Of a stretch of DNA of 64,000 bases, positions 1 to 64,000 are shown piece after piece (the first letter of the stretch is position 1; each line of letters begins with the position of its first letter). The position numbers and the translations under genes were made by a program. Location: the NCBI GenBank assembly GCA_004017535.1, contig SAJS01000001.1, forward strand, positions 868,001-932,000, read 5' to 3'. Source of the DNA: Mesorhizobium sp. (GTDB lineage Bacteria > Pseudomonadota > Alphaproteobacteria > Rhizobiales > Rhizobiaceae). The notes beneath the pieces were generated by a model, which was not told the origin of the DNA, made no database searches, and saw only the letters and a list, made by a program, of their open reading frames with translations.

Positions 1-77
1 GGCGGGGTGCCTGCCTGATCCCAGACATAAGCGCCCGACGAGGCGATCACGAAAAGCGATAAGGCGATTTGTTTCAT
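1..77 (-). CDS. N-terminus of a secreted protein, cut by window edge
   Basis: An ATG at position 77 on the minus strand opens a reading frame that runs off the left edge. The 25 visible residues begin MKQIALSLFVIASSGAYVW, a lysine followed by a hydrophobic stretch that reads as a signal peptide or signal anchor. No family can be assigned from so little. An FNR-like box at 224-237 lies about 150 bp upstream and could serve this gene or the divergent VIT-family gene. Confidence 0.5.
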   Translation of the reverse strand, partial: MKQIALSLFVIASSGAYVWDQAGTP

Positions 78-223
78 AAGCATTGAATCCCGGCTTCAGG
101 GCCGCGCAACAGCCGGACCGTCGCATGCCCTCTCTCAGCAATATCGCACGAGTTAGCTGACAGCTGGCTGTCAGCGCGCCTGACCTGCGAAAAGTGCTGC
201 ATCGGCGAAAATGGCGGGGGTTT

Positions 224-237
224 TTGACCTGGATCAG
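224..237. promoter_or_regulatory. FNR/FixK-type box (imperfect)
   Basis: TTGAC-CTGG-ATCAG matches the anaerobox TTGAT-N4-ATCAA at 8 of 10 fixed positions. It lies about 104 bp before the ATG of the VIT-family gene and about 153 bp before the divergent gene at the left edge. Its role is inferred from the many better matches nearby. Confidence 0.45.
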
Positions 238-333
238 GGTATAGCTGCTGTCAGCAAGCTATGAAGCTGCATTCCCCGCTTGCCGATCTGGAGGCGATAC
301 CGTGGCAACATCCAACTGTTCATCACCTCGATC

Positions 334-1029
334 ATGAGCCGACTTCACACTGAAAATCATCTCGTGTCGCGCATCGGCTGGCTACGAGCCGCGGTGCTCG
401 GCGCCAATGACGGCATCGTTTCGACGGCCAGCTTGATCATCGGGGTCGCTGCTGCCAACGCGACCACGACCAACGTGCTGGTGGCCGGCGTAGCCGGCCT
501 TGTGGCAGGCGCGATGTCGATGGCCGCCGGCGAATATGTATCCGTCAGTTCCCAGGCCGACACCGAGAAGGCGGATCTCGCCCGCGAGCGCAAGGAATTG
601 GCGACCCAGCCCGAATTCGAGCGACAGGAGCTTGCCCAGATCTATATCGATCGCGGCGTGGAGCCTCGGCTGGCGTTGCAGGTGGCTGACCAGCTGATGG
701 CCAAGGACGCTCTTGGCGCTCATGCGCGTGACGAACTCGGTATATCCGAGGTGACCGCCGCACGACCAATCCTGGCCGCTCTGGCTTCCGCTGCGGCGTT
801 TTCAATCGGTGCGGTCATGCCTCTGGCGATGGTGCTGATTTCGCCGCCCTCGAGGCTTGTTGCCGTTGTCTCGATTGCATCGTTGCTGTTCCTGGCGGTG
901 CTGGGCGCAATCGGCGCGAGGGCCGGCGGCGCCAATGTTTGGAAGGCGACAGCTCGCGTCACCTTTTGGGGAGCGCTGGCGATGGCCCTGACGGCCGGCA
1001 TTGGCGCGATGTTCGGTACGACGGGCTAA
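334..1029 (+). CDS. VIT1/CCC1-family iron/manganese transporter
   Basis: The 231-residue product belongs to the VIT (vacuolar iron transporter) family of Fe/Mn membrane transporters. The N-terminus carries the family signature AAVLGANDGIVSTASL just before the first membrane helix. It is followed by the GAMSMAAGEYVSVSSQ segment of helix 2, a charged cytoplasmic stretch rich in Glu and Arg that would bind metal, and three C-terminal hydrophobic segments. ATG 334 was chosen because the homologous region starts there, although a TTG at 280 is also in frame. There is no ferritin-like domain. It stands alone between an anaerobox and an intergenic repeat, so low-oxygen induction is possible but not shown. 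Confidence 0.85.
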   Translation: MSRLHTENHLVSRIGWLRAAVLGANDGIVSTASLIIGVAAANATTTNVLVAGVAGLVAGAMSMAAGEYVSVSSQADTEKADLARERKELATQPEFERQELAQIYIDRGVEPRLALQVADQLMAKDALGAHARDELGISEVTAARPILAALASAAAFSIGAVMPLAMVLISPPSRLVAVVSIASLLFLAVLGAIGARAGGANVWKATARVTFWGALAMALTAGIGAMFGTTG

Positions 1030-1134
1030 TGCATGTCGCCCAAAGGTGCGCAGCGGTTTTGGGGGGAACGACATGCATCAAAGCAAAGACCTAAGGCGCG
1101 TCGACTGAGTCCGTTTCAGCGCAACACGCTTTAG
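1029..1134. repeat. Two-hairpin intergenic repeat, copy A
   Basis: This begins at the stop codon of the VIT gene. Hairpin 1 pairs ATGCATGTCG (1029-1038) with CGACATGCAT (1069-1078) around a GTGCGCAGCGGTTTT core. A short linker resembling AAAGCAAAGACCT follows, then hairpin 2 pairs CTAAGGCGCGT with ACGCTTTAG (1091-1134). The same order of parts occurs at 32604-32709 (inverted) and 60127-60232. It may also act as a terminator for the VIT gene. Confidence 0.7.
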
Positions 1135-1154
1135 GCCGGCGGGTTTCATCCCGG

Positions 1155-1168
1155 TTGATCGAGATCAA
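1155..1168. promoter_or_regulatory. Perfect FNR/FixK anaerobox
   Basis: TTGAT-CGAG-ATCAA is a perfect match, centred about 58 bp before ATG 1220. That is the position expected for class II activation of the DUF6455 gene. Confidence 0.8.
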
Positions 1169-1219
1169 TGCCGCGAGCTGCTTGGATGGCAATGATTGCC
1201 GCCTGAGGAGTGTGCCGGC

Positions 1220-1480
1220 ATGAGCTTTCTCGATTATCTGATGGGCGTTGACGCCAGAATCGCCTTGATGGGACGCATGATGCAGAAAACGGGCGTCGAC
1301 AGGCAGCTGCGGGTCGTGGCCGATCACGTCGCCGTCACCAATCGCGCCGTGGACCGGTGCCGCTCCTGCGGCCACCAGGATGAATGCGCGGCCTGGCTCG
1401 ACGAAACCGAGCATGCGGATCACCCGCCGCCCTATTGCCGCAATGGCGACTTGATCGCGCGTTTGCAGTCTCTCCGTTGA
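1220..1480 (+). CDS. DUF6455-family small cysteine protein
   Basis: This 86-residue soluble protein resembles the DUF6455 family, whose function is unknown. The C-terminal half has a conserved cysteine pattern, CRSC-x4-EC, and then a further Cys in PPYCRN, compatible with a metal or iron-sulfur site. GAGGAG at 1205-1210 is a good ribosome binding site for ATG 1220. A perfect anaerobox upstream indicates control by FnrN or FixK. The family name is from memory of the sequence style; the cysteine pattern and promoter are directly visible. Confidence 0.7.
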   Translation: MSFLDYLMGVDARIALMGRMMQKTGVDRQLRVVADHVAVTNRAVDRCRSCGHQDECAAWLDETEHADHPPPYCRNGDLIARLQSLR

Positions 1481-1639
1481 TCGAGCACCGACGCGGCGGC
1501 CTTGATGAGTTGCCGCGGTGAGCCACCCGGGCTACCGAGAATGGGCGGCTTTGTTCGCGTGACGAGTGGGGAGGCGTTGACGATAGTCGGCGCCGGTGGG
1601 ACTTCTGCAGTCGACAGGGACGTGTACGAGGCAGGCGGT

Positions 1640-2188
1640 TTGGACAATCTGCATCTTCTGGAAGCATTTCTGCTTTTTGCCGCGCCAGGGCCGACCAACG
1701 CTCTTCTGGCGGCAGGCGCCGTCAAGCGGCAGAACGCCACCACGCTGCTTGCCGCGCAGGCATGCGGATACGGGATCGCGGCAGCCTTCTGGCTTTCGCT
1801 ACGTTCCTTGGTGCCGTCTGCCACTGTTCAGATGGTTCAACTGGTTGCCGCAGCGTGGCTGGTGATCCTTGGCTTTCGCCTGTTGGCGGCCAAGCGCGCA
1901 GAGGCAACGGAAAACGGCGGCGGCATCTTCATCCTGGCAACCACCGTCCTCAACCCGAAGGCGTTCATCTATTGCGTGGCCATCGTGCCGATGGACATCG
2001 AGGCGACCGCGCTGGGCATCGCCTGGATGGCGCTGCTCGTGATCACGGCAGTGACCGGATCGATATGGCTGCTGCTCGGCGGACGGCTGAGCGGCGGCAA
2101 GAGGATGGCCGACGCAATCGCCGGCGCCGCGCTCATTGTCTTTGCGCTGCTGCTGGTTCGCCCCCTGATACCGGTGTCCGCGATTTGA
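1640..2188 (+). CDS. LysE/RhtB-type exporter
   Basis: The product is a hydrophobic protein with about six membrane segments. The early FLLFAAPGPTNALLAAG stretch is the N-terminal signature of LysE/RhtB amino-acid exporters, followed by a central NPKAFIY motif also typical of the family. The start is uncertain. The reading frame is open from TTG 1502, but homology begins with the residues after TTG 1640, which has a purine-rich GAGGCAGGCGG ahead of it; GTG 1622 is another option. Substrate unknown. The gene converges with the CBS-domain gene and has no visible anaerobox. Confidence 0.65.
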   Translation: MDNLHLLEAFLLFAAPGPTNALLAAGAVKRQNATTLLAAQACGYGIAAAFWLSLRSLVPSATVQMVQLVAAAWLVILGFRLLAAKRAEATENGGGIFILATTVLNPKAFIYCVAIVPMDIEATALGIAWMALLVITAVTGSIWLLLGGRLSGGKRMADAIAGAALIVFALLLVRPLIPVSAI

Positions 2189-2215
2189 GTGCGTGCGCCG
2201 GAAGCGCAAGGCGGT

Positions 2216-2917
2216 TCAAGAGACAAGCACCACCGAGAATGGCTCGGCGCAAAAGAGCTTGTCCGTGACCTTTTTGACCCCGGCAACGTTCTCGGCCGCA
2301 ACCACGGCAGCTTTTCGCTGACGTTCGTCGAAGATGGCGCCGCTCAGCTCAACGTCTCCCTTATCGACGGTGACGCCGATAAGGTCGCCGCCGACGCTCC
2401 AGGACTGCCCCCGCAGCTCGGCAAGAATGTTCCTGCGGATGACCTCGTCGTCGACAGTCGCAGAACCTGATTTGGGCAGAGTGCGGAGCAGGATGCGCAT
2501 CAGATCGGAGCGGCTGACGATGCCGACGATCTTATCCGCGTCAACGATAGGCACATTCTTGATGTCGTGGGTTGCCATCAGTTCGACGACGTCGGCAAGC
2601 GAAGCGCCTGGCACTGCCGAAACGACGCCGGCGGTCATGACCTCGGCCACCCGGCGGCCGCTCGAACGGACATACTCGTCGGCGAGCTTGCCTGGACCGA
2701 CAAGAAACTCCAGCCAGCGAGGCCGCGCCCTCCTTGTGCCAAGTTCGCCCCGGCGCAGAAAATCGCCTTCGCTGATGATGCCAGCCAGCGATCCATCGTC
2801 TCCCACGACCGGCAGGCAGCGGATGTTCCTGGTCAGCATTAGATCGGCCGCTTCGGCGACCGAGGCAGAGGTAGCGATTGTAACCACCGGCTTCGTCATG
2901 ATGTCCCGAGCCTGCAT
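2216..2917 (-). CDS. Two-CBS-domain protein with C-terminal BON domain
   Basis: The 233-residue product has a CBS pair at residues 1-60 (MQARDIMTKPVVTIA) and about 90-150 (VAEVMTAGVVSA, then VDADKIVGIVSRSDLMR). A BON domain follows at about 160-230 (VELSGAIFDERQRKAA). CBS pairs sense adenine nucleotides and BON domains usually contact membranes or other proteins. CBS proteins of this build recur in rhizobial FixK/FnrN regulons. A degenerate anaerobox lies 61 bp upstream, inside the 3' end of fixS. The gene could also be read from the fixGHIS transcript. Confidence 0.85.
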   Translation of the reverse strand: MQARDIMTKPVVTIATSASVAEAADLMLTRNIRCLPVVGDDGSLAGIISEGDFLRRGELGTRRARPRWLEFLVGPGKLADEYVRSSGRRVAEVMTAGVVSAVPGASLADVVELMATHDIKNVPIVDADKIVGIVSRSDLMRILLRTLPKSGSATVDDEVIRRNILAELRGQSWSVGGDLIGVTVDKGDVELSGAIFDERQRKAAVVAAENVAGVKKVTDKLFCAEPFSVVLVS

Positions 2918-2971
2918 CGAAGTCTCCCGCTTTCGTCAGCCTTACTCTCGGAGGTCGGGAGAAACGCTGCC

Positions 2972-2985
2972 TTGATCTACGTCAG
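2972..2985 (-). promoter_or_regulatory. Degenerate anaerobox before the CBS gene
   Basis: On the minus strand this reads CTGAC-GTAG-ATCAA: one perfect half-site and one poor half. It is centred 61 bp before the CBS-BON start and overlaps the stop codon of fixS. Weak on sequence, but the position is right. Confidence 0.4.
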
Positions 2986-3152
2986 TTTGATCGCGGGGCT
3001 TCCTTGTCTCGCGCATCGGGTTCGATCAGTATCCGCTCGGCGGCTCCATCGAGATCCTCGTATTGGCCGCTGCGCAAAGCCCACAGGAAGCCGGACAAAC
3101 CGAGCGCGCCGAGGAACAGGGCCACTGGAATGAGATAGACGAGCGTGGTCAT
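2982..3152 (-). CDS. fixS: cbb3 oxidase maturation protein FixS/CcoS
   Basis: This 56-residue membrane protein was found by translating downstream of fixI. It begins MTTLVYLIPVALFLGALG, a single membrane helix, and continues with the CcoS signature FLWALRSGQYEDLDG. CcoS is needed for heme and copper incorporation into cbb3 oxidase. Its ATG overlaps the fixI TGA in an ATGA junction, so the two are translationally coupled. It is the last gene of fixGHIS. Confidence 0.93.
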   Translation of the reverse strand: MTTLVYLIPVALFLGALGLSGFLWALRSGQYEDLDGAAERILIEPDARDKEAPRSN

Positions 3153-5434
3153 GGGTGCGCCGCTTCGACGAAATCGGTGCGGCGCCTGGCGGGAGCGGCT
3201 TCAGGCGCCGCTTTCGCCGTCGCCTGAAGCCGCATCGCATTTGCGATCACGATCAGCGAGGACGCGCTCATCGCAATGGCCGCGATCAGCGGCGTCACAT
3301 GTCCGAGGATGGCGATCGGCACGGCGAACGCGTTGTAGATGATCGCGACCGCGATGTTCTGGCGGATGAGCCGGCCGGCCTTGCGCGAGACATCCAGGGC
3401 GAGCGGCACCGCCAGCAGGCTTTCGCGCAGGAAGACGAAATCCGCGGCTTGGCGGCCAATGTCGGCCGCGGTCGCCGGAGCCATCGAGACGTGCGCGGCG
3501 CCGAGCGCCGGCGTGTCATTGAGCCCGTCGCCCACCATCAGCACCTTGTGACCGGCGCGGGCCAACGCCTCGATCCTCTCGACCTTGCCCGCGGGCAACA
3601 GGGCCGGCACGAAATTCTCGATGCCCAAGGTTGCCGCCGCCTCGCCGCAGGCTCTCGCTGTGTCGCCGGAAAGCATCTCGACCGAGATACCGGCGTCCTT
3701 CAGCCATTCCACCGCGGCTTTCGCATCGGCGCGCGTTGCATCCTCGAAGGCGAAGGATGCGACGATCCTGCCATTCTTCGCGAGAACCGTGCCGCCAAGC
3801 CCGCCATATCGCCCTTCACCGCCGGTACGGGCCTTCCATCCGGCCCAGCCGCGCCGGCCAAGGCGCCAGATATCGGCGCCGGCGGACGCTTCGATGCCGA
3901 AGCCCGGCTCCTCCTGCACGCGGTCGAATTGGGTTCCACTGCGAACGCTGCCATAGGCCGCCAGCGCCTTCGAGAAGGGGTGCCGGGAATGCGCCGCCAG
4001 GTCGGCCGCGATCGCCAGCATGACCGGATCGATCGACGCCGCGTTGACGAGCCTGGGCAGCCCCAGAGTGAGCGTCCCGGTCTTGTCGAACACGGCCGCG
4101 TCGATCGCCGCGAGACGCTCCATCGCCGAACCGTCCTTGACCATGACGCCGGCCTCGAACAGGCGCCGGGCCGCCACCACTTGGACGATTGGAACCGCGA
4201 GGCCGAGCGCGCACGGGCAGGTGATGATGAGCACGGCGATGGCGATGGTCATGGCGCGGTGCCAATCGCCGGACGCAATCATCCAGCCGAGGAAGGTGAC
4301 GAAGGCCGCCAGATGGACCACGGGCGCGTAGAGTGCCGATACCCGGTCGGCGATCCGCCTGTAGCGCGAGCGGCCACCCTCGGCGGCTTCCATCAGCCGG
4401 ACCATTTCCGCCAGGAAGGAATCCTTCGCCGCGGCGGTTGCCTGCATCGTCAGCGGACCTGTCAGGTTCAGCGTGCCGGCCTGGACGTGCGTGCCGGCGC
4501 TCACGGCTTTCGGCGCGCTCTCGCCGGAGACGATCGAGCAATCGAGGTCGGAATTCCCGCTGACGATATCGCCGTCGACCGGGATCCGCTCGCCGGCTGC
4601 AATGAGCAGGCGCATTCCCGGCGCGAGTTCGGCGACGGGCACGTATTCGCGTATTCCGTCGTCGCGCAGGACGACTCCCCCTCGCGCCGCAAGCCGCGAC
4701 AGACCATTAACCGCGGTTCGCGCCCGCTCGCGCATCACGTGATCCAGCGTGCGCCCGATCAGCAGGAAGAAGAGCAGCGACACCGAGGCGTCGAAATAGG
4801 CGTGCTCGCCGTGATTGATGGTCTCGTAGAGGCTCATCGCGTAGGCGAGGGAAACGCCCACCGCGATCGGCACGTCCATGTTCATGCGGCCATGGCGCAG
4901 CGCGTTCGCAGCCGAGCGGAAGTAGATCCCGCCGGCGAAGGCGAGCGCCGGGATGGCGATCAGCGCGGACAGCCAATGGAACAGATCGCGCGTCGGGCCT
5001 TCCGCGCCGGACCAGACCGATACCGAGAGCAGCATGATATTGCCGGCCGCGAAGCCCGCGACAGCGACGGCGCGGATCAGCTCTGAGAGCGTCCTGTCCT
5101 TCTCGTGAATTTCCGGGTCGAACAGGTGCGCCTGATAGCCGAGCCGGCCGAGCACGGCGAAGAATGGCGGGACGATGTCGCCGCGCCAGCGGATCGACAC
5201 ACGCTTCGTCGACAGGTTGACGCGAGCGGACGCGACATTCTCGACGGAGCCGAGCGCCGCCTCGATCGCCTGGATGCAAGCTCCGCAGTGAACCGTCGGC
5301 ACCGACAGGTCGGTCTGGTGGATGTCGCCGCCCAGGCAGCGGCTGGCGAGCTTGATCTCCTCGCTCGACGGCGATGCGGATGTCGCGCCGGCGACCTCCA
5401 ACGCCATTTCAGCCCCAGGCGCGCAGCAGCTCAT
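3149..5434 (-). CDS. fixI: Copper-transporting P1B ATPase FixI/CcoI
   Basis: The 761-residue P-type ATPase exports copper for CuB assembly in the cbb3 oxidase. The heavy-metal-associated domain carries HCGAC (Cys 50 and 53). The membrane motif CPCAL sits near residues 406-410, the phosphorylation site DKTGT at 450-454, the HP dipeptide at 485-486 and the GDGLND hinge at 635-640. An extra Cys pair occurs at the N-terminus (MSCCAP). ATG 5434 is supported by the ATGA overlap with fixH; the frame continues upstream only as antisense of fixH. The gene also overlaps fixS by ATGA. Confidence 0.95.
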   Translation of the reverse strand: MSCCAPGAEMALEVAGATSASPSSEEIKLASRCLGGDIHQTDLSVPTVHCGACIQAIEAALGSVENVASARVNLSTKRVSIRWRGDIVPPFFAVLGRLGYQAHLFDPEIHEKDRTLSELIRAVAVAGFAAGNIMLLSVSVWSGAEGPTRDLFHWLSALIAIPALAFAGGIYFRSAANALRHGRMNMDVPIAVGVSLAYAMSLYETINHGEHAYFDASVSLLFFLLIGRTLDHVMRERARTAVNGLSRLAARGGVVLRDDGIREYVPVAELAPGMRLLIAAGERIPVDGDIVSGNSDLDCSIVSGESAPKAVSAGTHVQAGTLNLTGPLTMQATAAAKDSFLAEMVRLMEAAEGGRSRYRRIADRVSALYAPVVHLAAFVTFLGWMIASGDWHRAMTIAIAVLIITCPCALGLAVPIVQVVAARRLFEAGVMVKDGSAMERLAAIDAAVFDKTGTLTLGLPRLVNAASIDPVMLAIAADLAAHSRHPFSKALAAYGSVRSGTQFDRVQEEPGFGIEASAGADIWRLGRRGWAGWKARTGGEGRYGGLGGTVLAKNGRIVASFAFEDATRADAKAAVEWLKDAGISVEMLSGDTARACGEAAATLGIENFVPALLPAGKVERIEALARAGHKVLMVGDGLNDTPALGAAHVSMAPATAADIGRQAADFVFLRESLLAVPLALDVSRKAGRLIRQNIAVAIIYNAFAVPIAILGHVTPLIAAIAMSASSLIVIANAMRLQATAKAAPEAAPARRRTDFVEAAHP

Positions 5435-5943
5435 TGCATGGCTCCATTCGAGATCATGACGCGGCGGACATCGCGGAACGGTGAAGCCAACCCGGCGTCC
5501 GCATCGATCTCCACGATCCAGACGCCATTCCTGGGCGTGTGCCGAACAGCAAATGCGTCCGCGCTCCCGGCGCCCCCGGCCACCGCGGTAAGTGTCAGGG
5601 TTTCGTCCTCGGCCTCGTAGGCCGGGTGGCGGAACAGCACCTTGACGCCGCGCAACGGCACCGGTTTGCCTTGGCTGTCGACAAGGCTGTACCGGACCTC
5701 GCCGGAAGCGACGGTCAGCTTGCCTGTCCAACCCAGCGCTGCCTGCGCTCTTCCTTTCCTCGCTTCTTCATTGAACTGCTGGCTCGCGACATAGGTGTTC
5801 TCGACGACGAGGCCGGTCCAGCTCTTCTGGGCAAGCGTGGCCATGGTGACATTGACCCCGATTACCACCGCGAAGAACGCCAGAATGGAGACCAACATAT
5901 GCTTGCCGGTGAACTCGCGCGGCTTCGGCATTTCGGCGCTCAT
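5431..5943 (-). CDS. fixH: FixH/CcoH, cbb3 assembly protein
   Basis: FixH is a 170-residue protein with one N-terminal membrane helix (residues about 12-35, LVSILAFFAVVIGVNVTMA) and a periplasmic domain rich in beta strands. The family acts with FixG and FixI in cbb3 oxidase assembly. Its ATG overlaps the fixG stop, and its stop overlaps the fixI start, each by ATGA. Length and order fit the canonical rhizobial operon. Confidence 0.93.
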   Translation of the reverse strand: MSAEMPKPREFTGKHMLVSILAFFAVVIGVNVTMATLAQKSWTGLVVENTYVASQQFNEEARKGRAQAALGWTGKLTVASGEVRYSLVDSQGKPVPLRGVKVLFRHPAYEAEDETLTLTAVAGGAGSADAFAVRHTPRNGVWIVEIDADAGLASPFRDVRRVMISNGAMQ

Positions 5944-7499
5944 CTGCTGTTCTCCGGGGCATTGAAGGTTGCGGTGTATTCGGCGGTTTCGGAACTTGCC
6001 GTGTCGTCGATGCGGAATTCGAAACTCTGCGCCGGCTTCCTGATCTGATCGGCCGGTTGCCGGACGAAGACCTTCAGCGTCTTCAGCCGGTCGGGCTCGA
6101 CCGGGATGGAGAAGGAGCGGCTTGCAGGCTGGTCGATGCCGACGATGCTCATCTCGCCGCCGTCGAGGCCGTGCAGCGTGATCTCGACCGTCCTCGGCTC
6201 GGGTATCATATTGAGCAGCTTGACCGTATAGCCGTTGCGGATCGAGCCGTCCGAGAGCGTCACGAACTGCGGATTGCGATCATGCAGGACATTCAGCTCC
6301 AGCCGTTCGCGCGTCAGCAGCGAATAGACGAGCACCAGGCCGATCGCCGACCACACGCCGAGATAGATGTAGGTGCGCAACCGAAAGATCTTGCCCAGAT
6401 GGAAATGTGCCAGGCCGTCGGCAAAGCCGCCGCTCGGCGTCCTCACCAGCGCCGGATCGACCGGCCCGGTGCCCCCGGACGTGGCCAACGCCATGTTGGC
6501 GTTGTAGTCCGCCAGCGTCGCATAGGAGATCAGCCCGCGTTCCCGGCCGAGCTTGTCCATGACGCTGTCGCAGGCGTCGATGCACAACGCGCAGGTGATG
6601 CATTCCAGCTGCTGGCCGTCGCGGATGTCGATTCCCATGGGGCAGACGGCGACACAGGCGTTGCAGTCGACGCAGTCGCCGACCGATTGCCCGGCGGCCG
6701 AGGCTTTCTTGGCGTGGCGCGAGCGCGGCTCGCCGCGCCAGTCGTTATACGTCACCGTCAGCGAGTTTTCGTCGAGCATGGCCGCCTGGATGCGCGGCCA
6801 CGGGCACATATAGGTGCAGACCTGCTCGCGCATCAGCCCGCCGAACACATAGGTGGTGCCGGTGAGCACCGCGATCGTGGCATAGGCGATGGGCGCCGCC
6901 GTGCCGGTGACGACTTCGCCGAGCAGCTTCGGCGCATCGGCGAAGTAGAAGATCCAGGCGCCGCCCGTGGCCACGGCGATGACAAGCCAGATGGCGTGCT
7001 TGGATAGGCGCAGGAAGAATTTGCGGGCGCTCCAGGGAGCGGCCTCCAGCTTCATGCGGGCATTGCGATCGCCTTCGATCGCCCGTTCCACCACAAGGAA
7101 CAGGTCGACCCAGACGGTTTGCGGGCAGGTATAGCCGCACCAGGCCCGCCCGACCGTCGATGTGATGAGGAAAAGACCGACGCCCGCCATCATCAGAAGG
7201 CCGGCGACGTAGTAGAATTCCTGCGGCCAGATCTCGATGAAAAAGAAGTAGAAACGGCGGTTCGCCAAGTCGATGAGAACGGCCTGGTCAGGAGCGAAAG
7301 GCCCCCGACCCCAGCGCAGCCAGGGGGTCAGGTAATAGATGCCGAGCGTGATCGCCATCACCAGCCATTTGAACTGGCGGAAACGGCCGGAGGCGCGCTT
7401 CGGGAAGATTTTCTTGCGCGCGGCGTAGAGCGGCTGTCGCGTCTTCGAGGAGTTGACCGCTTCGGCCTCGAGCCGTTCTACCTGCGACTGATCCAGCAC
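5940..7499 (-). CDS. fixG: FixG/CcoG membrane ferredoxin-like protein
   Basis: FixG is a multi-pass membrane protein with two cluster-binding motifs, CVDCNACVAVCP near residue 276 and CITCALCIDAC near residue 300, a WCGYTCPQT motif and a C-terminal periplasmic Ig-like domain. In other bacteria CcoG is a cupric reductase for cbb3 assembly. The start is GTG 7499, because GGAG at 7509-7506 lies six bases before it. An in-frame TGA stands just before TTG 7511, so a TTG start would lack a ribosome site. The product is 519 residues. An anaerobox is centred 78 bp upstream. Confidence 0.94.
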   Translation of the reverse strand: MLDQSQVERLEAEAVNSSKTRQPLYAARKKIFPKRASGRFRQFKWLVMAITLGIYYLTPWLRWGRGPFAPDQAVLIDLANRRFYFFFIEIWPQEFYYVAGLLMMAGVGLFLITSTVGRAWCGYTCPQTVWVDLFLVVERAIEGDRNARMKLEAAPWSARKFFLRLSKHAIWLVIAVATGGAWIFYFADAPKLLGEVVTGTAAPIAYATIAVLTGTTYVFGGLMREQVCTYMCPWPRIQAAMLDENSLTVTYNDWRGEPRSRHAKKASAAGQSVGDCVDCNACVAVCPMGIDIRDGQQLECITCALCIDACDSVMDKLGRERGLISYATLADYNANMALATSGGTGPVDPALVRTPSGGFADGLAHFHLGKIFRLRTYIYLGVWSAIGLVLVYSLLTRERLELNVLHDRNPQFVTLSDGSIRNGYTVKLLNMIPEPRTVEITLHGLDGGEMSIVGIDQPASRSFSIPVEPDRLKTLKVFVRQPADQIRKPAQSFEFRIDDTASSETAEYTATFNAPENSR

Positions 7500-7570
7500 G
7501 ACGATCTCCAATCACGGCGAAATGATGCCGCCTGTTTCCGATAATCTGGCAATCGCGCGGGCGCGTCGCG

Positions 7571-7584
7571 TTGATGCAGGTCAA
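7571..7584 (-). promoter_or_regulatory. Anaerobox for fixGHIS
   Basis: On the minus strand this reads TTGAC-CTGC-ATCAA, 9 of 10 consensus positions. It is centred about 78 bp before the fixG GTG, right behind the fixNOQP terminator, so fixGHIS has its own promoter. Confidence 0.8.
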
Positions 7585-7590
7585 ACTGAG

Positions 7591-7630
7591 CCATCAAAAA
7601 GCAAGTCGAGGCCCGGCATGCCGGGCCTCG
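7591..7630 (-). terminator. Rho-independent terminator of fixNOQP
   Basis: CGAGGCCCGGCA and its exact complement TGCCGGGCCTCG form a 24-base palindrome at 7607-7630. On the minus strand it is followed by TTTTTGATGG at 7600-7591. It lies about 40 bp past the fixP stop codon. Confidence 0.85.
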
Positions 7631-7668
7631 TCGCTTGAACGGCTGAGGGCCGAGAATAGGCCCCGTTC

Positions 7669-8532
7669 CTATTCTCCGCCGCCAAGCGAATGGACATAGA
7701 CAGCCAGTTCCTTGACCGTCGTCTCGCCGAGACGGCCGACCCAGGCAGGCATCACGCCGTTCTTCGGGGCTCGCACCTGGGCAGCAATCGCGGCCTCGCC
7801 GGAGCCGTGGAGCCAGATGGCATCCGTCAGATTAGGTGCTCCGAGATCGCGGTTGCCCTTCGCGTTCTCGCCATGGCAGGCAGCGCAGTTGTCCGCGAAA
7901 ACCTTGGCGCCGGGCTCGATCAGGCTCTTGTCCTGCACTGGTCCGGAAAGGCTCGCCACATAGGCGCTGACCTGGGCGATCTGTTCCGGCTTGAGCACAT
8001 CGGCAAAAGCGGTCATCTCCGACTGACGGGTGTCGGGGTCCGCCGCGAAGCGGATCCCGTGCGTGATCGTCTGCTGGATCACCTCCGCCTTGCCCCCCCA
8101 GAGCCAATCGTCATCGTTGAGGTTCGGAAACCCTGTCGATCCTTGCGCGCCCGAGCCGTGGCACTGCACGCAATTCACCTTGAATGCCGCGCCGCCGGCG
8201 GCGACGGCGAACTCGCGCAACGTGTCGTCAGCGGCGATTTCCGAAACGGTCTTGGACTGTATCGCCGTGACGTATTTGGCCTTGGCGGCGTCAGCCGCGG
8301 CCATCTCGTTCTTGACGTCGTTGCGGCTGGAGAAGGCCAGGACGCCCCTGGTGGCGGAACTCAGCATCGGCCAGGCGGGATAGGCAATCGTGTAAGCGAG
8401 CGCCCAGGCCACGGTGATGTAAAAGGTGATCACCCACCAGCGCGGCAGAGGATTGTTGAGCTCCTTGATACCGTCCCATTCATGGCCGGTCGTCGTGATG
8501 CCCGAGATTTCGTCGATATGCTCGTTGCTCAT
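7669..8532 (-). CDS. fixP: cbb3 oxidase diheme subunit FixP/CcoP
   Basis: This 287-residue membrane-anchored cytochrome c passes electrons to the CcoO subunit. One membrane helix (about residues 33-52) precedes two heme c sites, CVQCH at 121-125 and CAACH at 216-220. ATG 8532 is preferred over the in-frame TTG six bases upstream. It starts two bases after the fixQ stop. Last gene of fixNOQP, followed by a strong terminator. Confidence 0.96.
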   Translation of the reverse strand: MSNEHIDEISGITTTGHEWDGIKELNNPLPRWWVITFYITVAWALAYTIAYPAWPMLSSATRGVLAFSSRNDVKNEMAAADAAKAKYVTAIQSKTVSEIAADDTLREFAVAAGGAAFKVNCVQCHGSGAQGSTGFPNLNDDDWLWGGKAEVIQQTITHGIRFAADPDTRQSEMTAFADVLKPEQIAQVSAYVASLSGPVQDKSLIEPGAKVFADNCAACHGENAKGNRDLGAPNLTDAIWLHGSGEAAIAAQVRAPKNGVMPAWVGRLGETTVKELAVYVHSLGGGE

Positions 8533-8534
8533 GA

Positions 8535-8684
8535 TCAATCGTCCTGGAGAGGAATTTTAGCGGCGTCGTCGGCATGCTCTCTGCCACCCGGACGCAGCGC
8601 GAAGACAATGCACCCGACAAAGAACAAAGCCATGGCAAGCAGGCCCCAACTGTCGGCGAACTCCCGCATCAAGTTGTATTCCAT
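8535..8684 (-). CDS. fixQ: cbb3 oxidase small subunit FixQ/CcoQ
   Basis: This 49-residue single-helix protein was found by translating the gap between fixO and fixP. It begins MEYNLMREFADSWGLLAMA and has a membrane segment ending in a short FALRPGG tail, the CcoQ pattern. GAGGAGGG is an excellent ribosome binding site. CcoQ stabilises the CcoP interaction in the oxidase. Confidence 0.93.
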   Translation of the reverse strand: MEYNLMREFADSWGLLAMALFFVGCIVFALRPGGREHADDAAKIPLQDD

Positions 8685-8696
8685 CGGTTGCCCTCC

Positions 8697-9428
8697 TCAG
8701 CGGTAGCCGGCTGCTTCGTCGTAGTTCTTGAAATCGACCAGCGTGCCGAGCATCTGGAGATAGGCTACGAGAGCATCCATCTCGGTGACCTGTTGCGGGT
8801 TGCCGTCGAAGTCGCCGATCTTGGCCTTGGGGTAGCGCTTCTCCAGGCCGGACGTGTCGGCATTGGGATCGGCCTGCGCCATCAGGTCGGCGTTGGCGTT
8901 GGCGACCATGTCGTCGGAGTAGGGCACCCCGACACGCCTGTTCGCAACCAGATGCGTCGAGAAGTCCTTCACCTCGATCGGCGTGTCTTTCAAGAACGCA
9001 TATTTCGGCATGACCGATTCCGGCACCACGGAACGCGGGTCGGCGAGATGCTGCACGTGCCATGCATTCGAGTAGCGGTCGCCGACGCGCGCAAGGTCGG
9101 GGCCGGTTCGCTTGGATCCCCACTGGAACGGGTGGTCGTACATCGACTCCGCCGCCAGGCTGTAATGGCCGTAGCGTTCCACCTCGTCGCGGAACGGCCG
9201 GATCATCTGGCTGTGGCAGAGATAGCATCCCTCGCGCACATAGATGTTGCGTCCGGCAAGCTCCAGCGGGGTGTAGGGCCGCATGCCCTCGACCTTCTCG
9301 ATCGTGTTGTCGAGATAGAAGAGCGGCGCGATCTCGACGATGCCGCCAACGGTCACGACCAGCAGGGATCCGACGAGAAGAAGCGTCGCGTTCTTCTCGA
9401 TCAGCGCGTGTTTGTCTATCAGGCCCAT
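8697..9428 (-). CDS. fixO: cbb3 oxidase monoheme subunit FixO/CcoO
   Basis: CcoO is a 243-residue membrane-anchored cytochrome c. An N-terminal helix at residues 14-36 is followed by the heme site CYLCH at 68-72, with a Met ligand probable in the [10 protein letters not shown] segment. ATG 9428 has AGGAG nine bases upstream and starts the conserved [17 protein letters not shown] sequence. It follows fixN after 10 bases. Confidence 0.96.
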
Positions 9429-9438
9429 GTCTGGCTCC

Positions 9439-11049
9439 TTATTCGGCAGGCTGGAGGGCGGGGGCGGAACCCGGCAAAGGCTGCTCTTTGCGCTGGTAGC
9501 CACGGATGGTCATGGTGACGTTCCAGGCCATGATCAGCATGCCGGCCAGGTACATAGCGCCGCCCGCGGCGCGCATGATGTAGTAGGGATGCATCGCGGC
9601 GACCGTCTCGGCGAAGGAATAGACGAGGAATCCCTGCTCGTCGTATTCGCGCCACATGAGCCCCTGCATGATGCCCGAGACCCACATCACCGCCGCGTAG
9701 ACAACGATGCCGAGCGTCGCCAGCCAGAAGTGCCAGGTGACGAGACGCATCGAATAGAGCCGCTCGCGGTTCCAGAGCTTGGGCACCATGTAGTAGATCG
9801 CGCCGAAGCTGATCAGGCCGACCCAGCCGAGCGCGCCCGAATGGACGTGGCCGATTGTCCAGTCCGTATAGTGCGACAGCGAGTTGACCGTCTTGATCGA
9901 CATCATCGGCCCTTCGAAGGTCGACATGCCGTAGAAGGCGATGGCGGCCACCATCATGCGGACGATTGGGTCGGTGCGGATCTTGTCCCAGGCGCCGGAG
10001 AGGGTCATGAGGCCGTTGATCATGCCGCCCCAGGAAGGCATCCACAGCATGATCGAGAACACCATGCCGAGCGTCTGCGCCCAGTCGGGCAGGGCGGTGT
10101 AATGGAGGTGATGCGGCCCGGCCCAGATATAGAGGAAGATCAGCGCCCAGAAGTGGATGATCGACAGCCGGTAGGAATAGACCGGGCGGTTCACCTGCTT
10201 GGGCACGAAGTAATACATCATGCCGAGGAAGCCCGCCGTGAGGAAGAACCCGACCGCATTATGGCCGTACCACCACTGCGTCAGCGCGTCCTGAACACCC
10301 GAGAATGCCGAGTAGCTCTTCGAGCCGAGGAACGAGACCGGCATCGACAGGTTGTTGACGACATGCAGCATCGCGATGGTGACGATGAAGGACAGGTAGA
10401 ACCAGTTGGCGACGTAGATATGCGGTTCCTTGCGCTTCAGAATGGTGCCGAGGAAAAGGATCAGATACGCGACCCAGACGATCGTCAGCCAGAGGTCGAC
10501 ATACCATTCCGGCTCGGCATATTCGCGGCCTTCGGTGATGCCCAGCAGATAGCCGGTCGCGGCCATGACGATGAACAGCTGGTAGCCCCAGAAGACGAAC
10601 CAGGCGAGATTGCCGCCGAACAGCCTCGCGCGGGACGTGCGCTGCACGACATACATGGATGTGCACAGAAGGGCGTTGCCGCCAAAGGCGAAGATCACAC
10701 CGGAGGTATGAAGCGGCCGCAGCCGGCCGAAATTGAACCAGGGCCCGATGTTAAGCTGAGGGTATGCCAGCTCCAGCGCGATGATCAAGCCGACCAGCAT
10801 GCCGACGACGCCCCAGAACACCGTCGCAATGGCGCCGTAGCGGATCGGACCATCCATGTAGGCGGATGGGTCGATCGGCGCCGCAGGCTTGAAATCAGTA
10901 GTGCGCAGCAGGACCGCGGTGAAGCCAGCCACGGCGAAGAACAAAACCCACATGTGCTGGCGAAAAGGTTCATCCACCCCGAAGCCGGCGGCTACGAGGG
11001 CGCCAAAGGCGAACAGGCTTAGAAGGACGATCTCCGTGCCAAATTTCAT
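9439..11049 (-). CDS. fixN: cbb3 cytochrome c oxidase catalytic subunit FixN/CcoN
   Basis: This 536-residue heme-copper oxidase subunit is the high-affinity terminal oxidase used at low oxygen. Visible ligands are His114 (low-spin heme), His263, His313 and His314 (CuB), and His401 and His403 (hemes b3 and b). Tyr307 in YIWAGPHH is the candidate cross-linked tyrosine of the cbb3 class. Spacing of the CuB and b3 ligands matches the cbb3 family. The operon fixNOQP begins here, and an anaerobox is centred 90 bp upstream. Confidence 0.97.
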
Positions 11050-11132
11050 CGCAAGTCCCCGATCTCGTCTCGAAAGTTCCGGCGGAAACGCCCGCCCGAG
11101 CCACCTTTTCGAGATTTCCCGGCCCCCCGGCC

Positions 11133-11146
11133 TTGATCCAGGTCAA
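11133..11146 (-). promoter_or_regulatory. Anaerobox for fixNOQP
   Basis: On the minus strand this reads TTGAC-CTGG-ATCAA, 9 of 10 positions. It is centred 90 bp before the fixN ATG. The rest of the 250 bp between fixN and fnrN shows no other feature. Confidence 0.8.
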
Positions 11147-11299
11147 ACGCGCACTGCTTTTATTTGGAGGCAGTCTTGGAGGGCGTCGGAAACTGATCCC
11201 GCTTCAGGCAGGGACGCCAGCGAAACGACCTGCAAGGCCGAACCTTGGGACCTTGGTGATATCAAGCAAAGCGAAGGCTCGCAGGAGGATCGTCGCCGC

Positions 11300-12013
11300 T
11301 CAGTCGCCGCAGCGTTCCTCGAGCTGAGCCATGCTTGCAAGGCTGATCTGCCGCTTGTTCACGATCCGGATCGTGCCGTCGGACCGCAACCTGGACAATT
11401 CCCGGCTGACCGTCTCGATGGTCAGCCCGAGAAAATCGGCGATATCGGTGCGTGTCAGCGGCAGGTCGAAGCTTATCGGGCTCGCCGGATGGTGCGCGGG
11501 ATCGGTGTTTCTGGCGACCATGAGGAGGAAGCTTGCGACCTTCTCGGACGCGGTCTTGCGCCCCAGCGCCGCCATCCAGTCGCGTGCTTCGTCGAGCTCG
11601 TTCAGCGTATGCTTCAGCAGCAGACGTCCAAGCTCCGGCATCTCGTTTGCCATCCGGTCGATGATTGCCTTTGGAAACGAGCAGAGCGCCACATTCGTCA
11701 AGGCTTCGGCCCTGATCCGCTTCTTTGCTTCGAACGGCCTGCCCAGGAAATCGGGCGCGAAATGGAACCCGACAATCTGCTGACGACCATCCGAGAGATT
11801 TCTCGTGAGCTTGACCACGCCGGACAGAAGGTTGGAGTAGGTTCCGTCGTCGGGCAGTTCCGTGCCTGCCGGAACCTCATGCCTGGACGAGGCTTTGGCC
11901 AACACGGCGAGTTGGCGGGCGTTGAAGGCGCCGCATAATCCATCCTGCCGCGCTTCGCAGGATTTGCAAATTGCGGGGACGTCGGCTTGTTGAACATCCT
12001 GTCTGGCGGTCAT
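11300..12013 (-). CDS. fnrN: FNR-type oxygen-sensing regulator FnrN
   Basis: The product is a 237-residue Crp/Fnr regulator. Three N-terminal cysteines, Cys16, Cys19 and Cys27 in CKSCEARQDGLC, plus internal Cys111, provide the ligands for an oxygen-labile [4Fe-4S] cluster. The C-x2-C-x7-C spacing is that of rhizobial FnrN rather than E. coli FNR. The helix-turn-helix has E200-TVSR, the residues that read TTGAT half-sites. ATG 12013 places the family N-terminus correctly. A perfect anaerobox centred 65 bp upstream implies autoregulation. Confidence 0.93.
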   Translation of the reverse strand: MTARQDVQQADVPAICKSCEARQDGLCGAFNARQLAVLAKASSRHEVPAGTELPDDGTYSNLLSGVVKLTRNLSDGRQQIVGFHFAPDFLGRPFEAKKRIRAEALTNVALCSFPKAIIDRMANEMPELGRLLLKHTLNELDEARDWMAALGRKTASEKVASFLLMVARNTDPAHHPASPISFDLPLTRTDIADFLGLTIETVSRELSRLRSDGTIRIVNKRQISLASMAQLEERCGD

Positions 12014-12071
12014 TGCGACGCCCGTGGTCAAATAGGAGCGGCAATCTGCCCGGGTTTTGACATGAGTCGCC

Positions 12072-12085
12072 TTGATCGAGATCAA
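12072..12085. promoter_or_regulatory. Perfect anaerobox between fnrN and hemN
   Basis: TTGAT-CGAG-ATCAA is centred 65 bp before fnrN and only 42 bp before the hemN ATG. The former fits activation of fnrN. The latter is close for a class II promoter, so the effect on hemN could be a short-leader activation or repression. Confidence 0.8.
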
Positions 12086-12120
12086 GGTTTTGCCGGCGTC
12101 GGTCAGGCAGTTTGACCGTC

Positions 12121-13500
12121 ATGACCCCGCCCGCCGCCTCCATCGATCCGCCGCGCCCAGCTCCGACCGTGAGCCCTGGCGACAACGTGCCGCGTTACAC
12201 GAGCTATCCCACGGCGCCGCATTTTCATCCTGGCGTTGACGCGGTCACGGTTCGCGGGTGGATGGACGCGCTCGAAGGCGATGACGAGATATCGCTGTAT
12301 CTCCATATTCCCTATTGCGACCGCTTATGCTGGTTCTGCGCCTGCCATACCAAGCAGACACGACACTATGCGCCCGTGGCCACTTTCCTTCGCTCGCTCC
12401 ACAAGGAGATCAAAACGGTCGGCGGCCTTGTGAGAGGCCGCGGCAGGGTCCGCGCCGTTCATTTCGGTGGCGGCTCCCCAACAATGCTGAAGCCCGACGA
12501 CATCCTCATGCTCGGAAAGGCGTTGCGGGATCAATTCGACTTCCTCGACGATGCCAGCCTCAGTGTCGAGATCGACCCCAACGACATGGATGAGGGTCGG
12601 CTGGACGCCTTTGCCGCGATCGGCATGACAAGGGCGAGCCTGGGTGTCCAGGATTTCGATCCCAAGGTGCAGAAGGCGATCAATCGCGAGCAGAGTTTCG
12701 CGCTGACCAAGAGCATTGTCGATGCGGTGCGGGCGCGGGGCGTCACGTCCGTCAACCTCGACCTGCTCTACGGCCTGCCGCATCAGACCGGCAAGAGCGT
12801 CGCGGCGACCGTTGCCCAGGCGCTGACCTTGGCGCCGGACAGGCTTGCCCTGTTCGGCTACGCGCATGTGCCGTGGTTCAAGAAGCATCAGACGATGATC
12901 GATGAAGCCTGGCTGCCCGATTCCGTCGCGCGCCTGGCGCAGTCACAGCTTGCCGCGCAGCTGATTGTCGATGCCGGCTACGAGGCATTGGGGCTCGACC
13001 ATTTCGCGAAGCCCGGGGACACGCTGGCGGTTGCCGCCCGCGCCGGCAAGATCCGCCGCAATTTCCAGGGCTACACCGAGGACCAGTGCGAAACCCTGAT
13101 CGGTCTCGGCCCCTCCTCGATCAGCCGGTATCGCCAGGGCCATGCACAAAACATCGTTGCGACGGGCGAATACCAGAAAGCCGTGGATTCGGGGGAATTG
13201 GCGATAGCGCGCGGCATAGAATTCAGCGTCGAAGATGAGGCGCGTGGCTGGGTCATCGAGCGCCTGATGTGCAACTTCGCCTTCTCGGCGGTGGAACTTG
13301 TCGACCGCTTTGGAAATGTCGGCCAAAGGCTGCTTTGCGAAGCGAGCCGACTGGCCATCAGCGGCGCGGGCCAGCTTCTTCGGCTGGAAGGCGAGAACTT
13401 CGTCGTGCCGGCGGCAAGCCGTCCGCTTGTCCGCACGGTGGCGGCGAAATTCGACAAATACCTCAGCAATGGAACCGGCAGGCATTCAGTGGCGGTTTGA
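12121..13500 (+). CDS. hemN: Oxygen-independent coproporphyrinogen III dehydrogenase
   Basis: HemN is a 459-residue radical SAM enzyme that makes protoporphyrinogen IX in heme synthesis without oxygen, supplying heme for the cbb3 oxidase and cytochromes nearby. The radical SAM motif CDRLCWFC has Cys66, Cys70 and Cys73, and it is followed by the HemN-specific next Cys in FCACH. YTSYPTAPHF and GGGSPTML are family signatures. ATG 12121 is used; the frame opens nine bases earlier at TTG. It is divergent from fnrN across a shared anaerobox. Confidence 0.95.
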   Translation: MTPPAASIDPPRPAPTVSPGDNVPRYTSYPTAPHFHPGVDAVTVRGWMDALEGDDEISLYLHIPYCDRLCWFCACHTKQTRHYAPVATFLRSLHKEIKTVGGLVRGRGRVRAVHFGGGSPTMLKPDDILMLGKALRDQFDFLDDASLSVEIDPNDMDEGRLDAFAAIGMTRASLGVQDFDPKVQKAINREQSFALTKSIVDAVRARGVTSVNLDLLYGLPHQTGKSVAATVAQALTLAPDRLALFGYAHVPWFKKHQTMIDEAWLPDSVARLAQSQLAAQLIVDAGYEALGLDHFAKPGDTLAVAARAGKIRRNFQGYTEDQCETLIGLGPSSISRYRQGHAQNIVATGEYQKAVDSGELAIARGIEFSVEDEARGWVIERLMCNFAFSAVELVDRFGNVGQRLLCEASRLAISGAGQLLRLEGENFVVPAASRPLVRTVAAKFDKYLSNGTGRHSVAV

Positions 13501-13519
13501 ATAGGTTTCAGGCGGCGGC

Positions 13520-13996
13520 TCAGAAATGCTCGCCCACCCTGAACGGTCCGACACGGGTCCCGGCCGCGATCAGATAGGCTGTCGACCAACCGATCAGCAG
13601 AAAGCCGTTGATGCCTTCCAGGGCCGCCAGCACCCTCCAGCCATGAGCCGGGACGACATCGCCATATCCGACCGTCGAAAAGGTGATGGTCGAAAAGTAA
13701 AGCGCCGTCTCGAAGTCGCCGAAGATTCCGAGCAGCCGGTAGATCCCGGCCCACAGCCAGACTTCCGCCGTCATGACAGCGAAAAGCCCCATGACCACGC
13801 TTATCATGGCCAGGACCCGGCTGCGCCGCCCGTGCATGCGAAAGAACGCCACAAGGCGTGCCATCACGTGAGTGATCGCGATCAGGCCGAAAGTGTGGAT
13901 CAGGACCGTCAGGCTGATGATGATCGTGCCGACGAAAAGATTGAGGATCATCGCGGAAATCAGGGGCTCGAACAGCTGCAGTCCATCACAGTCCAT
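13520..13996 (-). CDS. Two-helix potassium channel-type protein
   Basis: The 158-residue membrane protein has about four hydrophobic segments. The pore loop carries the K+ selectivity filter TVGYGD at residues 108-113, followed by the final helix of the Ion_trans_2 (KcsA-like) pore module. There is no RCK or cyclic-nucleotide domain. The start is ATG 13996 or the in-frame TTG at 14008. It converges with hemN; no anaerobox is visible. Confidence 0.8.
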   Translation of the reverse strand: MDCDGLQLFEPLISAMILNLFVGTIIISLTVLIHTFGLIAITHVMARLVAFFRMHGRRSRVLAMISVVMGLFAVMTAEVWLWAGIYRLLGIFGDFETALYFSTITFSTVGYGDVVPAHGWRVLAALEGINGFLLIGWSTAYLIAAGTRVGPFRVGEHF

Positions 13997-14141
13997 GCGC
14001 GGAATCAAACCGGATGTCAGCTCGGTGGATTGCTCCCTGCTTGCCGGTTACTTGGAGCAAGGAAACGGCGAAACCGCTCCATCCCCGCGTTTTAGAAAAT
14101 TGCGAACGAACGGTTATGGCGAGGGGTGCGAACCTGACCGC

Positions 14142-14597
14142 TCATACTTTTCCCGAAACGTCTCTGGCGGCATGGCCGAGGTGGAAGAACATGGCGAGCT
14201 TGAGGCTCGTCGCTATCCTTTCCGCCCGCTCGACGAACACCGCCGCGATCTCGGGAGCGAAGAGGCGGGATGCCGTCTCGCCGAAGAGAGCCAGCCAAAT
14301 CCCGAAGTCTGCTTCGGTCACGTCCTTGAGCTTCAGATGGGCCGGCACAGGCCGGCCATGATAGTCGCCGCTCTTCAAGATGACGGAACACCAGAAATCC
14401 GTCATCTTCTCCAGATGTGGCTCCCAGTCACCGACGATCTCGCGGGCGAAGATAGGCCCGAGCCGCCCATCCTTTCTCACCCTGGAATAGAACTCGCGCA
14501 CCAGCACCCCGATCGAGGCCCGGTCCACACCGGGGCGGGCCAGGGGCTGTTCAGCGACGGGGCGAACTCTGTCAAGCAGGGCCGGCTTCGAAGTCAT
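14142..14597 (-). CDS. Group III truncated hemoglobin
   Basis: The 151-residue protein matches class III truncated hemoglobins. A B-helix VREFYSRVRKD has Tyr37 at B10, FWCSVILKSGDYHG supplies the conserved Trp69, and AHLKL contains proximal His87. These proteins bind O2 or NO. The gene lies 24 bases behind nirV and third in the nirK transcript, so protection against NO produced by NirK is the likely role. Confidence 0.85.
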   Translation of the reverse strand: MTSKPALLDRVRPVAEQPLARPGVDRASIGVLVREFYSRVRKDGRLGPIFAREIVGDWEPHLEKMTDFWCSVILKSGDYHGRPVPAHLKLKDVTEADFGIWLALFGETASRLFAPEIAAVFVERAERIATSLKLAMFFHLGHAARDVSGKV

Positions 14598-14621
14598 CTA
14601 AGTTCCTTTTCTTCGGGGCGG

Positions 14622-15494
14622 TCAGGTGAGGCCCAATCGGCGAAGCGCGGCCTGCAGGAAGCCGCCGCGTTCATGGACAAGGCGGAAACCCAGATTGTCG
14701 GGCGGCGTGCCGACCGCGCAACCGCCGCTCTTGCCGTCACGGATGAAGTTCGACATGTAGGTGCGGTGGAAGCCCTCCACAACATGCACGCCGCAATTGC
14801 TGATCGAGCTGGCGATGAGCGTGCTGTCGCTGGACATCGTCGCATGGGCATAGCAGGTCGCCGTCCACTCCCAGACATTGCCGGCAATATCCGCAACGCC
14901 CTTTGAATTCGCGCCGAAGGCTCCAAGAGAACGGGGCTCGGGGTCCGGTTTGCGACCAAGCGCCGCCTCGGTACGATATTGGGTGAGCCATCGCCTCGCC
15001 GGATCGGCCGAATCGCCGTCACCACCTTCGATGTCGGCGTGAAAACGCTCGCCAGCGGCATAGGCCCACTCCACGTCGGTTGGCAGCCGCCATGTTTCCC
15101 CCGTTCGCGCCGACAGCCAGTTCGCATAGGCCTGCGCATCGAGGAAGCTGACGCCCGTTACCGGAACATAGCCCGCAAGGTTCGCGTCCGCGGGCTTGCA
15201 GGTGCCATCGAGGACGCAACGGTCATAATCCGATGCCGTTACCTGGAACCTCATGATTTCCAGCGGGGTTTCGATGGTTTCCTTCGCTACCGGCGCCGCT
15301 GCGGGATGGTTGTCCCTGAGGAATTCGCCTGGCTGCGGGTGGTCGAAGGAGCCGGGCGCCAGAGTAACCATTTCGGTCAAAACGGCTGGCCCCCGAGGCT
15401 GCGGGTACATTCCGTCGATCGCGTGGCTGAAGCCCAGCCCGATGAGGGCGGCGGCCGCGACGGTTCCGAATGAGAAGACAGGGTCGAAGGACAT
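14622..15494 (-). CDS. nirV: NirV-like formylglycine-generating-enzyme-fold protein
   Basis: The 290-residue protein has a signal-anchor helix near residues 8-25 and then an FGE-sulfatase (SUMF1) domain, recognised by WRLPTDVEWAYAAGE and IAGNVWEWTA. The C-terminus has NLGFRLV, the usual FGE end. NirV follows nirK in many denitrifiers; its role in nitrite reductase maturation or electron supply is unproven. ATG 15494 precedes the hydrophobic segment. The frame upstream is antisense to nothing recognisable. Confidence 0.88.
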   Translation of the reverse strand: MSFDPVFSFGTVAAAALIGLGFSHAIDGMYPQPRGPAVLTEMVTLAPGSFDHPQPGEFLRDNHPAAAPVAKETIETPLEIMRFQVTASDYDRCVLDGTCKPADANLAGYVPVTGVSFLDAQAYANWLSARTGETWRLPTDVEWAYAAGERFHADIEGGDGDSADPARRWLTQYRTEAALGRKPDPEPRSLGAFGANSKGVADIAGNVWEWTATCYAHATMSSDSTLIASSISNCGVHVVEGFHRTYMSNFIRDGKSGGCAVGTPPDNLGFRLVHERGGFLQAALRRLGLT

Positions 15495-15565
15495 ATCCAA
15501 ACTCCGCCTGCCGGTGCGATCCCGCCGGCATCGCCGGCGGATCGCAGGGCGATCGGCCTTTCTGC

Positions 15566-16672
15566 CTATGAGGCGATTGCCTTCGGCGGTTCGACCTGCA
15601 TCATCAGATCGTCGTCCCATTTTCCGTCCACCGTGAAGTGCGCGGTGGCGCCGAGTTCGACCGCCTCAATCAGATTGTGATTGACATAGGCGTAGACGCC
15701 CGGCTGCCGGAACGCGTAGAGCGCGGCACCCGCCGATCCGCCCCGGATGAACCAAGTCTCGAGATCCTTGGCGGGGGGATTGCCGAACTTTCCGTGTTCC
15801 CAGACGAAGTCGCCGTGGCCGCCGATCAGGTGCGGACGGGTGTCGCGATTGGCCTGCGAGTGGACGATGAGCACCGTCTCTCCGACCTTGGCCTTCATGG
15901 CGTTTTCGCCGGTCAGCGATCCAGCGTTGCCGTTGAACACGACATGCGTCGGGACCAGGCCGCGCATCACCTTCACCGTGTCGTCGTAATTGTCGCCGGC
16001 CGAGTCGTACTTCTTGAACTTTCCCTGCTCGTCGCGCGGGATGTAGAAGTCGTTCTCGCCGATATAGTAGATGCGGTCGTAGCGTACGGGCTTGCCCTTT
16101 TCATCCCTCAGGCCATCGCGCGGCAGGACCATCACCGCCCCGCTCATCCCCGACACCACGTGCCAGGGGATCATCGCCCCGCCAGGCGCGCAATGGTAGA
16201 CGAACGTGCCGGACCGGGTCGCTTTGAAGCGCAGGGTCACCTGCTCGCCGGGGTTGATCAGCGTCAGCGCACCGCCGCCGAGCCCGCCGGTCGCCGCGTG
16301 GAAGTCGATATTGTGGGCGAGCGTGTTGGTGTCGGGGTTTATCAAGGTCAGTTCGAGATAGTCGCCCTCATGCACGACCATGAGCGGGCCCGGAATGGAG
16401 CCGTTGTAGGTCATTGCGTTGAGCTGAGTGCCGTCGGCGTCGATGACCATCGGCTTCTCTTCGATCTTCATGGTGAACTCGACGATCTTGGGGCCGCTCT
16501 TGGCCACCTGGTCGTGAGCGTGCACGAAAGGCGGCGCGACAAGCGTCACCTTTTCGCGCGGCAGCTCGGCCACATCCGTCACAGCCGCCATCGCCGGCGT
16601 CGAGCCGATGGCGGCAACAGCGGCGGCGGTAAGAACAGAACCCAGCAAAGCTTCGCGTCTCGTAAGCATCAT
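15566..16672 (-). CDS. nirK: Copper nitrite reductase NirK
   Basis: This 368-residue periplasmic enzyme reduces nitrite to nitric oxide. A Tat-type signal (TRREALLGS) precedes two cupredoxin domains. Type 1 copper ligands are His120, Cys161, His171 and Met176. Type 2 ligands are His125, His160 and His332, with Asp123 and His281 as catalytic candidates. It leads nirK-nirV-truncated hemoglobin, with a 71-base gap to nirV. A perfect NnrR-type box is centred 68 bp upstream. No NO reductase genes are in the window. Confidence 0.96.
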
Positions 16673-16733
16673 AACCTCTCCTCATTTCAATCATTTCGAT
16701 ATCGTCAGAATAACGACTTCGAAAATCTCGTCT

Positions 16734-16747
16734 TTGCGCTTGCGCAA
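16734..16747 (-). promoter_or_regulatory. Perfect NnrR-type box for nirK
   Basis: TTGCG-CTTG-CGCAA is a perfect dyad matching the NnrR/DNR box of alphaproteobacterial denitrification genes. It is centred 68 bp before the nirK ATG. Confidence 0.85.
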
Positions 16748-16875
16748 ACCTGCGACAGGTGCAGTTGCTCTTTGTTGAGGAGTTTGCTTCTACAGGAAGG
16801 CCAGATAGGCACGCCGCGCACACGCGGCCGACAAGAAGATGGCCGGGCAGGACCTCTCCCAAGGTCCGCCCGGCC

Positions 16876-16903
16876 GTGCCTCCGGCCCGCCATTGCCGGA
16901 GGC
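16876..16903 (-). terminator. Hairpin after the pseudoazurin gene
   Basis: TGCCTCCGG (16876-16884) pairs with CCGGAGGCA (16895-16903), an exact nine-base stem with a ten-base loop. It lies 19 bases past the pseudoazurin stop and before the nirK promoter. No T-run follows. Confidence 0.6.
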
Positions 16904-16921
16904 AGCCCCCATGCTGTCAGA

Positions 16922-17368
16922 TCAGTTCGAAGCGGCTTTGGCCGCCTCTGCGAACAGTTCGGCAAAGACGGGCTTTGCCTTGCCGATCTGTTTGACGGCT
17001 TCCGCCGCCTCCAGGTTGACCGGCTTGCCGACGACGATCAGCGCCACCATGCCCATGCCGTAATGGGGAGCGCATTTCACGCCATAGACACCTTCCTTGG
17101 TGAGGGTGACCGTGATCTCCTCGCTCGCCTTGCCCTTGAAGGGCTCGGCGCCATCCGGGAGCATTCCATTGATGGTCTCGGCATTGTGGGTCTTGTCGGT
17201 CGGCACGAACTTGATCGTGTCGCCTGGCGCCGCCCGGACGAAGTTGGGCTGGAAGACCATCGCGCCCTTTTCACCCTTGTTCAGCATCTGGACGACATGT
17301 TCTTCGGCATTCGCGGCGCCGGCCATCGAGAGCAACGCGACCGCCGCGGCAATGAGGGGCAGTTTCAT
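16922..17368 (-). CDS. Pseudoazurin
   Basis: This 148-residue blue copper protein is the periplasmic electron donor to NirK. A signal peptide ends near Ala21. The mature protein keeps the four copper ligands His61, Cys99, His102 and Met107 with pseudoazurin spacing. The C-terminal helical extension [14 protein letters not shown] is also typical. ATG 17368 starts the signal peptide. An NnrR-type box lies 80 bp upstream, matching its partner nirK. Confidence 0.94.
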
Positions 17369-17441
17369 CGGAGAGTTCCTTTCTTGTTTCACCACGGCAT
17401 CTACCGTCGCGCGCTTGTAGATCGTCGGAGGACGTGGCGAT

Positions 17442-17455
17442 TTGCGCTAGCTCAA
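17442..17455 (-). promoter_or_regulatory. NnrR-type box for pseudoazurin
   Basis: TTGCG-CTAG-CTCAA has one mismatch to the TTGCG-N4-CGCAA dyad. It is centred 80 bp before the pseudoazurin ATG. Confidence 0.65.
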
Positions 17456-17514
17456 ATGCTGCGACGAAAGTGATTGCGCGGAGCCGGCATGATGGTCAGT
17501 GTCGGGCTATGCGT

Positions 17515-18723
17515 TCATTCAGCGTTGTTACGCGCTTGCCGGCGTGGCCGCGTGAGCATTCCGCCAAAGAGGAAGGCGTAGCCGACGAAAGCGGTAACCC
17601 ATAGCGCCGCCGAGACATGCAGGAGAACCGGAGCGCCGGGAGCCATGGCCGCAGCTACGCGCAGGATGGTTGCGATGACGATCGCAACGAAGATCGCACG
17701 CGTTCCAGCGCCTGCCGCCAGCTCGCGGCCTGTGTGGCCGAGGGAAGCGCGGGTCATCACGGCAAGCGTCATGCAGGCCACCGCTCCCACGGCAAATGCG
17801 TGAATGCCTGCCGCCGCTGGAACCGCACCCGGTGCGAGGACGGTCAGTCCGGCAAGCAACAGGCCTAGCGGCACAAAGACGAAGGCAATATGCAGGATCA
17901 GCACCAACGGATCGCCCAGTGTCCGATCGCCCGCCCAGCGGGCAAGCCGAACACTATTGAAGACCGCTCCCGCGATCAGGAGCGCGCCGGTTGCAAGACT
18001 GGCGGGAAAGAAGGTCCAGGCGGCGAGGCCGACGGCGGACAGCGCGATCGTTCCGATGTCGAACTTGCCAAATGATGCCGGAATCCGGCCAGGATTCTCG
18101 CGCACCAGCCAATTGCGGGTGAAGCTGGGGACTATTCTCCCGCCTACGATCATGATGAGGACGACGACCGATCCAAGACCCAGGCGCCGGCTCATCTCGG
18201 AGATACCTTGGTAATGCGCTTCAATATGAAACATGACGTTTGCCGCAAATAGGGTCGCGACCGGCAGCAGCACCTTGAGGTTCCGCCAGTTCCGTCCGGC
18301 GATGATTTCCGTTGCGGCGGCCGCAACCACCGCCAGAAGAAAAGAGCAGTCTATGGCCGCGCTCAGCAGCCACCCGGTTTCCGCGGAAAGGAACACGGCC
18401 GCCCGACCGGCGACCCAGAGCAGCACCAGCGCAAGGAGGCGAAAGTCCTGAACGGGAAGTCGGCCGGTCCAGTTCGGAATTGCGGTCAGCAGGAAGCCGG
18501 TCACGACTGCCGGCAGGTAGCCGAAAAGCAATTCATGAATATGCCAGTCCACGGGCAGGAACGTGCTGAAGGTTTCGAGCCTTCCGTAATAAAGGGGCAG
18601 CCACAGCAGCATCACGGTGGCGGCCTGTAGCGAGCCCAGGAGGAAGAATGGCCGGAACCCGTAGGAGAGAATTGCCGGATAGGCGCTTGGCCGCGTCCGT
18701 GGAATTGCCATGACACACCCCAT
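17515..18723 (-). CDS. nnrS: NnrS heme-copper membrane protein
   Basis: NnrS is a 402-residue protein with about 12 membrane helices. It is associated with nitric oxide metabolism and tolerance. The N-terminal YPAILSYGFRPFFLLGS and the DWHIHELLFGY segment with its conserved histidines are family signatures. ATG 18723 fits the box position (65 bp); ATG 18711 in the same frame is an alternative. An NnrR-type box lies upstream and the remnant of nnrR is divergent. Confidence 0.92.
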   Translation of the reverse strand: MGCVMAIPRTRPSAYPAILSYGFRPFFLLGSLQAATVMLLWLPLYYGRLETFSTFLPVDWHIHELLFGYLPAVVTGFLLTAIPNWTGRLPVQDFRLLALVLLWVAGRAAVFLSAETGWLLSAAIDCSFLLAVVAAAATEIIAGRNWRNLKVLLPVATLFAANVMFHIEAHYQGISEMSRRLGLGSVVVLIMIVGGRIVPSFTRNWLVRENPGRIPASFGKFDIGTIALSAVGLAAWTFFPASLATGALLIAGAVFNSVRLARWAGDRTLGDPLVLILHIAFVFVPLGLLLAGLTVLAPGAVPAAAGIHAFAVGAVACMTLAVMTRASLGHTGRELAAGAGTRAIFVAIVIATILRVAAAMAPGAPVLLHVSAALWVTAFVGYAFLFGGMLTRPRRQARNNAE

Positions 18724-18781
18724 TGAAAAACAGGCAAGACGCCTGCTGAGCCGCTTTTATCCGGGCTCGGAGGGCCGGTAT

Positions 18782-18795
18782 TTGCCTCAGCGCAA
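18782..18795 (-). promoter_or_regulatory. NnrR-type box for nnrS
   Basis: TTGCC-TCAG-CGCAA has one mismatch to the NnrR dyad, centred 65 bp before ATG 18723. Confidence 0.7.
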
Positions 18796-18917
18796 ATAAG
18801 GGAGTGATCCCCGTCCACGCCGACGGGGGAGCTCCACTTGTCGACGGGGCGGTCGTCCACGACACAGTCAGGCAGAGCCTGAACGCGTTGCACCGTTGAA
18901 ATTGGGCAGGAAGGCAG

Positions 18918-19120
18918 TTGGCAAGCCTTGATCGATCGCTGATTGCCGGACTGCCCCTCTTCGAGGGGATCGCCTCCGCGGACCTGGATCGCATAATCGG
19001 ACAGGCGAGGTCCATTCGCATCGCCAAGGATCAGCCGGTTTTCGAGCAGGAGGCAAGAGCGGGCGACAACGGGTGGTCGTGGTCGAACCCCACCGCCTCC
19101 TGGTCATTGCCGAAGGCCGC
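18918..19120 (+). pseudogene. nnrR: nnrR remnant with large internal deletion
   Basis: A TTG start at 18918 with AGGAAGG ahead opens a frame whose first 46 residues (SLIAGLPLFEGIASADLDRI, then AKDQPVFEQEA) read as the N-terminus of an NnrR-type Crp/Fnr regulator. At about 19050-19060 the frame shifts. From 19058 another frame gives SGRQRVVVVEPHRLLVIAEG, which reads as the extreme C-terminus of the same family. About 140-170 codons, covering most of the sensor domain and the helix-turn-helix, are missing. No functional DNA-binding protein can be made. Family identity is from sequence style. Confidence 0.75.
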
Positions 19121-19130
19121 TGGCAAAGGG

Positions 19131-19346
19131 CTAGGCGCTCCCGCCGGCGTCGATGGCCGCCTCCAGATCGCGGCGAAGCTGATCCTCGTCCAAATCATGC
19201 TCGCGTGCCGCGTCCGAAACGGTGTGGAAGGAAGCGATCGGACAGCCGACGCACAGCATTCCGTGCTGGAGAACGACACGAACAGCCGCCGGCGTCTCGC
19301 GCATGATGCCATCCATCGTCGCATCGTCATTCAATTTGCGTTTCAT
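19131..19346 (-). CDS. DUF1858 redox-disulfide protein
   Basis: This 71-residue protein contains a DUF1858 domain with the CVGCP cysteine pair (near residues 32-35), the domain called hybrid-cluster-protein-associated redox disulfide. Its function is unproven; the context of nnrS and nirK suggests nitrosative-stress redox chemistry. A poor dyad TTGCT-CTGA-AGCAA at 19403-19416 is centred 63 bp upstream. The gene converges on the nnrR remnant, so its stop codon lies near the deletion scar. Confidence 0.8.
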   Translation of the reverse strand: MKRKLNDDATMDGIMRETPAAVRVVLQHGMLCVGCPIASFHTVSDAAREHDLDEDQLRRDLEAAIDAGGSA

Positions 19347-19490
19347 CTTGCCTGTCCGCGTTTAGCGAACAACTATGCTGACTGGCCTCTCTAATGCGTT
19401 CGTTGCTCTGAAGCAAAGAAGCCGCTGTCTTGTCTTGCGCGATGCAGTTTTGCGATACTATCTGGAGCCGCGGCGGCCTGCCTCGGCATT

Positions 19491-19504
19491 TTGCGATGGA
19501 TCAA
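19491..19504. promoter_or_regulatory. Hybrid NnrR/FNR box before phosphoketolase
   Basis: TTGCG-ATGG-ATCAA combines an NnrR-type left half with a perfect FNR-type right half. It is centred 136 bp before the phosphoketolase ATG, farther than the other boxes, so a leader or a long 5' end would be needed. The rest of 19347-19633 shows no gene. Confidence 0.5.
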
Positions 19505-19633
19505 AGCCCGCTGGCTCCCTGCCGGATAGATCGAACGCGCGCCTGGTCCTGACATGGACCGGTCATGAACCGGTGGCAGCGTTGCTGCGTTGTGCTTCAT
19601 CCGCACCGGTTCAACCCAGCGAAGGAGTCGGAA

Positions 19634-22015
19634 ATGACCGAGCATCCCAGCGCCAATCGTCTGTCCGCGCAGGAACTGCAAGACATCGATGCCTACTGGC
19701 GTGCCGCCAACTACCTGACGATCGGGCAGATCTATCTGCTCGATAATCCGCTGCTTCGCGAACCCCTTCGGCTGGAGCATGTCAAGCCAAGGCTGCTCGG
19801 CCACTGGGGGACCTCGCCTGGTCTCAGCTTCATCTATGCGCATCTCAACCGCGCCATTATGCAGCGCGATGCCAATGTCATCTATATCTGCGGTCCCGGC
19901 CACGGCGGGCCGGCGATGGTGGCCAACACCTATCTCGAGGGCACCTACAGCGAGACCAATCCGGACATCGCGCTGGGCGAGGCCGGAATGAAGAAGCTCT
20001 TCCGCCAGTTCTCGTTTCCTGGCGGCATCCCGAGCCATGCGGCGCCTGATGTGCCCGGCTCGATCCATGAAGGCGGCGAGCTTGGCTACGCGCTCTCGCA
20101 CGCCTATGGAGCGGCCTTCGACAACCCGGACCTTGTCGTCGCCTGCGTCGTCGGCGACGGCGAGGCGGAAACCGGTCCGCTCGCTACCTCCTGGCATTCC
20201 AACAAGTTCCTCAACCCGGCGCTTGACGGCGCGGTGCTGCCGATCCTCCACCTCAACGGCTACAAGATCGCCAATCCCACCATTCTGGCCCGTATCCCCG
20301 AGGATGAGCTGCGTGCGCTGTTCGTCGGCTACGGTTACGAGCCGCTGGTCGTCGAGGGGGACGATCCGGCGTCAATGCATGAGCGGATGGCGGTTGTGCT
20401 CGACGATGCGCTCGACCGCATCAAGGCGATCCAGGATGCGGCCCGCAGCGGCGCGAAGACCGCGCAGCCGCGGCCGAAATGGCCGATGATCGTGCTGCGA
20501 AGCCCGAAGGGCTGGACCGGCCCGAAGGAGGTCGACGGGCTGAAAACCGAGGGATTCTGGCGCGCCCACCAGGTCCCGCTTTCCGGCCTGGCTGAAAACC
20601 CCGAGCATCTGAGGATGCTTGAGGCGTGGATGAGAAGCTACCGGCCCGAGGAGCTTTTCGATGCCGCCGGCGCGCCCATAGCGTCGATCCGCGCCACCGC
20701 GCCGGAAGGTGAAAGGCGCATGAGCGCCAACCCGCATGCCAATGGCGGTCTGCTGCGTCGGTCTCTCGAGCTGCCTGCCCTGGATGAGCACGCCGTCCCG
20801 GTCGAGCGGCCTGGCGGCGTAAAGGCGGAGTCGACCCGTGTCATGGGCCGCTTCCTGCGCGACGTCATGACGTTGAACCGGGAGACCAGGAATTTCCGCA
20901 TCGTCGGCCCCGACGAGACTGCCTCGAACCGGTGGCAGGATGTCTTCGAGGTGACGGAGCGCGCCTGGATGGAACAGATCCTTCCCGAGGATGTCCACCT
21001 GGCGCGGGAAGGCAGGGTTCTGGAAATTCTATCCGAGCATACCTGCCAGGGTTGGCTGGAAGGTTACCTGCTCACCGGGCGCCACGGCTTCTTCTCCTGC
21101 TACGAGGCCTTCACGCACATCGTCGATTCCATGTTCAACCAGCATGCGAAATGGCTGGATGCCTGCCGCAAGCTCGCCTGGCGGCGACCGATCGCTTCGC
21201 TGAACTATCTGTTGTCCAGCCATGTCTGGCAGCAGGAGCACAATGGCTTCAGCCACCAGGATCCAGGTTTCATCGACGTGGCGCTGAACAAGAAGGCGGA
21301 CGTCGTGCGTGTTTACCTGCCGGCGGACGCCAACAGCCTGCTTTGCGTGACCGACCATGTGCTTAAGACATGGAACCGCATCAACGTCATCGTCGCCGGC
21401 AAGGCGAATTCCTGGCAGTGGCTGTCCATCGACGAGGCGAAAGTCCACTGCAGCGCCGGCATCGGGATATGGGAATGGGCGTCGACCGACGGGGGCGCCG
21501 AGCCGGATGTGGTGATGGCCTGCGCCGGCGACGTGCCGACGCTCGAGACGCTGGCCGCCGTTCAGATCCTGAGGCGCCACATTCCCGACCTCAAGGTCCG
21601 TGTGGTGAACATTGTCGATCTGATGACGCTGCAGCCGAAGGAACATCACCCGCACGGGCTGTCGGACCACGAGTTCGACGCGTTGTTCACCAGGGATAAG
21701 CCTGTCATCTTCGCCTATCACGGCTATCCGTGGACGATCCACCGCCTGACCTACCGGCGGACCAATCACGACAACATCCATGTGCGCGGCTACAATGAGG
21801 AAGGGACGACGACGACGCCGTTCGACATGACCGTACTGAACGGGCTCGACCGCTATCATCTCGTGCTCGGCGCGCTCGACCGCATTCAAGAGCCGGCCGG
21901 CGCGCACATCCAGCTGAGGCAGGCCATGGAAGGCAAGCTGATCGAGCACGCAGCCTATATCCGCAAGCACGGGCAGGACATGCCTGAGATACTCGGCTGG
22001 AAGTGGGAGCGGTAA
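19634..22015 (+). CDS. xfp: Xylulose-5-phosphate/fructose-6-phosphate phosphoketolase
   Basis: This 793-residue thiamine-diphosphate enzyme cleaves sugar phosphates with inorganic phosphate to give acetyl phosphate. The TPP-binding motif [17 protein letters not shown] is clear, as are the early [11 protein letters not shown] and [10 protein letters not shown] signatures. Length is normal for the family. GAAGGAG at 19621-19627 supports ATG 19634. Acetate kinase follows after 62 bases, so the pair converts sugar phosphates to acetate with ATP formation, useful when oxygen limits respiration. Confidence 0.95.
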
Positions 22016-22077
22016 TCGATGACGAGGCGCCGGGCTGAGAGGATCGGGCTTGCAAAAACGGCTGGGATCGGCAGGCC

Positions 22078-23256
22078 ATGACCGACGCAATTCTCGTCCT
22101 CAATGGCGGCTCATCGAGCCTGAAGTTCGCCGTCTTCCAATGGCGCGACGAGCTCCATCTGCTGGTGCGTGGCAGCGTCTCGTCGATCGGCGAGCGTCCC
22201 CGGCTCCACGTCGCGCCCACGGCAATGACGCCGCTGTTCGACAGGAGCCTTGGCGAACAACCGATCTCCATCGGCAAGGCGTTTGAAGCCGTTGCGTCCT
22301 ATCTTGCGGACCGCGGCCTCCTGGGCCGGGTGCGCCGGGTCGGGCATCGCATCGTGCATGGCGGCCGGGAGTTTGCCCGCGCAACGCTGCTCGACGAGCG
22401 CACGCTCGGTGCCTTGCGCAGGCTCGAGCCGCTCGCCCCGATTCATCAGGCGATCAACCTGGAGCTCGTCGACCTGGCCAGCCGCCTCCTGCCCGGCACC
22501 GTGCAGGTCGGCTGCTTCGATACGGCCTTCCACGCGGCGCAGCCCGAGCACGCAAGGCTTTATGGCCTGCCGCGCGAGATGGCGGAGCAAGGCATCGTCT
22601 CCTACGGTTTCCATGGGCTCTCCTACAGCCATATCGCTAGCGAGCTCCACAACCGTTACGGCGCCGCCGCCGGCGGCCGGACGGTCGTTGCCCATCTCGG
22701 CAGCGGGGCAAGCCTCTGCGCGATGAAGGCAGGCGTAAGCCACGCCACCACCATGGGCTTCTCGACGCTCGACGGCCTTGTCATGAGCACGCGTTGCGGC
22801 GCGATCGATCCGGGCATCCTCCTGCACCTTCTGCAGGACCGGAAGCTGTCCGCGGACGAGCTTGCCGACCTGCTCTATCAGCGATCCGGTCTGCTGGGGG
22901 TATCCGGCATCTCGGGAAGCATGCAGACGCTGCTTGCATCGCAAGACCCGGCGGCTATGCGTGCCGTCGATCTTTTCGTCTATCGTGTCGGGCGCGAGAT
23001 CGGATCGCTTGCCGCGGCGATAGGCGGGCTCGACACCCTGGTGTTCACGGCGGGCATCGGCGAGCATGCGCCCGCGATCCGGCAGAGCATCTGCGAAGCG
23101 GCGGGATGGCTGGGCGTCGCGCTCGACGAGGAGTTGAACGCGCATGGCGAAGAACTGATCAGCGCCTCGGATTCCCTGGTCGACGTGCTTGTCATTCCCG
23201 CCGACGAGGAACGTGCGGTGGCCGCTGAGTTGCTCGGCTTCGAAGGAAGAGACTAA
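22078..23256 (+). CDS. ackA: Acetate kinase
   Basis: The 392-residue kinase converts acetyl phosphate and ADP to acetate and ATP. LNGGSSSLKFAVF is the N-terminal phosphate-binding motif, RVGHRIVHGG and GFHGLSYSHI are the two acetokinase signatures, and FTAGIGEHAP is near the C-terminus. It lies behind phosphoketolase in one operon and ends in a strong hairpin. Confidence 0.95.
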   Translation: MTDAILVLNGGSSSLKFAVFQWRDELHLLVRGSVSSIGERPRLHVAPTAMTPLFDRSLGEQPISIGKAFEAVASYLADRGLLGRVRRVGHRIVHGGREFARATLLDERTLGALRRLEPLAPIHQAINLELVDLASRLLPGTVQVGCFDTAFHAAQPEHARLYGLPREMAEQGIVSYGFHGLSYSHIASELHNRYGAAAGGRTVVAHLGSGASLCAMKAGVSHATTMGFSTLDGLVMSTRCGAIDPGILLHLLQDRKLSADELADLLYQRSGLLGVSGISGSMQTLLASQDPAAMRAVDLFVYRVGREIGSLAAAIGGLDTLVFTAGIGEHAPAIRQSICEAAGWLGVALDEELNAHGEELISASDSLVDVLVIPADEERAVAAELLGFEGRD

Positions 23257-23299
23257 ATGATATCGCCCGGGAACGCGCGGCGCTTCCGGGCGATATCAT
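23257..23299. terminator. Bidirectional terminator after ackA
   Basis: ATGATATCGCCCGG (23257-23270) pairs exactly with CCGGGCGATATCAT (23286-23299). The 14-base stem begins at the ackA stop and ends 19 bases before the stop of the converging GNAT gene. Confidence 0.8.
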
Positions 23300-23317
23300 C
23301 ATGCAATGTAACCGCGT

Positions 23318-23833
23318 TTAGCCCGGCAACGCGGCACCGAGCTTCCGCTGGACCAGAACGAGCGTCGGGTCGTCGGGATCCGTCGTGACGATGAAGCCCA
23401 TCTCGCGCTCGAGTTCGATCGCAGCGCGGTTTTCGCGGCTCTCGATCGACTCGATGGTCTCTATGCCGTGATCGTCGGCGTAACGCGCGATATAGCCGAG
23501 CAATTCCCAGCTGACGCCGAGATGCTTGCGATCCTCGCGGATGCATATGGCGACTTCGCCACGGCGGTCGGCTGGGTCGGCGGCGAGGGTCGCTACCGCA
23601 ATCAGCATCCCATCGGTCGAGAAGGCAAGAAAATTATGGACGTGCGGATCGTCGGAGCGGGTCATCGCCACCAGCCGCTCATGCGAAACCTCCTTCACCG
23701 CCCCGAGGAAGCGGAAGCGCAGATCCTCCGGTGTCACATGGGTGAAGAACTCGGCGACAATCGGCTCATCTTCGGGACGCGCGCGGCGCACCTCGAAGCG
23801 AAATCCGGTGTGGGTCGTAAGCATTGTTTTCAT
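23318..23833 (-). CDS. GNAT acetyltransferase downstream of fixK
   Basis: The 171-residue protein has a single GNAT domain. VTPEDLRFRFLG near residue 34 and ENRAAIELEREMGF near the C-terminus are close in style to the GNAT domain fused to the acyl-CoA synthetase at 29926-32607 (ISPDDLRLRFLSLRK). Such domains acetylate lysines of acyl-CoA synthetases in other bacteria, so a role in controlling acetate metabolism is inferred. ATG 23833 is 43 bases past the fixK stop; ATG 23824 is possible. Confidence 0.8.
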   Translation of the reverse strand: MKTMLTTHTGFRFEVRRARPEDEPIVAEFFTHVTPEDLRFRFLGAVKEVSHERLVAMTRSDDPHVHNFLAFSTDGMLIAVATLAADPADRRGEVAICIREDRKHLGVSWELLGYIARYADDHGIETIESIESRENRAAIELEREMGFIVTTDPDDPTLVLVQRKLGAALPG

Positions 23834-23876
23834 TTTCAGCCCCTTTTCAGGATTGATGCGCGGGCGCGCATTGGCC

Positions 23877-24521
23877 TCATTCACCCATTGCCAGCAACGT
23901 GTCGCGTTTCAGAATTTCAATGCTGCGCAGGCTGAGCAGGCGGATCACGCCCTTCTCTTTCAGCCGGGTGAAGACCCGCGACACGGTTTCTATGGTGAGG
24001 CCGAGATAGTCGCCGATGTCGTTGCGCGACATAGGCAGTTCCACCTGCCGCAGTCCGCCCTGACGCTCCGACATCTCGACGAGGAACGCGGCGACGCGCT
24101 CGATGGCGTTCTGGCGGCCGAGCACCAGGAGATGTTCCTGCGCCCGGGTCAGGCCTTTGAGGGCCAGAGGCAGGAGCTGACGCGACATGTCCGTGCCTGA
24201 CGGAGCGCGGAATACCCTGACACCGGTCGCGTTGATCGCCTCGGCGAAGAAGTGGTGGATGGCGTCGGCCTCGAAACCGAAGGTTTCTCCCGCCAGATGG
24301 AACGCGCTGATCTGCCTGCGACCGTCGGCGAGCAGGCGGTAGATGCGAACCGCGCCGAATTCGACCTGATAGAGGGCGCCGGCCTTTTCGCCCTGGGCAT
24401 AGATTTCGGCGCCCGCCGTGAAGAAGCTGACCGGCGTGGCCTGCCCTTCGAAGACGGGCGCGGGGCTCTGATTGGGAAGATAGGACGGCAGTGCAATCTT
24501 GGCGGAGGCTTGAGCGTACAT
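23877..24521 (-). CDS. fixK: FixK-type Crp/Fnr regulator
   Basis: This 214-residue regulator has the FixK profile: MYAQASAKIALP start, VEFGAVRIYRLLADGRRQ in the beta-roll and SRNDIGDYLGLTIETVSR in the helix-turn-helix, with E178, S181 and R182 for TTGAT half-sites. It lacks the FnrN cysteine cluster, so it is not itself an oxygen-sensing iron-sulfur protein. ATG 24521 is the family start, although the frame is open to 24563. A FixJ-like motif about 85 bp upstream suggests FixLJ control; fixLJ are not in the window. Confidence 0.9.
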   Translation of the reverse strand: MYAQASAKIALPSYLPNQSPAPVFEGQATPVSFFTAGAEIYAQGEKAGALYQVEFGAVRIYRLLADGRRQISAFHLAGETFGFEADAIHHFFAEAINATGVRVFRAPSGTDMSRQLLPLALKGLTRAQEHLLVLGRQNAIERVAAFLVEMSERQGGLRQVELPMSRNDIGDYLGLTIETVSRVFTRLKEKGVIRLLSLRSIEILKRDTLLAMGE

Positions 24522-24603
24522 GGCTTTGGTCCCGGTGAATTTGTGACAACAGCAATCGCCCAAATCAGGCCATGCCGAAATTCGGTTATGTCCCTACGGG
24601 AAA

Positions 24604-24611
24604 CTACTTAG
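24604..24611 (-). promoter_or_regulatory. Candidate FixJ-binding motif before fixK
   Basis: On the minus strand CTAAGTAG is followed by TTTCCCGTAGGG. It matches the reported FixJ recognition motif GTAMGTAG at 7 of 8 positions and resembles the fixK/nifA promoter layout of rhizobia. It lies about 85 bp before the fixK ATG. Confidence 0.55.
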
Positions 24612-24679
24612 TGCGACCCGAGAGTCGAGCAGGCCGCCTTGCCCGTGCGTCGTGCGCGAATTGGGGCCGTGCGCGTCGA

Positions 24680-24693
24680 TTGACCACGATCAA
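24680..24693. promoter_or_regulatory. Anaerobox before the small-ORF/adh unit
   Basis: TTGAC-CACG-ATCAA is centred 63 bp before ATG 24750 on the plus strand, the standard distance, and 165 bp before fixK on the minus strand. It most likely drives the small-ORF/alcohol dehydrogenase unit. Confidence 0.7.
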
Positions 24694-24749
24694 GGCCGGC
24701 ATGACTTGACCCGGCATTATTTGGTCGGAGCCAGCCAAGGGAGCCAACC

Positions 24750-24908
24750 ATGACCTCCGATATGATTGAAATCTGAACCGGCATACTCGGGCTTGCATAT
24801 CTTGCCGCCGCAGGCCTTTACTTCGAAATGCTCCGTGCCAGGAAGCATGTCCCAGCAAGACGTGGTCATGCCCGGCCGTATCCGGAGAGGATAAGGCGCT
24901 CGCGATAG
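24750..24908 (+). pseudogene. Small membrane protein broken by in-frame TGA
   Basis: GGGAG at 24739-24743 precedes ATG 24750. The frame runs MTSDMIEI, then TGA at 24774-24776, then TGILGLAYLAAAGLYFEMLR and a basic tail to TAG at 24906. Read through, it is a 52-residue single-helix membrane protein with a cytoplasmic Arg-rich end. TGA could come from TGG (Trp) by one base change. The correctly spaced anaerobox indicates the unit was, or is, expressed under low oxygen. Confidence 0.6.
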
Positions 24909-24998
24909 GAAACGATGCCGGAAAAGCGCGGTTTCGTTCATCTTGCCGAGGGAAAGCCGGTCCGTTCCAGTCTGTCTTCCGAGAAACGGGGAAGCGTG

Positions 24999-25982
24999 AT
25001 GAAGGCAATGGTACTGGAAAAGCCCGGTACGCTTCTGAATGTCGTCGACCGCCCGGATCCTTTGCCGGGGGCGGGCGAGATCAGGCTCAAGGTGGAGGCA
25101 TGCGCGGTATGCCGCACCGACCTGCACGTCGTGGACGGTGACTTGCCATGGCCAAAGCTGCCGCTCGTGCCGGGTCACGAAATCGTCGGCATCGTCGATC
25201 TTGTCGGTGAAGGCGTGTCACGATCCCGGCTTGGGCAGAGGGTAGGCGTTCCATGGCTGGGGCACACTTGCGGACATTGTCCCTATTGCAACGCCGGCGC
25301 CGAAAACCTCTGCGACCGGCCGCTCTTCACCGGCTACACGCGCGACGGCGGCTTCGCCAGTCATGTCATTGCCGATGAGCATTTCGCCTTCGAGCTCGAT
25401 GCTGCCTCGGATCCGGTGTCGCTGGCGCCGCTCCTGTGCGCTGGACTGATCGGCTGGCGCTGCCTCAAGAAGGCCGGCGATGGCCGCCGGCTGGGCATCT
25501 TTGGCTTCGGCGCCGCCGCGCATATCATCACGCAGGTCGCGATCTGGCAGGGACGTGAGATCTTTGCCTTCACGCGGCCTGGCGACATCCAGGCACAGGA
25601 ATTCGCGCGCTCATTGGGCGTTGCCTGGGCAGGCGCCTCCGACGAATTGCCCCCGGCCGGGCTTGACGCCGCGATCATTTTCGCACCGGTCGGCGAACTG
25701 GTGCCGGCGGCGTTGCGGACTGTCCGCAAGGGTGGCCGGGTGGTCTGCGGCGGCATCCATATGAGCGACATTCCATCGATGCCCTACAGGATTCTGTGGG
25801 AAGAAAGAGAATTGGTTTCGGTCGCCAACCTGACCCGTCGGGACGCGGAGGAATTCTTCCCGATCGCGAAGCAGGCCCGGGTGCGCACTCACACCAAAGT
25901 CTATCCGCTGGAGCGGGCGAACCAGGCGCTGGAGGATTTGCGCATGGGCCGGCTGAGTGGCGCCGCCGTCCTTAAACCGTGA
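24999..25982 (+). CDS. Zinc-dependent alcohol dehydrogenase (AdhP type)
   Basis: This 327-residue medium-chain dehydrogenase oxidises or reduces short alcohols and aldehydes with NAD(P). Catalytic zinc ligands are Cys38 and the His60-Glu61 pair. The structural zinc site has Cys91, Cys94, Cys97 and Cys105 in CGHCPYCNAGAENLC. A Rossmann-type GIFGFGAAAH follows. ATG 24999 has a GGGGAAG site; the frame is open from 24915. It lies downstream of the anaerobox and broken small gene, which fits fermentative acetaldehyde/ethanol turnover. Confidence 0.9.
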   Translation: MKAMVLEKPGTLLNVVDRPDPLPGAGEIRLKVEACAVCRTDLHVVDGDLPWPKLPLVPGHEIVGIVDLVGEGVSRSRLGQRVGVPWLGHTCGHCPYCNAGAENLCDRPLFTGYTRDGGFASHVIADEHFAFELDAASDPVSLAPLLCAGLIGWRCLKKAGDGRRLGIFGFGAAAHIITQVAIWQGREIFAFTRPGDIQAQEFARSLGVAWAGASDELPPAGLDAAIIFAPVGELVPAALRTVRKGGRVVCGGIHMSDIPSMPYRILWEERELVSVANLTRRDAEEFFPIAKQARVRTHTKVYPLERANQALEDLRMGRLSGAAVLKP

Positions 25983-25987
25983 CGGTC

Positions 25988-26578
25988 CTAAACCGCACGT
26001 TCGCCCAGCCGCCGCATCTGCCTTAGCCACTTTGCCCGCCTCGCGTCGCTGGCGCTCGCGACCATGCCGAATAACGTTTCTCGGACCGGCCTGATGCCGA
26101 CAAAATTGAGGATGCCGCGCCGCATCCCGGCGATCCCGTGGCTGAAGAACCATATCCGGTAGACGGCCGCCGGCATTCCCATCGTCACCACGAGGCGGGC
26201 GGAGCGGCCACGCAGCAAGGACTTGGCCAGACCTTCGCCTTTGGCCGGATAGGAGAACGCGGTGCCTGGCCGCATCACCTGCTCGAGGAAGGCTTTCAGC
26301 AGCGCCGGCACGGTGCCCAGCCAGAGCGGGAAGACAAAGACGAAATGCTCCGCCCAGACGACCGCCTCCGCCGCTTCCTTGAGGCCATCGGGGATGGTCC
26401 CGTGCTCGAACTCCTGCATTGTCCGCAGCATCGGAAAGTCCAGCAGAGCCAGGTCGATTTTGCGCACGCTATGGCCTGCCTTCTCCGCCGCTTCAGCATA
26501 TGCCGCGGCCAATGCCCGGCAGAGCCGGTCAGGAGACGGATCGGGATGGCCGACGAGAACGAGGATGCGGCGCGGCAT
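25988..26578 (-). CDS. Flavodoxin-fold NAD(P)H quinone oxidoreductase-like protein
   Basis: The 196-residue protein belongs to the NAD(P)H dehydrogenase (quinone)/MdaB-like flavodoxin-fold family. ILVLVGHPDPSPDRL is the N-terminal FMN phosphate-binding loop and FVFPLWLGTVPALLKAFLEQV is the typical second motif. Substrate unknown. It converges on the alcohol dehydrogenase with five bases between stops. Confidence 0.85.
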   Translation of the reverse strand: MPRRILVLVGHPDPSPDRLCRALAAAYAEAAEKAGHSVRKIDLALLDFPMLRTMQEFEHGTIPDGLKEAAEAVVWAEHFVFVFPLWLGTVPALLKAFLEQVMRPGTAFSYPAKGEGLAKSLLRGRSARLVVTMGMPAAVYRIWFFSHGIAGMRRGILNFVGIRPVRETLFGMVASASDARRAKWLRQMRRLGERAV

Positions 26579-26601
26579 GGCCCCCTCCGGTCACCTGGGG
26601 G

Positions 26602-26988
26602 CTATGGCTGCTCGACGCGGGCCACCTGGTAGGTGTGCATGGCCCCGTTGCGCTTGATCGAGACGTACTCGCCGGTGACGAAGCGCTCCTCGCCGAGATG
26701 AAAGCCGACCTCGTCGTCACGATCGCCTTCGGCGTAGTCGAAATACCATTGGCCGCCCGGCTTGCGCCGCAGGCGGCCGACAAGATCGTCCTCGCCTGTG
26801 CGGAAGCGGCGGACGCGGCAGAAGGCCTTGTGCGATTTCCATTCCTCAGCATCCAGCCGTCCCTCGTTGGTGAGCGGCGCCAGCACATCGTAGCCCTCTT
26901 CGCGCTCTCCTTCGGGATGACCCTTCTCGCGAGCCAGAAGCAGGCGGATGTTCCTGAATTTCGGGGTGAGGTCGTGCAAGCTGGTCAT
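26602..26988 (-). CDS. Conserved hypothetical protein with anaerobox
   Basis: I do not recognise this 128-residue soluble protein. It is rich in charged residues and has the core EEGYDVLAPLTNEGRLD and a single cysteine. ATG 26988 follows AAGGAG. An anaerobox is centred 54 bp upstream, so it probably belongs to the low-oxygen regulon. It lies 23 bases ahead of the quinone oxidoreductase gene, and the two may form an operon. Confidence 0.7.
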   Translation of the reverse strand: MTSLHDLTPKFRNIRLLLAREKGHPEGEREEGYDVLAPLTNEGRLDAEEWKSHKAFCRVRRFRTGEDDLVGRLRRKPGGQWYFDYAEGDRDDEVGFHLGEERFVTGEYVSIKRNGAMHTYQVARVEQP

Positions 26989-27035
26989 GGCAAACTCCTT
27001 CGGGGCCATTCCTATCGCGGCGGCCGGGGGTCACC

Positions 27036-27049
27036 TTGATCAGAGTCAA
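27036..27049 (-). promoter_or_regulatory. Anaerobox for the 26602-26988 gene
   Basis: On the minus strand this reads TTGAC-TCTG-ATCAA, 9 of 10 positions, centred 54 bp before ATG 26988. Confidence 0.75.
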
Positions 27050-27072
27050 ACGGGCTTCGGCTTGCCGCGGGC

Positions 27073-27522
27073 TCAACCGGTACCTGTCGGCAGGTGGCCG
27101 CGAACCCAGTTGACGATCTGGCCGGCGTTCATCGCGCCCGATACGCGCGCCATTTCACGCTGGCGGTGAAACAGGATCATTGTTGGAATGCCACGAATGC
27201 CCAGCCTCGCCGCGATGGCCTGCTCCTTGTCGGAGTTCAGCTTGACCAGCCGAATGTGAGGCTCCAGCGTCTTGGCGGCGGCCTCATAGGCCGGCGCCAT
27301 CATCTTGCAGGGAGCGCACCAGGGAGCCCAGACGTCGACGAGGACGGGCAGGCTGCTGCGGCCGATCTGACGGTCGAAGTTCGCCTTGTCGATGTCCTGC
27401 GGGACCCCGGAAAACAGCCGGTCGCCGCATTTTCCGCATTGCGCTTCGGCGCTGTTTCGGTTCGGCGGCAGGCGGTTGACCACGCCGCATTTGGTGCAAA
27501 CCACCAGATTCTCCTGCGTCAT
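27073..27522 (-). CDS. trxC: Thioredoxin 2 (TrxC)
   Basis: This 149-residue thioredoxin has an N-terminal zinc module with Cys9, Cys12, Cys29 and Cys32 and the active site WCAPC at 68-72, the two marks of TrxC. The cis-proline region GIRGIPTMILF is present. ATG 27522 overlaps the TGA of the P-type ATPase (ATGA) and has GGAGAAGG upstream, so it is translationally coupled to that gene. Confidence 0.94.
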   Translation of the reverse strand: MTQENLVVCTKCGVVNRLPPNRNSAEAQCGKCGDRLFSGVPQDIDKANFDRQIGRSSLPVLVDVWAPWCAPCKMMAPAYEAAAKTLEPHIRLVKLNSDKEQAIAARLGIRGIPTMILFHRQREMARVSGAMNAGQIVNWVRGHLPTGTG

Positions 27523-29390
27523 GACCTTCTCCCATTTCGACCGTGTTCGAGACGCCCGTCGCCAAGGGCCCGCAGCGCATTGACGATGACGGCGACGTCT
27601 ATGCCCTCTTGCAGCAGTGCTCCCGCCACCGGCGTTATATGCCCCATTGCGGCCGCGATCATCGCCGCGCCCGAGAGCCCCAGCCCGACGACGATGCTCT
27701 GGAGGGCGATCCCGCGCGTGCGCCTGGCGATACGCAATGCGCACGCGACAGGCTCCAGCCTGTCCGTCAGCACGACCACGTCCGCCGCCTCCGACGAAGC
27801 TGTCCCGCCGCGGGCTCCCATGGCAATGCCCACGGTCGCCGCGGCAAGGGCAGGCGCATCGTTGATGCCGTCGCCAATCATCATCGTCGGCGCCGCAGCC
27901 TTTTCGGCCTCCACTGTTCCAACCTTGTCGGCCGGCGTGGCGTTGGCGAAGACCGCATCGAGATCGAGGGAAGCGGAGACCTTTTCGGCCGCTGCGCCGT
28001 CATCGCCAGTCAGCATGACTATCCGGGTGACCCCTGCCGAACGCAAAGCCTCGACAGTGCCGGGCGCATCCTCGCGTATGGCGTCTCCGAATGTGAAAAC
28101 AGCGGCAAGCCGGCCATCGATGGCCAGAAACACCCTGAGCACCTGCGTGTCGCGATACCGGCTCTCTCCGCTCTCCGCCCAGCTGGGCAATGGCCCGTTT
28201 CCAAGAACAAGCGGCCTCGACCCGACCACGACCGACATCCCATCCACCTGACCTTCAAGGCCTTCTCCCCGATGCTCGCGGACATCACAGGGTTGGGAAA
28301 GCAAAAGGTTCCCATGGCGGGCAATGCGGACAATCGAATCCGCAAGAACGTGGTGCGAAGCCTGTTCAAGCGAGGCGAGCAGCCGCAGCGGTTCATCGGT
28401 TCCCTGGCCTGGAGCGACGTCGATCTCGATCAGCTCGGCGCCGCCGAGCGTCAGGGTCCCCGTCTTGTCGAAGATCGCGGTGCGTATCTGGGCAAGCGCC
28501 TCCAGCGCCGCGCTGCCCTTCATGAGGATGCCGGCGCGGGCGGCGCGCGACACGCCGCCGATGAATGCGACGGGCGCCGCGAGGATCAGCGGGCAGGGCG
28601 TCGCGACCACCAGGACGGCGAGAGCGCGGATCGGATCACCGGAAAGATACCAGGCGATGGCGGCGATCAGCAGCGTGGCCGGAAGCAAGAGCAGGGCAAA
28701 ACGGTCGGCAATGCGTATGAACGGCGCCTTGGCGGTTTGCGCGGCGGCGACCATGCGCACGATCGCGGCGTAGGTGCTTTTGTCAGCGATAGCCGAGGCC
28801 CGCATGACAAAGACCTCGCCGACATTGACGGTGCCGCTGCGCAATGCGTCGCCGGCGCCGCGCCGCTCCGGCAGGGGCTCTCCGGTGACCGTCGACTCAT
28901 CGACCTGGGCCGAGGCGTCGATCAGGACGCCGTCCACGGGCAGCAATTCGCCGGCGCGCACCAGAAGCTCGTCGCCGACCGCCACCTGGTCGATCGCGAC
29001 AGTTTCGGTGCCATGTGCGGATTTCCGGTGCGCCACACGCGGCGCCCTGTCGGTCAGAGCCCTGAGATTCCGCTCGGCCCGGCCGCGCGCCAGATCTTCG
29101 AGCACGGTGCCGCCGGCGTACATGATGGCGACGACCACCGCCGCCAAAGCCTGCCCAAGCAGCAGCGCCGCCGACATCGAAACCAGCGCGATCGCATCGA
29201 CGCCGACCCGGCCGATCCAGAAATCCCGCAGGATCGAGATGGCAAGCGCCGCCACGACGGGCAGCGTTGCCGCTGTCCAGATCACATCGGGCGAGGCGAT
29301 GTCGATACCGTTTCGCCAGACGCCCAGTCCGAGCGCCAGGCCGAGAACGGCTATGAGCAGCAGCGCGCGCCGCAGCAGGGATTCGTTCAT
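27519..29390 (-). CDS. P1B-type metal ATPase with TPC motif
   Basis: The 623-residue ATPase has no N-terminal metal-binding domain. The membrane motif is TPCPL at 264-268 instead of the copper-type CPC of FixI. The phosphorylation site DKTGT is at 308-312 and the hinge GDGINDAPAL at 506-515. The usual HP dipeptide region reads SHHVLAD, without proline. TPC is the motif of the P1B-5 group, for which iron or nickel export has been reported; the substrate here is an inference. ATG 29390 is eight bases from the DUF302 stop. Confidence 0.9.
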   Translation of the reverse strand: MNESLLRRALLLIAVLGLALGLGVWRNGIDIASPDVIWTAATLPVVAALAISILRDFWIGRVGVDAIALVSMSAALLLGQALAAVVVAIMYAGGTVLEDLARGRAERNLRALTDRAPRVAHRKSAHGTETVAIDQVAVGDELLVRAGELLPVDGVLIDASAQVDESTVTGEPLPERRGAGDALRSGTVNVGEVFVMRASAIADKSTYAAIVRMVAAAQTAKAPFIRIADRFALLLLPATLLIAAIAWYLSGDPIRALAVLVVATPCPLILAAPVAFIGGVSRAARAGILMKGSAALEALAQIRTAIFDKTGTLTLGGAELIEIDVAPGQGTDEPLRLLASLEQASHHVLADSIVRIARHGNLLLSQPCDVREHRGEGLEGQVDGMSVVVGSRPLVLGNGPLPSWAESGESRYRDTQVLRVFLAIDGRLAAVFTFGDAIREDAPGTVEALRSAGVTRIVMLTGDDGAAAEKVSASLDLDAVFANATPADKVGTVEAEKAAAPTMMIGDGINDAPALAAATVGIAMGARGGTASSEAADVVVLTDRLEPVACALRIARRTRGIALQSIVVGLGLSGAAMIAAAMGHITPVAGALLQEGIDVAVIVNALRALGDGRLEHGRNGRRS

Positions 29391-29398
29391 GACGGCCG

Positions 29399-29785
29399 TC
29401 AAAGCTCGCCGATCATCTCCCGCAGCAACAGCCGGACATCCTTTGCCGTCGCGGCAAGTTGCGGGTTGTCGATCGCTCCCATCGCGACCATCGGATCGAT
29501 CGCCGCTACCTCGGTTTTGCCGGGGGCGGTCTCGGTCACGATCACGTTGCAGGGAAGCATTGCGCCGATCTTGTCCTCGGCCTGCAGCGCGCGCCATGCG
29601 AAATGCGGATTGCAGGCGCCGAGGATCATGTATGGCTTGAAGTCGACGCCCAGCTTGACCTTCATCGTGTGCTGGACATCGATCCTCGTCAGGACGCCGA
29701 AGCCCTTGTCGGCAAGCTTTTGGGTGACGTGTTCGATCGCCGCGGTGAACGGCATGTCCAGGCTTTTGCTGAAGTAATAGCTCAT
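29399..29785 (-). CDS. DUF302-domain protein
   Basis: The 128-residue soluble protein matches the DUF302 family, with YMILGACNPHFAWRALQ and IGAMLPCNVIVTE as characteristic segments, including a conserved Cys in each. Function unknown; members often lie beside metal or redox genes. AAAGGAGG precedes ATG 29785. It is first in DUF302-ATPase-trxC, with a hybrid box 85 bp upstream. Confidence 0.88.
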   Translation of the reverse strand: MSYYFSKSLDMPFTAAIEHVTQKLADKGFGVLTRIDVQHTMKVKLGVDFKPYMILGACNPHFAWRALQAEDKIGAMLPCNVIVTETAPGKTEVAAIDPMVAMGAIDNPQLAATAKDVRLLLREMIGEL

Positions 29786-29863
29786 CGGATCCTCCTTTAT
29801 GGCGTTCTTCGCCAGCAGGGACAGCTTGAGGGCAGTAGCTAGCCGGGGGGGTCGGATGACGCT

Positions 29864-29877
29864 TTGATCCAGCGCAA
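29864..29877. promoter_or_regulatory. Hybrid FNR/NnrR box, divergent promoter
   Basis: TTGAT-CCAG-CGCAA joins a perfect FNR-type half to an NnrR-type half. It is centred 85 bp before DUF302 (minus) and 55 bp before the acyl-CoA synthetase (plus), so one site could serve both units. Confidence 0.6.
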
Positions 29878-29925
29878 TGAATGCCAGCCGCCTTCTGTGA
29901 ATGTGGCGACAAGGAGTTCTCCAGG

Positions 29926-32607
29926 ATGACAATCCGAAATCTTGAATACGCGGTCTCACCGAAATCCGTCGTTGTCGTCGGCGCGACCGAGCGCGTTGGC
30001 TCGGTCGGGCGCGTTGTGTTCGACAACATCGTCGGCGGCGGCTTCGAGGGAGAGATCTGGCCGGTCAATCCCAAACATGCGCAGGTGGCCGGCCACCGCT
30101 GCTACGGCAGGGTCGCCGATCTGCCGGGGGTTCCCGATCTGGCCGTGATCGTGACCCCTCCCGAGACTGTGCCCGATATCGTGCGGGAACTGGGCGAGAA
30201 GGGGACGCGAGCTGCCGTCGTCATCACCGCGGGGCTCAATCACGCCAATGGTCTGCGCCAGGCGATGCTCGATGCGGCCAAGCCCTCGCTCATGCGCATC
30301 ATTGGCCCGAACACTGTCGGGCTGATGGTTCCCCCGGCGAAGCTCAACGCCGGTTTCGCCCATATGGCTGCGCGGCCCGGGAACATTGCGCTGATCTCGC
30401 AGTCCGGCGCCATCGCCACGTCGCTGATCGACTGGGCGGCCGAGAACAATGTCGGCTTTTCTCGGATCATCTCTCTCGGCGACATGGCGGACGTCGATGT
30501 CGGCGACTGCCTCGACATGCTGGCGGGCGATTTCCACACGCGCGCCATCGTGATGTATCTCGAATCCATACCCAATCCGCGCAAGTTCATGTCGGCCGCG
30601 CGGGCGGCGGCGCGCCTCAAGCCGGTTATCGCGATCAAACCAGGGCGGCACGAGCAGGCGGCCAGGGCGGCCGCGACGCACACCGGCGCGCTTTCGGGCG
30701 CCGACAGGGTGGTCGACGCCGCCTTGCGCAGGGCAGGCGTGCTGCGTGTGGATGATCTGGCCGAACTGCTCGATGCCGCCGAGACTGTCGCCCGTCACGC
30801 TCCCCTCGAGCGGGCACGGGTCGGCATCGTCACCAATGGCGGCGGGGCCGGCGTGCTTGCCGTCGACAAGATCGTCGACCGTGGGGGCGAGCTGGCCGAA
30901 CTTGCGCCCTCGACGATCGAGCGGCTCGACCGTGCGCTGCCGTCAACCTGGTCGCATGCGAACCCGATCGACATCGTTGGTGACGCCGCGCCGGAGCGCT
31001 ATGGGGCGGCGCTCGAAGCCCTGGCGGCGGATCCAGGAACGGACGTTATCCTGGTCATGAATTGCCCCACCGGGCTTGGTTCCTCACCGGACGCGGCCAG
31101 GAAGGTCGCCGAGCTTGGCGACGACGGCGAGATCGGCGGAAAGCCGCTTCTCGCGTGCTGGCTCGGCGAGCATACCGCGCGCGAGGGCCGGCGCGTCCTG
31201 ACGGAAGCCGGCATTGCGAGCTTCGAGACGCCGGAGGACGCGGCGATCGCGGCGTCCTATCTCGGCGAATGGTCGCGCGCCCAGCGGGCGCTGCTGCGGA
31301 CTCCCCCGAGCCGGGATGGCAACCAGGCCGATGGCAAGGCATCGGCGCACGCCATCTTCCGGAAGGTGGCCGCCGAAGGGCGGCGCATGCTGACGGAGCC
31401 GGAAGCAAAAGCGGCGATAGAAGCCTACGAAATTCCCGTGCCGCGAACCATCGTCGCCGGATCCGTCGCGGCAGTGGCGCAGGCCGCCGGCGAGCTTCTC
31501 AAAAGCTCTGAAGCAGTGGTCGTCAAATTGCTGTCGAAGGTGGTCTCGCACAAATCGGATGTCGGCGGCGTGGTCCTCGACATCGCGACCGCGGAGAAGG
31601 CCTCGGAGGCCGCCCGGTCGATCGAGACGCGCCTGCTCGCGCGGTCGCCGCAGGTGAAGGCGGACGGCTACACGGTGCAAGCCATGGTCGCGCGCAAGCA
31701 TGCTCAGGAGCTCATCCTGGGCATGAACCTGGACCCGATGTTCGGCCCGGTCATTCTGTTCGGCGCCGGCGGCACGGCGGTCGAAGTCGTGAACGATACC
31801 GCGATCGCTCTGCCGCCGCTTGACGACGTGCTGGCCGGAGATGCGATCGATGCGACCAGGATAGGCCGCCTGCTTGCCGGCTATCGCGATCGCAAGCCGG
31901 CCAACCGAGGCGCGATCATCGCCGCGCTGAACGGCCTGTCGCAAATGATCGTCGACTTCCCCTGCCTGGTCTCCCTCGACATCAACCCGCTGCTGGCCGA
32001 TGCCGAGGGCGTGGTTGCGCTGGATGCCCGTATCGAGATCGACCCGCGACGGGTGGATGAGCCGGCGCCGAACCCGGCGCTTGCCATAAGACCCTATCCG
32101 TCGGGATGGAGCCGTGATTTCCAGTCGGACGGCATGATCTTTCACATCCGGCCGATCATACCGGCGGACGTGACGCTTTATCCCGCGTTCCTTGCGAAGA
32201 TTTCTCCCGACGACCTCAGGCTGCGCTTCCTGTCGCTGCGGAAGAACTTCCCGGACCAGATGCTGAAGCGGCTCACACAGCTCGACTATGACCGCGACAT
32301 CGCCTTCGTCGCGCTTGAGAAGGACACGGGAGCACTGGCGGGAATCGGCCGGCTTTCCTGCGATCCCGATCACAGGAGCGGTGAATATGCGCTGCTCGTG
32401 CGGTCGGACCTGCAGGGCCATGGCCTGGGATGGGATCTGCTGAAACAGGTTATCGACTATGCGAAGGCCGAACGCATAGGCCGCATCGAGGGCACGATCC
32501 TCAACGAAAACAGCAAGATGCTCACAATGTGCCGGGAGTTCGGCTTCTCGGTCGCCCATCACCCGAGCGAGCCCGGCCTGTCGGTGGCGACGCTGGAAGT
32601 CCGCTAG
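29926..32607 (+). CDS. ADP-forming acyl-CoA synthetase fused to GNAT
   Basis: This 893-residue protein has a CoA-binding Rossmann domain (residues about 10-130), succinyl-CoA-ligase-like domains with the phosphohistidine His252 in HTGALSGAD, an ATP-grasp part (about 490-720) and a C-terminal GNAT domain (about 738-893). The ADP-forming reaction would conserve ATP while making or using acetyl-CoA. The GNAT part resembles protein lysine acetyltransferases of the Pat type. ATG 29926 has AGGAG upstream. Its neighbours phosphoketolase and acetate kinase suggest one acetyl-phosphate/acetate/acetyl-CoA module. Confidence 0.92.
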   Translation: MTIRNLEYAVSPKSVVVVGATERVGSVGRVVFDNIVGGGFEGEIWPVNPKHAQVAGHRCYGRVADLPGVPDLAVIVTPPETVPDIVRELGEKGTRAAVVITAGLNHANGLRQAMLDAAKPSLMRIIGPNTVGLMVPPAKLNAGFAHMAARPGNIALISQSGAIATSLIDWAAENNVGFSRIISLGDMADVDVGDCLDMLAGDFHTRAIVMYLESIPNPRKFMSAARAAARLKPVIAIKPGRHEQAARAAATHTGALSGADRVVDAALRRAGVLRVDDLAELLDAAETVARHAPLERARVGIVTNGGGAGVLAVDKIVDRGGELAELAPSTIERLDRALPSTWSHANPIDIVGDAAPERYGAALEALAADPGTDVILVMNCPTGLGSSPDAARKVAELGDDGEIGGKPLLACWLGEHTAREGRRVLTEAGIASFETPEDAAIAASYLGEWSRAQRALLRTPPSRDGNQADGKASAHAIFRKVAAEGRRMLTEPEAKAAIEAYEIPVPRTIVAGSVAAVAQAAGELLKSSEAVVVKLLSKVVSHKSDVGGVVLDIATAEKASEAARSIETRLLARSPQVKADGYTVQAMVARKHAQELILGMNLDPMFGPVILFGAGGTAVEVVNDTAIALPPLDDVLAGDAIDATRIGRLLAGYRDRKPANRGAIIAALNGLSQMIVDFPCLVSLDINPLLADAEGVVALDARIEIDPRRVDEPAPNPALAIRPYPSGWSRDFQSDGMIFHIRPIIPADVTLYPAFLAKISPDDLRLRFLSLRKNFPDQMLKRLTQLDYDRDIAFVALEKDTGALAGIGRLSCDPDHRSGEYALLVRSDLQGHGLGWDLLKQVIDYAKAERIGRIEGTILNENSKMLTMCREFGFSVAHHPSEPGLSVATLEVR

Positions 32608-32709
32608 AGCGTTTCACCGTTTTACGGAAACGGCGAAACGCTCTATCTCCTTGTTTTGACGCAATTCCTGACGGAAAACCGCGCACACTTTTCCTCGAAT
32701 TGCTCCACG
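32604..32709. repeat. Two-hairpin intergenic repeat, copy B (inverted)
   Basis: This overlaps the stop of the synthetase gene. AGAGCGTTTC (32606-32615) pairs with GAAACGCTCT, then TTGTTTTGACGCAATTC, ACGGAAAACCGCG and GAATTGCT form the second hairpin. Read in reverse, it aligns closely along its length with 60127-60232. The first hairpin may terminate the synthetase transcript. Confidence 0.8.
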
Positions 32710-32721
32710 CGGGTGACAGCT

Positions 32722-34281
32722 TTATGATCCGGTCTTCCTGAAGCCAGCCGCGGATGAAACCGCGCCCTCGACCGAGGCCACCATCTCGGCCGTGATTTCG
32801 GCCACTTTGCGGTCGGCCTCGATCTTGCCCCAGGTCATCGGACCGGCATCGCGCTGCAATTGCCGCGAAAGGATGTCGATCGTGGCATCGGAGGGGCTGC
32901 CCTTGCGCTCGCTGACCCGGCGCCAAAGCACCGACGGATCCGCCGCCAGCCAAAATCCCGCAAACGGGACGTTTGTGCCGGTCGCTGCGCGCTCGATCCT
33001 GTCGCGATCCTCCGGCCTATCGAAGACCGCGTCGGCGACGACGCAGCCGCCTTCGGCAAGGATAAGCTCCGCGAGCCAGGCTATCTGGCGGTAGACGCGT
33101 TCCGATACGCCGGGCCGGTAGGCCTTGGCCGGCAGCCTCGTTTCGGCCGCCACGCCATGCATGGCCTTGCGGATGCGGTCGCTCTCGACGATCCGGGCGC
33201 CGGGCGGCGCGCCGATCTGAGCGGCGAGCGCCTCGGCGACCGTCGTCTTGCCTGAGCCGCTCAAGCCGCCGATTGCGACGAGCCGAGGCGGCGTTTCGGC
33301 AAGCAGGATTTGCGCGAGTTGGAAATAGGATCGCGCTTCGGCAATCAGCTTTGTCGAATCCTGGCTGGCTTCCTCGACCTGCGTCGCGGTCACGTGCGCG
33401 CGCACCGCCGCCCGCACCGCCATGAGGAAAGGCAGGAGAACGAAGCCGTCCTCGTCGTCGGCATCGTCGAGATAGCGATTCATCACCAGATTGGCGAATT
33501 GCGGAAAACCGCGATGCCACAGATCCATCAGCAGGAATGCGAGATCGTAGAGGACATCGACGGTGGCGATCTGATCGTTGAACTCGATGCAGTCGAACAG
33601 GCGAGGCTCGCCATCGAAGACGCAGATGTTGCGCAGATGCAGGTCGCCATGGCAGCGGCGGACCCGACCTGCCGCCTCGCGACGGTCGAGCAGGCTGGCA
33701 TGGCGGGAAAGGGCGTCGCGAAACGCCGCGTTGAGCGTTTCGATCTCTTTTCGGTCGAACACATGGCTTGTCGCAAATCCGGCCGAATTGATTTCGAGGA
33801 CGCCGCCGATATTCGCCGACCCGCTGCCGGCATGGATCACTTCGGCGCCGCGGTGATAGTGCGCGATCATGCGGGCCACGCCTGTCATCAGCGCGGGTGT
33901 CAGTTCCCCTGCCGCGGCCATGCGATCCAGGAGCTTGGACTGGTCGAAGCGGACCATCTCGATGACGGCGTCGACCAGTTCTCCCGGCTCGTCCAGGGTA
34001 AGCCGGTCGCCCGCGCGCGTGACGCGGTGGACATCGAGATAGAGGCCGGGCGCTGTTATGGAGTTCAGCTCCACTTCCCTCTCGCACGCGGCGAGCCGCA
34101 ACGCCGGCGTCGAAAAGTCGACATAGGGCAGCTTGACCGCCCGCTTCATCTTGAATGCGCGCCGGCCGACGAGGAAGATCCGGGAAATGTGCGTTTCGAT
34201 CGTCTCGACCGGACCAACCTCGCCATAGCTGGCAGGGTTCTTCAGCATCTCGACCACGACATCCTGGTTCTCGGTGATCAT
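32722..34281 (-). CDS. Aminoglycoside-phosphotransferase-like domain fused to P-loop kinase
   Basis: The 519-residue protein has an N-terminal APH-like fold with a catalytic-loop motif CHGDLHLRN near residue 211 and a following FDCIEFND. The C-terminal AAA/zeta-type P-loop domain has GGLSGSGKTT near residue 341. The architecture is common in rhizobia and denitrifiers beside Usp and cytochrome genes. Its substrate is unknown. It may share a transcript with the upstream cytochrome c gene, 68 bases away. Confidence 0.85.
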   Translation of the reverse strand: MITENQDVVVEMLKNPASYGEVGPVETIETHISRIFLVGRRAFKMKRAVKLPYVDFSTPALRLAACEREVELNSITAPGLYLDVHRVTRAGDRLTLDEPGELVDAVIEMVRFDQSKLLDRMAAAGELTPALMTGVARMIAHYHRGAEVIHAGSGSANIGGVLEINSAGFATSHVFDRKEIETLNAAFRDALSRHASLLDRREAAGRVRRCHGDLHLRNICVFDGEPRLFDCIEFNDQIATVDVLYDLAFLLMDLWHRGFPQFANLVMNRYLDDADDEDGFVLLPFLMAVRAAVRAHVTATQVEEASQDSTKLIAEARSYFQLAQILLAETPPRLVAIGGLSGSGKTTVAEALAAQIGAPPGARIVESDRIRKAMHGVAAETRLPAKAYRPGVSERVYRQIAWLAELILAEGGCVVADAVFDRPEDRDRIERAATGTNVPFAGFWLAADPSVLWRRVSERKGSPSDATIDILSRQLQRDAGPMTWGKIEADRKVAEITAEMVASVEGAVSSAAGFRKTGS

Positions 34282-34349
34282 TGGGGTATGTCCTTGGCCT
34301 TTGATTGCATCCTCATTTGGCCCGGCCGGCCGAAGTCTCGCGGGATTCG

Positions 34350-34748
34350 CTAACGCTGGAGCGTCTGGACGTAACCGGCGAGGTTATGGATGCGTTCCGT
34401 GGTCACGGCCTCTCCGCCGTAGGGACCGTAACGCTTCACGTCGTCAGGCAGGAACTGGTTGCCCCACACCGGCATGTCGCGCTCGCCATGCGCCGGGACG
34501 AGACCGCGACCGTCGATCGTGGCATAGACCCGCCAGTAGGGAAATTCCCCGCCATTGCGCTTCGTCAGCGTCGTCAGATCGGCAGGGCGCTTGCGCAGTT
34601 CATCGGCCATTGGCCCGTCGCCCTTGCCGTCCACGCCGTGGCAGACGGCGCAGGAATTCAGATATTCCTGCTGTCCATTGCTCATCTGCTGCGCCGCCGC
34701 GGCGCTCAGCGTCAGCGCGAAAAGACCAATCGTCGTCCGGATTCTCAT
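34350..34748 (-). CDS. Periplasmic monoheme cytochrome c
   Basis: This 132-residue c-type cytochrome has a signal peptide cleaved near Ala20, heme site CAVCH at about residues 33-37, and a probable Met axial ligand in ERDMPVWG. It is a class I fold. ATG 34748 starts the signal peptide. An anaerobox is centred 60 bp upstream. It could carry electrons to the cbb3 oxidase or to NirK. Confidence 0.88.
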   Translation of the reverse strand: MRIRTTIGLFALTLSAAAAQQMSNGQQEYLNSCAVCHGVDGKGDGPMADELRKRPADLTTLTKRNGGEFPYWRVYATIDGRGLVPAHGERDMPVWGNQFLPDDVKRYGPYGGEAVTTERIHNLAGYVQTLQR

Positions 34749-34801
34749 TGATCTGCCTCCAGCCATCGGTGTCAGGCTAAGCCATGCGACGCGCACGCAC
34801 G

Positions 34802-34815
34802 TTGACCGGGATCAA
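34802..34815 (-). promoter_or_regulatory. Anaerobox for the cytochrome c gene
   Basis: TTGAC-CGGG-ATCAA in plus orientation; the dyad is centred 60 bp before ATG 34748. Nine of ten positions match. Confidence 0.78.
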
Positions 34816-34832
34816 TCTTGCGAGGTGGCGAT

Positions 34833-34846
34833 TTGATTCAGCGCAA
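34833..34846 (+). promoter_or_regulatory. Hybrid FNR/NnrR box for the usp gene
   Basis: TTGAT-TCAG-CGCAA, centred 68 bp before the usp ATG, only 17 bp from the anaerobox serving the divergent cytochrome c gene. Confidence 0.65.
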
Positions 34847-34907
34847 GGAAGGATCCCAACCGGCTCGCTAAGGCTGCATTCCGTGTTCTCGAACAAGGAG
34901 CGGCCCC

Positions 34908-35744
34908 ATGCCATTCAAGACTTTGCTCACGATTACAGGGCCTGATCATGGAGACGGTGATCTGAGGCTCGCCGTCGGTCTGTGCGAGGAAATCGACGCG
35001 CATCTTTCCGTGCTCGTCGTGGTCATTGCGGCGCCTCCGTCTGGCGGAGAATACGCAGCGGTGGTCTCGCCGGCCTGGCTCGCGGAGCGCGAAGCCGAAA
35101 TGGAAACCATGGAGAAGCGCAGCTCGGCGGTATCCAGGATGCTGTCGGAAGGCCCCGTATCGGCCGACCTCGGCAACGAATACCCGGAGCAGTCCTGGGC
35201 GGATGAGATCATCGGTCGGCGGGCCCGCTATGCCGACCTGACCATCGTCGGACCGGAGATGCTCGCAAGCGGCTTGCTCAAGGATAAGGTCCTTGCGGGC
35301 AGCCTGTTCTCGTCCGGGAAGCCTATCCTGCTGGTCCCTCAGGGAGCGCGCGCGACATTGAAACCGAAACGCGTCCTTGTCGCCTGGGATGCCAGCCTGG
35401 AAGCCTCGCGCGCCGTGCGGGAGGCGCTCGATATCCTGTCGTCCGCCGACGAGGTCCGCATCGCCATGATCGACCCGATCGAAGACGAACGGCATCATGG
35501 CGCGGAGCCGGGAGCGGATGTGGCGGCCTATCTCTCCCGGCATGGCGCGAAGGTCGCGGTGGATCGCCTGCCGAGTTCGGGCCACTCTGTCGCCGACGTT
35601 CTTCGCCAGCATGCGACCGACACGGGCGCCGAGCTCGTGGTCATGGGGGCTTACGGCCATTCCCGGCTGCGCGAGCGGATATTCGGAGGCGTGACCAAGT
35701 CCATGATCGAGGACCCGGGGTTGCCGGTTCTTATGGCGCGTTGA
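34908..35744 (+). CDS. Tandem universal stress protein
   Basis: The 278-residue protein has two UspA domains. The second keeps the ATP-binding motif VMGAYGHSRLRERIFGGVT (G-x2-G-x9-G-S/T type), while the first is degenerate. Tandem Usp proteins under FNR-type control are frequent in denitrifiers and rhizobia. Direct function unknown. ATG 34908 follows AAGGAG. Confidence 0.9.
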   Translation: MPFKTLLTITGPDHGDGDLRLAVGLCEEIDAHLSVLVVVIAAPPSGGEYAAVVSPAWLAEREAEMETMEKRSSAVSRMLSEGPVSADLGNEYPEQSWADEIIGRRARYADLTIVGPEMLASGLLKDKVLAGSLFSSGKPILLVPQGARATLKPKRVLVAWDASLEASRAVREALDILSSADEVRIAMIDPIEDERHHGAEPGADVAAYLSRHGAKVAVDRLPSSGHSVADVLRQHATDTGAELVVMGAYGHSRLRERIFGGVTKSMIEDPGLPVLMAR

Positions 35745-35884
35745 AGGCGCATTCACCGAAAGGCCAGATTGAATCCACAAGCCTTCCGCCAGAGCTACTT
35801 TGAGAGCGGCGCCGCAGCCCCGGTACCGGCAACATGTAAGCGCTCTTGCGATCATGGGCGCGAAAGGAAGTCGAAGGCAACATC

Positions 35885-36418
35885 ATGCATCGTTACTCGC
35901 AGATCACGATCGCAATTCATTGGGTGACGGCAGTGCTCGTGATCGTCGCGTGGTTCACGGCCGTGAGCGGTCCTGACGCGCGGACCGATCCCTCCTACGT
36001 TCATTTCACAGTGGGGCTCGCCGTGCTGCTGCTGGTGGTTCCTCGTCTGCTTGCCCGATGGGCCGGCGCCGCGCCGCGCGTCGAAGACCCTCAAAGACGC
36101 TGGCTCGATCTCGCGGCGCGTGCAGGGCACGCCGTCCTTTACCTTCTCCTTGTCGCGCTGCCATTGACCGGCTGGTATGCGGCCTCCAGGTTGGGCGTTC
36201 CGGTCTCCTTCCTTGGCATCAGCCTGCCGAGCCTGGCGGCATCTGTGCAAGGCGCGCCAGGCGAGATTGCCGATCTGCACGAAACCGGCGGAACGCTGAT
36301 TCTGTGGCTGGCGAGCCTGCATGCTCTGATCGCGATCTGGCATCAGTTCGCCTTGAAGGACCGGACGCTCGAACGCATGAATCCGCTGGCGCCGTCCGAT
36401 TTGCCTCAAGACGGCTGA
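35885..36418 (+). CDS. Cytochrome b561-type membrane protein
   Basis: The 177-residue protein has four membrane helices with the bacterial b561 pattern. Candidate heme ligands are His in IAIHWVTA, in RAGHAVLY and in SLHALIAIWHQF. It would pass quinone electrons within the membrane. ATG 35885 starts the MHRYSQITIAIHW family N-terminus. It lies 140 bases after usp and may be co-transcribed. Confidence 0.88.
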   Translation: MHRYSQITIAIHWVTAVLVIVAWFTAVSGPDARTDPSYVHFTVGLAVLLLVVPRLLARWAGAAPRVEDPQRRWLDLAARAGHAVLYLLLVALPLTGWYAASRLGVPVSFLGISLPSLAASVQGAPGEIADLHETGGTLILWLASLHALIAIWHQFALKDRTLERMNPLAPSDLPQDG

Positions 36419-36715
36419 CAGCTTCGGATCGCTTATCGGGCCATATCCGTCCAATATCCTCCAGATTTGGGGGGCCTCTAGATTGGGCCCGGGCGGTTGA
36501 GCGATCCCGCTCATCAGATTCTGTGGATCGCTTCGATTCACGAATCGTTTTGCATTAAGTCCATTTGGACTGCGGTCGCGAGAAAGTCCTGGTGGCGAAC
36601 CGGTGCCGGCTTGCTCCGCCGAACTGCGCCTCCAGCCGCGCCTCAGATCGTAAGCCATTGTCGAGGAACATTCTTCTCTCCGCGCTCTTCGGGAGACGTT
36701 TCTCGGGATCGCGGC
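36419..36715. other. Intergenic region without recognised genes
   Basis: These 297 bases separate cytochrome b561 from the interrupted permease. I see no convincing coding frame, box or hairpin. A GGAAC at 36665-36669 has no good GTT partner at 16-17 bases. Confidence 0.5.
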
Positions 36716-38641
36716 ATGTCGATACTTGGATGGATTCTCGGCCGCCGGCTGGCCAATCAGGAGCAGTCGCAGCGCAAGATCGGCGTTTTCGAAGGTGTGC
36801 CGGCCATGGGTCTCGATGGGCTGGGTTCTTCGGCCTACGGTCCGGAAGCGGCACTCACGATCCTGATCCCGCTCGGCGCGGCCGGTCTGGGCTATATCGG
36901 CCCGATCATGGGCGCCATAGTCGGCCTGCTTGCCGTCCTTTATCTTTCCTACCGCCAGACCATTGCGGCCTAGCCCAGCAATGGCGGCGCCTACATCGTT
37001 TCGCGCGAAAACCTTGGCCTCAATGCCAGCCTGCTCGCCGCCTCTGCGTTGATGGTCGACTATGTGCTCAACGTCGCCGTCGGCATCTCGGCAGGCGTCG
37101 GCGCGCTGGTTTCCGCGCTGCCCTCGCTGCACGCCTACACGCTTTCGCTTTGCCTCGGCATCCTGCTCCTGGTGACCGTCGTCAACCTGCGCGGCACGCT
37201 CGATGCCGGCCGGCTATTTGCCTTGCCCACATATCTCTTCGTGGCGAGCTTTCTGGTGATCCTTGCGGTCGGCGTCTGGAAAGCGGGCGTATCGGGCGGT
37301 CAGCCGTCGCCGGCAATTCCGCCGCCGCCGCTGCCGCAGCCGACCGCGAGCGTGAGCCTGCTGCTCTTGATGCACGCCTTCGCCAGCGGCTGCACGGCGA
37401 TGACCGGCGTCGAGGCGGTCAGCAACAGCATGACCGCCTTCAAGGATCCGCCCGTCAGCCACGGCCGCCGCACATTAGCGGCGATTTGCCTGATCCTGGG
37501 GCTCCTGCTCGGCGGCATCGCCTTCCTGTCGGCACGCTATCGCATCGGCGCGATGGACCAGGAGAAGGTCGGCTATCAGAGCGTTCTTTCGCAGCTTGCG
37601 CATGCCGTGGTCGGCGACGGTATCTTCTATTACGTCGCCATCGGCAGCCTGCTGTGCGTGCTCGCGCTTTCAGCCAACACCAGCTTCGTCGATTTTCCCC
37701 GCCTTTGCCGCATGGTGGCTGAAGACGGGTATCTTCCCAGGCCCTTCGCAATGGTCGGCCGCCGGCTGGTTTTCTCTGTCGGCATACTCTACCTCGGCTT
37801 CACCACGGGGCTGCTGCTGGTGGTGTTTGGCGGCATCACCGACCATTTGATCCCGCTCTTCGCCATCGGCGCCTTTCTGACCTTCACGCTGTCGCAGACC
37901 GGCATGGTGCTGCATTGGGTGAGGGCGCTGCGCACGGAAAAGGGCCCGGAGCACGCAGGCCATCGTATGCATCTGGCGGTCAATGCGCTCGGCGGCGCCA
38001 TCACCGCCCTGGCGCTCGTCGTGATCGTCATCGCCAAATTCAGGGAAGGGGCCTGGATAACGGTGATCGTCATTCCTCTGGTGATCGTCCTCCTGCGGCT
38101 GGTGCGGCGCTATTACGACCACCTCGAGGCCGGTTTGCGCGAGCCCGGAGAGCTCAATCTCGGCAACACTCAACCGCCTGTGGTTCTCGTCGTGACCCAG
38201 CAGTGGAACAGGATGGCGGACAAGGCGCTCAGCTTTGCCTTTCAGTTGTCGAAAGATGTCATTGCCGTCCATGTGGCGCGCCTGTCGGGTGAAGAGAGCG
38301 ACGAAGAGCGTGCAATTCGTGGGAGGTGGTCGAATGATGTGGAAGCGCCGGCGAAGGCGGCTGGTCTGCGCCCGCCCCGCCTGGTTCTTCTCAATGCCGA
38401 CTACCGGCTGATGTACGAGCCGTTGCTGAAGGAGATCGGGGCGCTGCGAGGCGAGTTCGGTGGCCGCACCATTGCGGTGCTGCTCCCGGAGGTGGTGCCG
38501 CCCAATTGGTGGCAGTATATCCTGCATACCCATCGCGCTCGCCGGCTGCACGCCAAACTGCTTGAGTTCGGCGGATCGGACATCGCGATCATTTCCATGC
38601 CTTGGTATATCGAGGAACCGAGGATCGAAGCGACACACTGA
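36716..38641 (+). pseudogene. APC-family permease interrupted by in-frame TAG
   Basis: ATG 36716 opens MSILGWILGRRLANQ and the KIGVFEGVPAMGLDGLGSSA start of an APC-superfamily permease with about 12 helices. At 36971-36973 codon 86 is TAG in RQTIAA-stop-PSNGGAYIV. Related proteins usually read YPSNGGAYIV, so Tyr to stop by one base is likely. The same frame then continues for 555 codons with no other lesion. The C-terminal 150 residues are a soluble domain. Internal starts such as ATG 37049 could give only a truncated protein. Substrate unknown. Confidence 0.75.
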
Positions 38642-38701
38642 ATGTTGCCGCTCCCATGATGGAGCCCTTTGGCCAAAAGTTTCGGCCGAGCGACGGAAAA
38701 C

Positions 38702-38727
38702 AGGAACGTTCCTTTTCCTCAGGCATT
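38702..38727 (+). promoter_or_regulatory. Weak EcfG-type promoter before the sigma gene
   Basis: GGAAC at 38703-38707 is followed after 16 bases by CATT, which has TT but not GTT. The GGAAC lies inside a perfect palindrome AGGAACGTTCCT. Possible autoregulation of the sigma factor. Confidence 0.35.
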
Positions 38728-38795
38728 TTCCCTAGTCTGTATCTCATCCACTCCTGTTTGCTGGGCCCGGAAAATTGTCACCCAGAGAGCATAAT

Positions 38796-39356
38796 TTGTC
38801 GAACCCTGACGCCGGTGAGGTCTCCGTCGTCGATCTTATTCCTGCCTTGCGGGCTTTTGCGCGAACGTTCTGTCGGGTGCCCGACGATGCCGACGATCTC
38901 GTGCAGGAGACACTGACCAAAGGGCTTGCCAACCTGGACAAGTTCGAGCCGGGCACGCGGCTGAAGTCCTGGCTCTTCACGATCATGCGCAACACGCATT
39001 ACACGCGTGTCAAGGCAGCGGCCAGGGAGGCGCCCGGGCTGCTTGACTGTGCCTCCAGCCGGCCGATCTCGGAGCCGTCGCAGGATTGGTCCGTTCAAAG
39101 CAAGGAAGTGCATCGAGCCATCCAGAAACTGCCGTCTCATCAGCGTGAGGTTCTGGTGCTGATCGGCGTGCTGGGCGTAAGCTACGAAGAAACCGCTGAG
39201 ATATGCGGTTGCGCTGTCGGCACCGTCAAAAGCCGTCTCAATCGTGCCCGTGCCGGTGTTCTGGAGTTCCTCGGGGAAAGCTCGCCGCAGGCGCTGATCG
39301 AGCGACGACGTCAATTTTCGGACGACCATTGGGATACTGAAGGCGCAAGACGCTAA
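38796..39356 (+). CDS. ECF sigma factor, EcfG-like
   Basis: The 186-residue sigma factor has region 2 (DDADDLVQETLTKGLANLD, then SWLFTIMRNTHYT) and region 4 (VSYEETAEICGCAVGTVKSR). These strongly resemble EcfG/RpoE2, the general stress sigma of Alphaproteobacteria, which reads GGAAC-N16/17-GTT promoters. TTG 38796 with GAGAG upstream is preferred; TTG 38775 is alternative. The anti-sigma NepR and response regulator PhyR usually lie next to the main EcfG copy and are absent here, so this may be a secondary EcfG paralogue. Confidence 0.88.
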   Translation: MSNPDAGEVSVVDLIPALRAFARTFCRVPDDADDLVQETLTKGLANLDKFEPGTRLKSWLFTIMRNTHYTRVKAAAREAPGLLDCASSRPISEPSQDWSVQSKEVHRAIQKLPSHQREVLVLIGVLGVSYEETAEICGCAVGTVKSRLNRARAGVLEFLGESSPQALIERRRQFSDDHWDTEGARR

Positions 39357-39363
39357 GGCCAGC

Positions 39364-39531
39364 CTACCGGCGCTGAGCGGCTTTCAGGACTTTCGCCTCT
39401 CTCATCAACGAGGCCCAATTCACACCGAGCAGGGAAACGAGTTCAAGCGCCTGCGTTTCGGTGATGCCCGTCGTTGCGACCAGCCGCCGAACGAGTTCGT
39501 CCACTTCCGGAGTTCTGCCATCCTGCGCCAT
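39364..39531 (-). CDS. Small conserved hypothetical protein
   Basis: The 55-residue product has an acidic start and a basic end (MREAKVLKAAQRR). It is helical by inspection. AGGAG precedes ATG 39531 and a perfect EcfG promoter lies 24-48 bp upstream. It converges with the sigma gene. It does not look like NepR. Function unknown. Confidence 0.65.
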   Translation of the reverse strand: MAQDGRTPEVDELVRRLVATTGITETQALELVSLLGVNWASLMREAKVLKAAQRR

Positions 39532-39554
39532 CGGGATGACTCCTAACCGGCTAC

Positions 39555-39579
39555 AACGATTCACTTATGTTAATGTTCC
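39555..39579 (-). promoter_or_regulatory. Perfect EcfG-type promoter
   Basis: On the minus strand GGAAC (39579-39575), 16 bases, then CGTT (39558-39555), identical to the consensus GGAAC-N16-CGTT. It is 24 bp before the start of the small gene 39364-39531. Confidence 0.75.
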
Positions 39580-39667
39580 ACCGGTCATGCTGGCACGGCG
39601 ACGGCAGGCACTGCCAATGCCCTTCGGCCCGGTCTCGGAGGAATGCGGCATCCTTGCCGCGACGTCC

Positions 39668-39853
39668 TCAACCGCGCTCAGCCGTCATATCGCCTTTGCG
39701 CTTTTCGATGAGTGCGTTCTGCAGTTCGAGTGCAAGCCTGGTCAGCCGGTCAGGGACCTTCTCCCGCTCGATGGCGGTCAACAGGGACGCGATCTCCTGG
39801 TCCAGGCTCTGGATTGCCTGGGCGCAAAGATCGCGCTGGCTCCGGCGAGACAT
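39668..39853 (-). CDS. Small helical hypothetical protein
   Basis: This 61-residue product has a heptad-like, Leu- and Glu-rich body (IASLLTAIEREKVPDRLTRL) that suggests a short coiled coil. AAGAGA lies before ATG 39853. No family recognised and no promoter motif seen. Confidence 0.5.
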   Translation of the reverse strand: MSRRSQRDLCAQAIQSLDQEIASLLTAIEREKVPDRLTRLALELQNALIEKRKGDMTAERG

Positions 39854-39996
39854 CGCATTCTCTTAACAATAGAGGCCCCTTCAGATCTCACTGAGGCATA
39901 GCCGACCAGCCTTTGCAAGGCGCTCGACGCAAGCTGTGGGATTTCGGGATCGCAGTCTTCGGATTTCGGGGTAAAAGGGGATCCGCGAGCATGCAC

Positions 39997-40215
39997 TCAT
40001 TCCTTAGGCAGACGGTTCGCCGCGTGGTCCTGGTACTGATCGGATTTGATCCGGTTGCCGTCGAGGCCGCGTTGCTCCGTATGCTGCTTCTTGTCGCGGT
40101 TGGACAGAACCTCGTTTTCGCCGACCATGTCCTTTGCGAGCGTCGTCTTCGCTCCGGTTCCGGAGCCCTTGCCCTGGCTGCCGCGGCCCATATGCTTCTT
40201 ACCGCCGGTTGCCAT
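39997..40215 (-). CDS. Small hydrophilic stress-type protein
   Basis: The 72-residue product is Gly/Lys-rich and hydrophilic (MATGGKKHMGRGSQGKGSG), probably disordered, with one Met pair and no cysteine. AGGAG precedes ATG 40215, and an EcfG-type promoter is 44 bp upstream. Its composition and promoter fit a general-stress protein of unknown mechanism. Confidence 0.7.
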   Translation of the reverse strand: MATGGKKHMGRGSQGKGSGTGAKTTLAKDMVGENEVLSNRDKKQHTEQRGLDGNRIKSDQYQDHAANRLPKE

Positions 40216-40258
40216 TGTTCATCTCCTGGGCTGCCCGCGTGAACCTGTTCGGCGACCG

Positions 40259-40283
40259 AACTGCCGCCCGCGCGTTATGTTCC
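40259..40283 (-). promoter_or_regulatory. EcfG-type promoter
   Basis: On the minus strand GGAAC (40283-40279), 16 bases, AGTT (40262-40259). It serves the gene at 39997-40215 and overlaps the end of the methyltransferase gene. Confidence 0.65.
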
Positions 40284-41210
40284 GCCGCCAACGCGGATAA
40301 GGAAGACCGTGCCGTCCCAACTGCCGAAAGGCATTTCGCCATCGACCAAGACGTCCATGCCAAACGCGTGGGCAAGACGGTTGATATCGCGGGAATCAAT
40401 GTCCGGCGACGCCCGATAGGAATAGTTGAGGATTGCCGCCATTCCTCCTGGCCGCAGCACGCGCGCGATATCGCCGAAATGCCGCTCGGCAACACCGGCA
40501 AGCACCAGGTACGGAAAACTGTCGAGAGCCAGCACGCCGTCGAAGCTTTGATCGGCAAAGTCACCGAGATCAAGGCCCGAGGTCAGGCGGAATTCCACAT
40601 TGTCGACGCCGGCGCATCGCCGGCGCGCGATGGCGATCATCCGGGGCGAGATATCGATGCCGACGATACGTCCCGCCATGGCGCCAAGCGCATGTTCGAG
40701 GCGCCCGATGCCGCAGCCGATGTCCAAGATGCGTTTGTGGGTGCCGAGCATGCCTTGCCGTTCCAGCCACAAGGCAATCTCGCCGGTTGTGGCCGAGAGC
40801 CTGTCCTCGTCGCCCAGCGATGACAGCTGCACGCTGGCGGCCGGAGATATGGCGGCCGCCCGATCGAATCCGCCCGCCAGCCGCTCGACGGTCATAGCCG
40901 CCGTTTCGCCTTTGGCAGGGTCATGCGACACGCAGGCAGCGACCCTGCGGACGGCGTCAAAGGCGTCGGCCTTGTCACGCAGCATCGTGGCGATGCCTTC
41001 CAGCCAGCTTCGCCGGGGCACATGGCTCGTGCGCATGTCCAGGGCGACATCCGCCAGTTGCGCCGCGCTGGTCGTCTTGTCGACACAGACGGCCAGTCCG
41101 GCCAGCGCGTTGTCGACGGAAAGGCCGTCCGCCATGTAATCCTCCAGCAGGCGCATGGCGATCGCGCCGGTTTGCCTCGCGAGGGTCACGGCGGCGCGCT
41201 CCGCGTCCAC
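40275..41210 (-). CDS. Class I SAM methyltransferase
   Basis: The 311-residue protein has a class I methyltransferase domain with RILDIGCGIGR at 160-170 and a later IARVLRPGGMAAIL. The N-terminal 120 residues are helical and of no family I recognise. It starts with GTG 41210 inside the 3' end of the GNAT gene, a 25-base overlap, or at a downstream Met. It is the last gene of glycan operon A. Confidence 0.8.
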   Translation of the reverse strand: MDAERAAVTLARQTGAIAMRLLEDYMADGLSVDNALAGLAVCVDKTTSAAQLADVALDMRTSHVPRRSWLEGIATMLRDKADAFDAVRRVAACVSHDPAKGETAAMTVERLAGGFDRAAAISPAASVQLSSLGDEDRLSATTGEIALWLERQGMLGTHKRILDIGCGIGRLEHALGAMAGRIVGIDISPRMIAIARRRCAGVDNVEFRLTSGLDLGDFADQSFDGVLALDSFPYLVLAGVAERHFGDIARVLRPGGMAAILNYSYRASPDIDSRDINRLAHAFGMDVLVDGEMPFGSWDGTVFLIRVGGGT

Positions 41211-42178
41211 ACCTTTCGCGCTGTCCAGCGGTCGTTCGCGCCCCAGCCATATTTGTATCCTTCACGGCCGCGCAGAAAATCGAACTCGCGCGCGCCTTCG
41301 TTGGCGGCTTCCGTGATGGCATGGCCGATCAGGATCGCGCCGGGGCTTTCCTCCGCATAGGCTGGATCGAAACCGCCGAGATAGGCATAGGCTCGGTCGC
41401 GGTGATGAAATCCGTAATAGGCGCCGACGACGGCATCGCCGATCTCGATCGTCAGGCATCGCGCCAGGCCGTTATCGGCAAGCCGCGGCAGTGCCCTGCG
41501 ATGAAATTCCACCGCCAGGTCGGACAGCACGCCCCCGCCATGACCGGCCCAGCGCGCGCCATGCAGCCGGATCAGCCTGTCGAGAAATATCTGCGGATCG
41601 GACTCGCCGCGGCTGACGACAACGGCTCCCCTTCGCCGGGCAGCTCGCTCGGCGCGGCGCAACTGACGTCGTCGTCTCGCCGGAACCGAGTAGGCCAAGG
41701 TTCGATCGCCATCGAGCGGCAGCACGGGACAGGCGGCGTGCGCCGTCGACCGGCGCTCTTGCGCATTCGGCAGCTCAAGGCTCAGCGACATGGCATCAGC
41801 CGGGAGGTCGGGCAGGATCCATTGCGACCATTCGAGCGAGAGCACCGCGCCGGCAATGGCGGCGCCAGCCTCCGCCTCCAGTTCCGGCACGCACAAGATG
41901 TCGAGGTAGTCGCTCAGAGAAATGCCGATGGGCAGCAGGCGCTGACCGCGATCATGCCTTTCGACATAAAGCGGCGCCAGGCCGGCGAGGTCGTCTCCAC
42001 TCCACAATGCAATGGCCGCAAGGTCGCCGGGCGCGAATGTCCGCCACCACGGAATGAGCCAGGCAGGAGACTGGAACGGCGTGGCCGAGATGCTCCGCCG
42101 CCAAAGCCGCCACCAATGCGGCTCCAGGTCCACGAATGCTTTCGCGTCATGAATGATCTCGGTGCGCAGACCGCCCAT
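41186..42178 (-). CDS. CelD/BcsL-like GNAT acetyltransferase
   Basis: The 330-residue protein has the build of CelD/BcsL-type double-GNAT proteins found in exopolysaccharide loci. HYDRGQRLLP-like charged turns lead to a GVSLSDYLDI-type core, and AYAYLGGFDPAYAEESPGA with DFLRGREGYKYGWG near the end match the family's acceptor domain. Such proteins acylate glycans or their lipid carriers. Its start joins the GT4 stop by TGATG. Confidence 0.85.
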   Translation of the reverse strand: MGGLRTEIIHDAKAFVDLEPHWWRLWRRSISATPFQSPAWLIPWWRTFAPGDLAAIALWSGDDLAGLAPLYVERHDRGQRLLPIGISLSDYLDILCVPELEAEAGAAIAGAVLSLEWSQWILPDLPADAMSLSLELPNAQERRSTAHAACPVLPLDGDRTLAYSVPARRRRQLRRAERAARRRGAVVVSRGESDPQIFLDRLIRLHGARWAGHGGGVLSDLAVEFHRRALPRLADNGLARCLTIEIGDAVVGAYYGFHHRDRAYAYLGGFDPAYAEESPGAILIGHAITEAANEGAREFDFLRGREGYKYGWGANDRWTARKVWTRSAPP

Positions 42179-43239
42179 CAGCCGGTTCCCAGCAAGGCGC
42201 GACGGGTGCCAAGCTTCGCCAGCGCTTCGTAAGCATCCATGTAGGATGCGATCATGCGTTCAAGCGAGAAGCGGCGGCGCGCCTCGGCACGGCATGCCTC
42301 GTGGTCCAGGGCTCCGGAAGCGATAATGGCCTTCGTCATCTCCTCGACGTCATTGACCAGGAAACCGGTCCTGCCGTGCTGGACGACATCGGGAAGGGCG
42401 CCGTTCGGGAAAGCGACGACCGGCGTGCCGCAGGCGAGCGCCTCCATCGCGACAAGCGAGCTTGTTTCGGGGGCAAGGCTGGGAATGACAAGGCAGCGTG
42501 CGGCATTGAGCAGCCGCCGCTTGGCACAGAAGCCGAGTGGCCCGAGGAAACGCCGCTGCCGATCGAGCCGGGGGCGGACCTCGTCGGCGAAATAGCGCAG
42601 ATGGGTCTCGTATGGATAGACCTGGCCGGCAATCGCCAGAGGCATGCCAGCGCGCTTGGCTGCCTCTACCGCCAGATGGATGCCCTTTTCGGGACAGATG
42701 CGGCTGAGTACCAGCGCGAAATTGCGGCGCGACCGAAGGTCGTTCAGCGCATCGACATCGACGCCGTTCGGGATAGGTCGTGCAAGTCTCGATCCTGCCG
42801 GCGCCGTCCCGTGCTGCGCCTGCGAGACCGCATGCAGCCACAAGTCCTCGCGTGACGGCGCCAGCACCTCGGGCGGGTACCAGCCGAGTGGCAGGTGCAA
42901 CGTCACCAGGGTTGGGCCGTCGGAAGGCAGATAGGCGTCGAAGTCAATCCCGTGGAGGTGAACGACGTCGATCCGCCAGCGCGCCCGGGCGGCTGCTATC
43001 GCGTCACGATGCGCTTTATAGGCACGTTTCTTCGCCGCCTCATCGAGCACGCCCGCTTCGGCTGGTGTTTCCACCAGGACGCCGGCCGTGCTTGACCCTT
43101 GGCAGGCGACGACAACCGAAAGGTGGCCTTTCTCGACCAGCGCCCGGTCCAGCGCTGACATCACCTGCTCGGCGCCGCCGACCGCATCCGGCCCGACGGG
43201 CGCGAGAGGGTAGGCGACGTTGAGGACAGTCAGTGTCAT
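42178..43239 (-). CDS. Glycosyltransferase family 4
   Basis: This 353-residue retaining glycosyltransferase of the GT-B fold has an N-terminal DAVGGAEQV donor-side loop, the SRICPEKGIHLAVEAAKRAG core and the E-x7-E region PSLAPETSSLVAMEALACG. The donor sugar cannot be told from sequence alone. It lies between the glycosidase and GNAT genes in operon A. Confidence 0.9.
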   Translation of the reverse strand: MTLTVLNVAYPLAPVGPDAVGGAEQVMSALDRALVEKGHLSVVVACQGSSTAGVLVETPAEAGVLDEAAKKRAYKAHRDAIAAARARWRIDVVHLHGIDFDAYLPSDGPTLVTLHLPLGWYPPEVLAPSREDLWLHAVSQAQHGTAPAGSRLARPIPNGVDVDALNDLRSRRNFALVLSRICPEKGIHLAVEAAKRAGMPLAIAGQVYPYETHLRYFADEVRPRLDRQRRFLGPLGFCAKRRLLNAARCLVIPSLAPETSSLVAMEALACGTPVVAFPNGALPDVVQHGRTGFLVNDVEEMTKAIIASGALDHEACRAEARRRFSLERMIASYMDAYEALAKLGTRRALLGTG

Positions 43240-43254
43240 CGTTGATCTGGGGCT

Positions 43255-44190
43255 TCACCATGCCGCCGACACGCGCTGCGTCGTCGCCAGGTTGTCGCCG
43301 ATCGCCGGAGCGTAGCGTCGGATCATGGCCGCGCAGAACTCGGCGAATTCCTCGGGGATCTGGGGTGGGCTTGTGTGGTGAGGCTGCAGGCCGCGATGCT
43401 CCGGCGTGAAGCAGAAGGTGACGGTGACGTTGAAGTCGGCCAGCGCTTCCATCTGGCGGTCGAACCAGTCCAGCGCATTCGGCCGAAAACTGTCGGCCCA
43501 GGAGAGGCCGGTGCGCAGGTGGGTGACACCCAGACGCTCCATCCAGGCAACAGCATCGTCCAGCCGGTGATCCTCATAATGGAACCACTGCACCAGGCCC
43601 ATTTGCGGGGTGTGGCGCACGAATTCCTCGAGCGCCGGCTTGGGCGTGCCGTCCTCGCGCAGCAGGCCCATGTAGAAGTGCCTGTAATAGGACGAGCCTT
43701 CCGCCTCCCGATGGCGCGTCGTCGCTTCCCAGGAGCGCGGCAGATCATAGAGGCTGTACCACTGAACGCGCGGCGCAAGTCCGAGCAAAAGCTCCGCTGT
43801 CCGGCGCAAGCCCCAGACTTGCACCTCCTCGGCGCCAAAGGTCGACACACCGACCTCGCTGACCCACACCGGAATGTCCGCGACCGTCGCGATCTCTCCG
43901 AGCTTGTGGGGCCACTCGTGGATTTGCCAGAGATTCCAGTCGAGCGGAAAGCCATGCACGGCGACCGCGTCGACATGGTCGAGCACGCCGAACTCCTTCA
44001 TGCGCGACATGAACCCGGCATCGATCGGCGAAATGCCGCCCAGCACCTTTGTGATGGCCGGATTTTCCCGACCGATCGCATCGGCCGCCAGGATCGCCAT
44101 TGTTGCAAAACGGCTCCAGTCGGGGTCGAGCTCGGGGTCCCAGTGCGATTTGTTGTTGGGCTCGTTCCAAATCATGGCGGCTTCAATCAT
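43255..44190 (-). CDS. Clan GH-A-like glycosidase, apparently permuted
   Basis: The 311-residue protein has the clan GH-A catalytic pair. The acid/base is Glu10 in IWNEPNN and the nucleophile is Glu112 in PVWVSEVGVS. The NEP strand (beta-4) is at the extreme N-terminus. Segments that look like beta-1 to beta-3 (LVQWFHYEDH, THLRTGLSWADS, VTVTFCFTPEH) come last, ending in MIRRYAP, which would normally precede NEP. ATG 44190 has GGGAGAG upstream. Related proteins are often annotated as beta-xylosidase. Confidence 0.8.
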   Translation of the reverse strand: MIEAAMIWNEPNNKSHWDPELDPDWSRFATMAILAADAIGRENPAITKVLGGISPIDAGFMSRMKEFGVLDHVDAVAVHGFPLDWNLWQIHEWPHKLGEIATVADIPVWVSEVGVSTFGAEEVQVWGLRRTAELLLGLAPRVQWYSLYDLPRSWEATTRHREAEGSSYYRHFYMGLLREDGTPKPALEEFVRHTPQMGLVQWFHYEDHRLDDAVAWMERLGVTHLRTGLSWADSFRPNALDWFDRQMEALADFNVTVTFCFTPEHRGLQPHHTSPPQIPEEFAEFCAAMIRRYAPAIGDNLATTQRVSAAW

Positions 44191-44944
44191 GGGTCTCTCC
44201 CTTCGAAGGATAGACGGCGGCGCTGCCGGTCGGTTCGCCGGACGCGCGGCAGAAATAGACCTCGTCTTCCGGGTGGAGCAGGATCTCGAAACCGGCGCTG
44301 CGCAGCATCGCTTCGGTGCAGGCGCGGTTCGGAATCCACCAGTTGGTCGGGTCGTCCGCATAGCGATGCTCGATGAAGTGCAGCTTCGGAAACTCGGGCC
44401 GATCGAAGAGGTCGCGTGTCCAGAAATGGTAGTTCTGTTCGAGCGGCAGGACTTCGTTGCTGCCCCGCTGCATCGACTGGAAGATCATCAGGTCGCTCGC
44501 GACATGCGCGCGGATCAGGTCGAGCGCCAGCAACGGGTGGCGCAGATGGTAAAGCACGCCCATGAACAGCACGATGTCGAAGCGCTCGCCGAGCGAGGCG
44601 ACATCGTAGACCGATAGTTCCCTGAACTCGATCTCGCAGTCGGCGATCTCGGCGGCGAAACGCGCCTGGGCGAGATAGGCTTGGTCGAAGTCTATCCCAA
44701 GCACGCGATCGGCGCCGCGCTTCTTCATTTCGATCGAGTAGAAGCCTGCGTTGCAGCCGATATCGAGCACCGACTTGCCCGAAAGATCAGCCGGAATGGC
44801 ATCCGCGAATTTGCGCCATTTGATCAGCGGGTAGTTGCCGAGGAAATGATCGGGAGCGGTCTCCACGCCCGCGAGCTCCATATTGTGGAACCACGGCCCC
44901 AATGCGTCGATGCGGCGGCGTATTTCCGTGCTGGAATGCAGCAT
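44183..44944 (-). CDS. TIGR04290-type SAM methyltransferase
   Basis: The 253-residue protein resembles the CmoB-like methyltransferase family TIGR04290, described as linked to glycosyltransferase clusters. The SAM site VLDIGCNAGFYSIE spans 59-72; the downstream LFMGVLYHLRHPLLALD is also typical. The acceptor is unknown. Its stop overlaps the glycosidase start by eight bases. Confidence 0.85.
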   Translation of the reverse strand: MLHSSTEIRRRIDALGPWFHNMELAGVETAPDHFLGNYPLIKWRKFADAIPADLSGKSVLDIGCNAGFYSIEMKKRGADRVLGIDFDQAYLAQARFAAEIADCEIEFRELSVYDVASLGERFDIVLFMGVLYHLRHPLLALDLIRAHVASDLMIFQSMQRGSNEVLPLEQNYHFWTRDLFDRPEFPKLHFIEHRYADDPTNWWIPNRACTEAMLRSAGFEILLHPEDEVYFCRASGEPTGSAAVYPSKGETHD

Positions 44945-44946
44945 GG

Positions 44947-45750
44947 CTAAGCTCCTTCGCCTGGAACGGTTGGCACTGGCGAGCGGTCCCGCGATGCGAA
45001 TGTCGGCAGGGTCCCATCGTCGACGGTATCATTGCTTTCGAGCAGCCTGAGCGCCGTGCGATAGCCGTTGAAGGTACCGACGTCGACATAGGCGGTCCCC
45101 GCCTTGACGCCGTAAGCTTCGCCTCCGCCGGCGAGATAGGCGTTGACCAGCGTGCCGAAATACTCGTCGACGCCGTCGCGCTGGCGCCACAGTGCCGCCA
45201 GTTGATGGAAGACACTGCCCGGCATCTTGAAGGCGCCCCAGACCCAGTTTGTCGCGGCGTCAGCTTGCTTGACCTGGATCTGCTCGACCCGCCCGTTCCC
45301 ATCGAGGACGACGGCGTCGAACAGTTCCGGACGATCGACCGGAAACATCAGGAAGGACAGCCGGTCGTCGGCCAGACGGCAGAAGCCGTCTTCAGGGAAC
45401 CAGATCGTGTCAGGCAGGCCGATCAGGACCGTTTCGTCCGGCGTCACGAGCGGTGCGGCGCGGAAGATCGCGTCGCAAAGGCCAACCGGAGACGGCTGCG
45501 CCACGAAGATCGCCGCGGCGTCGCCATAGCCGGCGGCGTAATATTCGAGGATGTCCGACTTGCCGGAACCGATGATGAAGCAGATGCGGTCGACGCCGTT
45601 GCGCACCATGCGCCGCACCAGATATTCGCTCACCGCACAAGGGCGTTCGGTCTGGCCGTCCAGGCGGCTGCCGACCGGCAGCAGCTCCTTGGAGAAACCC
45701 AGCGGCTGAATGCGGCTGCCGCGACCGGCGGCAGGCACGATGCCAAACAT
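44947..45750 (-). CDS. Sugar-phosphate nucleotidyltransferase
   Basis: The 267-residue NTP-transferase has IVPAAGRGSRIQPLGFSKEL at its start, the nucleotide-binding motif with Lys in the KELLP segment. LIGLPDTIWFP contains the metal-binding Asp, and WVWGAFKMPG is a substrate motif. The G1P-thymidylyl/uridylyltransferase fold is clear; base and sugar are not. In this operon it could activate a hexose phosphate or inositol phosphate. It overlaps the CgeB-like gene by one base. Confidence 0.88.
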   Translation of the reverse strand: MFGIVPAAGRGSRIQPLGFSKELLPVGSRLDGQTERPCAVSEYLVRRMVRNGVDRICFIIGSGKSDILEYYAAGYGDAAAIFVAQPSPVGLCDAIFRAAPLVTPDETVLIGLPDTIWFPEDGFCRLADDRLSFLMFPVDRPELFDAVVLDGNGRVEQIQVKQADAATNWVWGAFKMPGSVFHQLAALWRQRDGVDEYFGTLVNAYLAGGGEAYGVKAGTAYVDVGTFNGYRTALRLLESNDTVDDGTLPTFASRDRSPVPTVPGEGA

Positions 45751-46850
45751 CAGACAGCTTCCTCCATTGTGCCCCTCGACATGGATGCAAAAGCGTCGTT
45801 CAGGATGCGGTCGAGTTCGGCGGCGCGATGCGCGGACGTATGCTCGTCGAGGACGCGCTCCCGGGCGCGGCGGCCGAGAGTCGCAATCTCGTTCTCCGAC
45901 AAGTCAAGCGCTGCAACGACGTCGCCGGTGCTGTGCGCCAGAAGGATCTCGCTGCCGGGCGCGAAGAAGCTGTCGAGGCCGGCCCAGTCGTCGGAGATGA
46001 TCGCGGCGCCGCACGCAGCCGCCTCGAACAGACGGCCTGACGGGCACCAGCCCTGTCGCGCCATCGCCTCACGGGTGACATTCAGCGTCAGGCGCGAGGA
46101 GGAAAAGAAGGCCGGGTGGTCGGCGGGCGGCAGGTGCCTGACGAAATAGATGTTGCTGCTCCAGGGGAAGTCCTGCGGGTACTGCGCCCCGCCTATGACG
46201 AAACGGCGGGTCGGCAGTCGGGCCGCAGGAGCGACGAGCAGCCTTTCCACGGCCGCCTGCCGGTCCTCGGCATAGGTCCCGAGATAGGACAGGTCGCCCT
46301 CGAACTCGGACCTTGGCTGTGCCGGCCGGTGCCGGTTGGGGTCGACATGGCCGTAAAGCGGCAAGATATGACGTGCGCCAAGAATGCTCTTCAGTGTGTC
46401 GATCGCCGGCCCTCCGGTATAACTCAGGACCAGATCGAAATCGCGCAATCCCTTCGGCTCGAAATAGGCCGGGTAATCACCTCGCTCGATGCTCGACAGC
46501 GTCACCGGTGTATCGAGATCGTAAAACACCTTCAGGCCGCGGCAGCTGTCATTCGCGATCCGCGAGGCCTCGACGGCATCGGGACAATAGGAGGTGACTA
46601 TGATGACGTCGGCTTCCCGTATCGCAGCCTCGGCTTCTTGGCGGATGTTCTCCCAGTCCGCGTAGAGAACGATGTTCCCGCCATTGAGCCGGTCGATGTC
46701 CCTGGCGCCGGCGTAGTAGGGCGTATCGCGCTCAAAGAAGCTGATCGACCAGCCAAGCGGCGCCAGGGCGCCAATCAGTCCGCGCCAGAGCGTGGCGTGT
46801 CCGTTGCCCCACGAGGATGTGACGGTGAGGCCGAAAATGACCATGCGCAT
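45750..46850 (-). CDS. CgeB-like glycosyltransferase 1
   Basis: The 366-residue protein belongs to the CgeB-like family of GT-B glycosyltransferases. TVTSSWGNGHATLWRGL is the N-terminal signature and GRLFEAAACGAAIISDDWAGL the C-terminal donor-site motif. It is very like the gene at 51787-52896 in operon B (SLSSSWGNGHATTFRGL), so the two operons share a paralogue. Acceptor unknown. Confidence 0.88.
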   Translation of the reverse strand: MRMVIFGLTVTSSWGNGHATLWRGLIGALAPLGWSISFFERDTPYYAGARDIDRLNGGNIVLYADWENIRQEAEAAIREADVIIVTSYCPDAVEASRIANDSCRGLKVFYDLDTPVTLSSIERGDYPAYFEPKGLRDFDLVLSYTGGPAIDTLKSILGARHILPLYGHVDPNRHRPAQPRSEFEGDLSYLGTYAEDRQAAVERLLVAPAARLPTRRFVIGGAQYPQDFPWSSNIYFVRHLPPADHPAFFSSSRLTLNVTREAMARQGWCPSGRLFEAAACGAAIISDDWAGLDSFFAPGSEILLAHSTGDVVAALDLSENEIATLGRRARERVLDEHTSAHRAAELDRILNDAFASMSRGTMEEAV

Positions 46851-46865
46851 CGGTTGCCGCTCCCG

Positions 46866-47458
46866 TCAGGCGATTTCATTCAAACTGACCAGCTTGGACC
46901 CCCAGTCGCCGTAGACGACCGTTGTGATGGAGGCCGGCGCGATGTCGAAGCGGAAGCAATCGCCGAGCGGCAGGCCGAGGATCGCGCAGACAGCCGCCTT
47001 GATGACGTCTGCATGGCTGACAAGCGCAATGCACTGACCCTGTCCATTCTCGCGCAGCGCGTCCATCAGGCCGATGATCCTGTGCTGCACGTCCAGCATG
47101 GTCTCGCCGCTCGGCGTGCGGGCGCTCTGGCGCTGGTCGTTCCAAAGCCGCCAGCTTGCATCGCCGTTGAGTTCTTCGAAGGTCTTGCCGGACCATTCGC
47201 CGAAGTCGATCTCGTCGAGTTCCTTGCAGATCGCGATCTTCTCAATCTCGCAAGCGATGGCAATCGGCTTCGCTGTTTCCAGCGTGCGTTCGCGCGGACT
47301 GCTCAAGATCGCGGCGAGCGGCTCCCGCGCCATCCGCCGTGCGAGATGCAGCGCTTGCGCTTGGCCGGCTTCGCCCAGGCGAACGCCTTCGAGCCGCCCG
47401 GCCAGGTACGAGCCGACATGATCATGCGCCGCGTGGCGGATAAGAAAGAAGGTGGTGG

Positions 47459-47462
<4 letters not shown>
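46866..47462 (-). CDS. Histidine phosphatase family protein
   Basis: The 198-residue phosphatase has the [12 protein letters not shown] motif with the catalytic His in RHA (9-11). A second catalytic His is in SHADV. Members dephosphorylate small phosphate esters. Directly behind inositol-phosphate synthase (ATGA overlap), its substrate may be an inositol or sugar phosphate, but this is an inference. Confidence 0.88.
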
Positions 47463-48562
<1,100 letters not shown>

Positions 48563-48605
48563 GAAACCACGGCCTCTTTGGTTGGAGGTAAGTTCCTCGG
48601 CGCCG

Positions 48606-48630
48606 AACCGGGAGCGGCCTCGAATGTTCC
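48606..48630 (-). promoter_or_regulatory. EcfG-type promoter of glycan operon A
   Basis: On the minus strand GGAAC (48630-48626), 16 bases, GGTT (48609-48606), 44 bp before the ino1 GTG. It matches the promoters before the small stress genes. Confidence 0.7.
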
Positions 48631-48716
48631 TTCGCGCCGCGAAAAATTGCCGAGCCTGATTGCGGATCAAAGAGGCTCCGCTTCGCGTTGGCGACCAGAC
48701 AGCAGGCAGGAGCCGT

Positions 48717-50444
48717 ATGATCATCTTCGGCGACCACAAGCGAACGCATGGCGCAGAACAGCTCAGGGAAGCTGTCCTGGCCGAGGCTGAAGCGATTGGC
48801 GATCTGCCTGCCGGCATCGAACGTCATGCCGCTCTGGTCGACCTTTTCGTCACCGGCTCTGAACTCTTCCAGGGCCTTGCCGATGCGGAATTCGACATCA
48901 CAGGCGTCGACACCAGTTCGTCGACGCAGAAGCTAGGGTCGGAAATCCTCGTCGAGCTGTCGCAGGAAGTGCTGCGGTCCTGGCAGCATGGATTCGCCCA
49001 AAGCGGATCGCTCGATGCATCGCTGCTTGCAAAGCTTGCCGCCATCGACTGCGGCAGCGCAATAACCACCGGTGCGGCTGAAGGCTACGCGCTGTACGCC
49101 CTCTACCCGGAAACCTATCAGCTTGGGGCGCTGCGGTCCGGCCTCGACGCAAACACCTGCGTCATCGGGATCCGCAGCATCGGGCTCGGCCTAGCAGCGA
49201 TGGTCGCCGCCGCCCTGCATGCGCCGCCGCCAATCAGCGTGCGGCCGATCGGTCATCCGTTTAGCCGGCACATAAGCGCGGCGCCAGAACTCCTCGACTC
49301 CTGGCGCGACAGGCCGCAAGCCAGATTTGCTATCGTCGATGAAGGTCCGGGCCTCTCCGGCAGTTCCTTTCATGCTGTCATTGTCTGGCTGCGCCGGCAG
49401 GGCATCGACCAGGAGCGCATTCATCTGTTTCCGAGCCATCGCGGCGGGCCCGGCGCGCAGGCTGATGCCGCGACCGTCGCCGCCTTGTCGCAGTGCCAAA
49501 GCCATGTCGCGGGCTTTGAAGATGTCTTTGACGGCGCGGTTGCCCCCGGGCTGCGGGACTGGCTAGGACATCTGCTCGGCAAGGCCGATGTTGAGCTTCA
49601 GGAAATCTCCGGCGGCGCATGGCGCGACTATCTTTCTGTGCCGACCGGCGCCTGGCCGCCTGCATTCCCGGCGTTCGAGCGACGCAAATTCATGGCCACG
49701 TCTGGCGGCGAGCGTTGGCTGGTTAAGTTCGCAGGTCTTGGCGAGACAGGACGGCGCAAGCTTGGTACGGCCAAGGCACTCCACGAAGCGGGCTTTGGCG
49801 CTCAGCCTGCCGGACTCTGCCACGGTTTTCTGATGGAGCGCTGGATCGATGCCGGCAGGCTGGACCGGGAAGGCCCGGCAAGAGATCTGCTGATCGAATG
49901 GCTTGGGCGCTACCTCGGCTGGCGCGCCGCCAGGCTGCAGACCGAAGAGGCCGGCGCGTCGCTAGACCAGCTCGCGCGCATGGCGGTGCAAAACTGCGAG
50001 GAAGCGCTGGGGGAGAGGTTCGCACTCGCCTTGCAGAGCTGGTTTGCCTGCCAGCCGTCGCCGGGTCCAAGGCGCCGGGTCGAGATCGACGGACGGCTGC
50101 ATGCTTGGGAATTTCTGGTCAGCCCGCACGGGAGCCTGCTCAAGACGGATGCGTTCGATCATTGCCGATCGCACGATCTTATCGGCTGCCAGGGCATAGA
50201 ATGGGACATCGCCGGCGCGCGGGTCGAACATGACCTGTCCGCCGCCGAGCTTTCCAAGCTGGTGGTCTGCATCGAGACATCGATCGACAGGGACCTCGTC
50301 GACTATTTCGAGCCTTGCTATCTCGCGTTTCAGCTCGGCCTCTGGACGATCGCGAGGCAATCGGCCGACGACGAAGACCGGATGCGGTCGACGCGCGCAG
50401 TCGAACGTTACAAAACCGGACTTGTCCGGCTTCTGGGCTTTTGA
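48717..50444 (+). CDS. Phosphoribosyltransferase-like/kinase-like protein, unknown function
   Basis: This 575-residue protein stands between the two minus-strand glycan operons. Around residue 206, [19 protein letters not shown] resembles the PRPP-binding loop of phosphoribosyltransferases. From about residue 320, [16 protein letters not shown] and a later MERWIDAG recall the N-lobe of APH-type kinases. I find no match to a described family. GGCAGGAG precedes ATG 48717. It could act on a nucleotide or phosphorylated sugar used by the neighbours. No EcfG motif was seen on its own side. Confidence 0.7.
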
Positions 50445-50461
50445 AGACCAAGCCCGCAGGG

Positions 50462-50647
50462 TCAGTCGAGCCTGCGCAGCATGTCGGCTTCCTGTTCCAA
50501 GATGCTTGCCACTTCCTCCCGTCGCAGATGCGTCATCATCAGGCTGACACAACACTCGAGATAGGTGATGGAAGCTCTTCGCAGGAACGCGGCGGTTTCC
50601 GCCGCGGCCATCTGCTCGATGTCGTTGACTGATCGCTTCGGCTGCAC
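50462..50647 (-). CDS. Small hypothetical protein with EcfG promoter
   Basis: The 61-residue product starts MQPKRSVNDIEQMAAAETAA and is helical, with a Cys pair in ECCVSL. It uses a GTG start with GGAGGAAG upstream. An EcfG-type promoter lies 31-55 bp upstream. It is convergent with the 48717 gene and in line with UDP-glucuronate decarboxylase-like gene. Confidence 0.6.
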   Translation of the reverse strand: MQPKRSVNDIEQMAAAETAAFLRRASITYLECCVSLMMTHLRREEVASILEQEADMLRRLD

Positions 50648-50677
50648 AGCTCTTCCTCCGTCGCGGTTGTCATGCCC

Positions 50678-50702
50678 AACCGAAATATCGGGCGGTTGTT
50701 CC
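50678..50702 (-). promoter_or_regulatory. EcfG-type promoter
   Basis: On the minus strand GGAAC (50702-50698), 16 bases, GGTT (50681-50678). It serves the gene 50462-50647. Confidence 0.65.
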
Positions 50703-50728
50703 GCAATGGTGAAAAAGATGCCGTTGCT

Positions 50729-51790
50729 TCAGAGCTGCAGGTTCTGCAGCTTTCCCCCACCCGCCCTGTCGATTGCAGCGACGGGCGCGATCGCCAGGTC
50801 GTCCATCCCTGAAAAGTAGACGATCGTCTGCAGCAGGCCCTGTCTGAGAGGCACCTCAGGCGACCAGCCGAGAAGCGCCTTTGCGCGGCCTATGTCGGGA
50901 CGCCGGCGGCGCGGGTCGTCCTCAGGCAGAGGCAGGAACTTCACGGGCGACCTGGTGCCGGTCAGCTCGCGCACCAGTCTTGCCAGCTCGAGGATCGAAA
51001 ACTCCCCGGGATTGCCGAGATTGACCGGCTGGCGTGGATTGGGATCGACATCCATCAGGCGTCGCAATCCCTCGACCAGATCGGTGACATAGCAGAAGGA
51101 GCGGGTCTGCCGGCCATCGCCGAAGATCGTCAGCGGCCGCTTCTCGATCGCCTGCATGACCAGATTGGAGACGATACGGCCGTCGGCGGGGTCCATCCTC
51201 GGCCCATAGGTGTTGAAGATGCGCGCGACCCGAATATCCGCCGTCTCGGCGCGCAGATAATCGAAGCAGAGCGTTTCGGCGGCGCGCTTGCCCTCGTCGT
51301 AGCAGGCCCGCGGTCCGGTGCAGTTGACGTGGCCGACATAATCCTCGCGCTGCGGATGCTGTTCCGGATCGCCATAGACTTCGCTGGTCGACGCCTGCAG
51401 GAAGCGGGCGCCGTTGCTGGCGGCGAGCTCCAAAAGGTTGAGCGTCCCGATGACGCAGGTCCGCGTCGTGTGGATCGGGTCGGCTTGATAGCGAGGCGGC
51501 GATGCCGCGCAGGCCAGGTTGAAAACGCGATCGACAGCTTCGCCGAGTTCCAGCGGGATGCAAACGTCCTGCTCGATCAGCCGAAAGCGCGCCTGCCCAA
51601 CCAGCGAACTGATGTTCTCCATTCTGCCGGTGAGGAAATTGTCGACGCAGATCACGCGATAGCCGTCACGCAGCAGCGCCTCGCACAAATGCGAACCGAG
51701 AAAACCGGCACCGCCGGCAACAAGTGCCGTCCGTGTTTGTTCAGCCCTTTTTAATCGCCGCATCTCGAAGGTCTCCTGTCTGCCGCTCAT
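50729..51790 (-). CDS. UDP-glucuronate decarboxylase-like epimerase
   Basis: The 353-residue extended SDR resembles UDP-glucuronate decarboxylase (UXS), which makes UDP-xylose. The NAD loop GGAGFLGSHL spans 26-35, Ser/Thr in STSEVYG (134-140) and Tyr164/Lys168 form the active site. RIFNTYGPRMDP is also typical of UXS. Last gene of operon B; its ATG overlaps the CgeB-like stop (ATGA). MRRLKRA near 51763 is an alternative start. Confidence 0.88.
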   Translation of the reverse strand: MSGRQETFEMRRLKRAEQTRTALVAGGAGFLGSHLCEALLRDGYRVICVDNFLTGRMENISSLVGQARFRLIEQDVCIPLELGEAVDRVFNLACAASPPRYQADPIHTTRTCVIGTLNLLELAASNGARFLQASTSEVYGDPEQHPQREDYVGHVNCTGPRACYDEGKRAAETLCFDYLRAETADIRVARIFNTYGPRMDPADGRIVSNLVMQAIEKRPLTIFGDGRQTRSFCYVTDLVEGLRRLMDVDPNPRQPVNLGNPGEFSILELARLVRELTGTRSPVKFLPLPEDDPRRRRPDIGRAKALLGWSPEVPLRQGLLQTIVYFSGMDDLAIAPVAAIDRAGGGKLQNLQL

Positions 51791-52896
51791 GCTGCACTTT
51801 CTACGCCCAGATCGACCGCCGGACGCGTTCCGACAGACGGCGTCAGCGCCGAAACGAATTCACGTGCCCTTGCCATGGCGGTATGTCTTGAAAGCACCGC
51901 CTCCCGTGCCAGTCTGGCCATGGTGAGCCTTGCCCGCTCGGATTTGGCGCTGAGGATATCCTCGACATCTGCGGCATTGGCCGCCGTCTCGATCGCCGGT
52001 GCCGGGAAAAAATCGTCGAGCCCAGGCCAGCGGTCGCTTATGATCGGCGTGCCGCAGGCAGCGGCCTCGAAAAGCCGCACGCTGGGCGACCATCCAGCCG
52101 CGATCATCGACGCCCGCGTAAGGTTCAACGTATAGCGCTGGCGGCTGTAGAAGGCGGCATGTTCAGAAGGCGGCAGGTGCTCGATCCGCTCGACATTGTC
52201 CGGCCAGGCGATGTCGGAGGGATATTGCGAGCCGGCGACGACGAAGCGGCGGTCGGGCAGGCGTCGCGCAGGCTCCAGAAGCAGCGCTTCCAATGAGGGC
52301 TGCCGGTCGGCGCTATAGGTGCCGAGATAGCCGAGATCCCATTCGATGGCGTCTCTGGTGCGACGATGCCGCGTTGGATCCACGGAGCAGTAGAGCGCCT
52401 CCGCCCGGCGCGCGCCGAACTCGGACTTCAGCCGCTCCAGCGTCGGTCCGCCGGTGAAGGAGAAATAGACGTCGAAATAGGGAATCTGCCTGCGGGCAAG
52501 ATAGTCGCAATCGTCATCGGCAACCCGCGCCAGCGTCACCGGTGTGTCGATGTCGTAAAAGCAGAACTGCCCCGTGCAGAGCGACGCAAGGTCGTCGATG
52601 ATCGCCCTGCCTTCCGGCACGAAGGAGCCTATCACCACCGCGTCGGCGCGCTGCAGCTCCTGCCGGTGGTTTCGGCGCAGCTCCGAGACGGTCTCGTAGT
52701 AACCCAAGTCGCAGAAATCGGGATCGCGCAGGTCCCGATGATGCGCGTACCAGGAGACATCGCGTTCGAGGAAGGTGACGCGATGGCCGAGACCGTTGAG
52801 CGCACGCAGCAATCCGCGGAAAGTCGTCGCATGGCCGTTGCCCCAGGACGAAGACAGGGAGAGCCCAAGGAAAACGATGTCGAGCGGTTTCGTCAT
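51787..52896 (-). CDS. CgeB-like glycosyltransferase 2
   Basis: The 369-residue protein begins MTKPLDIVFLGLSLSSSWG and has the SVRLFEAAACGTPIISDRWP donor-site motif. It is the operon-B counterpart of the gene at 45750-46850. ATG 52896 overlaps the upstream TGA (ATGA), and its own stop overlaps the decarboxylase-like start. Confidence 0.88.
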   Translation of the reverse strand: MTKPLDIVFLGLSLSSSWGNGHATTFRGLLRALNGLGHRVTFLERDVSWYAHHRDLRDPDFCDLGYYETVSELRRNHRQELQRADAVVIGSFVPEGRAIIDDLASLCTGQFCFYDIDTPVTLARVADDDCDYLARRQIPYFDVYFSFTGGPTLERLKSEFGARRAEALYCSVDPTRHRRTRDAIEWDLGYLGTYSADRQPSLEALLLEPARRLPDRRFVVAGSQYPSDIAWPDNVERIEHLPPSEHAAFYSRQRYTLNLTRASMIAAGWSPSVRLFEAAACGTPIISDRWPGLDDFFPAPAIETAANAADVEDILSAKSERARLTMARLAREAVLSRHTAMARAREFVSALTPSVGTRPAVDLGVESAA

Positions 52897-53987
52897 TCCG
52901 CAGCCTCCATTGCGCGGCGCTCGAAATGCGCCTTGAAGATGTCGTCCACCAGCCGAGCCCTCAGCGTGTAGGTATGCTCGGCCCGAACGCGCCGCAGCGC
53001 TGCCGCGCCGATCGCCTTCGCCCGCTGTGGCGTCAGCGTGCGCATGACCTCGGCGACATCGGCGCCGTCGCGGGCGACCAGGATCTCTTCGCCGGGGGTC
53101 AGGAAAAATTCGATGCCGAGCCAGGCGTCGGTCAGAAGGCACGCGCCGGCCCCCGCCGCCTCGAAGACACGGGTCGCGGGCGAAAACCCGTTGGCCGCCA
53201 TGCTGTCGCGGCTGATGTTGAGCACGGCCTTCGGCGTGACGTTGAAGGCGTTGTGATCGCGGGTGCCGACATGCCTCAGCCATGAGACATTCGGGGGCAG
53301 GGGCTTGTCGTCCCAGCCGGAGCCGCCAAGCAAGAAGCGCTGGCCGCCGAGCCTGCGGGCCGGGTCGAGGAAGAAGGCGTCGACGCGCGCCTCACGGTCG
53401 GGCAGCCGATTGCCGAGGAAGGCGAGGTCGCAGGCAAAGCGCGGATTTGCGGCGACCGGATGATGCGTCTCGGGATCGAGCGCATTGTAGATCGGCACGC
53501 ATTCCGCTGCGCCGAGCGCACGATAATCCCAGACGACCGGGTCGCCGCCGCCATAAGTCAGCACGATGCCGATCCTCTTCAACGCCTCATGCAACGGGTG
53601 TTCGGCGTCATTGCGCAACTCGCTCAGGGTCGCCGGCGCGTCGACATCCCAGAACACGGTCAGCGCATCCGGGCGGGCATTGTCGAGAACCGCCTGCAGC
53701 AGCGCATCGTCCTCGAATCCGACGCCGCTTGCCTTGACGACGACGTCCGCCTGCGCGGCGCGCGAGGCAACCTGCATCAGCGCGTGCGGCTTCGGCTCGT
53801 AGACCACGACGCTGCACCAGTCCGGCGCCTCGATGTCGCGATGCTTCTGCCGATCGTAGACGTCGGGTTCATAGAAGACGATGTCATAGCCGCGCTGCGA
53901 GAGCGCCTTGAGCAGGCCGCGGTAATAGGTGGCCGCGCCGTTCCAATAGGATGACAGAAGGCTCGATCCGTAAAAGGCAATTTTCAT
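52893..53987 (-). CDS. CgeB-like glycosyltransferase 3
   Basis: The 364-residue GT-B protein starts KIAFYGSSLLSSYWNGA and has TRVFEAAGAGACLLTDAWLG as its donor-site motif, a CgeB family variant. ATGA overlaps link it to the genes on both sides. Donor and acceptor unknown. Confidence 0.87.
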   Translation of the reverse strand: MKIAFYGSSLLSSYWNGAATYYRGLLKALSQRGYDIVFYEPDVYDRQKHRDIEAPDWCSVVVYEPKPHALMQVASRAAQADVVVKASGVGFEDDALLQAVLDNARPDALTVFWDVDAPATLSELRNDAEHPLHEALKRIGIVLTYGGGDPVVWDYRALGAAECVPIYNALDPETHHPVAANPRFACDLAFLGNRLPDREARVDAFFLDPARRLGGQRFLLGGSGWDDKPLPPNVSWLRHVGTRDHNAFNVTPKAVLNISRDSMAANGFSPATRVFEAAGAGACLLTDAWLGIEFFLTPGEEILVARDGADVAEVMRTLTPQRAKAIGAAALRRVRAEHTYTLRARLVDDIFKAHFERRAMEAAE

Positions 53988-55114
53988 GCGGCCGCCTCCC
54001 TTGCAGGCTTGATTTCAGCCGCCGCGCGATTGCCGCATGCGGCGAGGATGTCGAACAGCTCGTCGGCGCGATGCCGGCATGTGTGCCGTGCCAGGATGGT
54101 CTCCAGGCCCGATGCGGCCAGCGCTTGCGCAAGCTGGCTATCGTTCAGCACGTCGCGGAGGTGGCCTCGCATCTCGGCGCCGTTTCGGGCGAAGAGGAAA
54201 TCCGTTCCTGCGCGGAACAGCCCTTCGGCGTCGGACCAGGGCGCTGACACAAGCGGAATGCCGCAGGCGAGCGCCTCGAACATGCGAATGGTGGGAATGC
54301 CCGGCAGGCTCTCCCGGTAAGGCCGGCGCGGGATGTGCATGGTGACGCGATGCCGGGCGAAGGCCTTCGGCACGTCGGCATTGGCGATCCAGCCTTCATA
54401 GCGCAGGCCGGCATCCGCGAGGGCCGTCAGCGCATCCGGCGGGTAGCGCACGCCGTGCACGGTCCCCGACAGCGCGAGGGCGTGGGCCGGCTGGGTCAGA
54501 AACTCGGCGATCTCGACGCTGCGTTCGTCGTCGCCCCAATTGCCGATCCAGACGAGATCGGAATCACGGTCGATCTCGGGCAGCGGCTTGAACAGCCGGT
54601 CGTCCGCCGCTTCATGCCAGGTGAAGACCCGTCTGCCCCAGCCTGCGCGAAGATAGCTCTCCCGCAGCACTTCGCCGAAGACCAGAACCCCGTCGTAATG
54701 CTCGAGCTGAAGTGCCGCGATCGCCTGAACCGCCGATACGGCGCGATGATGGGTGTCATGGAACAGGAGCGTGAAATCGCCACCCCGGCCCCGAATGCGG
54801 CCGATGCGAGCGACGAGCTCAGGGTCGGTCCATTCATGAACGATGACTATATCTGCGCCGGCGAGCCAGGACTCATGCTGGAAACCCGCGTCGTAGGTCA
54901 CCGCCGCCAATTCCGGAAAATCCTTGCGGAAGCGCTCGACGGCGAAGGGGCCTTGCTCGGCGAGCAGGTTCGATCGGCTCCAGCCGTCGGCGGGCTCCAG
55001 CGCGATCACCTCATGGCCGCGCGCCACAAGCTCGCGCATGATCCCGCGCTGGAAATGCGCGTTGCCGTGGTTCCAGTCGGAAACCGCCGAATGGGTGTAG
55101 AACAGAAAACGCAT
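53984..55114 (-). CDS. CgeB-like glycosyltransferase 4
   Basis: The 376-residue protein has FLFYTHSAVSDWNHGNAHF at its start and TIRMFEALACGIPLVSAPW as its C-terminal motif. It is the most divergent of the four CgeB-like proteins. ATG 55114 is preferred over a TTG six bases earlier because it follows the GT4 stop directly. Its stop overlaps the next gene by ATGA. Confidence 0.86.
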   Translation of the reverse strand: MRFLFYTHSAVSDWNHGNAHFQRGIMRELVARGHEVIALEPADGWSRSNLLAEQGPFAVERFRKDFPELAAVTYDAGFQHESWLAGADIVIVHEWTDPELVARIGRIRGRGGDFTLLFHDTHHRAVSAVQAIAALQLEHYDGVLVFGEVLRESYLRAGWGRRVFTWHEAADDRLFKPLPEIDRDSDLVWIGNWGDDERSVEIAEFLTQPAHALALSGTVHGVRYPPDALTALADAGLRYEGWIANADVPKAFARHRVTMHIPRRPYRESLPGIPTIRMFEALACGIPLVSAPWSDAEGLFRAGTDFLFARNGAEMRGHLRDVLNDSQLAQALAASGLETILARHTCRHRADELFDILAACGNRAAAEIKPAREAAA

Positions 55115-55116
55115 GG

Positions 55117-56217
55117 TCAACGCCCCGCTGCGGTCAGCGCCGCCCGATTGTAGATGTCGCGCATCATCCTCACCTGCTTGCCCAGCGAGAATTTGCGTGC
55201 CTGCCGCGCGGCGCGCCGGCCGAGCTTGCGCCGCAAGCTTTCGTCACGGGACAGGCTCTCGATGCAGCCGGCCAGCGCATGTGGATCGCGCTGATTGAAG
55301 AACATGGCCGCGCCGTCCCAGATCTCGCGGTAGGTCGCGATATCGGCGAGCACCAGCGGCGTGGCCGAGAGCGCGGCTTCCAAGGCGGCCAGTCCGAAAG
55401 GCTCGTAGATGGAAGTTGAGACGAAGATGCCGGCTCGCCTCATGCGGCGGCGAACCTCGCGGTGGTCGATTGAACCGAGCGAGACGCAGTTGTCGAAACG
55501 GGCGCGCTGTCCGTCGGGACCGGCGAGCGGACCGGCGGCCTGAACGGGCCAGGCGCAGAGCGCTGCGGCGGCGTCGAGCGATGCCGCATCCTTGCCCTCG
55601 TCCCACCAGCGCGCGGCGGCGAAGACGAAAGGCTCGCGGCGTACCGGCCTCGGACCGGGCAGGGCGCCATTATGGACGACGCCCAAGCCTGCGATCGCGC
55701 CGTAGCAGGCTTGGAGCATCTCGGCATGGCTTCGGCTCGGAGCGACTATGGTGTCGGCGCGATCGAATCCGGCCCTGTTGCGATCTCGCTGCCAGGACCA
55801 GGCGTCCGCCGGCGCCTGCCCACGCACCGCGTGCAGCCAGGTGGCCACGCATGAATGCGAGACCGCGACGATGGGACATGTCAGATCAAGTCCGGCGGCT
55901 TGCGACGGCGCATTGAGATGGACGAGATCGATCGCATAGGTCTTGGCAAGGCTTCGCAATTCGCCCGGCAAGCGGTCGAGATCTTTTTCATCGCGCGTCA
56001 TCCAGTCCGGCGGGCTTTTCAGCCAAACCAGCGTGGCGAAAGACTGCGCCTCACGCGCCTGCTCCGGAGAAGGCTCCGGCCCCAGCCCGGCAAGCACGAT
56101 GCTGTCGCCGCCGGCCGCCAGCTCGCGAGCCAGGTCGAGGCAATAGCGCCACACCCCGCCGACGGCGTCGGTCGTCATCAGGATGCGCCGCGGACGATGG
56201 ATCAGTGATTGCAGCAT
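55117..56217 (-). CDS. Glycosyltransferase family 4
   Basis: The 366-residue GT-B protein has the TTDAVGGVWRYCLDLAREL opening, a HVLNAPSQAAG-type acceptor loop and the E-x7-E region STSIYEPFGLAALEAALS. It overlaps the radical SAM gene by 16 bases. Operon B therefore encodes one GT4 and three CgeB-like enzymes in a row. Confidence 0.9.
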   Translation of the reverse strand: MLQSLIHRPRRILMTTDAVGGVWRYCLDLARELAAGGDSIVLAGLGPEPSPEQAREAQSFATLVWLKSPPDWMTRDEKDLDRLPGELRSLAKTYAIDLVHLNAPSQAAGLDLTCPIVAVSHSCVATWLHAVRGQAPADAWSWQRDRNRAGFDRADTIVAPSRSHAEMLQACYGAIAGLGVVHNGALPGPRPVRREPFVFAAARWWDEGKDAASLDAAAALCAWPVQAAGPLAGPDGQRARFDNCVSLGSIDHREVRRRMRRAGIFVSTSIYEPFGLAALEAALSATPLVLADIATYREIWDGAAMFFNQRDPHALAGCIESLSRDESLRRKLGRRAARQARKFSLGKQVRMMRDIYNRAALTAAGR

Positions 56218-57494
56218 GAGGACTCCAACTCAGCCAGCGCATGCGGGCGCTGGTCCTGGATGTCGCTGAAGGAGCGGAAGGAGGCGAGGTAGTGCTCATG
56301 CGCGCGCTCCCAGGCGAGGTCGTCGGGTTCGCCCCAGAGTTCGCGATAGCTGGGCGAGCTCGGATAGGGGTAGAGCGGCACGGGCTCGTTCGCCCAGACG
56401 CCGTAATCGATGAGGTGCTTGCGCCAATAGTCCACCAGCGCCGGGTCGTCCTCGACCACGCCGATCAGATTGGCCTGGACGAAAGGCACGTTGCGGCGGG
56501 CGTCGATGAGCAGCGCTGCGAGGTCCTCAGTGTCGAGGCGGCAGCGCTTGGCAAGCATCGCGCGGCCCTCGACGGTCAGGCTTTCAAGGCCTGCTTCGAT
56601 CGAGACGCAGCCTGCCGCGCCGAGCAGCTCGAGCAGTTCCGGCTTCCACAGATCGATGCGCGTCTGGACGCCGAATTGGACGTCGCGATCGACCAGCGCC
56701 TCCAGCAGCGCTTTCTGCGGCAGGAAGATCTCGTCGATGAAATAGATGTAGCCGACGCCTTGCGCGATCAGCCCGTCGATCTCGGCGACGATGGCATCGT
56801 GCTTCCTGCGCCTATAGGCATCGCGAAAATCGATCTTGGCGCAGAAGCTGCAATTGTAAGGGCAGCCGCGCGACGCCTCCACCTCGGCGCCGGCGCCCTT
56901 CTGGACGGTATCGAACCTATGGTGGTGGTGGCCATGCGCCGCGATCCAGTCGGACGGCCAGCTGAGCGCCGGATGATCGACGAACGGACTGGCATGAACG
57001 CCGCCATAGCAGGCGAGACCCTCGCCCTGGAGGCGGGCCGTATGCGCGACCTTGCTCCAGTCGCCTTGCCGCGCGAGCTCAGCCACGACCTCTTCGCATT
57101 CGCCGCGCACGACGACATCGACGCCGAGCTTGCGCAAGGTGGGAGCTGGCGTCGCCGAGCCGTGCGGTCCGACCGCCACGGTGCGTCCGCCGCGCCTGGC
57201 GAGATGATTGAGGAATTCCCCAGGAACACGCAGTTCCGGCGGCGCGCAGCGCCAGAACAGGTAAGTCGGCGCGGTGGTTACGACTGTCATGTCTGGCGCG
57301 AAAGCCGCCACACGCTCGGCAAGAGCCGCGTTGTCGAGGCTTTGCAGCAAGCCGTCCAGCATCAGGACGTCGTGCCCGTCGGCTTCCAGCATTGCCTTCG
57401 AATAGCCGAGCTCCAGCGGCAGATGCGGCTGCCGGCAGCCGAAATAGATGCTGTGCTCATACGTCCAGAACGGATTGACCAGGGCGACTTTCAT
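56202..57494 (-). CDS. B12-binding-type radical SAM protein
   Basis: The 430-residue protein has an N-terminal cobalamin-binding-like Rossmann domain (about 1-140) and a radical SAM domain with CPYNCSFC (Cys211, Cys215, Cys218). A His-rich HGHHHHR lies just before. The AGLESLT segment and the PYPSSPSYREL end match the TIGR04295-type family found with glycosyltransferases. Likely a methylase or C-C bond former acting on a sugar or lipid. ATG 57494 overlaps the epimerase stop by ATGA. Confidence 0.88.
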   Translation of the reverse strand: MKVALVNPFWTYEHSIYFGCRQPHLPLELGYSKAMLEADGHDVLMLDGLLQSLDNAALAERVAAFAPDMTVVTTAPTYLFWRCAPPELRVPGEFLNHLARRGGRTVAVGPHGSATPAPTLRKLGVDVVVRGECEEVVAELARQGDWSKVAHTARLQGEGLACYGGVHASPFVDHPALSWPSDWIAAHGHHHHRFDTVQKGAGAEVEASRGCPYNCSFCAKIDFRDAYRRRKHDAIVAEIDGLIAQGVGYIYFIDEIFLPQKALLEALVDRDVQFGVQTRIDLWKPELLELLGAAGCVSIEAGLESLTVEGRAMLAKRCRLDTEDLAALLIDARRNVPFVQANLIGVVEDDPALVDYWRKHLIDYGVWANEPVPLYPYPSSPSYRELWGEPDDLAWERAHEHYLASFRSFSDIQDQRPHALAELESSCCNH

Positions 57495-58564
57495 GCGACG
57501 TACCTCGTGGCTTCGGGGCGCGATTGGAGCCGATGCCGCAGCAGCCAGCTGGCGAGATCGCAGATGCCTTCGCGCCACGGGACATGCGCCTGCCAGCCGA
57601 TCGCGGCTTGCAGCTTGCGCGTGTCGGCGACGAAGTAGGGTTGATCGCCGATGCGCTCGTGGTCGTGGCGGATCGTGATGTCGCTGCCGGTCATGTCGGC
57701 GATCTCCGCCAGCAGCACGCGCAGGCTGACCGCGTTGCGCGGGCCGCCGCCCAGATTGAACGCCTGGCCCTTGACGTCCTCGATCCTGGCCAACAGGCCG
57801 CGATAGGCGGCAACCGCATCGGAAACATGCAGGATGTCGCGCACCTGCCGGCCGTCGCCGTAAATGGTGATCGGCTGGCTGGACAAGGCACTCAGAAGAA
57901 AATGCGCGACCCAGCCCTGGTCCTCGGTGCCGAATTGGCGCGGCCCGTAGATGCAGCTCATGCGCAGCACCGCCGTCGGCAGCCCATAGGACTTGGAATA
58001 GTCGAGCACATACTGGTCCGCCGCGCCCTTCGAGCAGCCATAGGGCGTGCAGAAATCAAGGCCGACCTTCTCAGCGACGCCGCTCGTCCGCACCTGCTCG
58101 TCGAGTGGTTCATAGTGATCGTCCGCTTGGCGCACCGCGATCTGCGGCAGGCTGCCATAGACCTTGTTGGTGCTGGCGAACACCACGGGAGTTCCGCTGC
58201 CGCGAGCCGCTTCCAGGACGTTGAACGTGCCCTTGAGGTTGATGTCGAAGTCTTCAGCAGGATCGGTCAGGCTGGTCGTCACGGCTGTTTGAGCGGCCAG
58301 ATGGAAAATCGCTTTGGCCGGCGCCAGTGCGGTGGCCAACGCGCTCAGATCGCGAATGTCAACGATCTCGGCGATCAGCCGCTCGCCGTGCTTTTGCGCC
58401 AGCCAATCGAGATTCTGCTCGACGCCTGGACGGCTGAGATTGTCGACGACCAGGACTATTTCCCCGTCGGACAGCAGGCTGTCGGCCAGGTTGGAGCCGA
58501 TGAAGCCGCTGCCGCCGATAACGGCCACGGGCGCCTGCCGTGCGTGGCGGTGCGTTTTGGTCAT
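57491..58564 (-). CDS. NAD-dependent nucleotide-sugar epimerase (CDP-paratose/GDP-mannose type)
   Basis: The 357-residue extended SDR has GGSGFIG at 17-23, STNKVYGSLPQ at 131-141 and the catalytic Tyr175 and Lys179 in YGCSKGAAD. The STNKVYG motif recalls CDP-paratose 2-epimerase. LSSQPITIYGDGRQVRDIL is typical of the subclass. ATG 58564 overlaps the upstream stop. Confidence 0.86.
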   Translation of the reverse strand: MTKTHRHARQAPVAVIGGSGFIGSNLADSLLSDGEIVLVVDNLSRPGVEQNLDWLAQKHGERLIAEIVDIRDLSALATALAPAKAIFHLAAQTAVTTSLTDPAEDFDINLKGTFNVLEAARGSGTPVVFASTNKVYGSLPQIAVRQADDHYEPLDEQVRTSGVAEKVGLDFCTPYGCSKGAADQYVLDYSKSYGLPTAVLRMSCIYGPRQFGTEDQGWVAHFLLSALSSQPITIYGDGRQVRDILHVSDAVAAYRGLLARIEDVKGQAFNLGGGPRNAVSLRVLLAEIADMTGSDITIRHDHERIGDQPYFVADTRKLQAAIGWQAHVPWREGICDLASWLLRHRLQSRPEATRYVA

Positions 58565-59667
58565 GAGACCAATCCTCGCTCTTCCAGCTCGCGCCGCATG
58601 TCGGCACCCCGGTCGATCACGACGCTGTTGCGAACCCAGGCGGCGAATTCGCCGAGCGAATTTTCCAGACGATGCTTGGGCTCGAAGCCGAGCAGCTCGC
58701 GCGCCTTGGCAATGTCGGCGAAGCAATTGCGGATATCGCCGGAGCGCGCCTTGCCGAGGATTTCGGGCGGGCGCTTGGGAATACCCATCGCCCTGGCAAG
58801 CAGGCGGGCCACTTCGCTGATCGAATAGGCGTGGCCGCTGCCGATGTTGATGGCATGTCCGGCGGCCTGGCGCTGTTCCAGCGCCAGCCGGAACGCGGTG
58901 GCGACGTCGCGCACATGCACGAAGTCGCGCTTCTGCTCGCCGTCCTCGAAGATCGTCGGCCGCTTGCCGTTGGCCAGGCGCGAGGCGAAGTTGGCGAGAA
59001 CGCCGGTATAGGGATTGGAAAGCGCCTGTCCGGCGCCGAAGACGTTGAAGAGGCGCAGCGCCACCGCGTCGATTCCATAGGCCTGGCCGAAGATCAGCAC
59101 CGCGCGCTCCTGCGCGTATTTCGTCAGCGCGTAGATCGAGGCGAGATCCGGCCGCTTCTCCTCGTCGGTCGGAACCGGCGACAGGGCCTCGCCCGATGCC
59201 GATCTGAGATCCCACAAGCCGTCCTTGATATCAGTGGGCTTGCGGCGCGCATTGTCGATCCGCTCGCCGTCCGCAGTTCGGTAAAGACCTTCGCCATAGA
59301 TGCTCATGGAGGATGCCACGACGATCCGTTCGACCGGCTTCTTGATCAGCGCCTCGAGCAGCACCGCCGTGCCGAGATCGTTGGTGCCGACATAGCGGGC
59401 GATCTCGTACATCGACTGGCCGACGCCGACCTCGGCCGCCAGGTGGATGACCGCGTCGACATCAGCAACCGCCTCGGCGACCGCATCGCGATCGCGCACG
59501 TCGCCTTTGATCAGCTCGGCTCCGGTGGGAAGGTTGATGGCTTCGGCGCCGTGCACCTGGTCGACAAGCGCATCGAGCAGGCGCACGCGATAACCATGGT
59601 CGGCGAGCTCCTGGGCGACGTGGCGGCCGATGAAGCCGCAACCTCCCGTAACCAATACTCGTTTCAC
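58561..59667 (-). CDS. NAD-dependent nucleotide-sugar epimerase (rhamnose 4-epimerase type)
   Basis: The 368-residue extended SDR has GGCGFIG at 8-14, SSMSIYGEG near 119-127 and Tyr179/Lys183 in IYALTKYAQE. An insert of about 40 residues between motifs and FEDGEQKRDFVHV are like dTDP-L-rhamnose 4-epimerase. GTG 59667 with GGGAG upstream is the start. First gene of operon B; an EcfG-type promoter lies 36 bp upstream. Confidence 0.87.
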   Translation of the reverse strand: MKRVLVTGGCGFIGRHVAQELADHGYRVRLLDALVDQVHGAEAINLPTGAELIKGDVRDRDAVAEAVADVDAVIHLAAEVGVGQSMYEIARYVGTNDLGTAVLLEALIKKPVERIVVASSMSIYGEGLYRTADGERIDNARRKPTDIKDGLWDLRSASGEALSPVPTDEEKRPDLASIYALTKYAQERAVLIFGQAYGIDAVALRLFNVFGAGQALSNPYTGVLANFASRLANGKRPTIFEDGEQKRDFVHVRDVATAFRLALEQRQAAGHAINIGSGHAYSISEVARLLARAMGIPKRPPEILGKARSGDIRNCFADIAKARELLGFEPKHRLENSLGEFAAWVRNSVVIDRGADMRRELEERGLVS

Positions 59668-59702
59668 GATGACTCCCTTGCGGATTTTGCTTCGGCGCCC
59701 CG

Positions 59703-59727
59703 AACTGCGCGCTAAAAGGTTTGTTCC
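59703..59727 (-). promoter_or_regulatory. EcfG-type promoter of glycan operon B
   Basis: On the minus strand GGAAC (59727-59723), 16 bases, AGTT (59706-59703), 36 bp before GTG 59667. Confidence 0.6.
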
Positions 59728-59792
59728 CTGCATCAACAAAGTTCCCGCCGCGGGAGCTCACGCAGCTCGAACAAGGGCTGGTGCAGCCTGCT

Positions 59793-59817
59793 GGAACATT
59801 GCCTGTTGGCTGCTGTT
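59793..59817 (+). promoter_or_regulatory. EcfG-type promoter
   Basis: GGAAC (59793-59797), 16 bases, TGTT (59814-59817), 41 bp before ATG 59858. It is divergent from the operon B promoter. Confidence 0.7.
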
Positions 59818-59857
59818 AGGACCGCTCAACAACCCCCGCTGCGAGAAAGGGAAATCC

Positions 59858-60130
59858 ATGTCCGAGGCCAAGACCACCACCAATCACGACGAGATCCGGA
59901 AATGGGTGGAAGAACGCGATGGCCAGCCGGCCGTCGTTCGCACGAAAGGCAAGGGCGGCATTCTGCGCATCGATTTCGGCGAGCCCGAAGACACGCTGGA
60001 ACCGATCGAGTGGGACGAATTCTTCCGCATTTTCGACGAGAACGACCTCGCCTTCCTGCATCAGGATGAAGCCGGCGGCGGCGGAACGAGCCGCTTCAAC
60101 AAATTCGTCGAGCGCAGCCAGAAGGACTAG
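59858..60130 (+). CDS. Conserved small acidic protein
   Basis: The 90-residue soluble protein MSEAKTTTNHDEIRKWVEER has a core WVEERDGQPAVVRTKG and ends FNKFVERSQKD. Homologues occur in Rhizobiales and are sometimes misnamed glucan branching enzyme. It looks like a small DNA- or stress-linked protein, but no function is established. AAAGGGAA precedes ATG 59858 and an EcfG-type promoter is upstream. Confidence 0.75.
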   Translation: MSEAKTTTNHDEIRKWVEERDGQPAVVRTKGKGGILRIDFGEPEDTLEPIEWDEFFRIFDENDLAFLHQDEAGGGGTSRFNKFVERSQKD

Positions 60131-60232
60131 AGCAATTCCAGGAAAAGTGTGGAGCGGTTTTCCGTCCGGAATCGCGTAAAAACAAACACTTAGAGCGGTT
60201 CGGCGATTCCGTGAAACGCTGAACCGCTCTAG
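60127..60232. repeat. Two-hairpin intergenic repeat, copy C
   Basis: Starts at the stop of the previous gene: CTAGAGCAATTCCAGG, then AAAAGTGTGGAGCGGTTTT, a GGAATCGCGT arm, the linker AAAAACAAACACT and the hairpin TAGAGCGGTT/AACCGCTCTA. It is the direct counterpart of copy B in reverse. Confidence 0.85.
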
Positions 60233-60327
60233 GGGGTCGAGAAGCTTGCGTCGTGGCGCCGTTGGAGAGAGGAGGCGTGCAACGGCGCCGCGGCAGGCGG
60301 TCAGGCTGCCGCATTTGTTCGTGCCGC

Positions 60328-60567
60328 TTAGTCGAGCGGCTTGTCCGTCGGCCTGGGTGTCGGCCCGGTCTGGCGCCGCCGGCCGGCGTTGCGGTTTGCA
60401 ACAGGATTGTCGAGCGGCGAGGTCGAGGGCTCCCGTGCGCCTGAGGTCTTCGGGGCCGTCGGCGCCGCGCCCGCATCGCTGTCCTGCCCATCGCGATGCG
60501 GATGCGGAAGCCCCCCGGGATCGGGCGACTTCACCGCGGGCTTGGACAGGTCTTTCGGTTCAGCCAT
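60328..60567 (-). CDS. Pro-rich disordered small protein
   Basis: This 79-residue product starts MAEPKDLSKPAVKSPDPGG and is rich in Pro, Ser and charged residues, so probably disordered. GGAAGGG lies before ATG 60567. No family recognised. It follows the repeat and lies behind the dehydrogenase gene on the same strand. Confidence 0.5.
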   Translation of the reverse strand: MAEPKDLSKPAVKSPDPGGLPHPHRDGQDSDAGAAPTAPKTSGAREPSTSPLDNPVANRNAGRRRQTGPTPRPTDKPLD

Positions 60568-60608
60568 TTTCGAACCCTTCCTCGTTCAGCCGTTCGCTAT
60601 CCGCGCGA

Positions 60609-61787
60609 TCAGCCATGCGGGCGCATCACCACTTTGATGCAGCCGTCCTGCTTGTCGCGGAATGTCTTGTAGAGATCCGGTCCTTCCTCCAGACCGGCGC
60701 GATGGGTGATGACGAAGGACGGGTCGATCTCGCCGCTCTCGACCTTACGCAACAGCGGCTCGAGGTAGCGGTGGGTGTGGGTCTGGCCCATGCGGAATGT
60801 CAGGCCCTTGTTCATAGCCGCGCCGAACGGAATGTGATCCACGAGGCCGATATAGACGCCGGGCACCGAGATCGTGCCGCCCTTGCGGCAGCAATAGATT
60901 GCCTCGCGCAGCACATGCGGCCGGTCGGTGCCGAGATAGACGGTGGCCTTGGCCTTATCGAGCATGGAATCGGACGTTGCGGTGGCATCGGCCTCGGTGC
61001 CGACGCAGTCTATGCAACTGTCAGGGCCGCGACCGTCGGTCATGGCCATGAGGGCATCGTAAATATCGGAATTGCTGAAATCGAGGGTCTCCGCCTTGCC
61101 GTAGTCGCGCGCCATGGCGAGCCGTTCCGGCACCTTGTCGATGGCGATGACGCGGCCGGCGCCGAGCATCCAGGCGCTCTGGATGGCGAACTGCCCGACC
61201 GGCCCGCAGCCCCAGATGGCGACAGTGTCGCCTTCCTGGATACCGGCGTTCTCGGCCGCCATGTAGCCGGTGGGGAAGATATCGGAGAGGAACAGCACCT
61301 GCTCGTCATCCATGCCGTCGGGCACCTTGATCGGGCCGACATCGGCAAAGGGCACGCGCAGATACTCGGCCTGTCCTCCCCAGTAGCCGCCGACCAGATG
61401 CGAATAGCCGAACAGGCCCGCGGGCGACTGGCCCATCACCTTGGCGGCCTGCTCGGCGTTGGGGTTCGAGCGGTCGCAGAGCGAGAACAGGCCGTTCTGG
61501 CAGAACCAGCACTCGCCGCACGAGATGTTGAAGGGGACCACGACGCGATCGCCCTTCTTGAACTTCGTGTGAGCGCGGCCGACTTCCACCACTTCGCCCA
61601 TGGTCTCGTGGCCCAGCACGTCGCCCGATTTCATCGTCGGCATGTAGCCGTCCATCAGATGCAGGTCCGAGCCGCATATGGCGCAGCACGTGACCTTGAT
61701 GATGATGTCGCGATCGTTCTCGATCGCCGGGTCGGCGACCTGGTCGCAACGAATGTCGCCTTTGCCATGCCAGGTCAGGGCTTTCAT
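60609..61787 (-). CDS. Zinc-dependent dehydrogenase (FdhA-like)
   Basis: This 392-residue medium-chain dehydrogenase resembles glutathione-independent formaldehyde dehydrogenase. Catalytic Cys38 and His60-Glu61 are present, and the structural zinc site has Cys90, Cys93, Cys96 and Cys104. [17 protein letters not shown] is the NAD domain. AAAGGAAC precedes ATG 61787. An EcfG-type promoter lies 45 bp upstream. It may detoxify aldehydes under stress. Confidence 0.9.
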
Positions 61788-61831
61788 CGGTTGTTCCTTT
61801 GGGTTGTCGATCTTTAGCGGGCTACGGGCCG

Positions 61832-61856
61832 AACTGGCGCTGGGCGGGAATGTTCC
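61832..61856 (-). promoter_or_regulatory. EcfG-type promoter
   Basis: On the minus strand GGAAC (61856-61852), 16 bases, AGTT (61835-61832), 45 bp before ATG 61787. Confidence 0.65.
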
Positions 61857-61875
61857 CGGATCAGAGCCCGCGTTT

Positions 61876-62661
61876 TCAGCCATTCTTCGCAGAACCCGTT
61901 TCGGCCATGTTGCGGTGCTGTTCGGCCAGCGTGCCCGCCGGTGTGACATGGGCCGCGGCGGCTTGCATCTTGTTCTTCCAGCCGCTGACCACCTGCTCCT
62001 CGCCGGCCATCAAGGCGTCGTAGCCGTCGCTGGCCACATCGGCGGGATTGTCCTTCTCTTGCACCCCGATTTCGGTATCCATCATGCGGGCGCGCTCGAA
62101 GAAGCGCGTCTGCGTGGCGCCCGGCATCAGCACGGTGACGCTCACGCCGCTGTCCTTCAGCTCGTGGCGCAGCGCGATGGCGAAGGAATCGATGAAGGCC
62201 TTGGTGCCGTTATAGACCGCCTGGAACGTGCCTGGCGTGAAGCCGGCGATCGAGCCTGTGAACAGGATCCGGCCGCGACCGCGTCCGACCATCTTGCGGC
62301 CGAGCCGATGGGCCAAATAGACCGTGCCGGTGATGTTGGTGTCGATGACACGGCGTGCCTCGTTCCAGTCCTGCTCGATAAAGCCTCTCCCCAAACCACG
62401 TCCGGCATTGAGGAGCAGAAGATCGATGTCGCGGTCGCCGATCTCGGCGATCAATTTGTCGGCGCCGTCCTCGCTTGCAAGGTCGGGCTCCACCGCGTCG
62501 ACCGACACGCCATGCGATCGGAGCGCCTCCGCCGCCTGCTCGATGGCCGGCTCATCGGCGACGATGACCAGATCGTAGCCGTCCTTGGCACAGAGTTTCG
62601 CAAGCTCCTTGCCGATGCCGCTCGAGGCGCCGGTGACGACCGCCAGTTTCCCGTTTCCCAT
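61876..62661 (-). CDS. Short-chain dehydrogenase/reductase
   Basis: This 261-residue classical SDR has TGASSGIG at 10-17, catalytic Ser137, Tyr150 and Lys154, and LLLLNAGRG. Substrate unknown. AGGAGG precedes ATG 62661 and an EcfG-type promoter is 26 bp upstream. Confidence 0.9.
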
Positions 62662-62686
62662 TCGATCCTCCTGAGTGGTTCGGCCG

Positions 62687-62711
62687 AACATCCGGTTGCA
62701 CCGAATGTTCC
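62687..62711 (-). promoter_or_regulatory. EcfG-type promoter
   Basis: On the minus strand GGAAC (62711-62707), 16 bases, TGTT (62690-62687). It serves the SDR gene. Confidence 0.7.
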
Positions 62712-62761
62712 TTGGGATCGGAGGATTTCAGCACGCCGAAACTGCAATGCCTTTGGCCGAG

Positions 62762-62787
62762 GGAACCGCGCGGGCGCTCCGGCTGTT
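62762..62787 (+). promoter_or_regulatory. EcfG-type promoter
   Basis: GGAAC (62762-62766), 17 bases, TGTT (62784-62787), 22 bp before ATG 62809. It is divergent from the SDR promoter. Confidence 0.7.
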
Positions 62788-62808
62788 GATCAGCAAGGAG
62801 CAATGGCC

Positions 62809-63015
62809 ATGGGACTCTTTTCCGACCTGAACAAGAAGCTGACCGAAAACCTCTATGCCCATGGCAGCTATCTGAGCGACCCGAGCGCCGACCTGCCGCG
62901 ACGGGTGGAGGAGACGGTCGATCTGCTGATGCCCTTCGTGAAGCCCGAAGCGCGGGAAACGGTGAAGCTGCAGATCCTCGGCATCATGCACGAGCACATC
63001 TTTGACGAGGAGTGA
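62809..63015 (+). CDS. Small conserved hypothetical protein
   Basis: The 68-residue product MGLFSDLNKKLTENLYAHGS is amphipathic-helical and ends HEHIFDEE. AAGGAG is eight bases before ATG 62809; ATG 62803 is too close. Its EcfG promoter suggests general-stress expression. Function unknown. Confidence 0.7.
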   Translation: MGLFSDLNKKLTENLYAHGSYLSDPSADLPRRVEETVDLLMPFVKPEARETVKLQILGIMHEHIFDEE

Positions 63016-63260
63016 CTCCGGCGATCGCTCGGTTATCCGGAGACACCAACCGTCAGGATGCTTTTCATTCCGAACGCCGGGATCTGTGCTGCTTTTCAGC
63101 TTCGCGCAGCACCCGCACAATGGCGTCCACTGGAGAGGAGTGCGTTGTAGGCTGTGTTTTCCAGCGCCACAAATGGCGAAACAAACTTCTCAAGCTCGGC
63201 ATCGCAATAACCTCCTTGCGCTATCAAACCTGGGACGGCGAATGATGTTCCCTTTCATGC

Positions 63261-63578
63261 CTAGCGGAAGGCCGCTGCGAACAGAAAGGCGACCGCGGCC
63301 AGGACAACCAGCGCTACGATGACCAGGACCGGTCCGTTTCTGCGCGGCTCGAGGTGTGGCGCGTTCTCCGGGGGTCGCATCGCGTTGGCAAAGCTCGCCT
63401 GATTGGTGAAGTTCGGTTCGCGCGGCTCGGCCGGCGCAGCGGACGTCGAGACAGCACCGGCTTCGGCGTCTGCTTCCTGCGGTGCCGCCGCCGGATCGAA
63501 TCCGGGTGTCTTGTCTTGTGTCCTGCCGGCCTGGATTTCGCCACGGGCCTCGGCGGGTGTACGTTCGTCAGGTGACAT
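63261..63578 (-). CDS. Tail-anchored membrane protein
   Basis: The 105-residue product has an Ala/Glu/Pro-rich, probably disordered N-terminal 80 residues and one C-terminal membrane helix (VLVIVALVVLAAVAFLFAA). GGAGG precedes ATG 63578 and an EcfG-type promoter lies 23 bp upstream. The 245 bases before it (63016-63260) show no gene. Confidence 0.65.
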   Translation of the reverse strand: MSPDERTPAEARGEIQAGRTQDKTPGFDPAAAPQEADAEAGAVSTSAAPAEPREPNFTNQASFANAMRPPENAPHLEPRRNGPVLVIVALVVLAAVAFLFAAAFR

Positions 63579-63600
63579 TCGGCGCCTCCTTTGCTCCCCA

Positions 63601-63625
63601 AACCTGCATCTGGCCCCGCTGTTCC
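63601..63625 (-). promoter_or_regulatory. EcfG-type promoter
   Basis: On the minus strand GGAAC (63625-63621), 16 bases, GGTT (63604-63601). It serves the tail-anchored protein gene. Confidence 0.65.
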
Positions 63626-63707
63626 AACCGCGCCTTCTTGAAACTCGGAGGGAACTTTCGGGACCAAGGCAGCTTTGTATTCTCGACACCAAGAGAAAGA
63701 GGCAGGG

Positions 63708-64000
63708 ATGCAAGTTCTCGACACGGCGATACATGCCAGCCCCGGAACTGTGACGGTCGAGTTTGTCGGCGAGGGCGGCGAAAAGATCGCTGTCACGATG
63801 GTCGTGTCCGACCCGTTGCTTGACCACGGCGCCCTTGTTGATCGCGCCAAAGAGTTGATGGTTCAGTGCGCGGCGTTCGGTGGCCTGCCTGCACAAGACA
63901 GCCGGCACGGGAACGCGAATGGCAGCCGGCCCGGCAGCGAGCCGCCAAGCGATACGGGCCAGGATCTCTACACATTCGAATATCGCGAGGGTGGCAGTGT
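63708..64000 (+). CDS. Hypothetical protein, cut by right edge
   Basis: ATG 63708 with AGAGGCAGGG upstream begins MQVLDTAIHASPGTVTVEF. The visible 97 residues are soluble, with an acidic middle and a Gly/Ser/Pro-rich tail, and the frame is open to the window end. A weak EcfG-like GGAAC at 63651 lacks a clear GTT. No family recognised. Confidence 0.55.
   Translation, partial: MQVLDTAIHASPGTVTVEFVGEGGEKIAVTMVVSDPLLDHGALVDRAKELMVQCAAFGGLPAQDSRHGNANGSRPGSEPPSDTGQDLYTFEYREGGS

What the first reader, a model, noticed from the sequence alone, without database searches (positions are those of the whole stretch)
40275..59667. Two-operon glycan locus with no recognised product
Operon A and B together encode inositol-phosphate synthase, a phosphatase, a nucleotidyltransferase, two methyltransferases, a GH-A-like glycosidase, six glycosyltransferases (four CgeB-like, two GT4), a CelD-like GNAT, a B12-type radical SAM protein and three nucleotide-sugar SDRs. 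No flippase, polymerase, Wzz or polysaccharide export protein is seen, so the product may be a small glycan or glycolipid rather than a polymer. TIGR04290- and TIGR04295-type families are known to travel with glycosyltransferases, but I know of no characterised product.
Basis: partly seen in the sequence, partly recalled or inferred. Interest (0 to 1): 0.75.

Follow-up and report, generated by a model that had tools for sequence, protein, structure and literature searches.

The report
Stress glycan locus with permuted glycosidase
A conserved bacterial gene cluster, probably switched on by stress, seems to build a small unknown sugar compound, and one of its enzymes has had its chain order naturally rearranged, apparently swapping places with the ordinary version of that enzyme several times in evolution.

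Summary
The locus is real. Gene order is largely conserved across Alphaproteobacteria. No description of the product was found in the papers searched.

Three things go beyond the finding.

(1) The "GH-A-like glycosidase" (43255-44190) is a natural circular permutation of a PslG-like barrel. Its halves match PslG, and a canonical-order sibling domain, in swapped order. Rotating the profile at residue 195 turns two hits into one of 277 columns, E 2.4e-47. Related clusters carry the canonical form fused to SDR2. The forms alternate (at least 7 changes on the tree). Two genomes with the permuted form keep a fused domain that lost catalytic residues. INO1 accompanies the permuted form: 11 of 13 genomes against 0 of 12.

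(2) The B12 radical SAM enzyme alternates with a Zn-dehydrogenase plus Gfo/Idh pair.

(3) EcfG-type stress promoters head both operons here and in many, not all, relatives.

Best reading: a cytosolic, stress-induced pathway to a small methylated glycoside, inositol-based in this variant. The product is unproven.

The parts
58561..59667 (-). SDR1, GalE-like NDP-sugar epimerase/dehydratase; first gene of operon B
   Evidence: PF01370 1.1e-55 on the longer ORF; best PDB UDP-glucose 4-epimerase 4zrm 6e-42
59703..59727 (-). EcfG-type promoter box GGAAC-N17-GTT, 35 nt upstream of SDR1
   Evidence: a box within 250 nt upstream of SDR1 in 62 of 85 loci, 41 of the 62 being Mesorhizobium
57491..58564 (-). 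SDR2, CDP-tyvelose 2-epimerase-like; in type II clusters this protein carries the canonical glycosidase at its N-terminus
   Evidence: 1orr 1.1e-77; fusion in L089, L091, L095, L097
56202..57494 (-). TIGR04295 B12-binding radical SAM protein
   Evidence: 681 bits, cut-off 400; best PDB 6fd2 (AprD4) 2.8e-8
55117..56217 (-). GT4-type glycosyltransferase (GT4b)
   Evidence: PF13439/PF00534
53984..55120 (-). CgeB-like glycosyltransferase (CgeBb)
   Evidence: PF13524 1.4e-35
52893..53987 (-). CgeB-like glycosyltransferase (CgeBc)
   Evidence: PF13524 1.5e-36
51787..52896 (-). CgeB-like glycosyltransferase (CgeBd)
   Evidence: PF13524 1.4e-36 on the longer ORF
50729..51790 (-). SDR3, UDP-glucuronate decarboxylase (UDP-xylose synthase) homologue
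   Evidence: 2b69 6.9e-113
48606..48630 (-). EcfG-type promoter box GGAAC-N17-GTT, 43 nt upstream of INO1
   Evidence: a box within 250 nt upstream of INO1 in 40 of 58 loci (34 of the 40 Mesorhizobium), opposite strand 0 of 58
47459..48562 (-). INO1, inositol-3-phosphate synthase homologue; first gene of operon A
   Evidence: 1gr0 3e-147; TIGR03450 544 bits, cut-off 638
46866..47462 (-). histidine-phosphatase-superfamily protein (HisP)
   Evidence: PF00300 2.3e-44
45750..46850 (-). CgeB-like glycosyltransferase (CgeBa)
   Evidence: PF13524 6.1e-41
44947..45750 (-). sugar-phosphate nucleotidyltransferase (NTP)
   Evidence: PF00483 4.2e-8; RmlA/GalU weak
44183..44944 (-). TIGR04290 methyltransferase
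   Evidence: 384 bits, cut-off 300
43255..44190 (-). circularly permuted PslG-like glycosidase, 311 aa; strand order 4-5-6-7-8-1-2-3; catalytic candidates E10 and E112
42178..43239 (-). GT4-type glycosyltransferase (GT4a)
   Evidence: PF13692 5.5e-20
41186..42178 (-). CelD/BcsL-type GNAT (PF13480)
   Evidence: 3.4e-34
40275..41210 (-). second methyltransferase (MT1)
   Evidence: PF13649 1.5e-19
48660..50444 (+). orphan protein U594 (true start not determined), divergent from INO1; neighbour of permuted-type clusters
   Evidence: no Pfam or NCBIfam match at E<=0.001; homologues in 35 loci, none of canonical type; next to and divergent from INO1 in 26 of the 32 loci that show both

Best explanation
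The locus encodes a cytosolic pathway, under the alphaproteobacterial general stress response (EcfG sigma factor), that builds a small modified oligosaccharide or glycoside, probably kept in the cell as a stress protectant.

Core steps: sugar nucleotides are made by SDR1, SDR2 (C2-epimerase type) and SDR3 (UDP-xylose); one GT4 and three CgeB-like transferases assemble about four sugars; TIGR04290 methylates; and either the B12 radical SAM enzyme or a Zn-dehydrogenase plus Gfo/Idh pair makes one further change. I propose an epimerisation, through a radical or through a keto intermediate.

A PslG-like glycosidase trims or transfers a sugar. In this variant it is circularly permuted and comes with INO1 plus a phosphatase, so that here inositol (or a glycosyl-inositol phosphate that is then dephosphorylated, as in the mycothiol pathway) is the likely acceptor.

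Shown: gene content, conservation, permutation, alternation of forms, promoter boxes, no recognised membrane protein. Inferred: the product, the order of steps, the protectant role, the reaction of the radical SAM enzyme.
For: Gene families. SDR3 is UXS-like, SDR2 tyvelose 2-epimerase-like, INO1 closest to 1gr0.

Permutation: PslG halves swapped; hhalign two hits become one of 277 columns on rotation at residue 195, while three control rotations stay split; AlphaFold models of both forms have eight strands, rotated by three; both catalytic Glu invariant in 18 permuted and 14 canonical sequences; the canonical model's top Foldseek hit is PslG, 2.6e-10.

Alternation: of 35 genomes behind radical-SAM loci, 27 have the full-length permuted form, 6 the canonical one only, 2 neither; at least 7 changes on the 54-row tree; fused domain without the acid/base Glu in L057 and without either Glu in L047, both of which have a permuted copy.

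Inositol link: INO1 in 11 of 13 permuted against 0 of 12 canonical genomes, Fisher 2e-5; cluster INO1s in two separate lineages.

Radical SAM or pair: 88 loci with TIGR04295 only, 7 with the pair only, 1 with the Zn-dehydrogenase only, 0 with both, of 96; no TIGR04295 anywhere in three complete genomes that carry the pair or its Zn-dehydrogenase (G325, G667, G650). The pair is nearest to IolM and IolG, both far below cut-off.

Stress control: boxes before SDR1 in 62 of 85 and INO1 in 40 of 58 loci; inner genes 0-2 loci each, except CgeBb 10 of 90.

Soluble: hydropathy; no export gene annotated in ten relatives.
Against: No metabolite, enzyme assay or expression datum for this locus was seen. 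Export or polymerisation genes could lie elsewhere in the genome, which was not searched for them. S. meliloti and Paracoccus clusters hold a pyruvyltransferase-like and an FrhB-like gene next to the locus, which would fit a surface glycan.

Canonical-type genomes lack INO1, so inositol made by this enzyme is not part of every product, and two permuted-form genomes lacked it too. The strict EcfG box is missing before INO1 in 8 of 11 further cluster loci and before SDR1 in 23 of 85; 41 of the 62 SDR1 boxes and 34 of the 40 INO1 boxes are from Mesorhizobium, so not independent; and the bare motif is common in this genome (315 against 265 in the control). AprD4, the nearest solved radical SAM relative, is named a diol-dehydratase in NCBIfam, not an epimerase. 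Some dehydrogenase-pair clusters lack INO1 (L095, L097), so the pair's substrate need not be inositol.
Confidence: 0.55

Rival explanations
1. The locus makes the repeat unit or a decoration of a surface polysaccharide or glycolipid; flippase, polymerase or ABC exporter are encoded elsewhere, and the glycosidase edits the chain as PslG does in Psl synthesis.
For: PslG is the closest solved relative of the permuted form by sequence and the top Foldseek match of the canonical form; pyruvyltransferase-like and FrhB-like genes sit beside the S. meliloti and Paracoccus clusters; PF13480 GNATs are common in exopolysaccharide loci (recalled).
Against: No recognised membrane or exported protein among the 17 and no initiating lipid-linked transferase; the canonical glycosidase is fused to an NAD-dependent sugar-nucleotide epimerase, which places it in the cytosol; no export gene annotated in the stretches of ten relatives, though that table is incomplete.
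Confidence: 0.25
2. The locus glycosylates a protein or a small secondary metabolite (for example a pigment or antibiotic-like glycoside).
For: B12 radical SAM relatives include natural-product enzymes such as AprD4; several glycosyltransferases and methyltransferases.
Against: No aglycone-building enzyme (polyketide, peptide, terpene) among the 17 genes or in the conserved core; the inositol synthase suggests a sugar-type acceptor in this variant.
Confidence: 0.12
3. The apparent permutation is an artefact of a wrong start codon or a split gene.
For: The longest ORF extends upstream of the proposed start, over the TIGR04290 gene.
Against: Strands 1-3 lie downstream in the same uninterrupted frame; all 25 complete sequences (the window's own and 24 others) have M or V at the same first residue; 18 aligned sequences keep the order; the one frame is predicted as one complete barrel.
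Confidence: 0.02

Closest known systems
PslG (glycosidase of Psl polysaccharide synthesis; PDB 5bx9, 4zn2)
   Different: Here the chain order is permuted (strands 4-8, then 1-3), no signal peptide is apparent, and the enzyme sits in an apparently cytosolic cluster without polymer genes.
Naturally permuted glycoside hydrolases: GH70 against GH13; E. coli MalS (GH13 subfamily 19)
   Same: Natural circular permutation in a sugar-active enzyme (titles and abstract starts in the listing).
   Different: Those are alpha-glucan enzymes of another clan (recalled: GH-H); this is a GH-A-type, PslG-like barrel.
NCBIfam TIGR04290 and TIGR04295
   Same: Both over cut-off here; the model name 'B12_rSAM_oligo' may hint that curators saw an oligosaccharide context (my reading of the name).
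   Different: Both are hypothetical equivalogs; the cluster types, promoter boxes and interchanges described here are not in those names.
Mycothiol pathway start (INO1, MshA, phosphatase)
   Same: INO1 of the mycobacterial type, GT4 transferases with weak similarity to MshA (5.5e-12 and 5e-11), a phosphatase.
   Different: No MshB, MshC or MshD among the 17; different sugar enzymes and four CgeB-like transferases.
Alphaproteobacterial general stress response (PhyR-NepR-EcfG)
   Same: GGAAC-N17-GTT boxes at a near-constant distance before both operons; S. melonis EcfG-dependent genes include glycosyltransferases (PMC6599016, passages only).
   Different: It is not shown that the S. melonis genes are this cluster, and no EcfG dependence was measured for this locus.

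Membership tests
Clan GH-A / PslG-like glycosidase | (beta/alpha)8 barrel with acid/base Glu at strand 4 and nucleophile Glu at strand 7 | tested here: met
   On predicted models, after undoing the rotation: E10 just after the first chain strand (=beta4), E112 on the fourth (=beta7); both invariant in 18. Canonical sibling: E116 just after strand 4, E223 on strand 7. Models have mean pLDDT 79.8 and 74.4 with some loops under 50.
Clan GH-A / PslG-like glycosidase | Significant sequence similarity to a solved member | tested here: met
   PslG, profile E 1e-5, halves swapped; single sequence 0.0015. The canonical profile alone found none at E<=0.01.
CAZy family GH39 (Pfam PF01229, accession recalled) | Match to the Pfam model of the family | tested here: not met
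   No such hit at E<=0.001 for the window protein or at E<=1 for two permuted and three canonical relatives; only Glyco_hydro_cc PF11790 at 20.4 bits, cut-off 21. So it is called PslG-like, not a GH39 member.
Clan GH-A / PslG-like glycosidase | Retaining glycosidase activity | not testable with these tools
   Needs enzyme assay.
Natural circular permutation | Two segments homologous to a canonical relative, order exchanged, one alignment after rotation | tested here: met
   hhalign E 7e-33 and 5e-14 unrotated; 2.4e-47 over 277 columns rotated; three control rotations stay in two pieces.
TIGR04290 methyltransferase | Score over curated cut-off | tested here: met
   384 against 300 bits.
TIGR04295 B12 radical SAM | Score over curated cut-off and CxxxCxxC motif | tested here: met
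   681 against 400 bits; motif CPYNCSFC visible in the translation.
Inositol-3-phosphate synthase TIGR03450 | Score over curated cut-off | tested here: not met
   544 against 638 bits; still closest to 1gr0 at 3e-147. Likely the same reaction, not filed as the mycothiol equivalog.
EcfG (general stress) regulon | GGAAC-N16/17-GTT box at promoter distance before the operon, kept in relatives | tested here: met
   Met in the window and in 62 of 85 (SDR1) and 40 of 58 (INO1) loci, mostly Mesorhizobium; absent from many distant clusters.
EcfG (general stress) regulon | Transcription lost in an ecfG mutant | not testable with these tools
   Experiment needed.
Wzx/Wzy or ABC-dependent polysaccharide locus | Flippase, polymerase, chain-length or export genes in the locus | tested here: not met
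   None in the window locus and none annotated in the stretches of ten relatives (incomplete gene table). Elsewhere in the genome: not tested.

The most novel reading that the evidence does not exclude
A natural circular permutation in a clan GH-A glycosidase arose once, joined an INO1-phosphatase cassette, and has since repeatedly displaced the canonical, SDR-fused enzyme in a conserved stress-response pathway, leaving catalytically dead fused domains behind in some lineages. In the same pathway a B12 radical SAM enzyme and an IolM/IolG-like dehydrogenase pair are interchangeable, which would make TIGR04295 a radical epimerase of a sugar or cyclitol. The product is an undescribed intracellular stress glycoside, inositol-based in the permuted type.
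Probability: 0.3. Interest if true: 0.8.

Novelty: new variant of a known kind. Interest (0 to 1): 0.62.

Why it matters
It gives a clear natural experiment in enzyme evolution: permuted and canonical forms of one glycosidase swap in the same pathway, with decayed intermediates. It also points to a conserved and probably stress-regulated metabolite in nitrogen-fixing and plant-associated bacteria for which I found no description, and gives two orphan families (TIGR04290, TIGR04295) a pathway and a testable reaction.

Tried and rejected
Promoter spacing: fixed spacings of 18 and 19 bases before GTT and a form with CGTT gave nothing clearly above chance (1, 3 and 0 matches); GGAAC-N15..18-GTT gave 17 against 4.4 expected.

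The 53283-start and 59215-start ORFs of CgeBd and SDR2 used are over-long; the likely starts are 52896 and 58564 (translations).

Inositol as part of every product: rejected, since 0 of 12 canonical-type genomes have an INO1 at E<=1e-20.

Literature, ten searches: TIGR04290, TIGR04295, twelve guessed S. meliloti locus tags, permutation in glycoside hydrolases (four searches), RpoE2 with glycosyltransferase, and EcfG/PhyR with inositol synthase. Judged by listings, none describes this cluster or a permuted GH-A enzyme; the library is open-access only. PMC6599016, PMC2912261 and PMC10315480 were seen as passages only; none of those passages shows regulation of this locus.

Bias and duplicates: 80 loci came from a search with the radical SAM protein, so the 88/7/1/0 count in 96 loci is not an unbiased sample. 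The fairer count is 14 of 16 TIGR04290 genomes with TIGR04295, one of the other two with the dehydrogenase pair, the last an 83% complete assembly with neither seen. Absence of the pair from radical-SAM genomes was checked only within the fetched stretches. Loci L001-L007 and L099-L110 were dropped from the counts. In one search Mesorhizobium loci already typed were not printed. In the tree seven Mesorhizobium or Pseudaminobacter rows were first labelled permuted by assumption; one search then confirmed a full-length permuted copy in each of those genomes (and in L073's).
Full report
WHAT IS THERE. The window lies in a 6.9 Mb genome whose nearest relatives are Mesorhizobium (up to 97% identity of the radical SAM protein). 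The finding's coordinates hold 17 minus-strand genes in two runs, 40275-48562 and 50729-59667, many with overlapping ends. One start is corrected (INO1 at 48562). Between the runs lies a plus-strand orphan gene (48660-50444) with no Pfam or NCBIfam match.

CONSERVATION. tblastn of the 17 proteins on 80 loci fetched with the radical SAM protein shows the order SDR1, SDR2, radical SAM, GT4, CgeB, CgeB, CgeB, usually followed by SDR3, kept from Mesorhizobium to Azospirillum, Methylobacterium, Sphingomonas and a Myxococcales assembly, with INO1, phosphatase, TIGR04290 and the glycosidase next to it in many; a few loci lack or move a gene (for example L070, L111, L117). In an even sample of 385 Alphaproteobacteria, TIGR04290 is over cut-off in 16 and TIGR04295 in 14, all 14 inside the 16; none of 14 control genomes is over either cut-off. 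The glycosidase profile hits 12 of 289, all 12 TIGR04290-positive. Within the genus the cluster is patchy: in the sample, 6 of 9 same-genus genomes, the own one included, have TIGR04290. The tail of operon A (GT4a, GNAT, methyltransferase) was seen complete in L119, L137 and L138; many loci end before it.

ONE INTACT FORM PER GENOME. Of 35 genomes behind radical-SAM loci, 27 have a full-length permuted protein, 6 only the canonical one, and 2 neither; those two are the genomes of L045 and L055, short contigs of metagenome assemblies. In one search the fused domain keeps both catalytic Glu in 16 distinct loci, none with a permuted copy in the stretch. In L057 (Myxococcales) the acid/base motif is lost, in L047 (Mangrovicella) both motifs are lost by pairwise alignment, and both genomes have a permuted copy. 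On a 54-row quick tree of SDR1+SDR2+CgeBc the form changes at least 7 times, for example within Rhizobiaceae (S. meliloti permuted, R. etli canonical). In Mangrovicella the permuted enzyme sits in an INO1-phosphatase-glycosidase cassette without TIGR04290 (L135). The tree cannot tell gain from loss, so that the permuted form displaced the canonical one is my reading, backed by the two decayed domains.

LINK TO INOSITOL. INO1 is present in 11 of 13 permuted-form genomes and 0 of 12 canonical-form genomes at E<=1e-20 (Fisher 2e-5); three of the 12 share a genus. In 190 Alphaproteobacteria at large it is in 16, at least three of them with this cluster (G000, G045, G071). The two permuted genomes without INO1 are G147 and the L057 assembly. 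On a quick tree the cluster INO1s fall into two lineages separated by starred branches with background INO1s between them, which suggests that INO1 joined the permuted enzyme at least twice.

RADICAL SAM OR DEHYDROGENASE PAIR. Among 96 loci with SDR2 and CgeBc, 88 have TIGR04295 and no dehydrogenase pair, 7 have Zn-dehydrogenase plus Gfo/Idh and no TIGR04295, 1 has the Zn-dehydrogenase alone, none has both. The sample is biased towards TIGR04295, but the TIGR04290-based sample agrees, L140 adds another pair and L141 a Zn-dehydrogenase at the edge of its stretch, and TIGR04295 is absent from those whole genomes (G325, G667, G650). The switch happened at least 5 times on the tree. The pair is nearest to scyllo-inosose 3-dehydrogenase IolM and inositol 2-dehydrogenase IolG, far below their cut-offs. 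A pair that oxidises and then reduces could invert a carbon; a radical enzyme could do the same in one step. This is inference; the nearest solved relative, AprD4, is named a diol-dehydratase, and pairs also occur in clusters without INO1 (L095, L097).

CONTROL. GGAAC-N15..18-GTT occurs 17 times in the window against 4.4 expected, including 43 nt before INO1 and 35 nt before SDR1. In relatives a box lies within 250 nt before SDR1 in 62 of 85 loci (41 Mesorhizobium, 21 others) and before INO1 in 40 of 58 (34 Mesorhizobium, 6 others). Before inner genes it is found in 0-2 loci each, except CgeBb with 10 of 90. The opposite-strand control is 0 of 58 for INO1; for SDR1 it is 50 of 85, most likely because the divergent neighbour (59858-60130) has its own box at 59793-59817. 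Distant clusters often lack the strict box (3 of 11 further INO1 loci have it), and over the whole genome the bare motif is only slightly over its control (315 against 265). An EcfG-like sigma factor lies at 38775-39356. Neighbourhoods in relatives hold stress genes such as Mn-catalase, Ku and LigD and DUF4142.

MECHANISM. Sugar nucleotides come from SDR1, SDR2 (tyvelose 2-epimerase type) and SDR3 (UDP-xylose). None of the 17 shows a clear membrane or signal segment on a hydropathy scan, and the canonical glycosidase is tied to an NAD enzyme, so the work is probably done in the cytosol. With no lipid-linked starter, flippase, polymerase or exporter recognised, a small soluble glycoside is the simplest product. 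In this variant INO1 and the phosphatase would supply inositol or dephosphorylate a glycosyl-inositol phosphate. The role as a stress protectant rests on the promoters and the neighbourhood only.

VERDICT. Observation confirmed; interpretation right as far as it goes. The novel part is the permuted glycosidase and its repeated exchange with the canonical form, then the exchange of radical SAM and dehydrogenases. Product and reactions remain to be shown.

Noticed in passing
48660-50444 (+): Orphan protein of up to 594 aa without Pfam or NCBIfam match, divergent from INO1, found in 35 loci and in none of the canonical-type clusters.
   Followed up: partly
59858-60130 (+): Small 90-aa protein with its own EcfG-type box at 59793-59817 (+), divergent from operon B; no NCBIfam match, only a 0.18 Pfam hit.
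   Followed up: partly
38775-39356 (+): EcfG-like ECF sigma factor (PF22029 PhyR_sigma2 hit) close to the locus; of the 25 NCBIfam rows shown only the ECF superfamily model is over its cut-off.
   Followed up: no
39997-40215 (-) and 50462-50647 (-): Two short ORFs (72 and 61 aa), each directly behind an EcfG-type box at 40259-40283 and 50678-50702.
   Followed up: no
3149-23256: Heavy-metal P-type ATPase, FixG-like and cbb3 oxidase (COX1, FixO, FixP-like) genes, phosphoketolase and acetate kinase in the same window as the glycan locus.
   Followed up: no
L057 8.0-8.9 kb and L047 8.1-8.9 kb: Glycosidase-like domain fused to SDR2 that has lost the acid/base Glu (L057) or both catalytic Glu (L047).
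   Followed up: yes
L088 33409-35884; L096 19626-22063: Pyruvyltransferase-like and FrhB-like (F420 hydrogenase beta) genes beside the S. meliloti and Paracoccus clusters.
   Followed up: partly
L088 10556-17136: LacI regulator, sugar ABC-importer genes and a DUF2961 protein next to TIGR04290 in S. meliloti; whether they take up or salvage a related sugar was not looked at.
   Followed up: no
L092 11408-12613: A phosphopentomutase inserted in the Bradyrhizobium cluster between the permuted glycosidase and SDR1.
   Followed up: partly
G000:C1 and C9: GGAAC-N17-GTT boxes are crowded in stretches of the genome, e.g. C1:56-160 kb, perhaps other stress islands (first places listed only).
   Followed up: no
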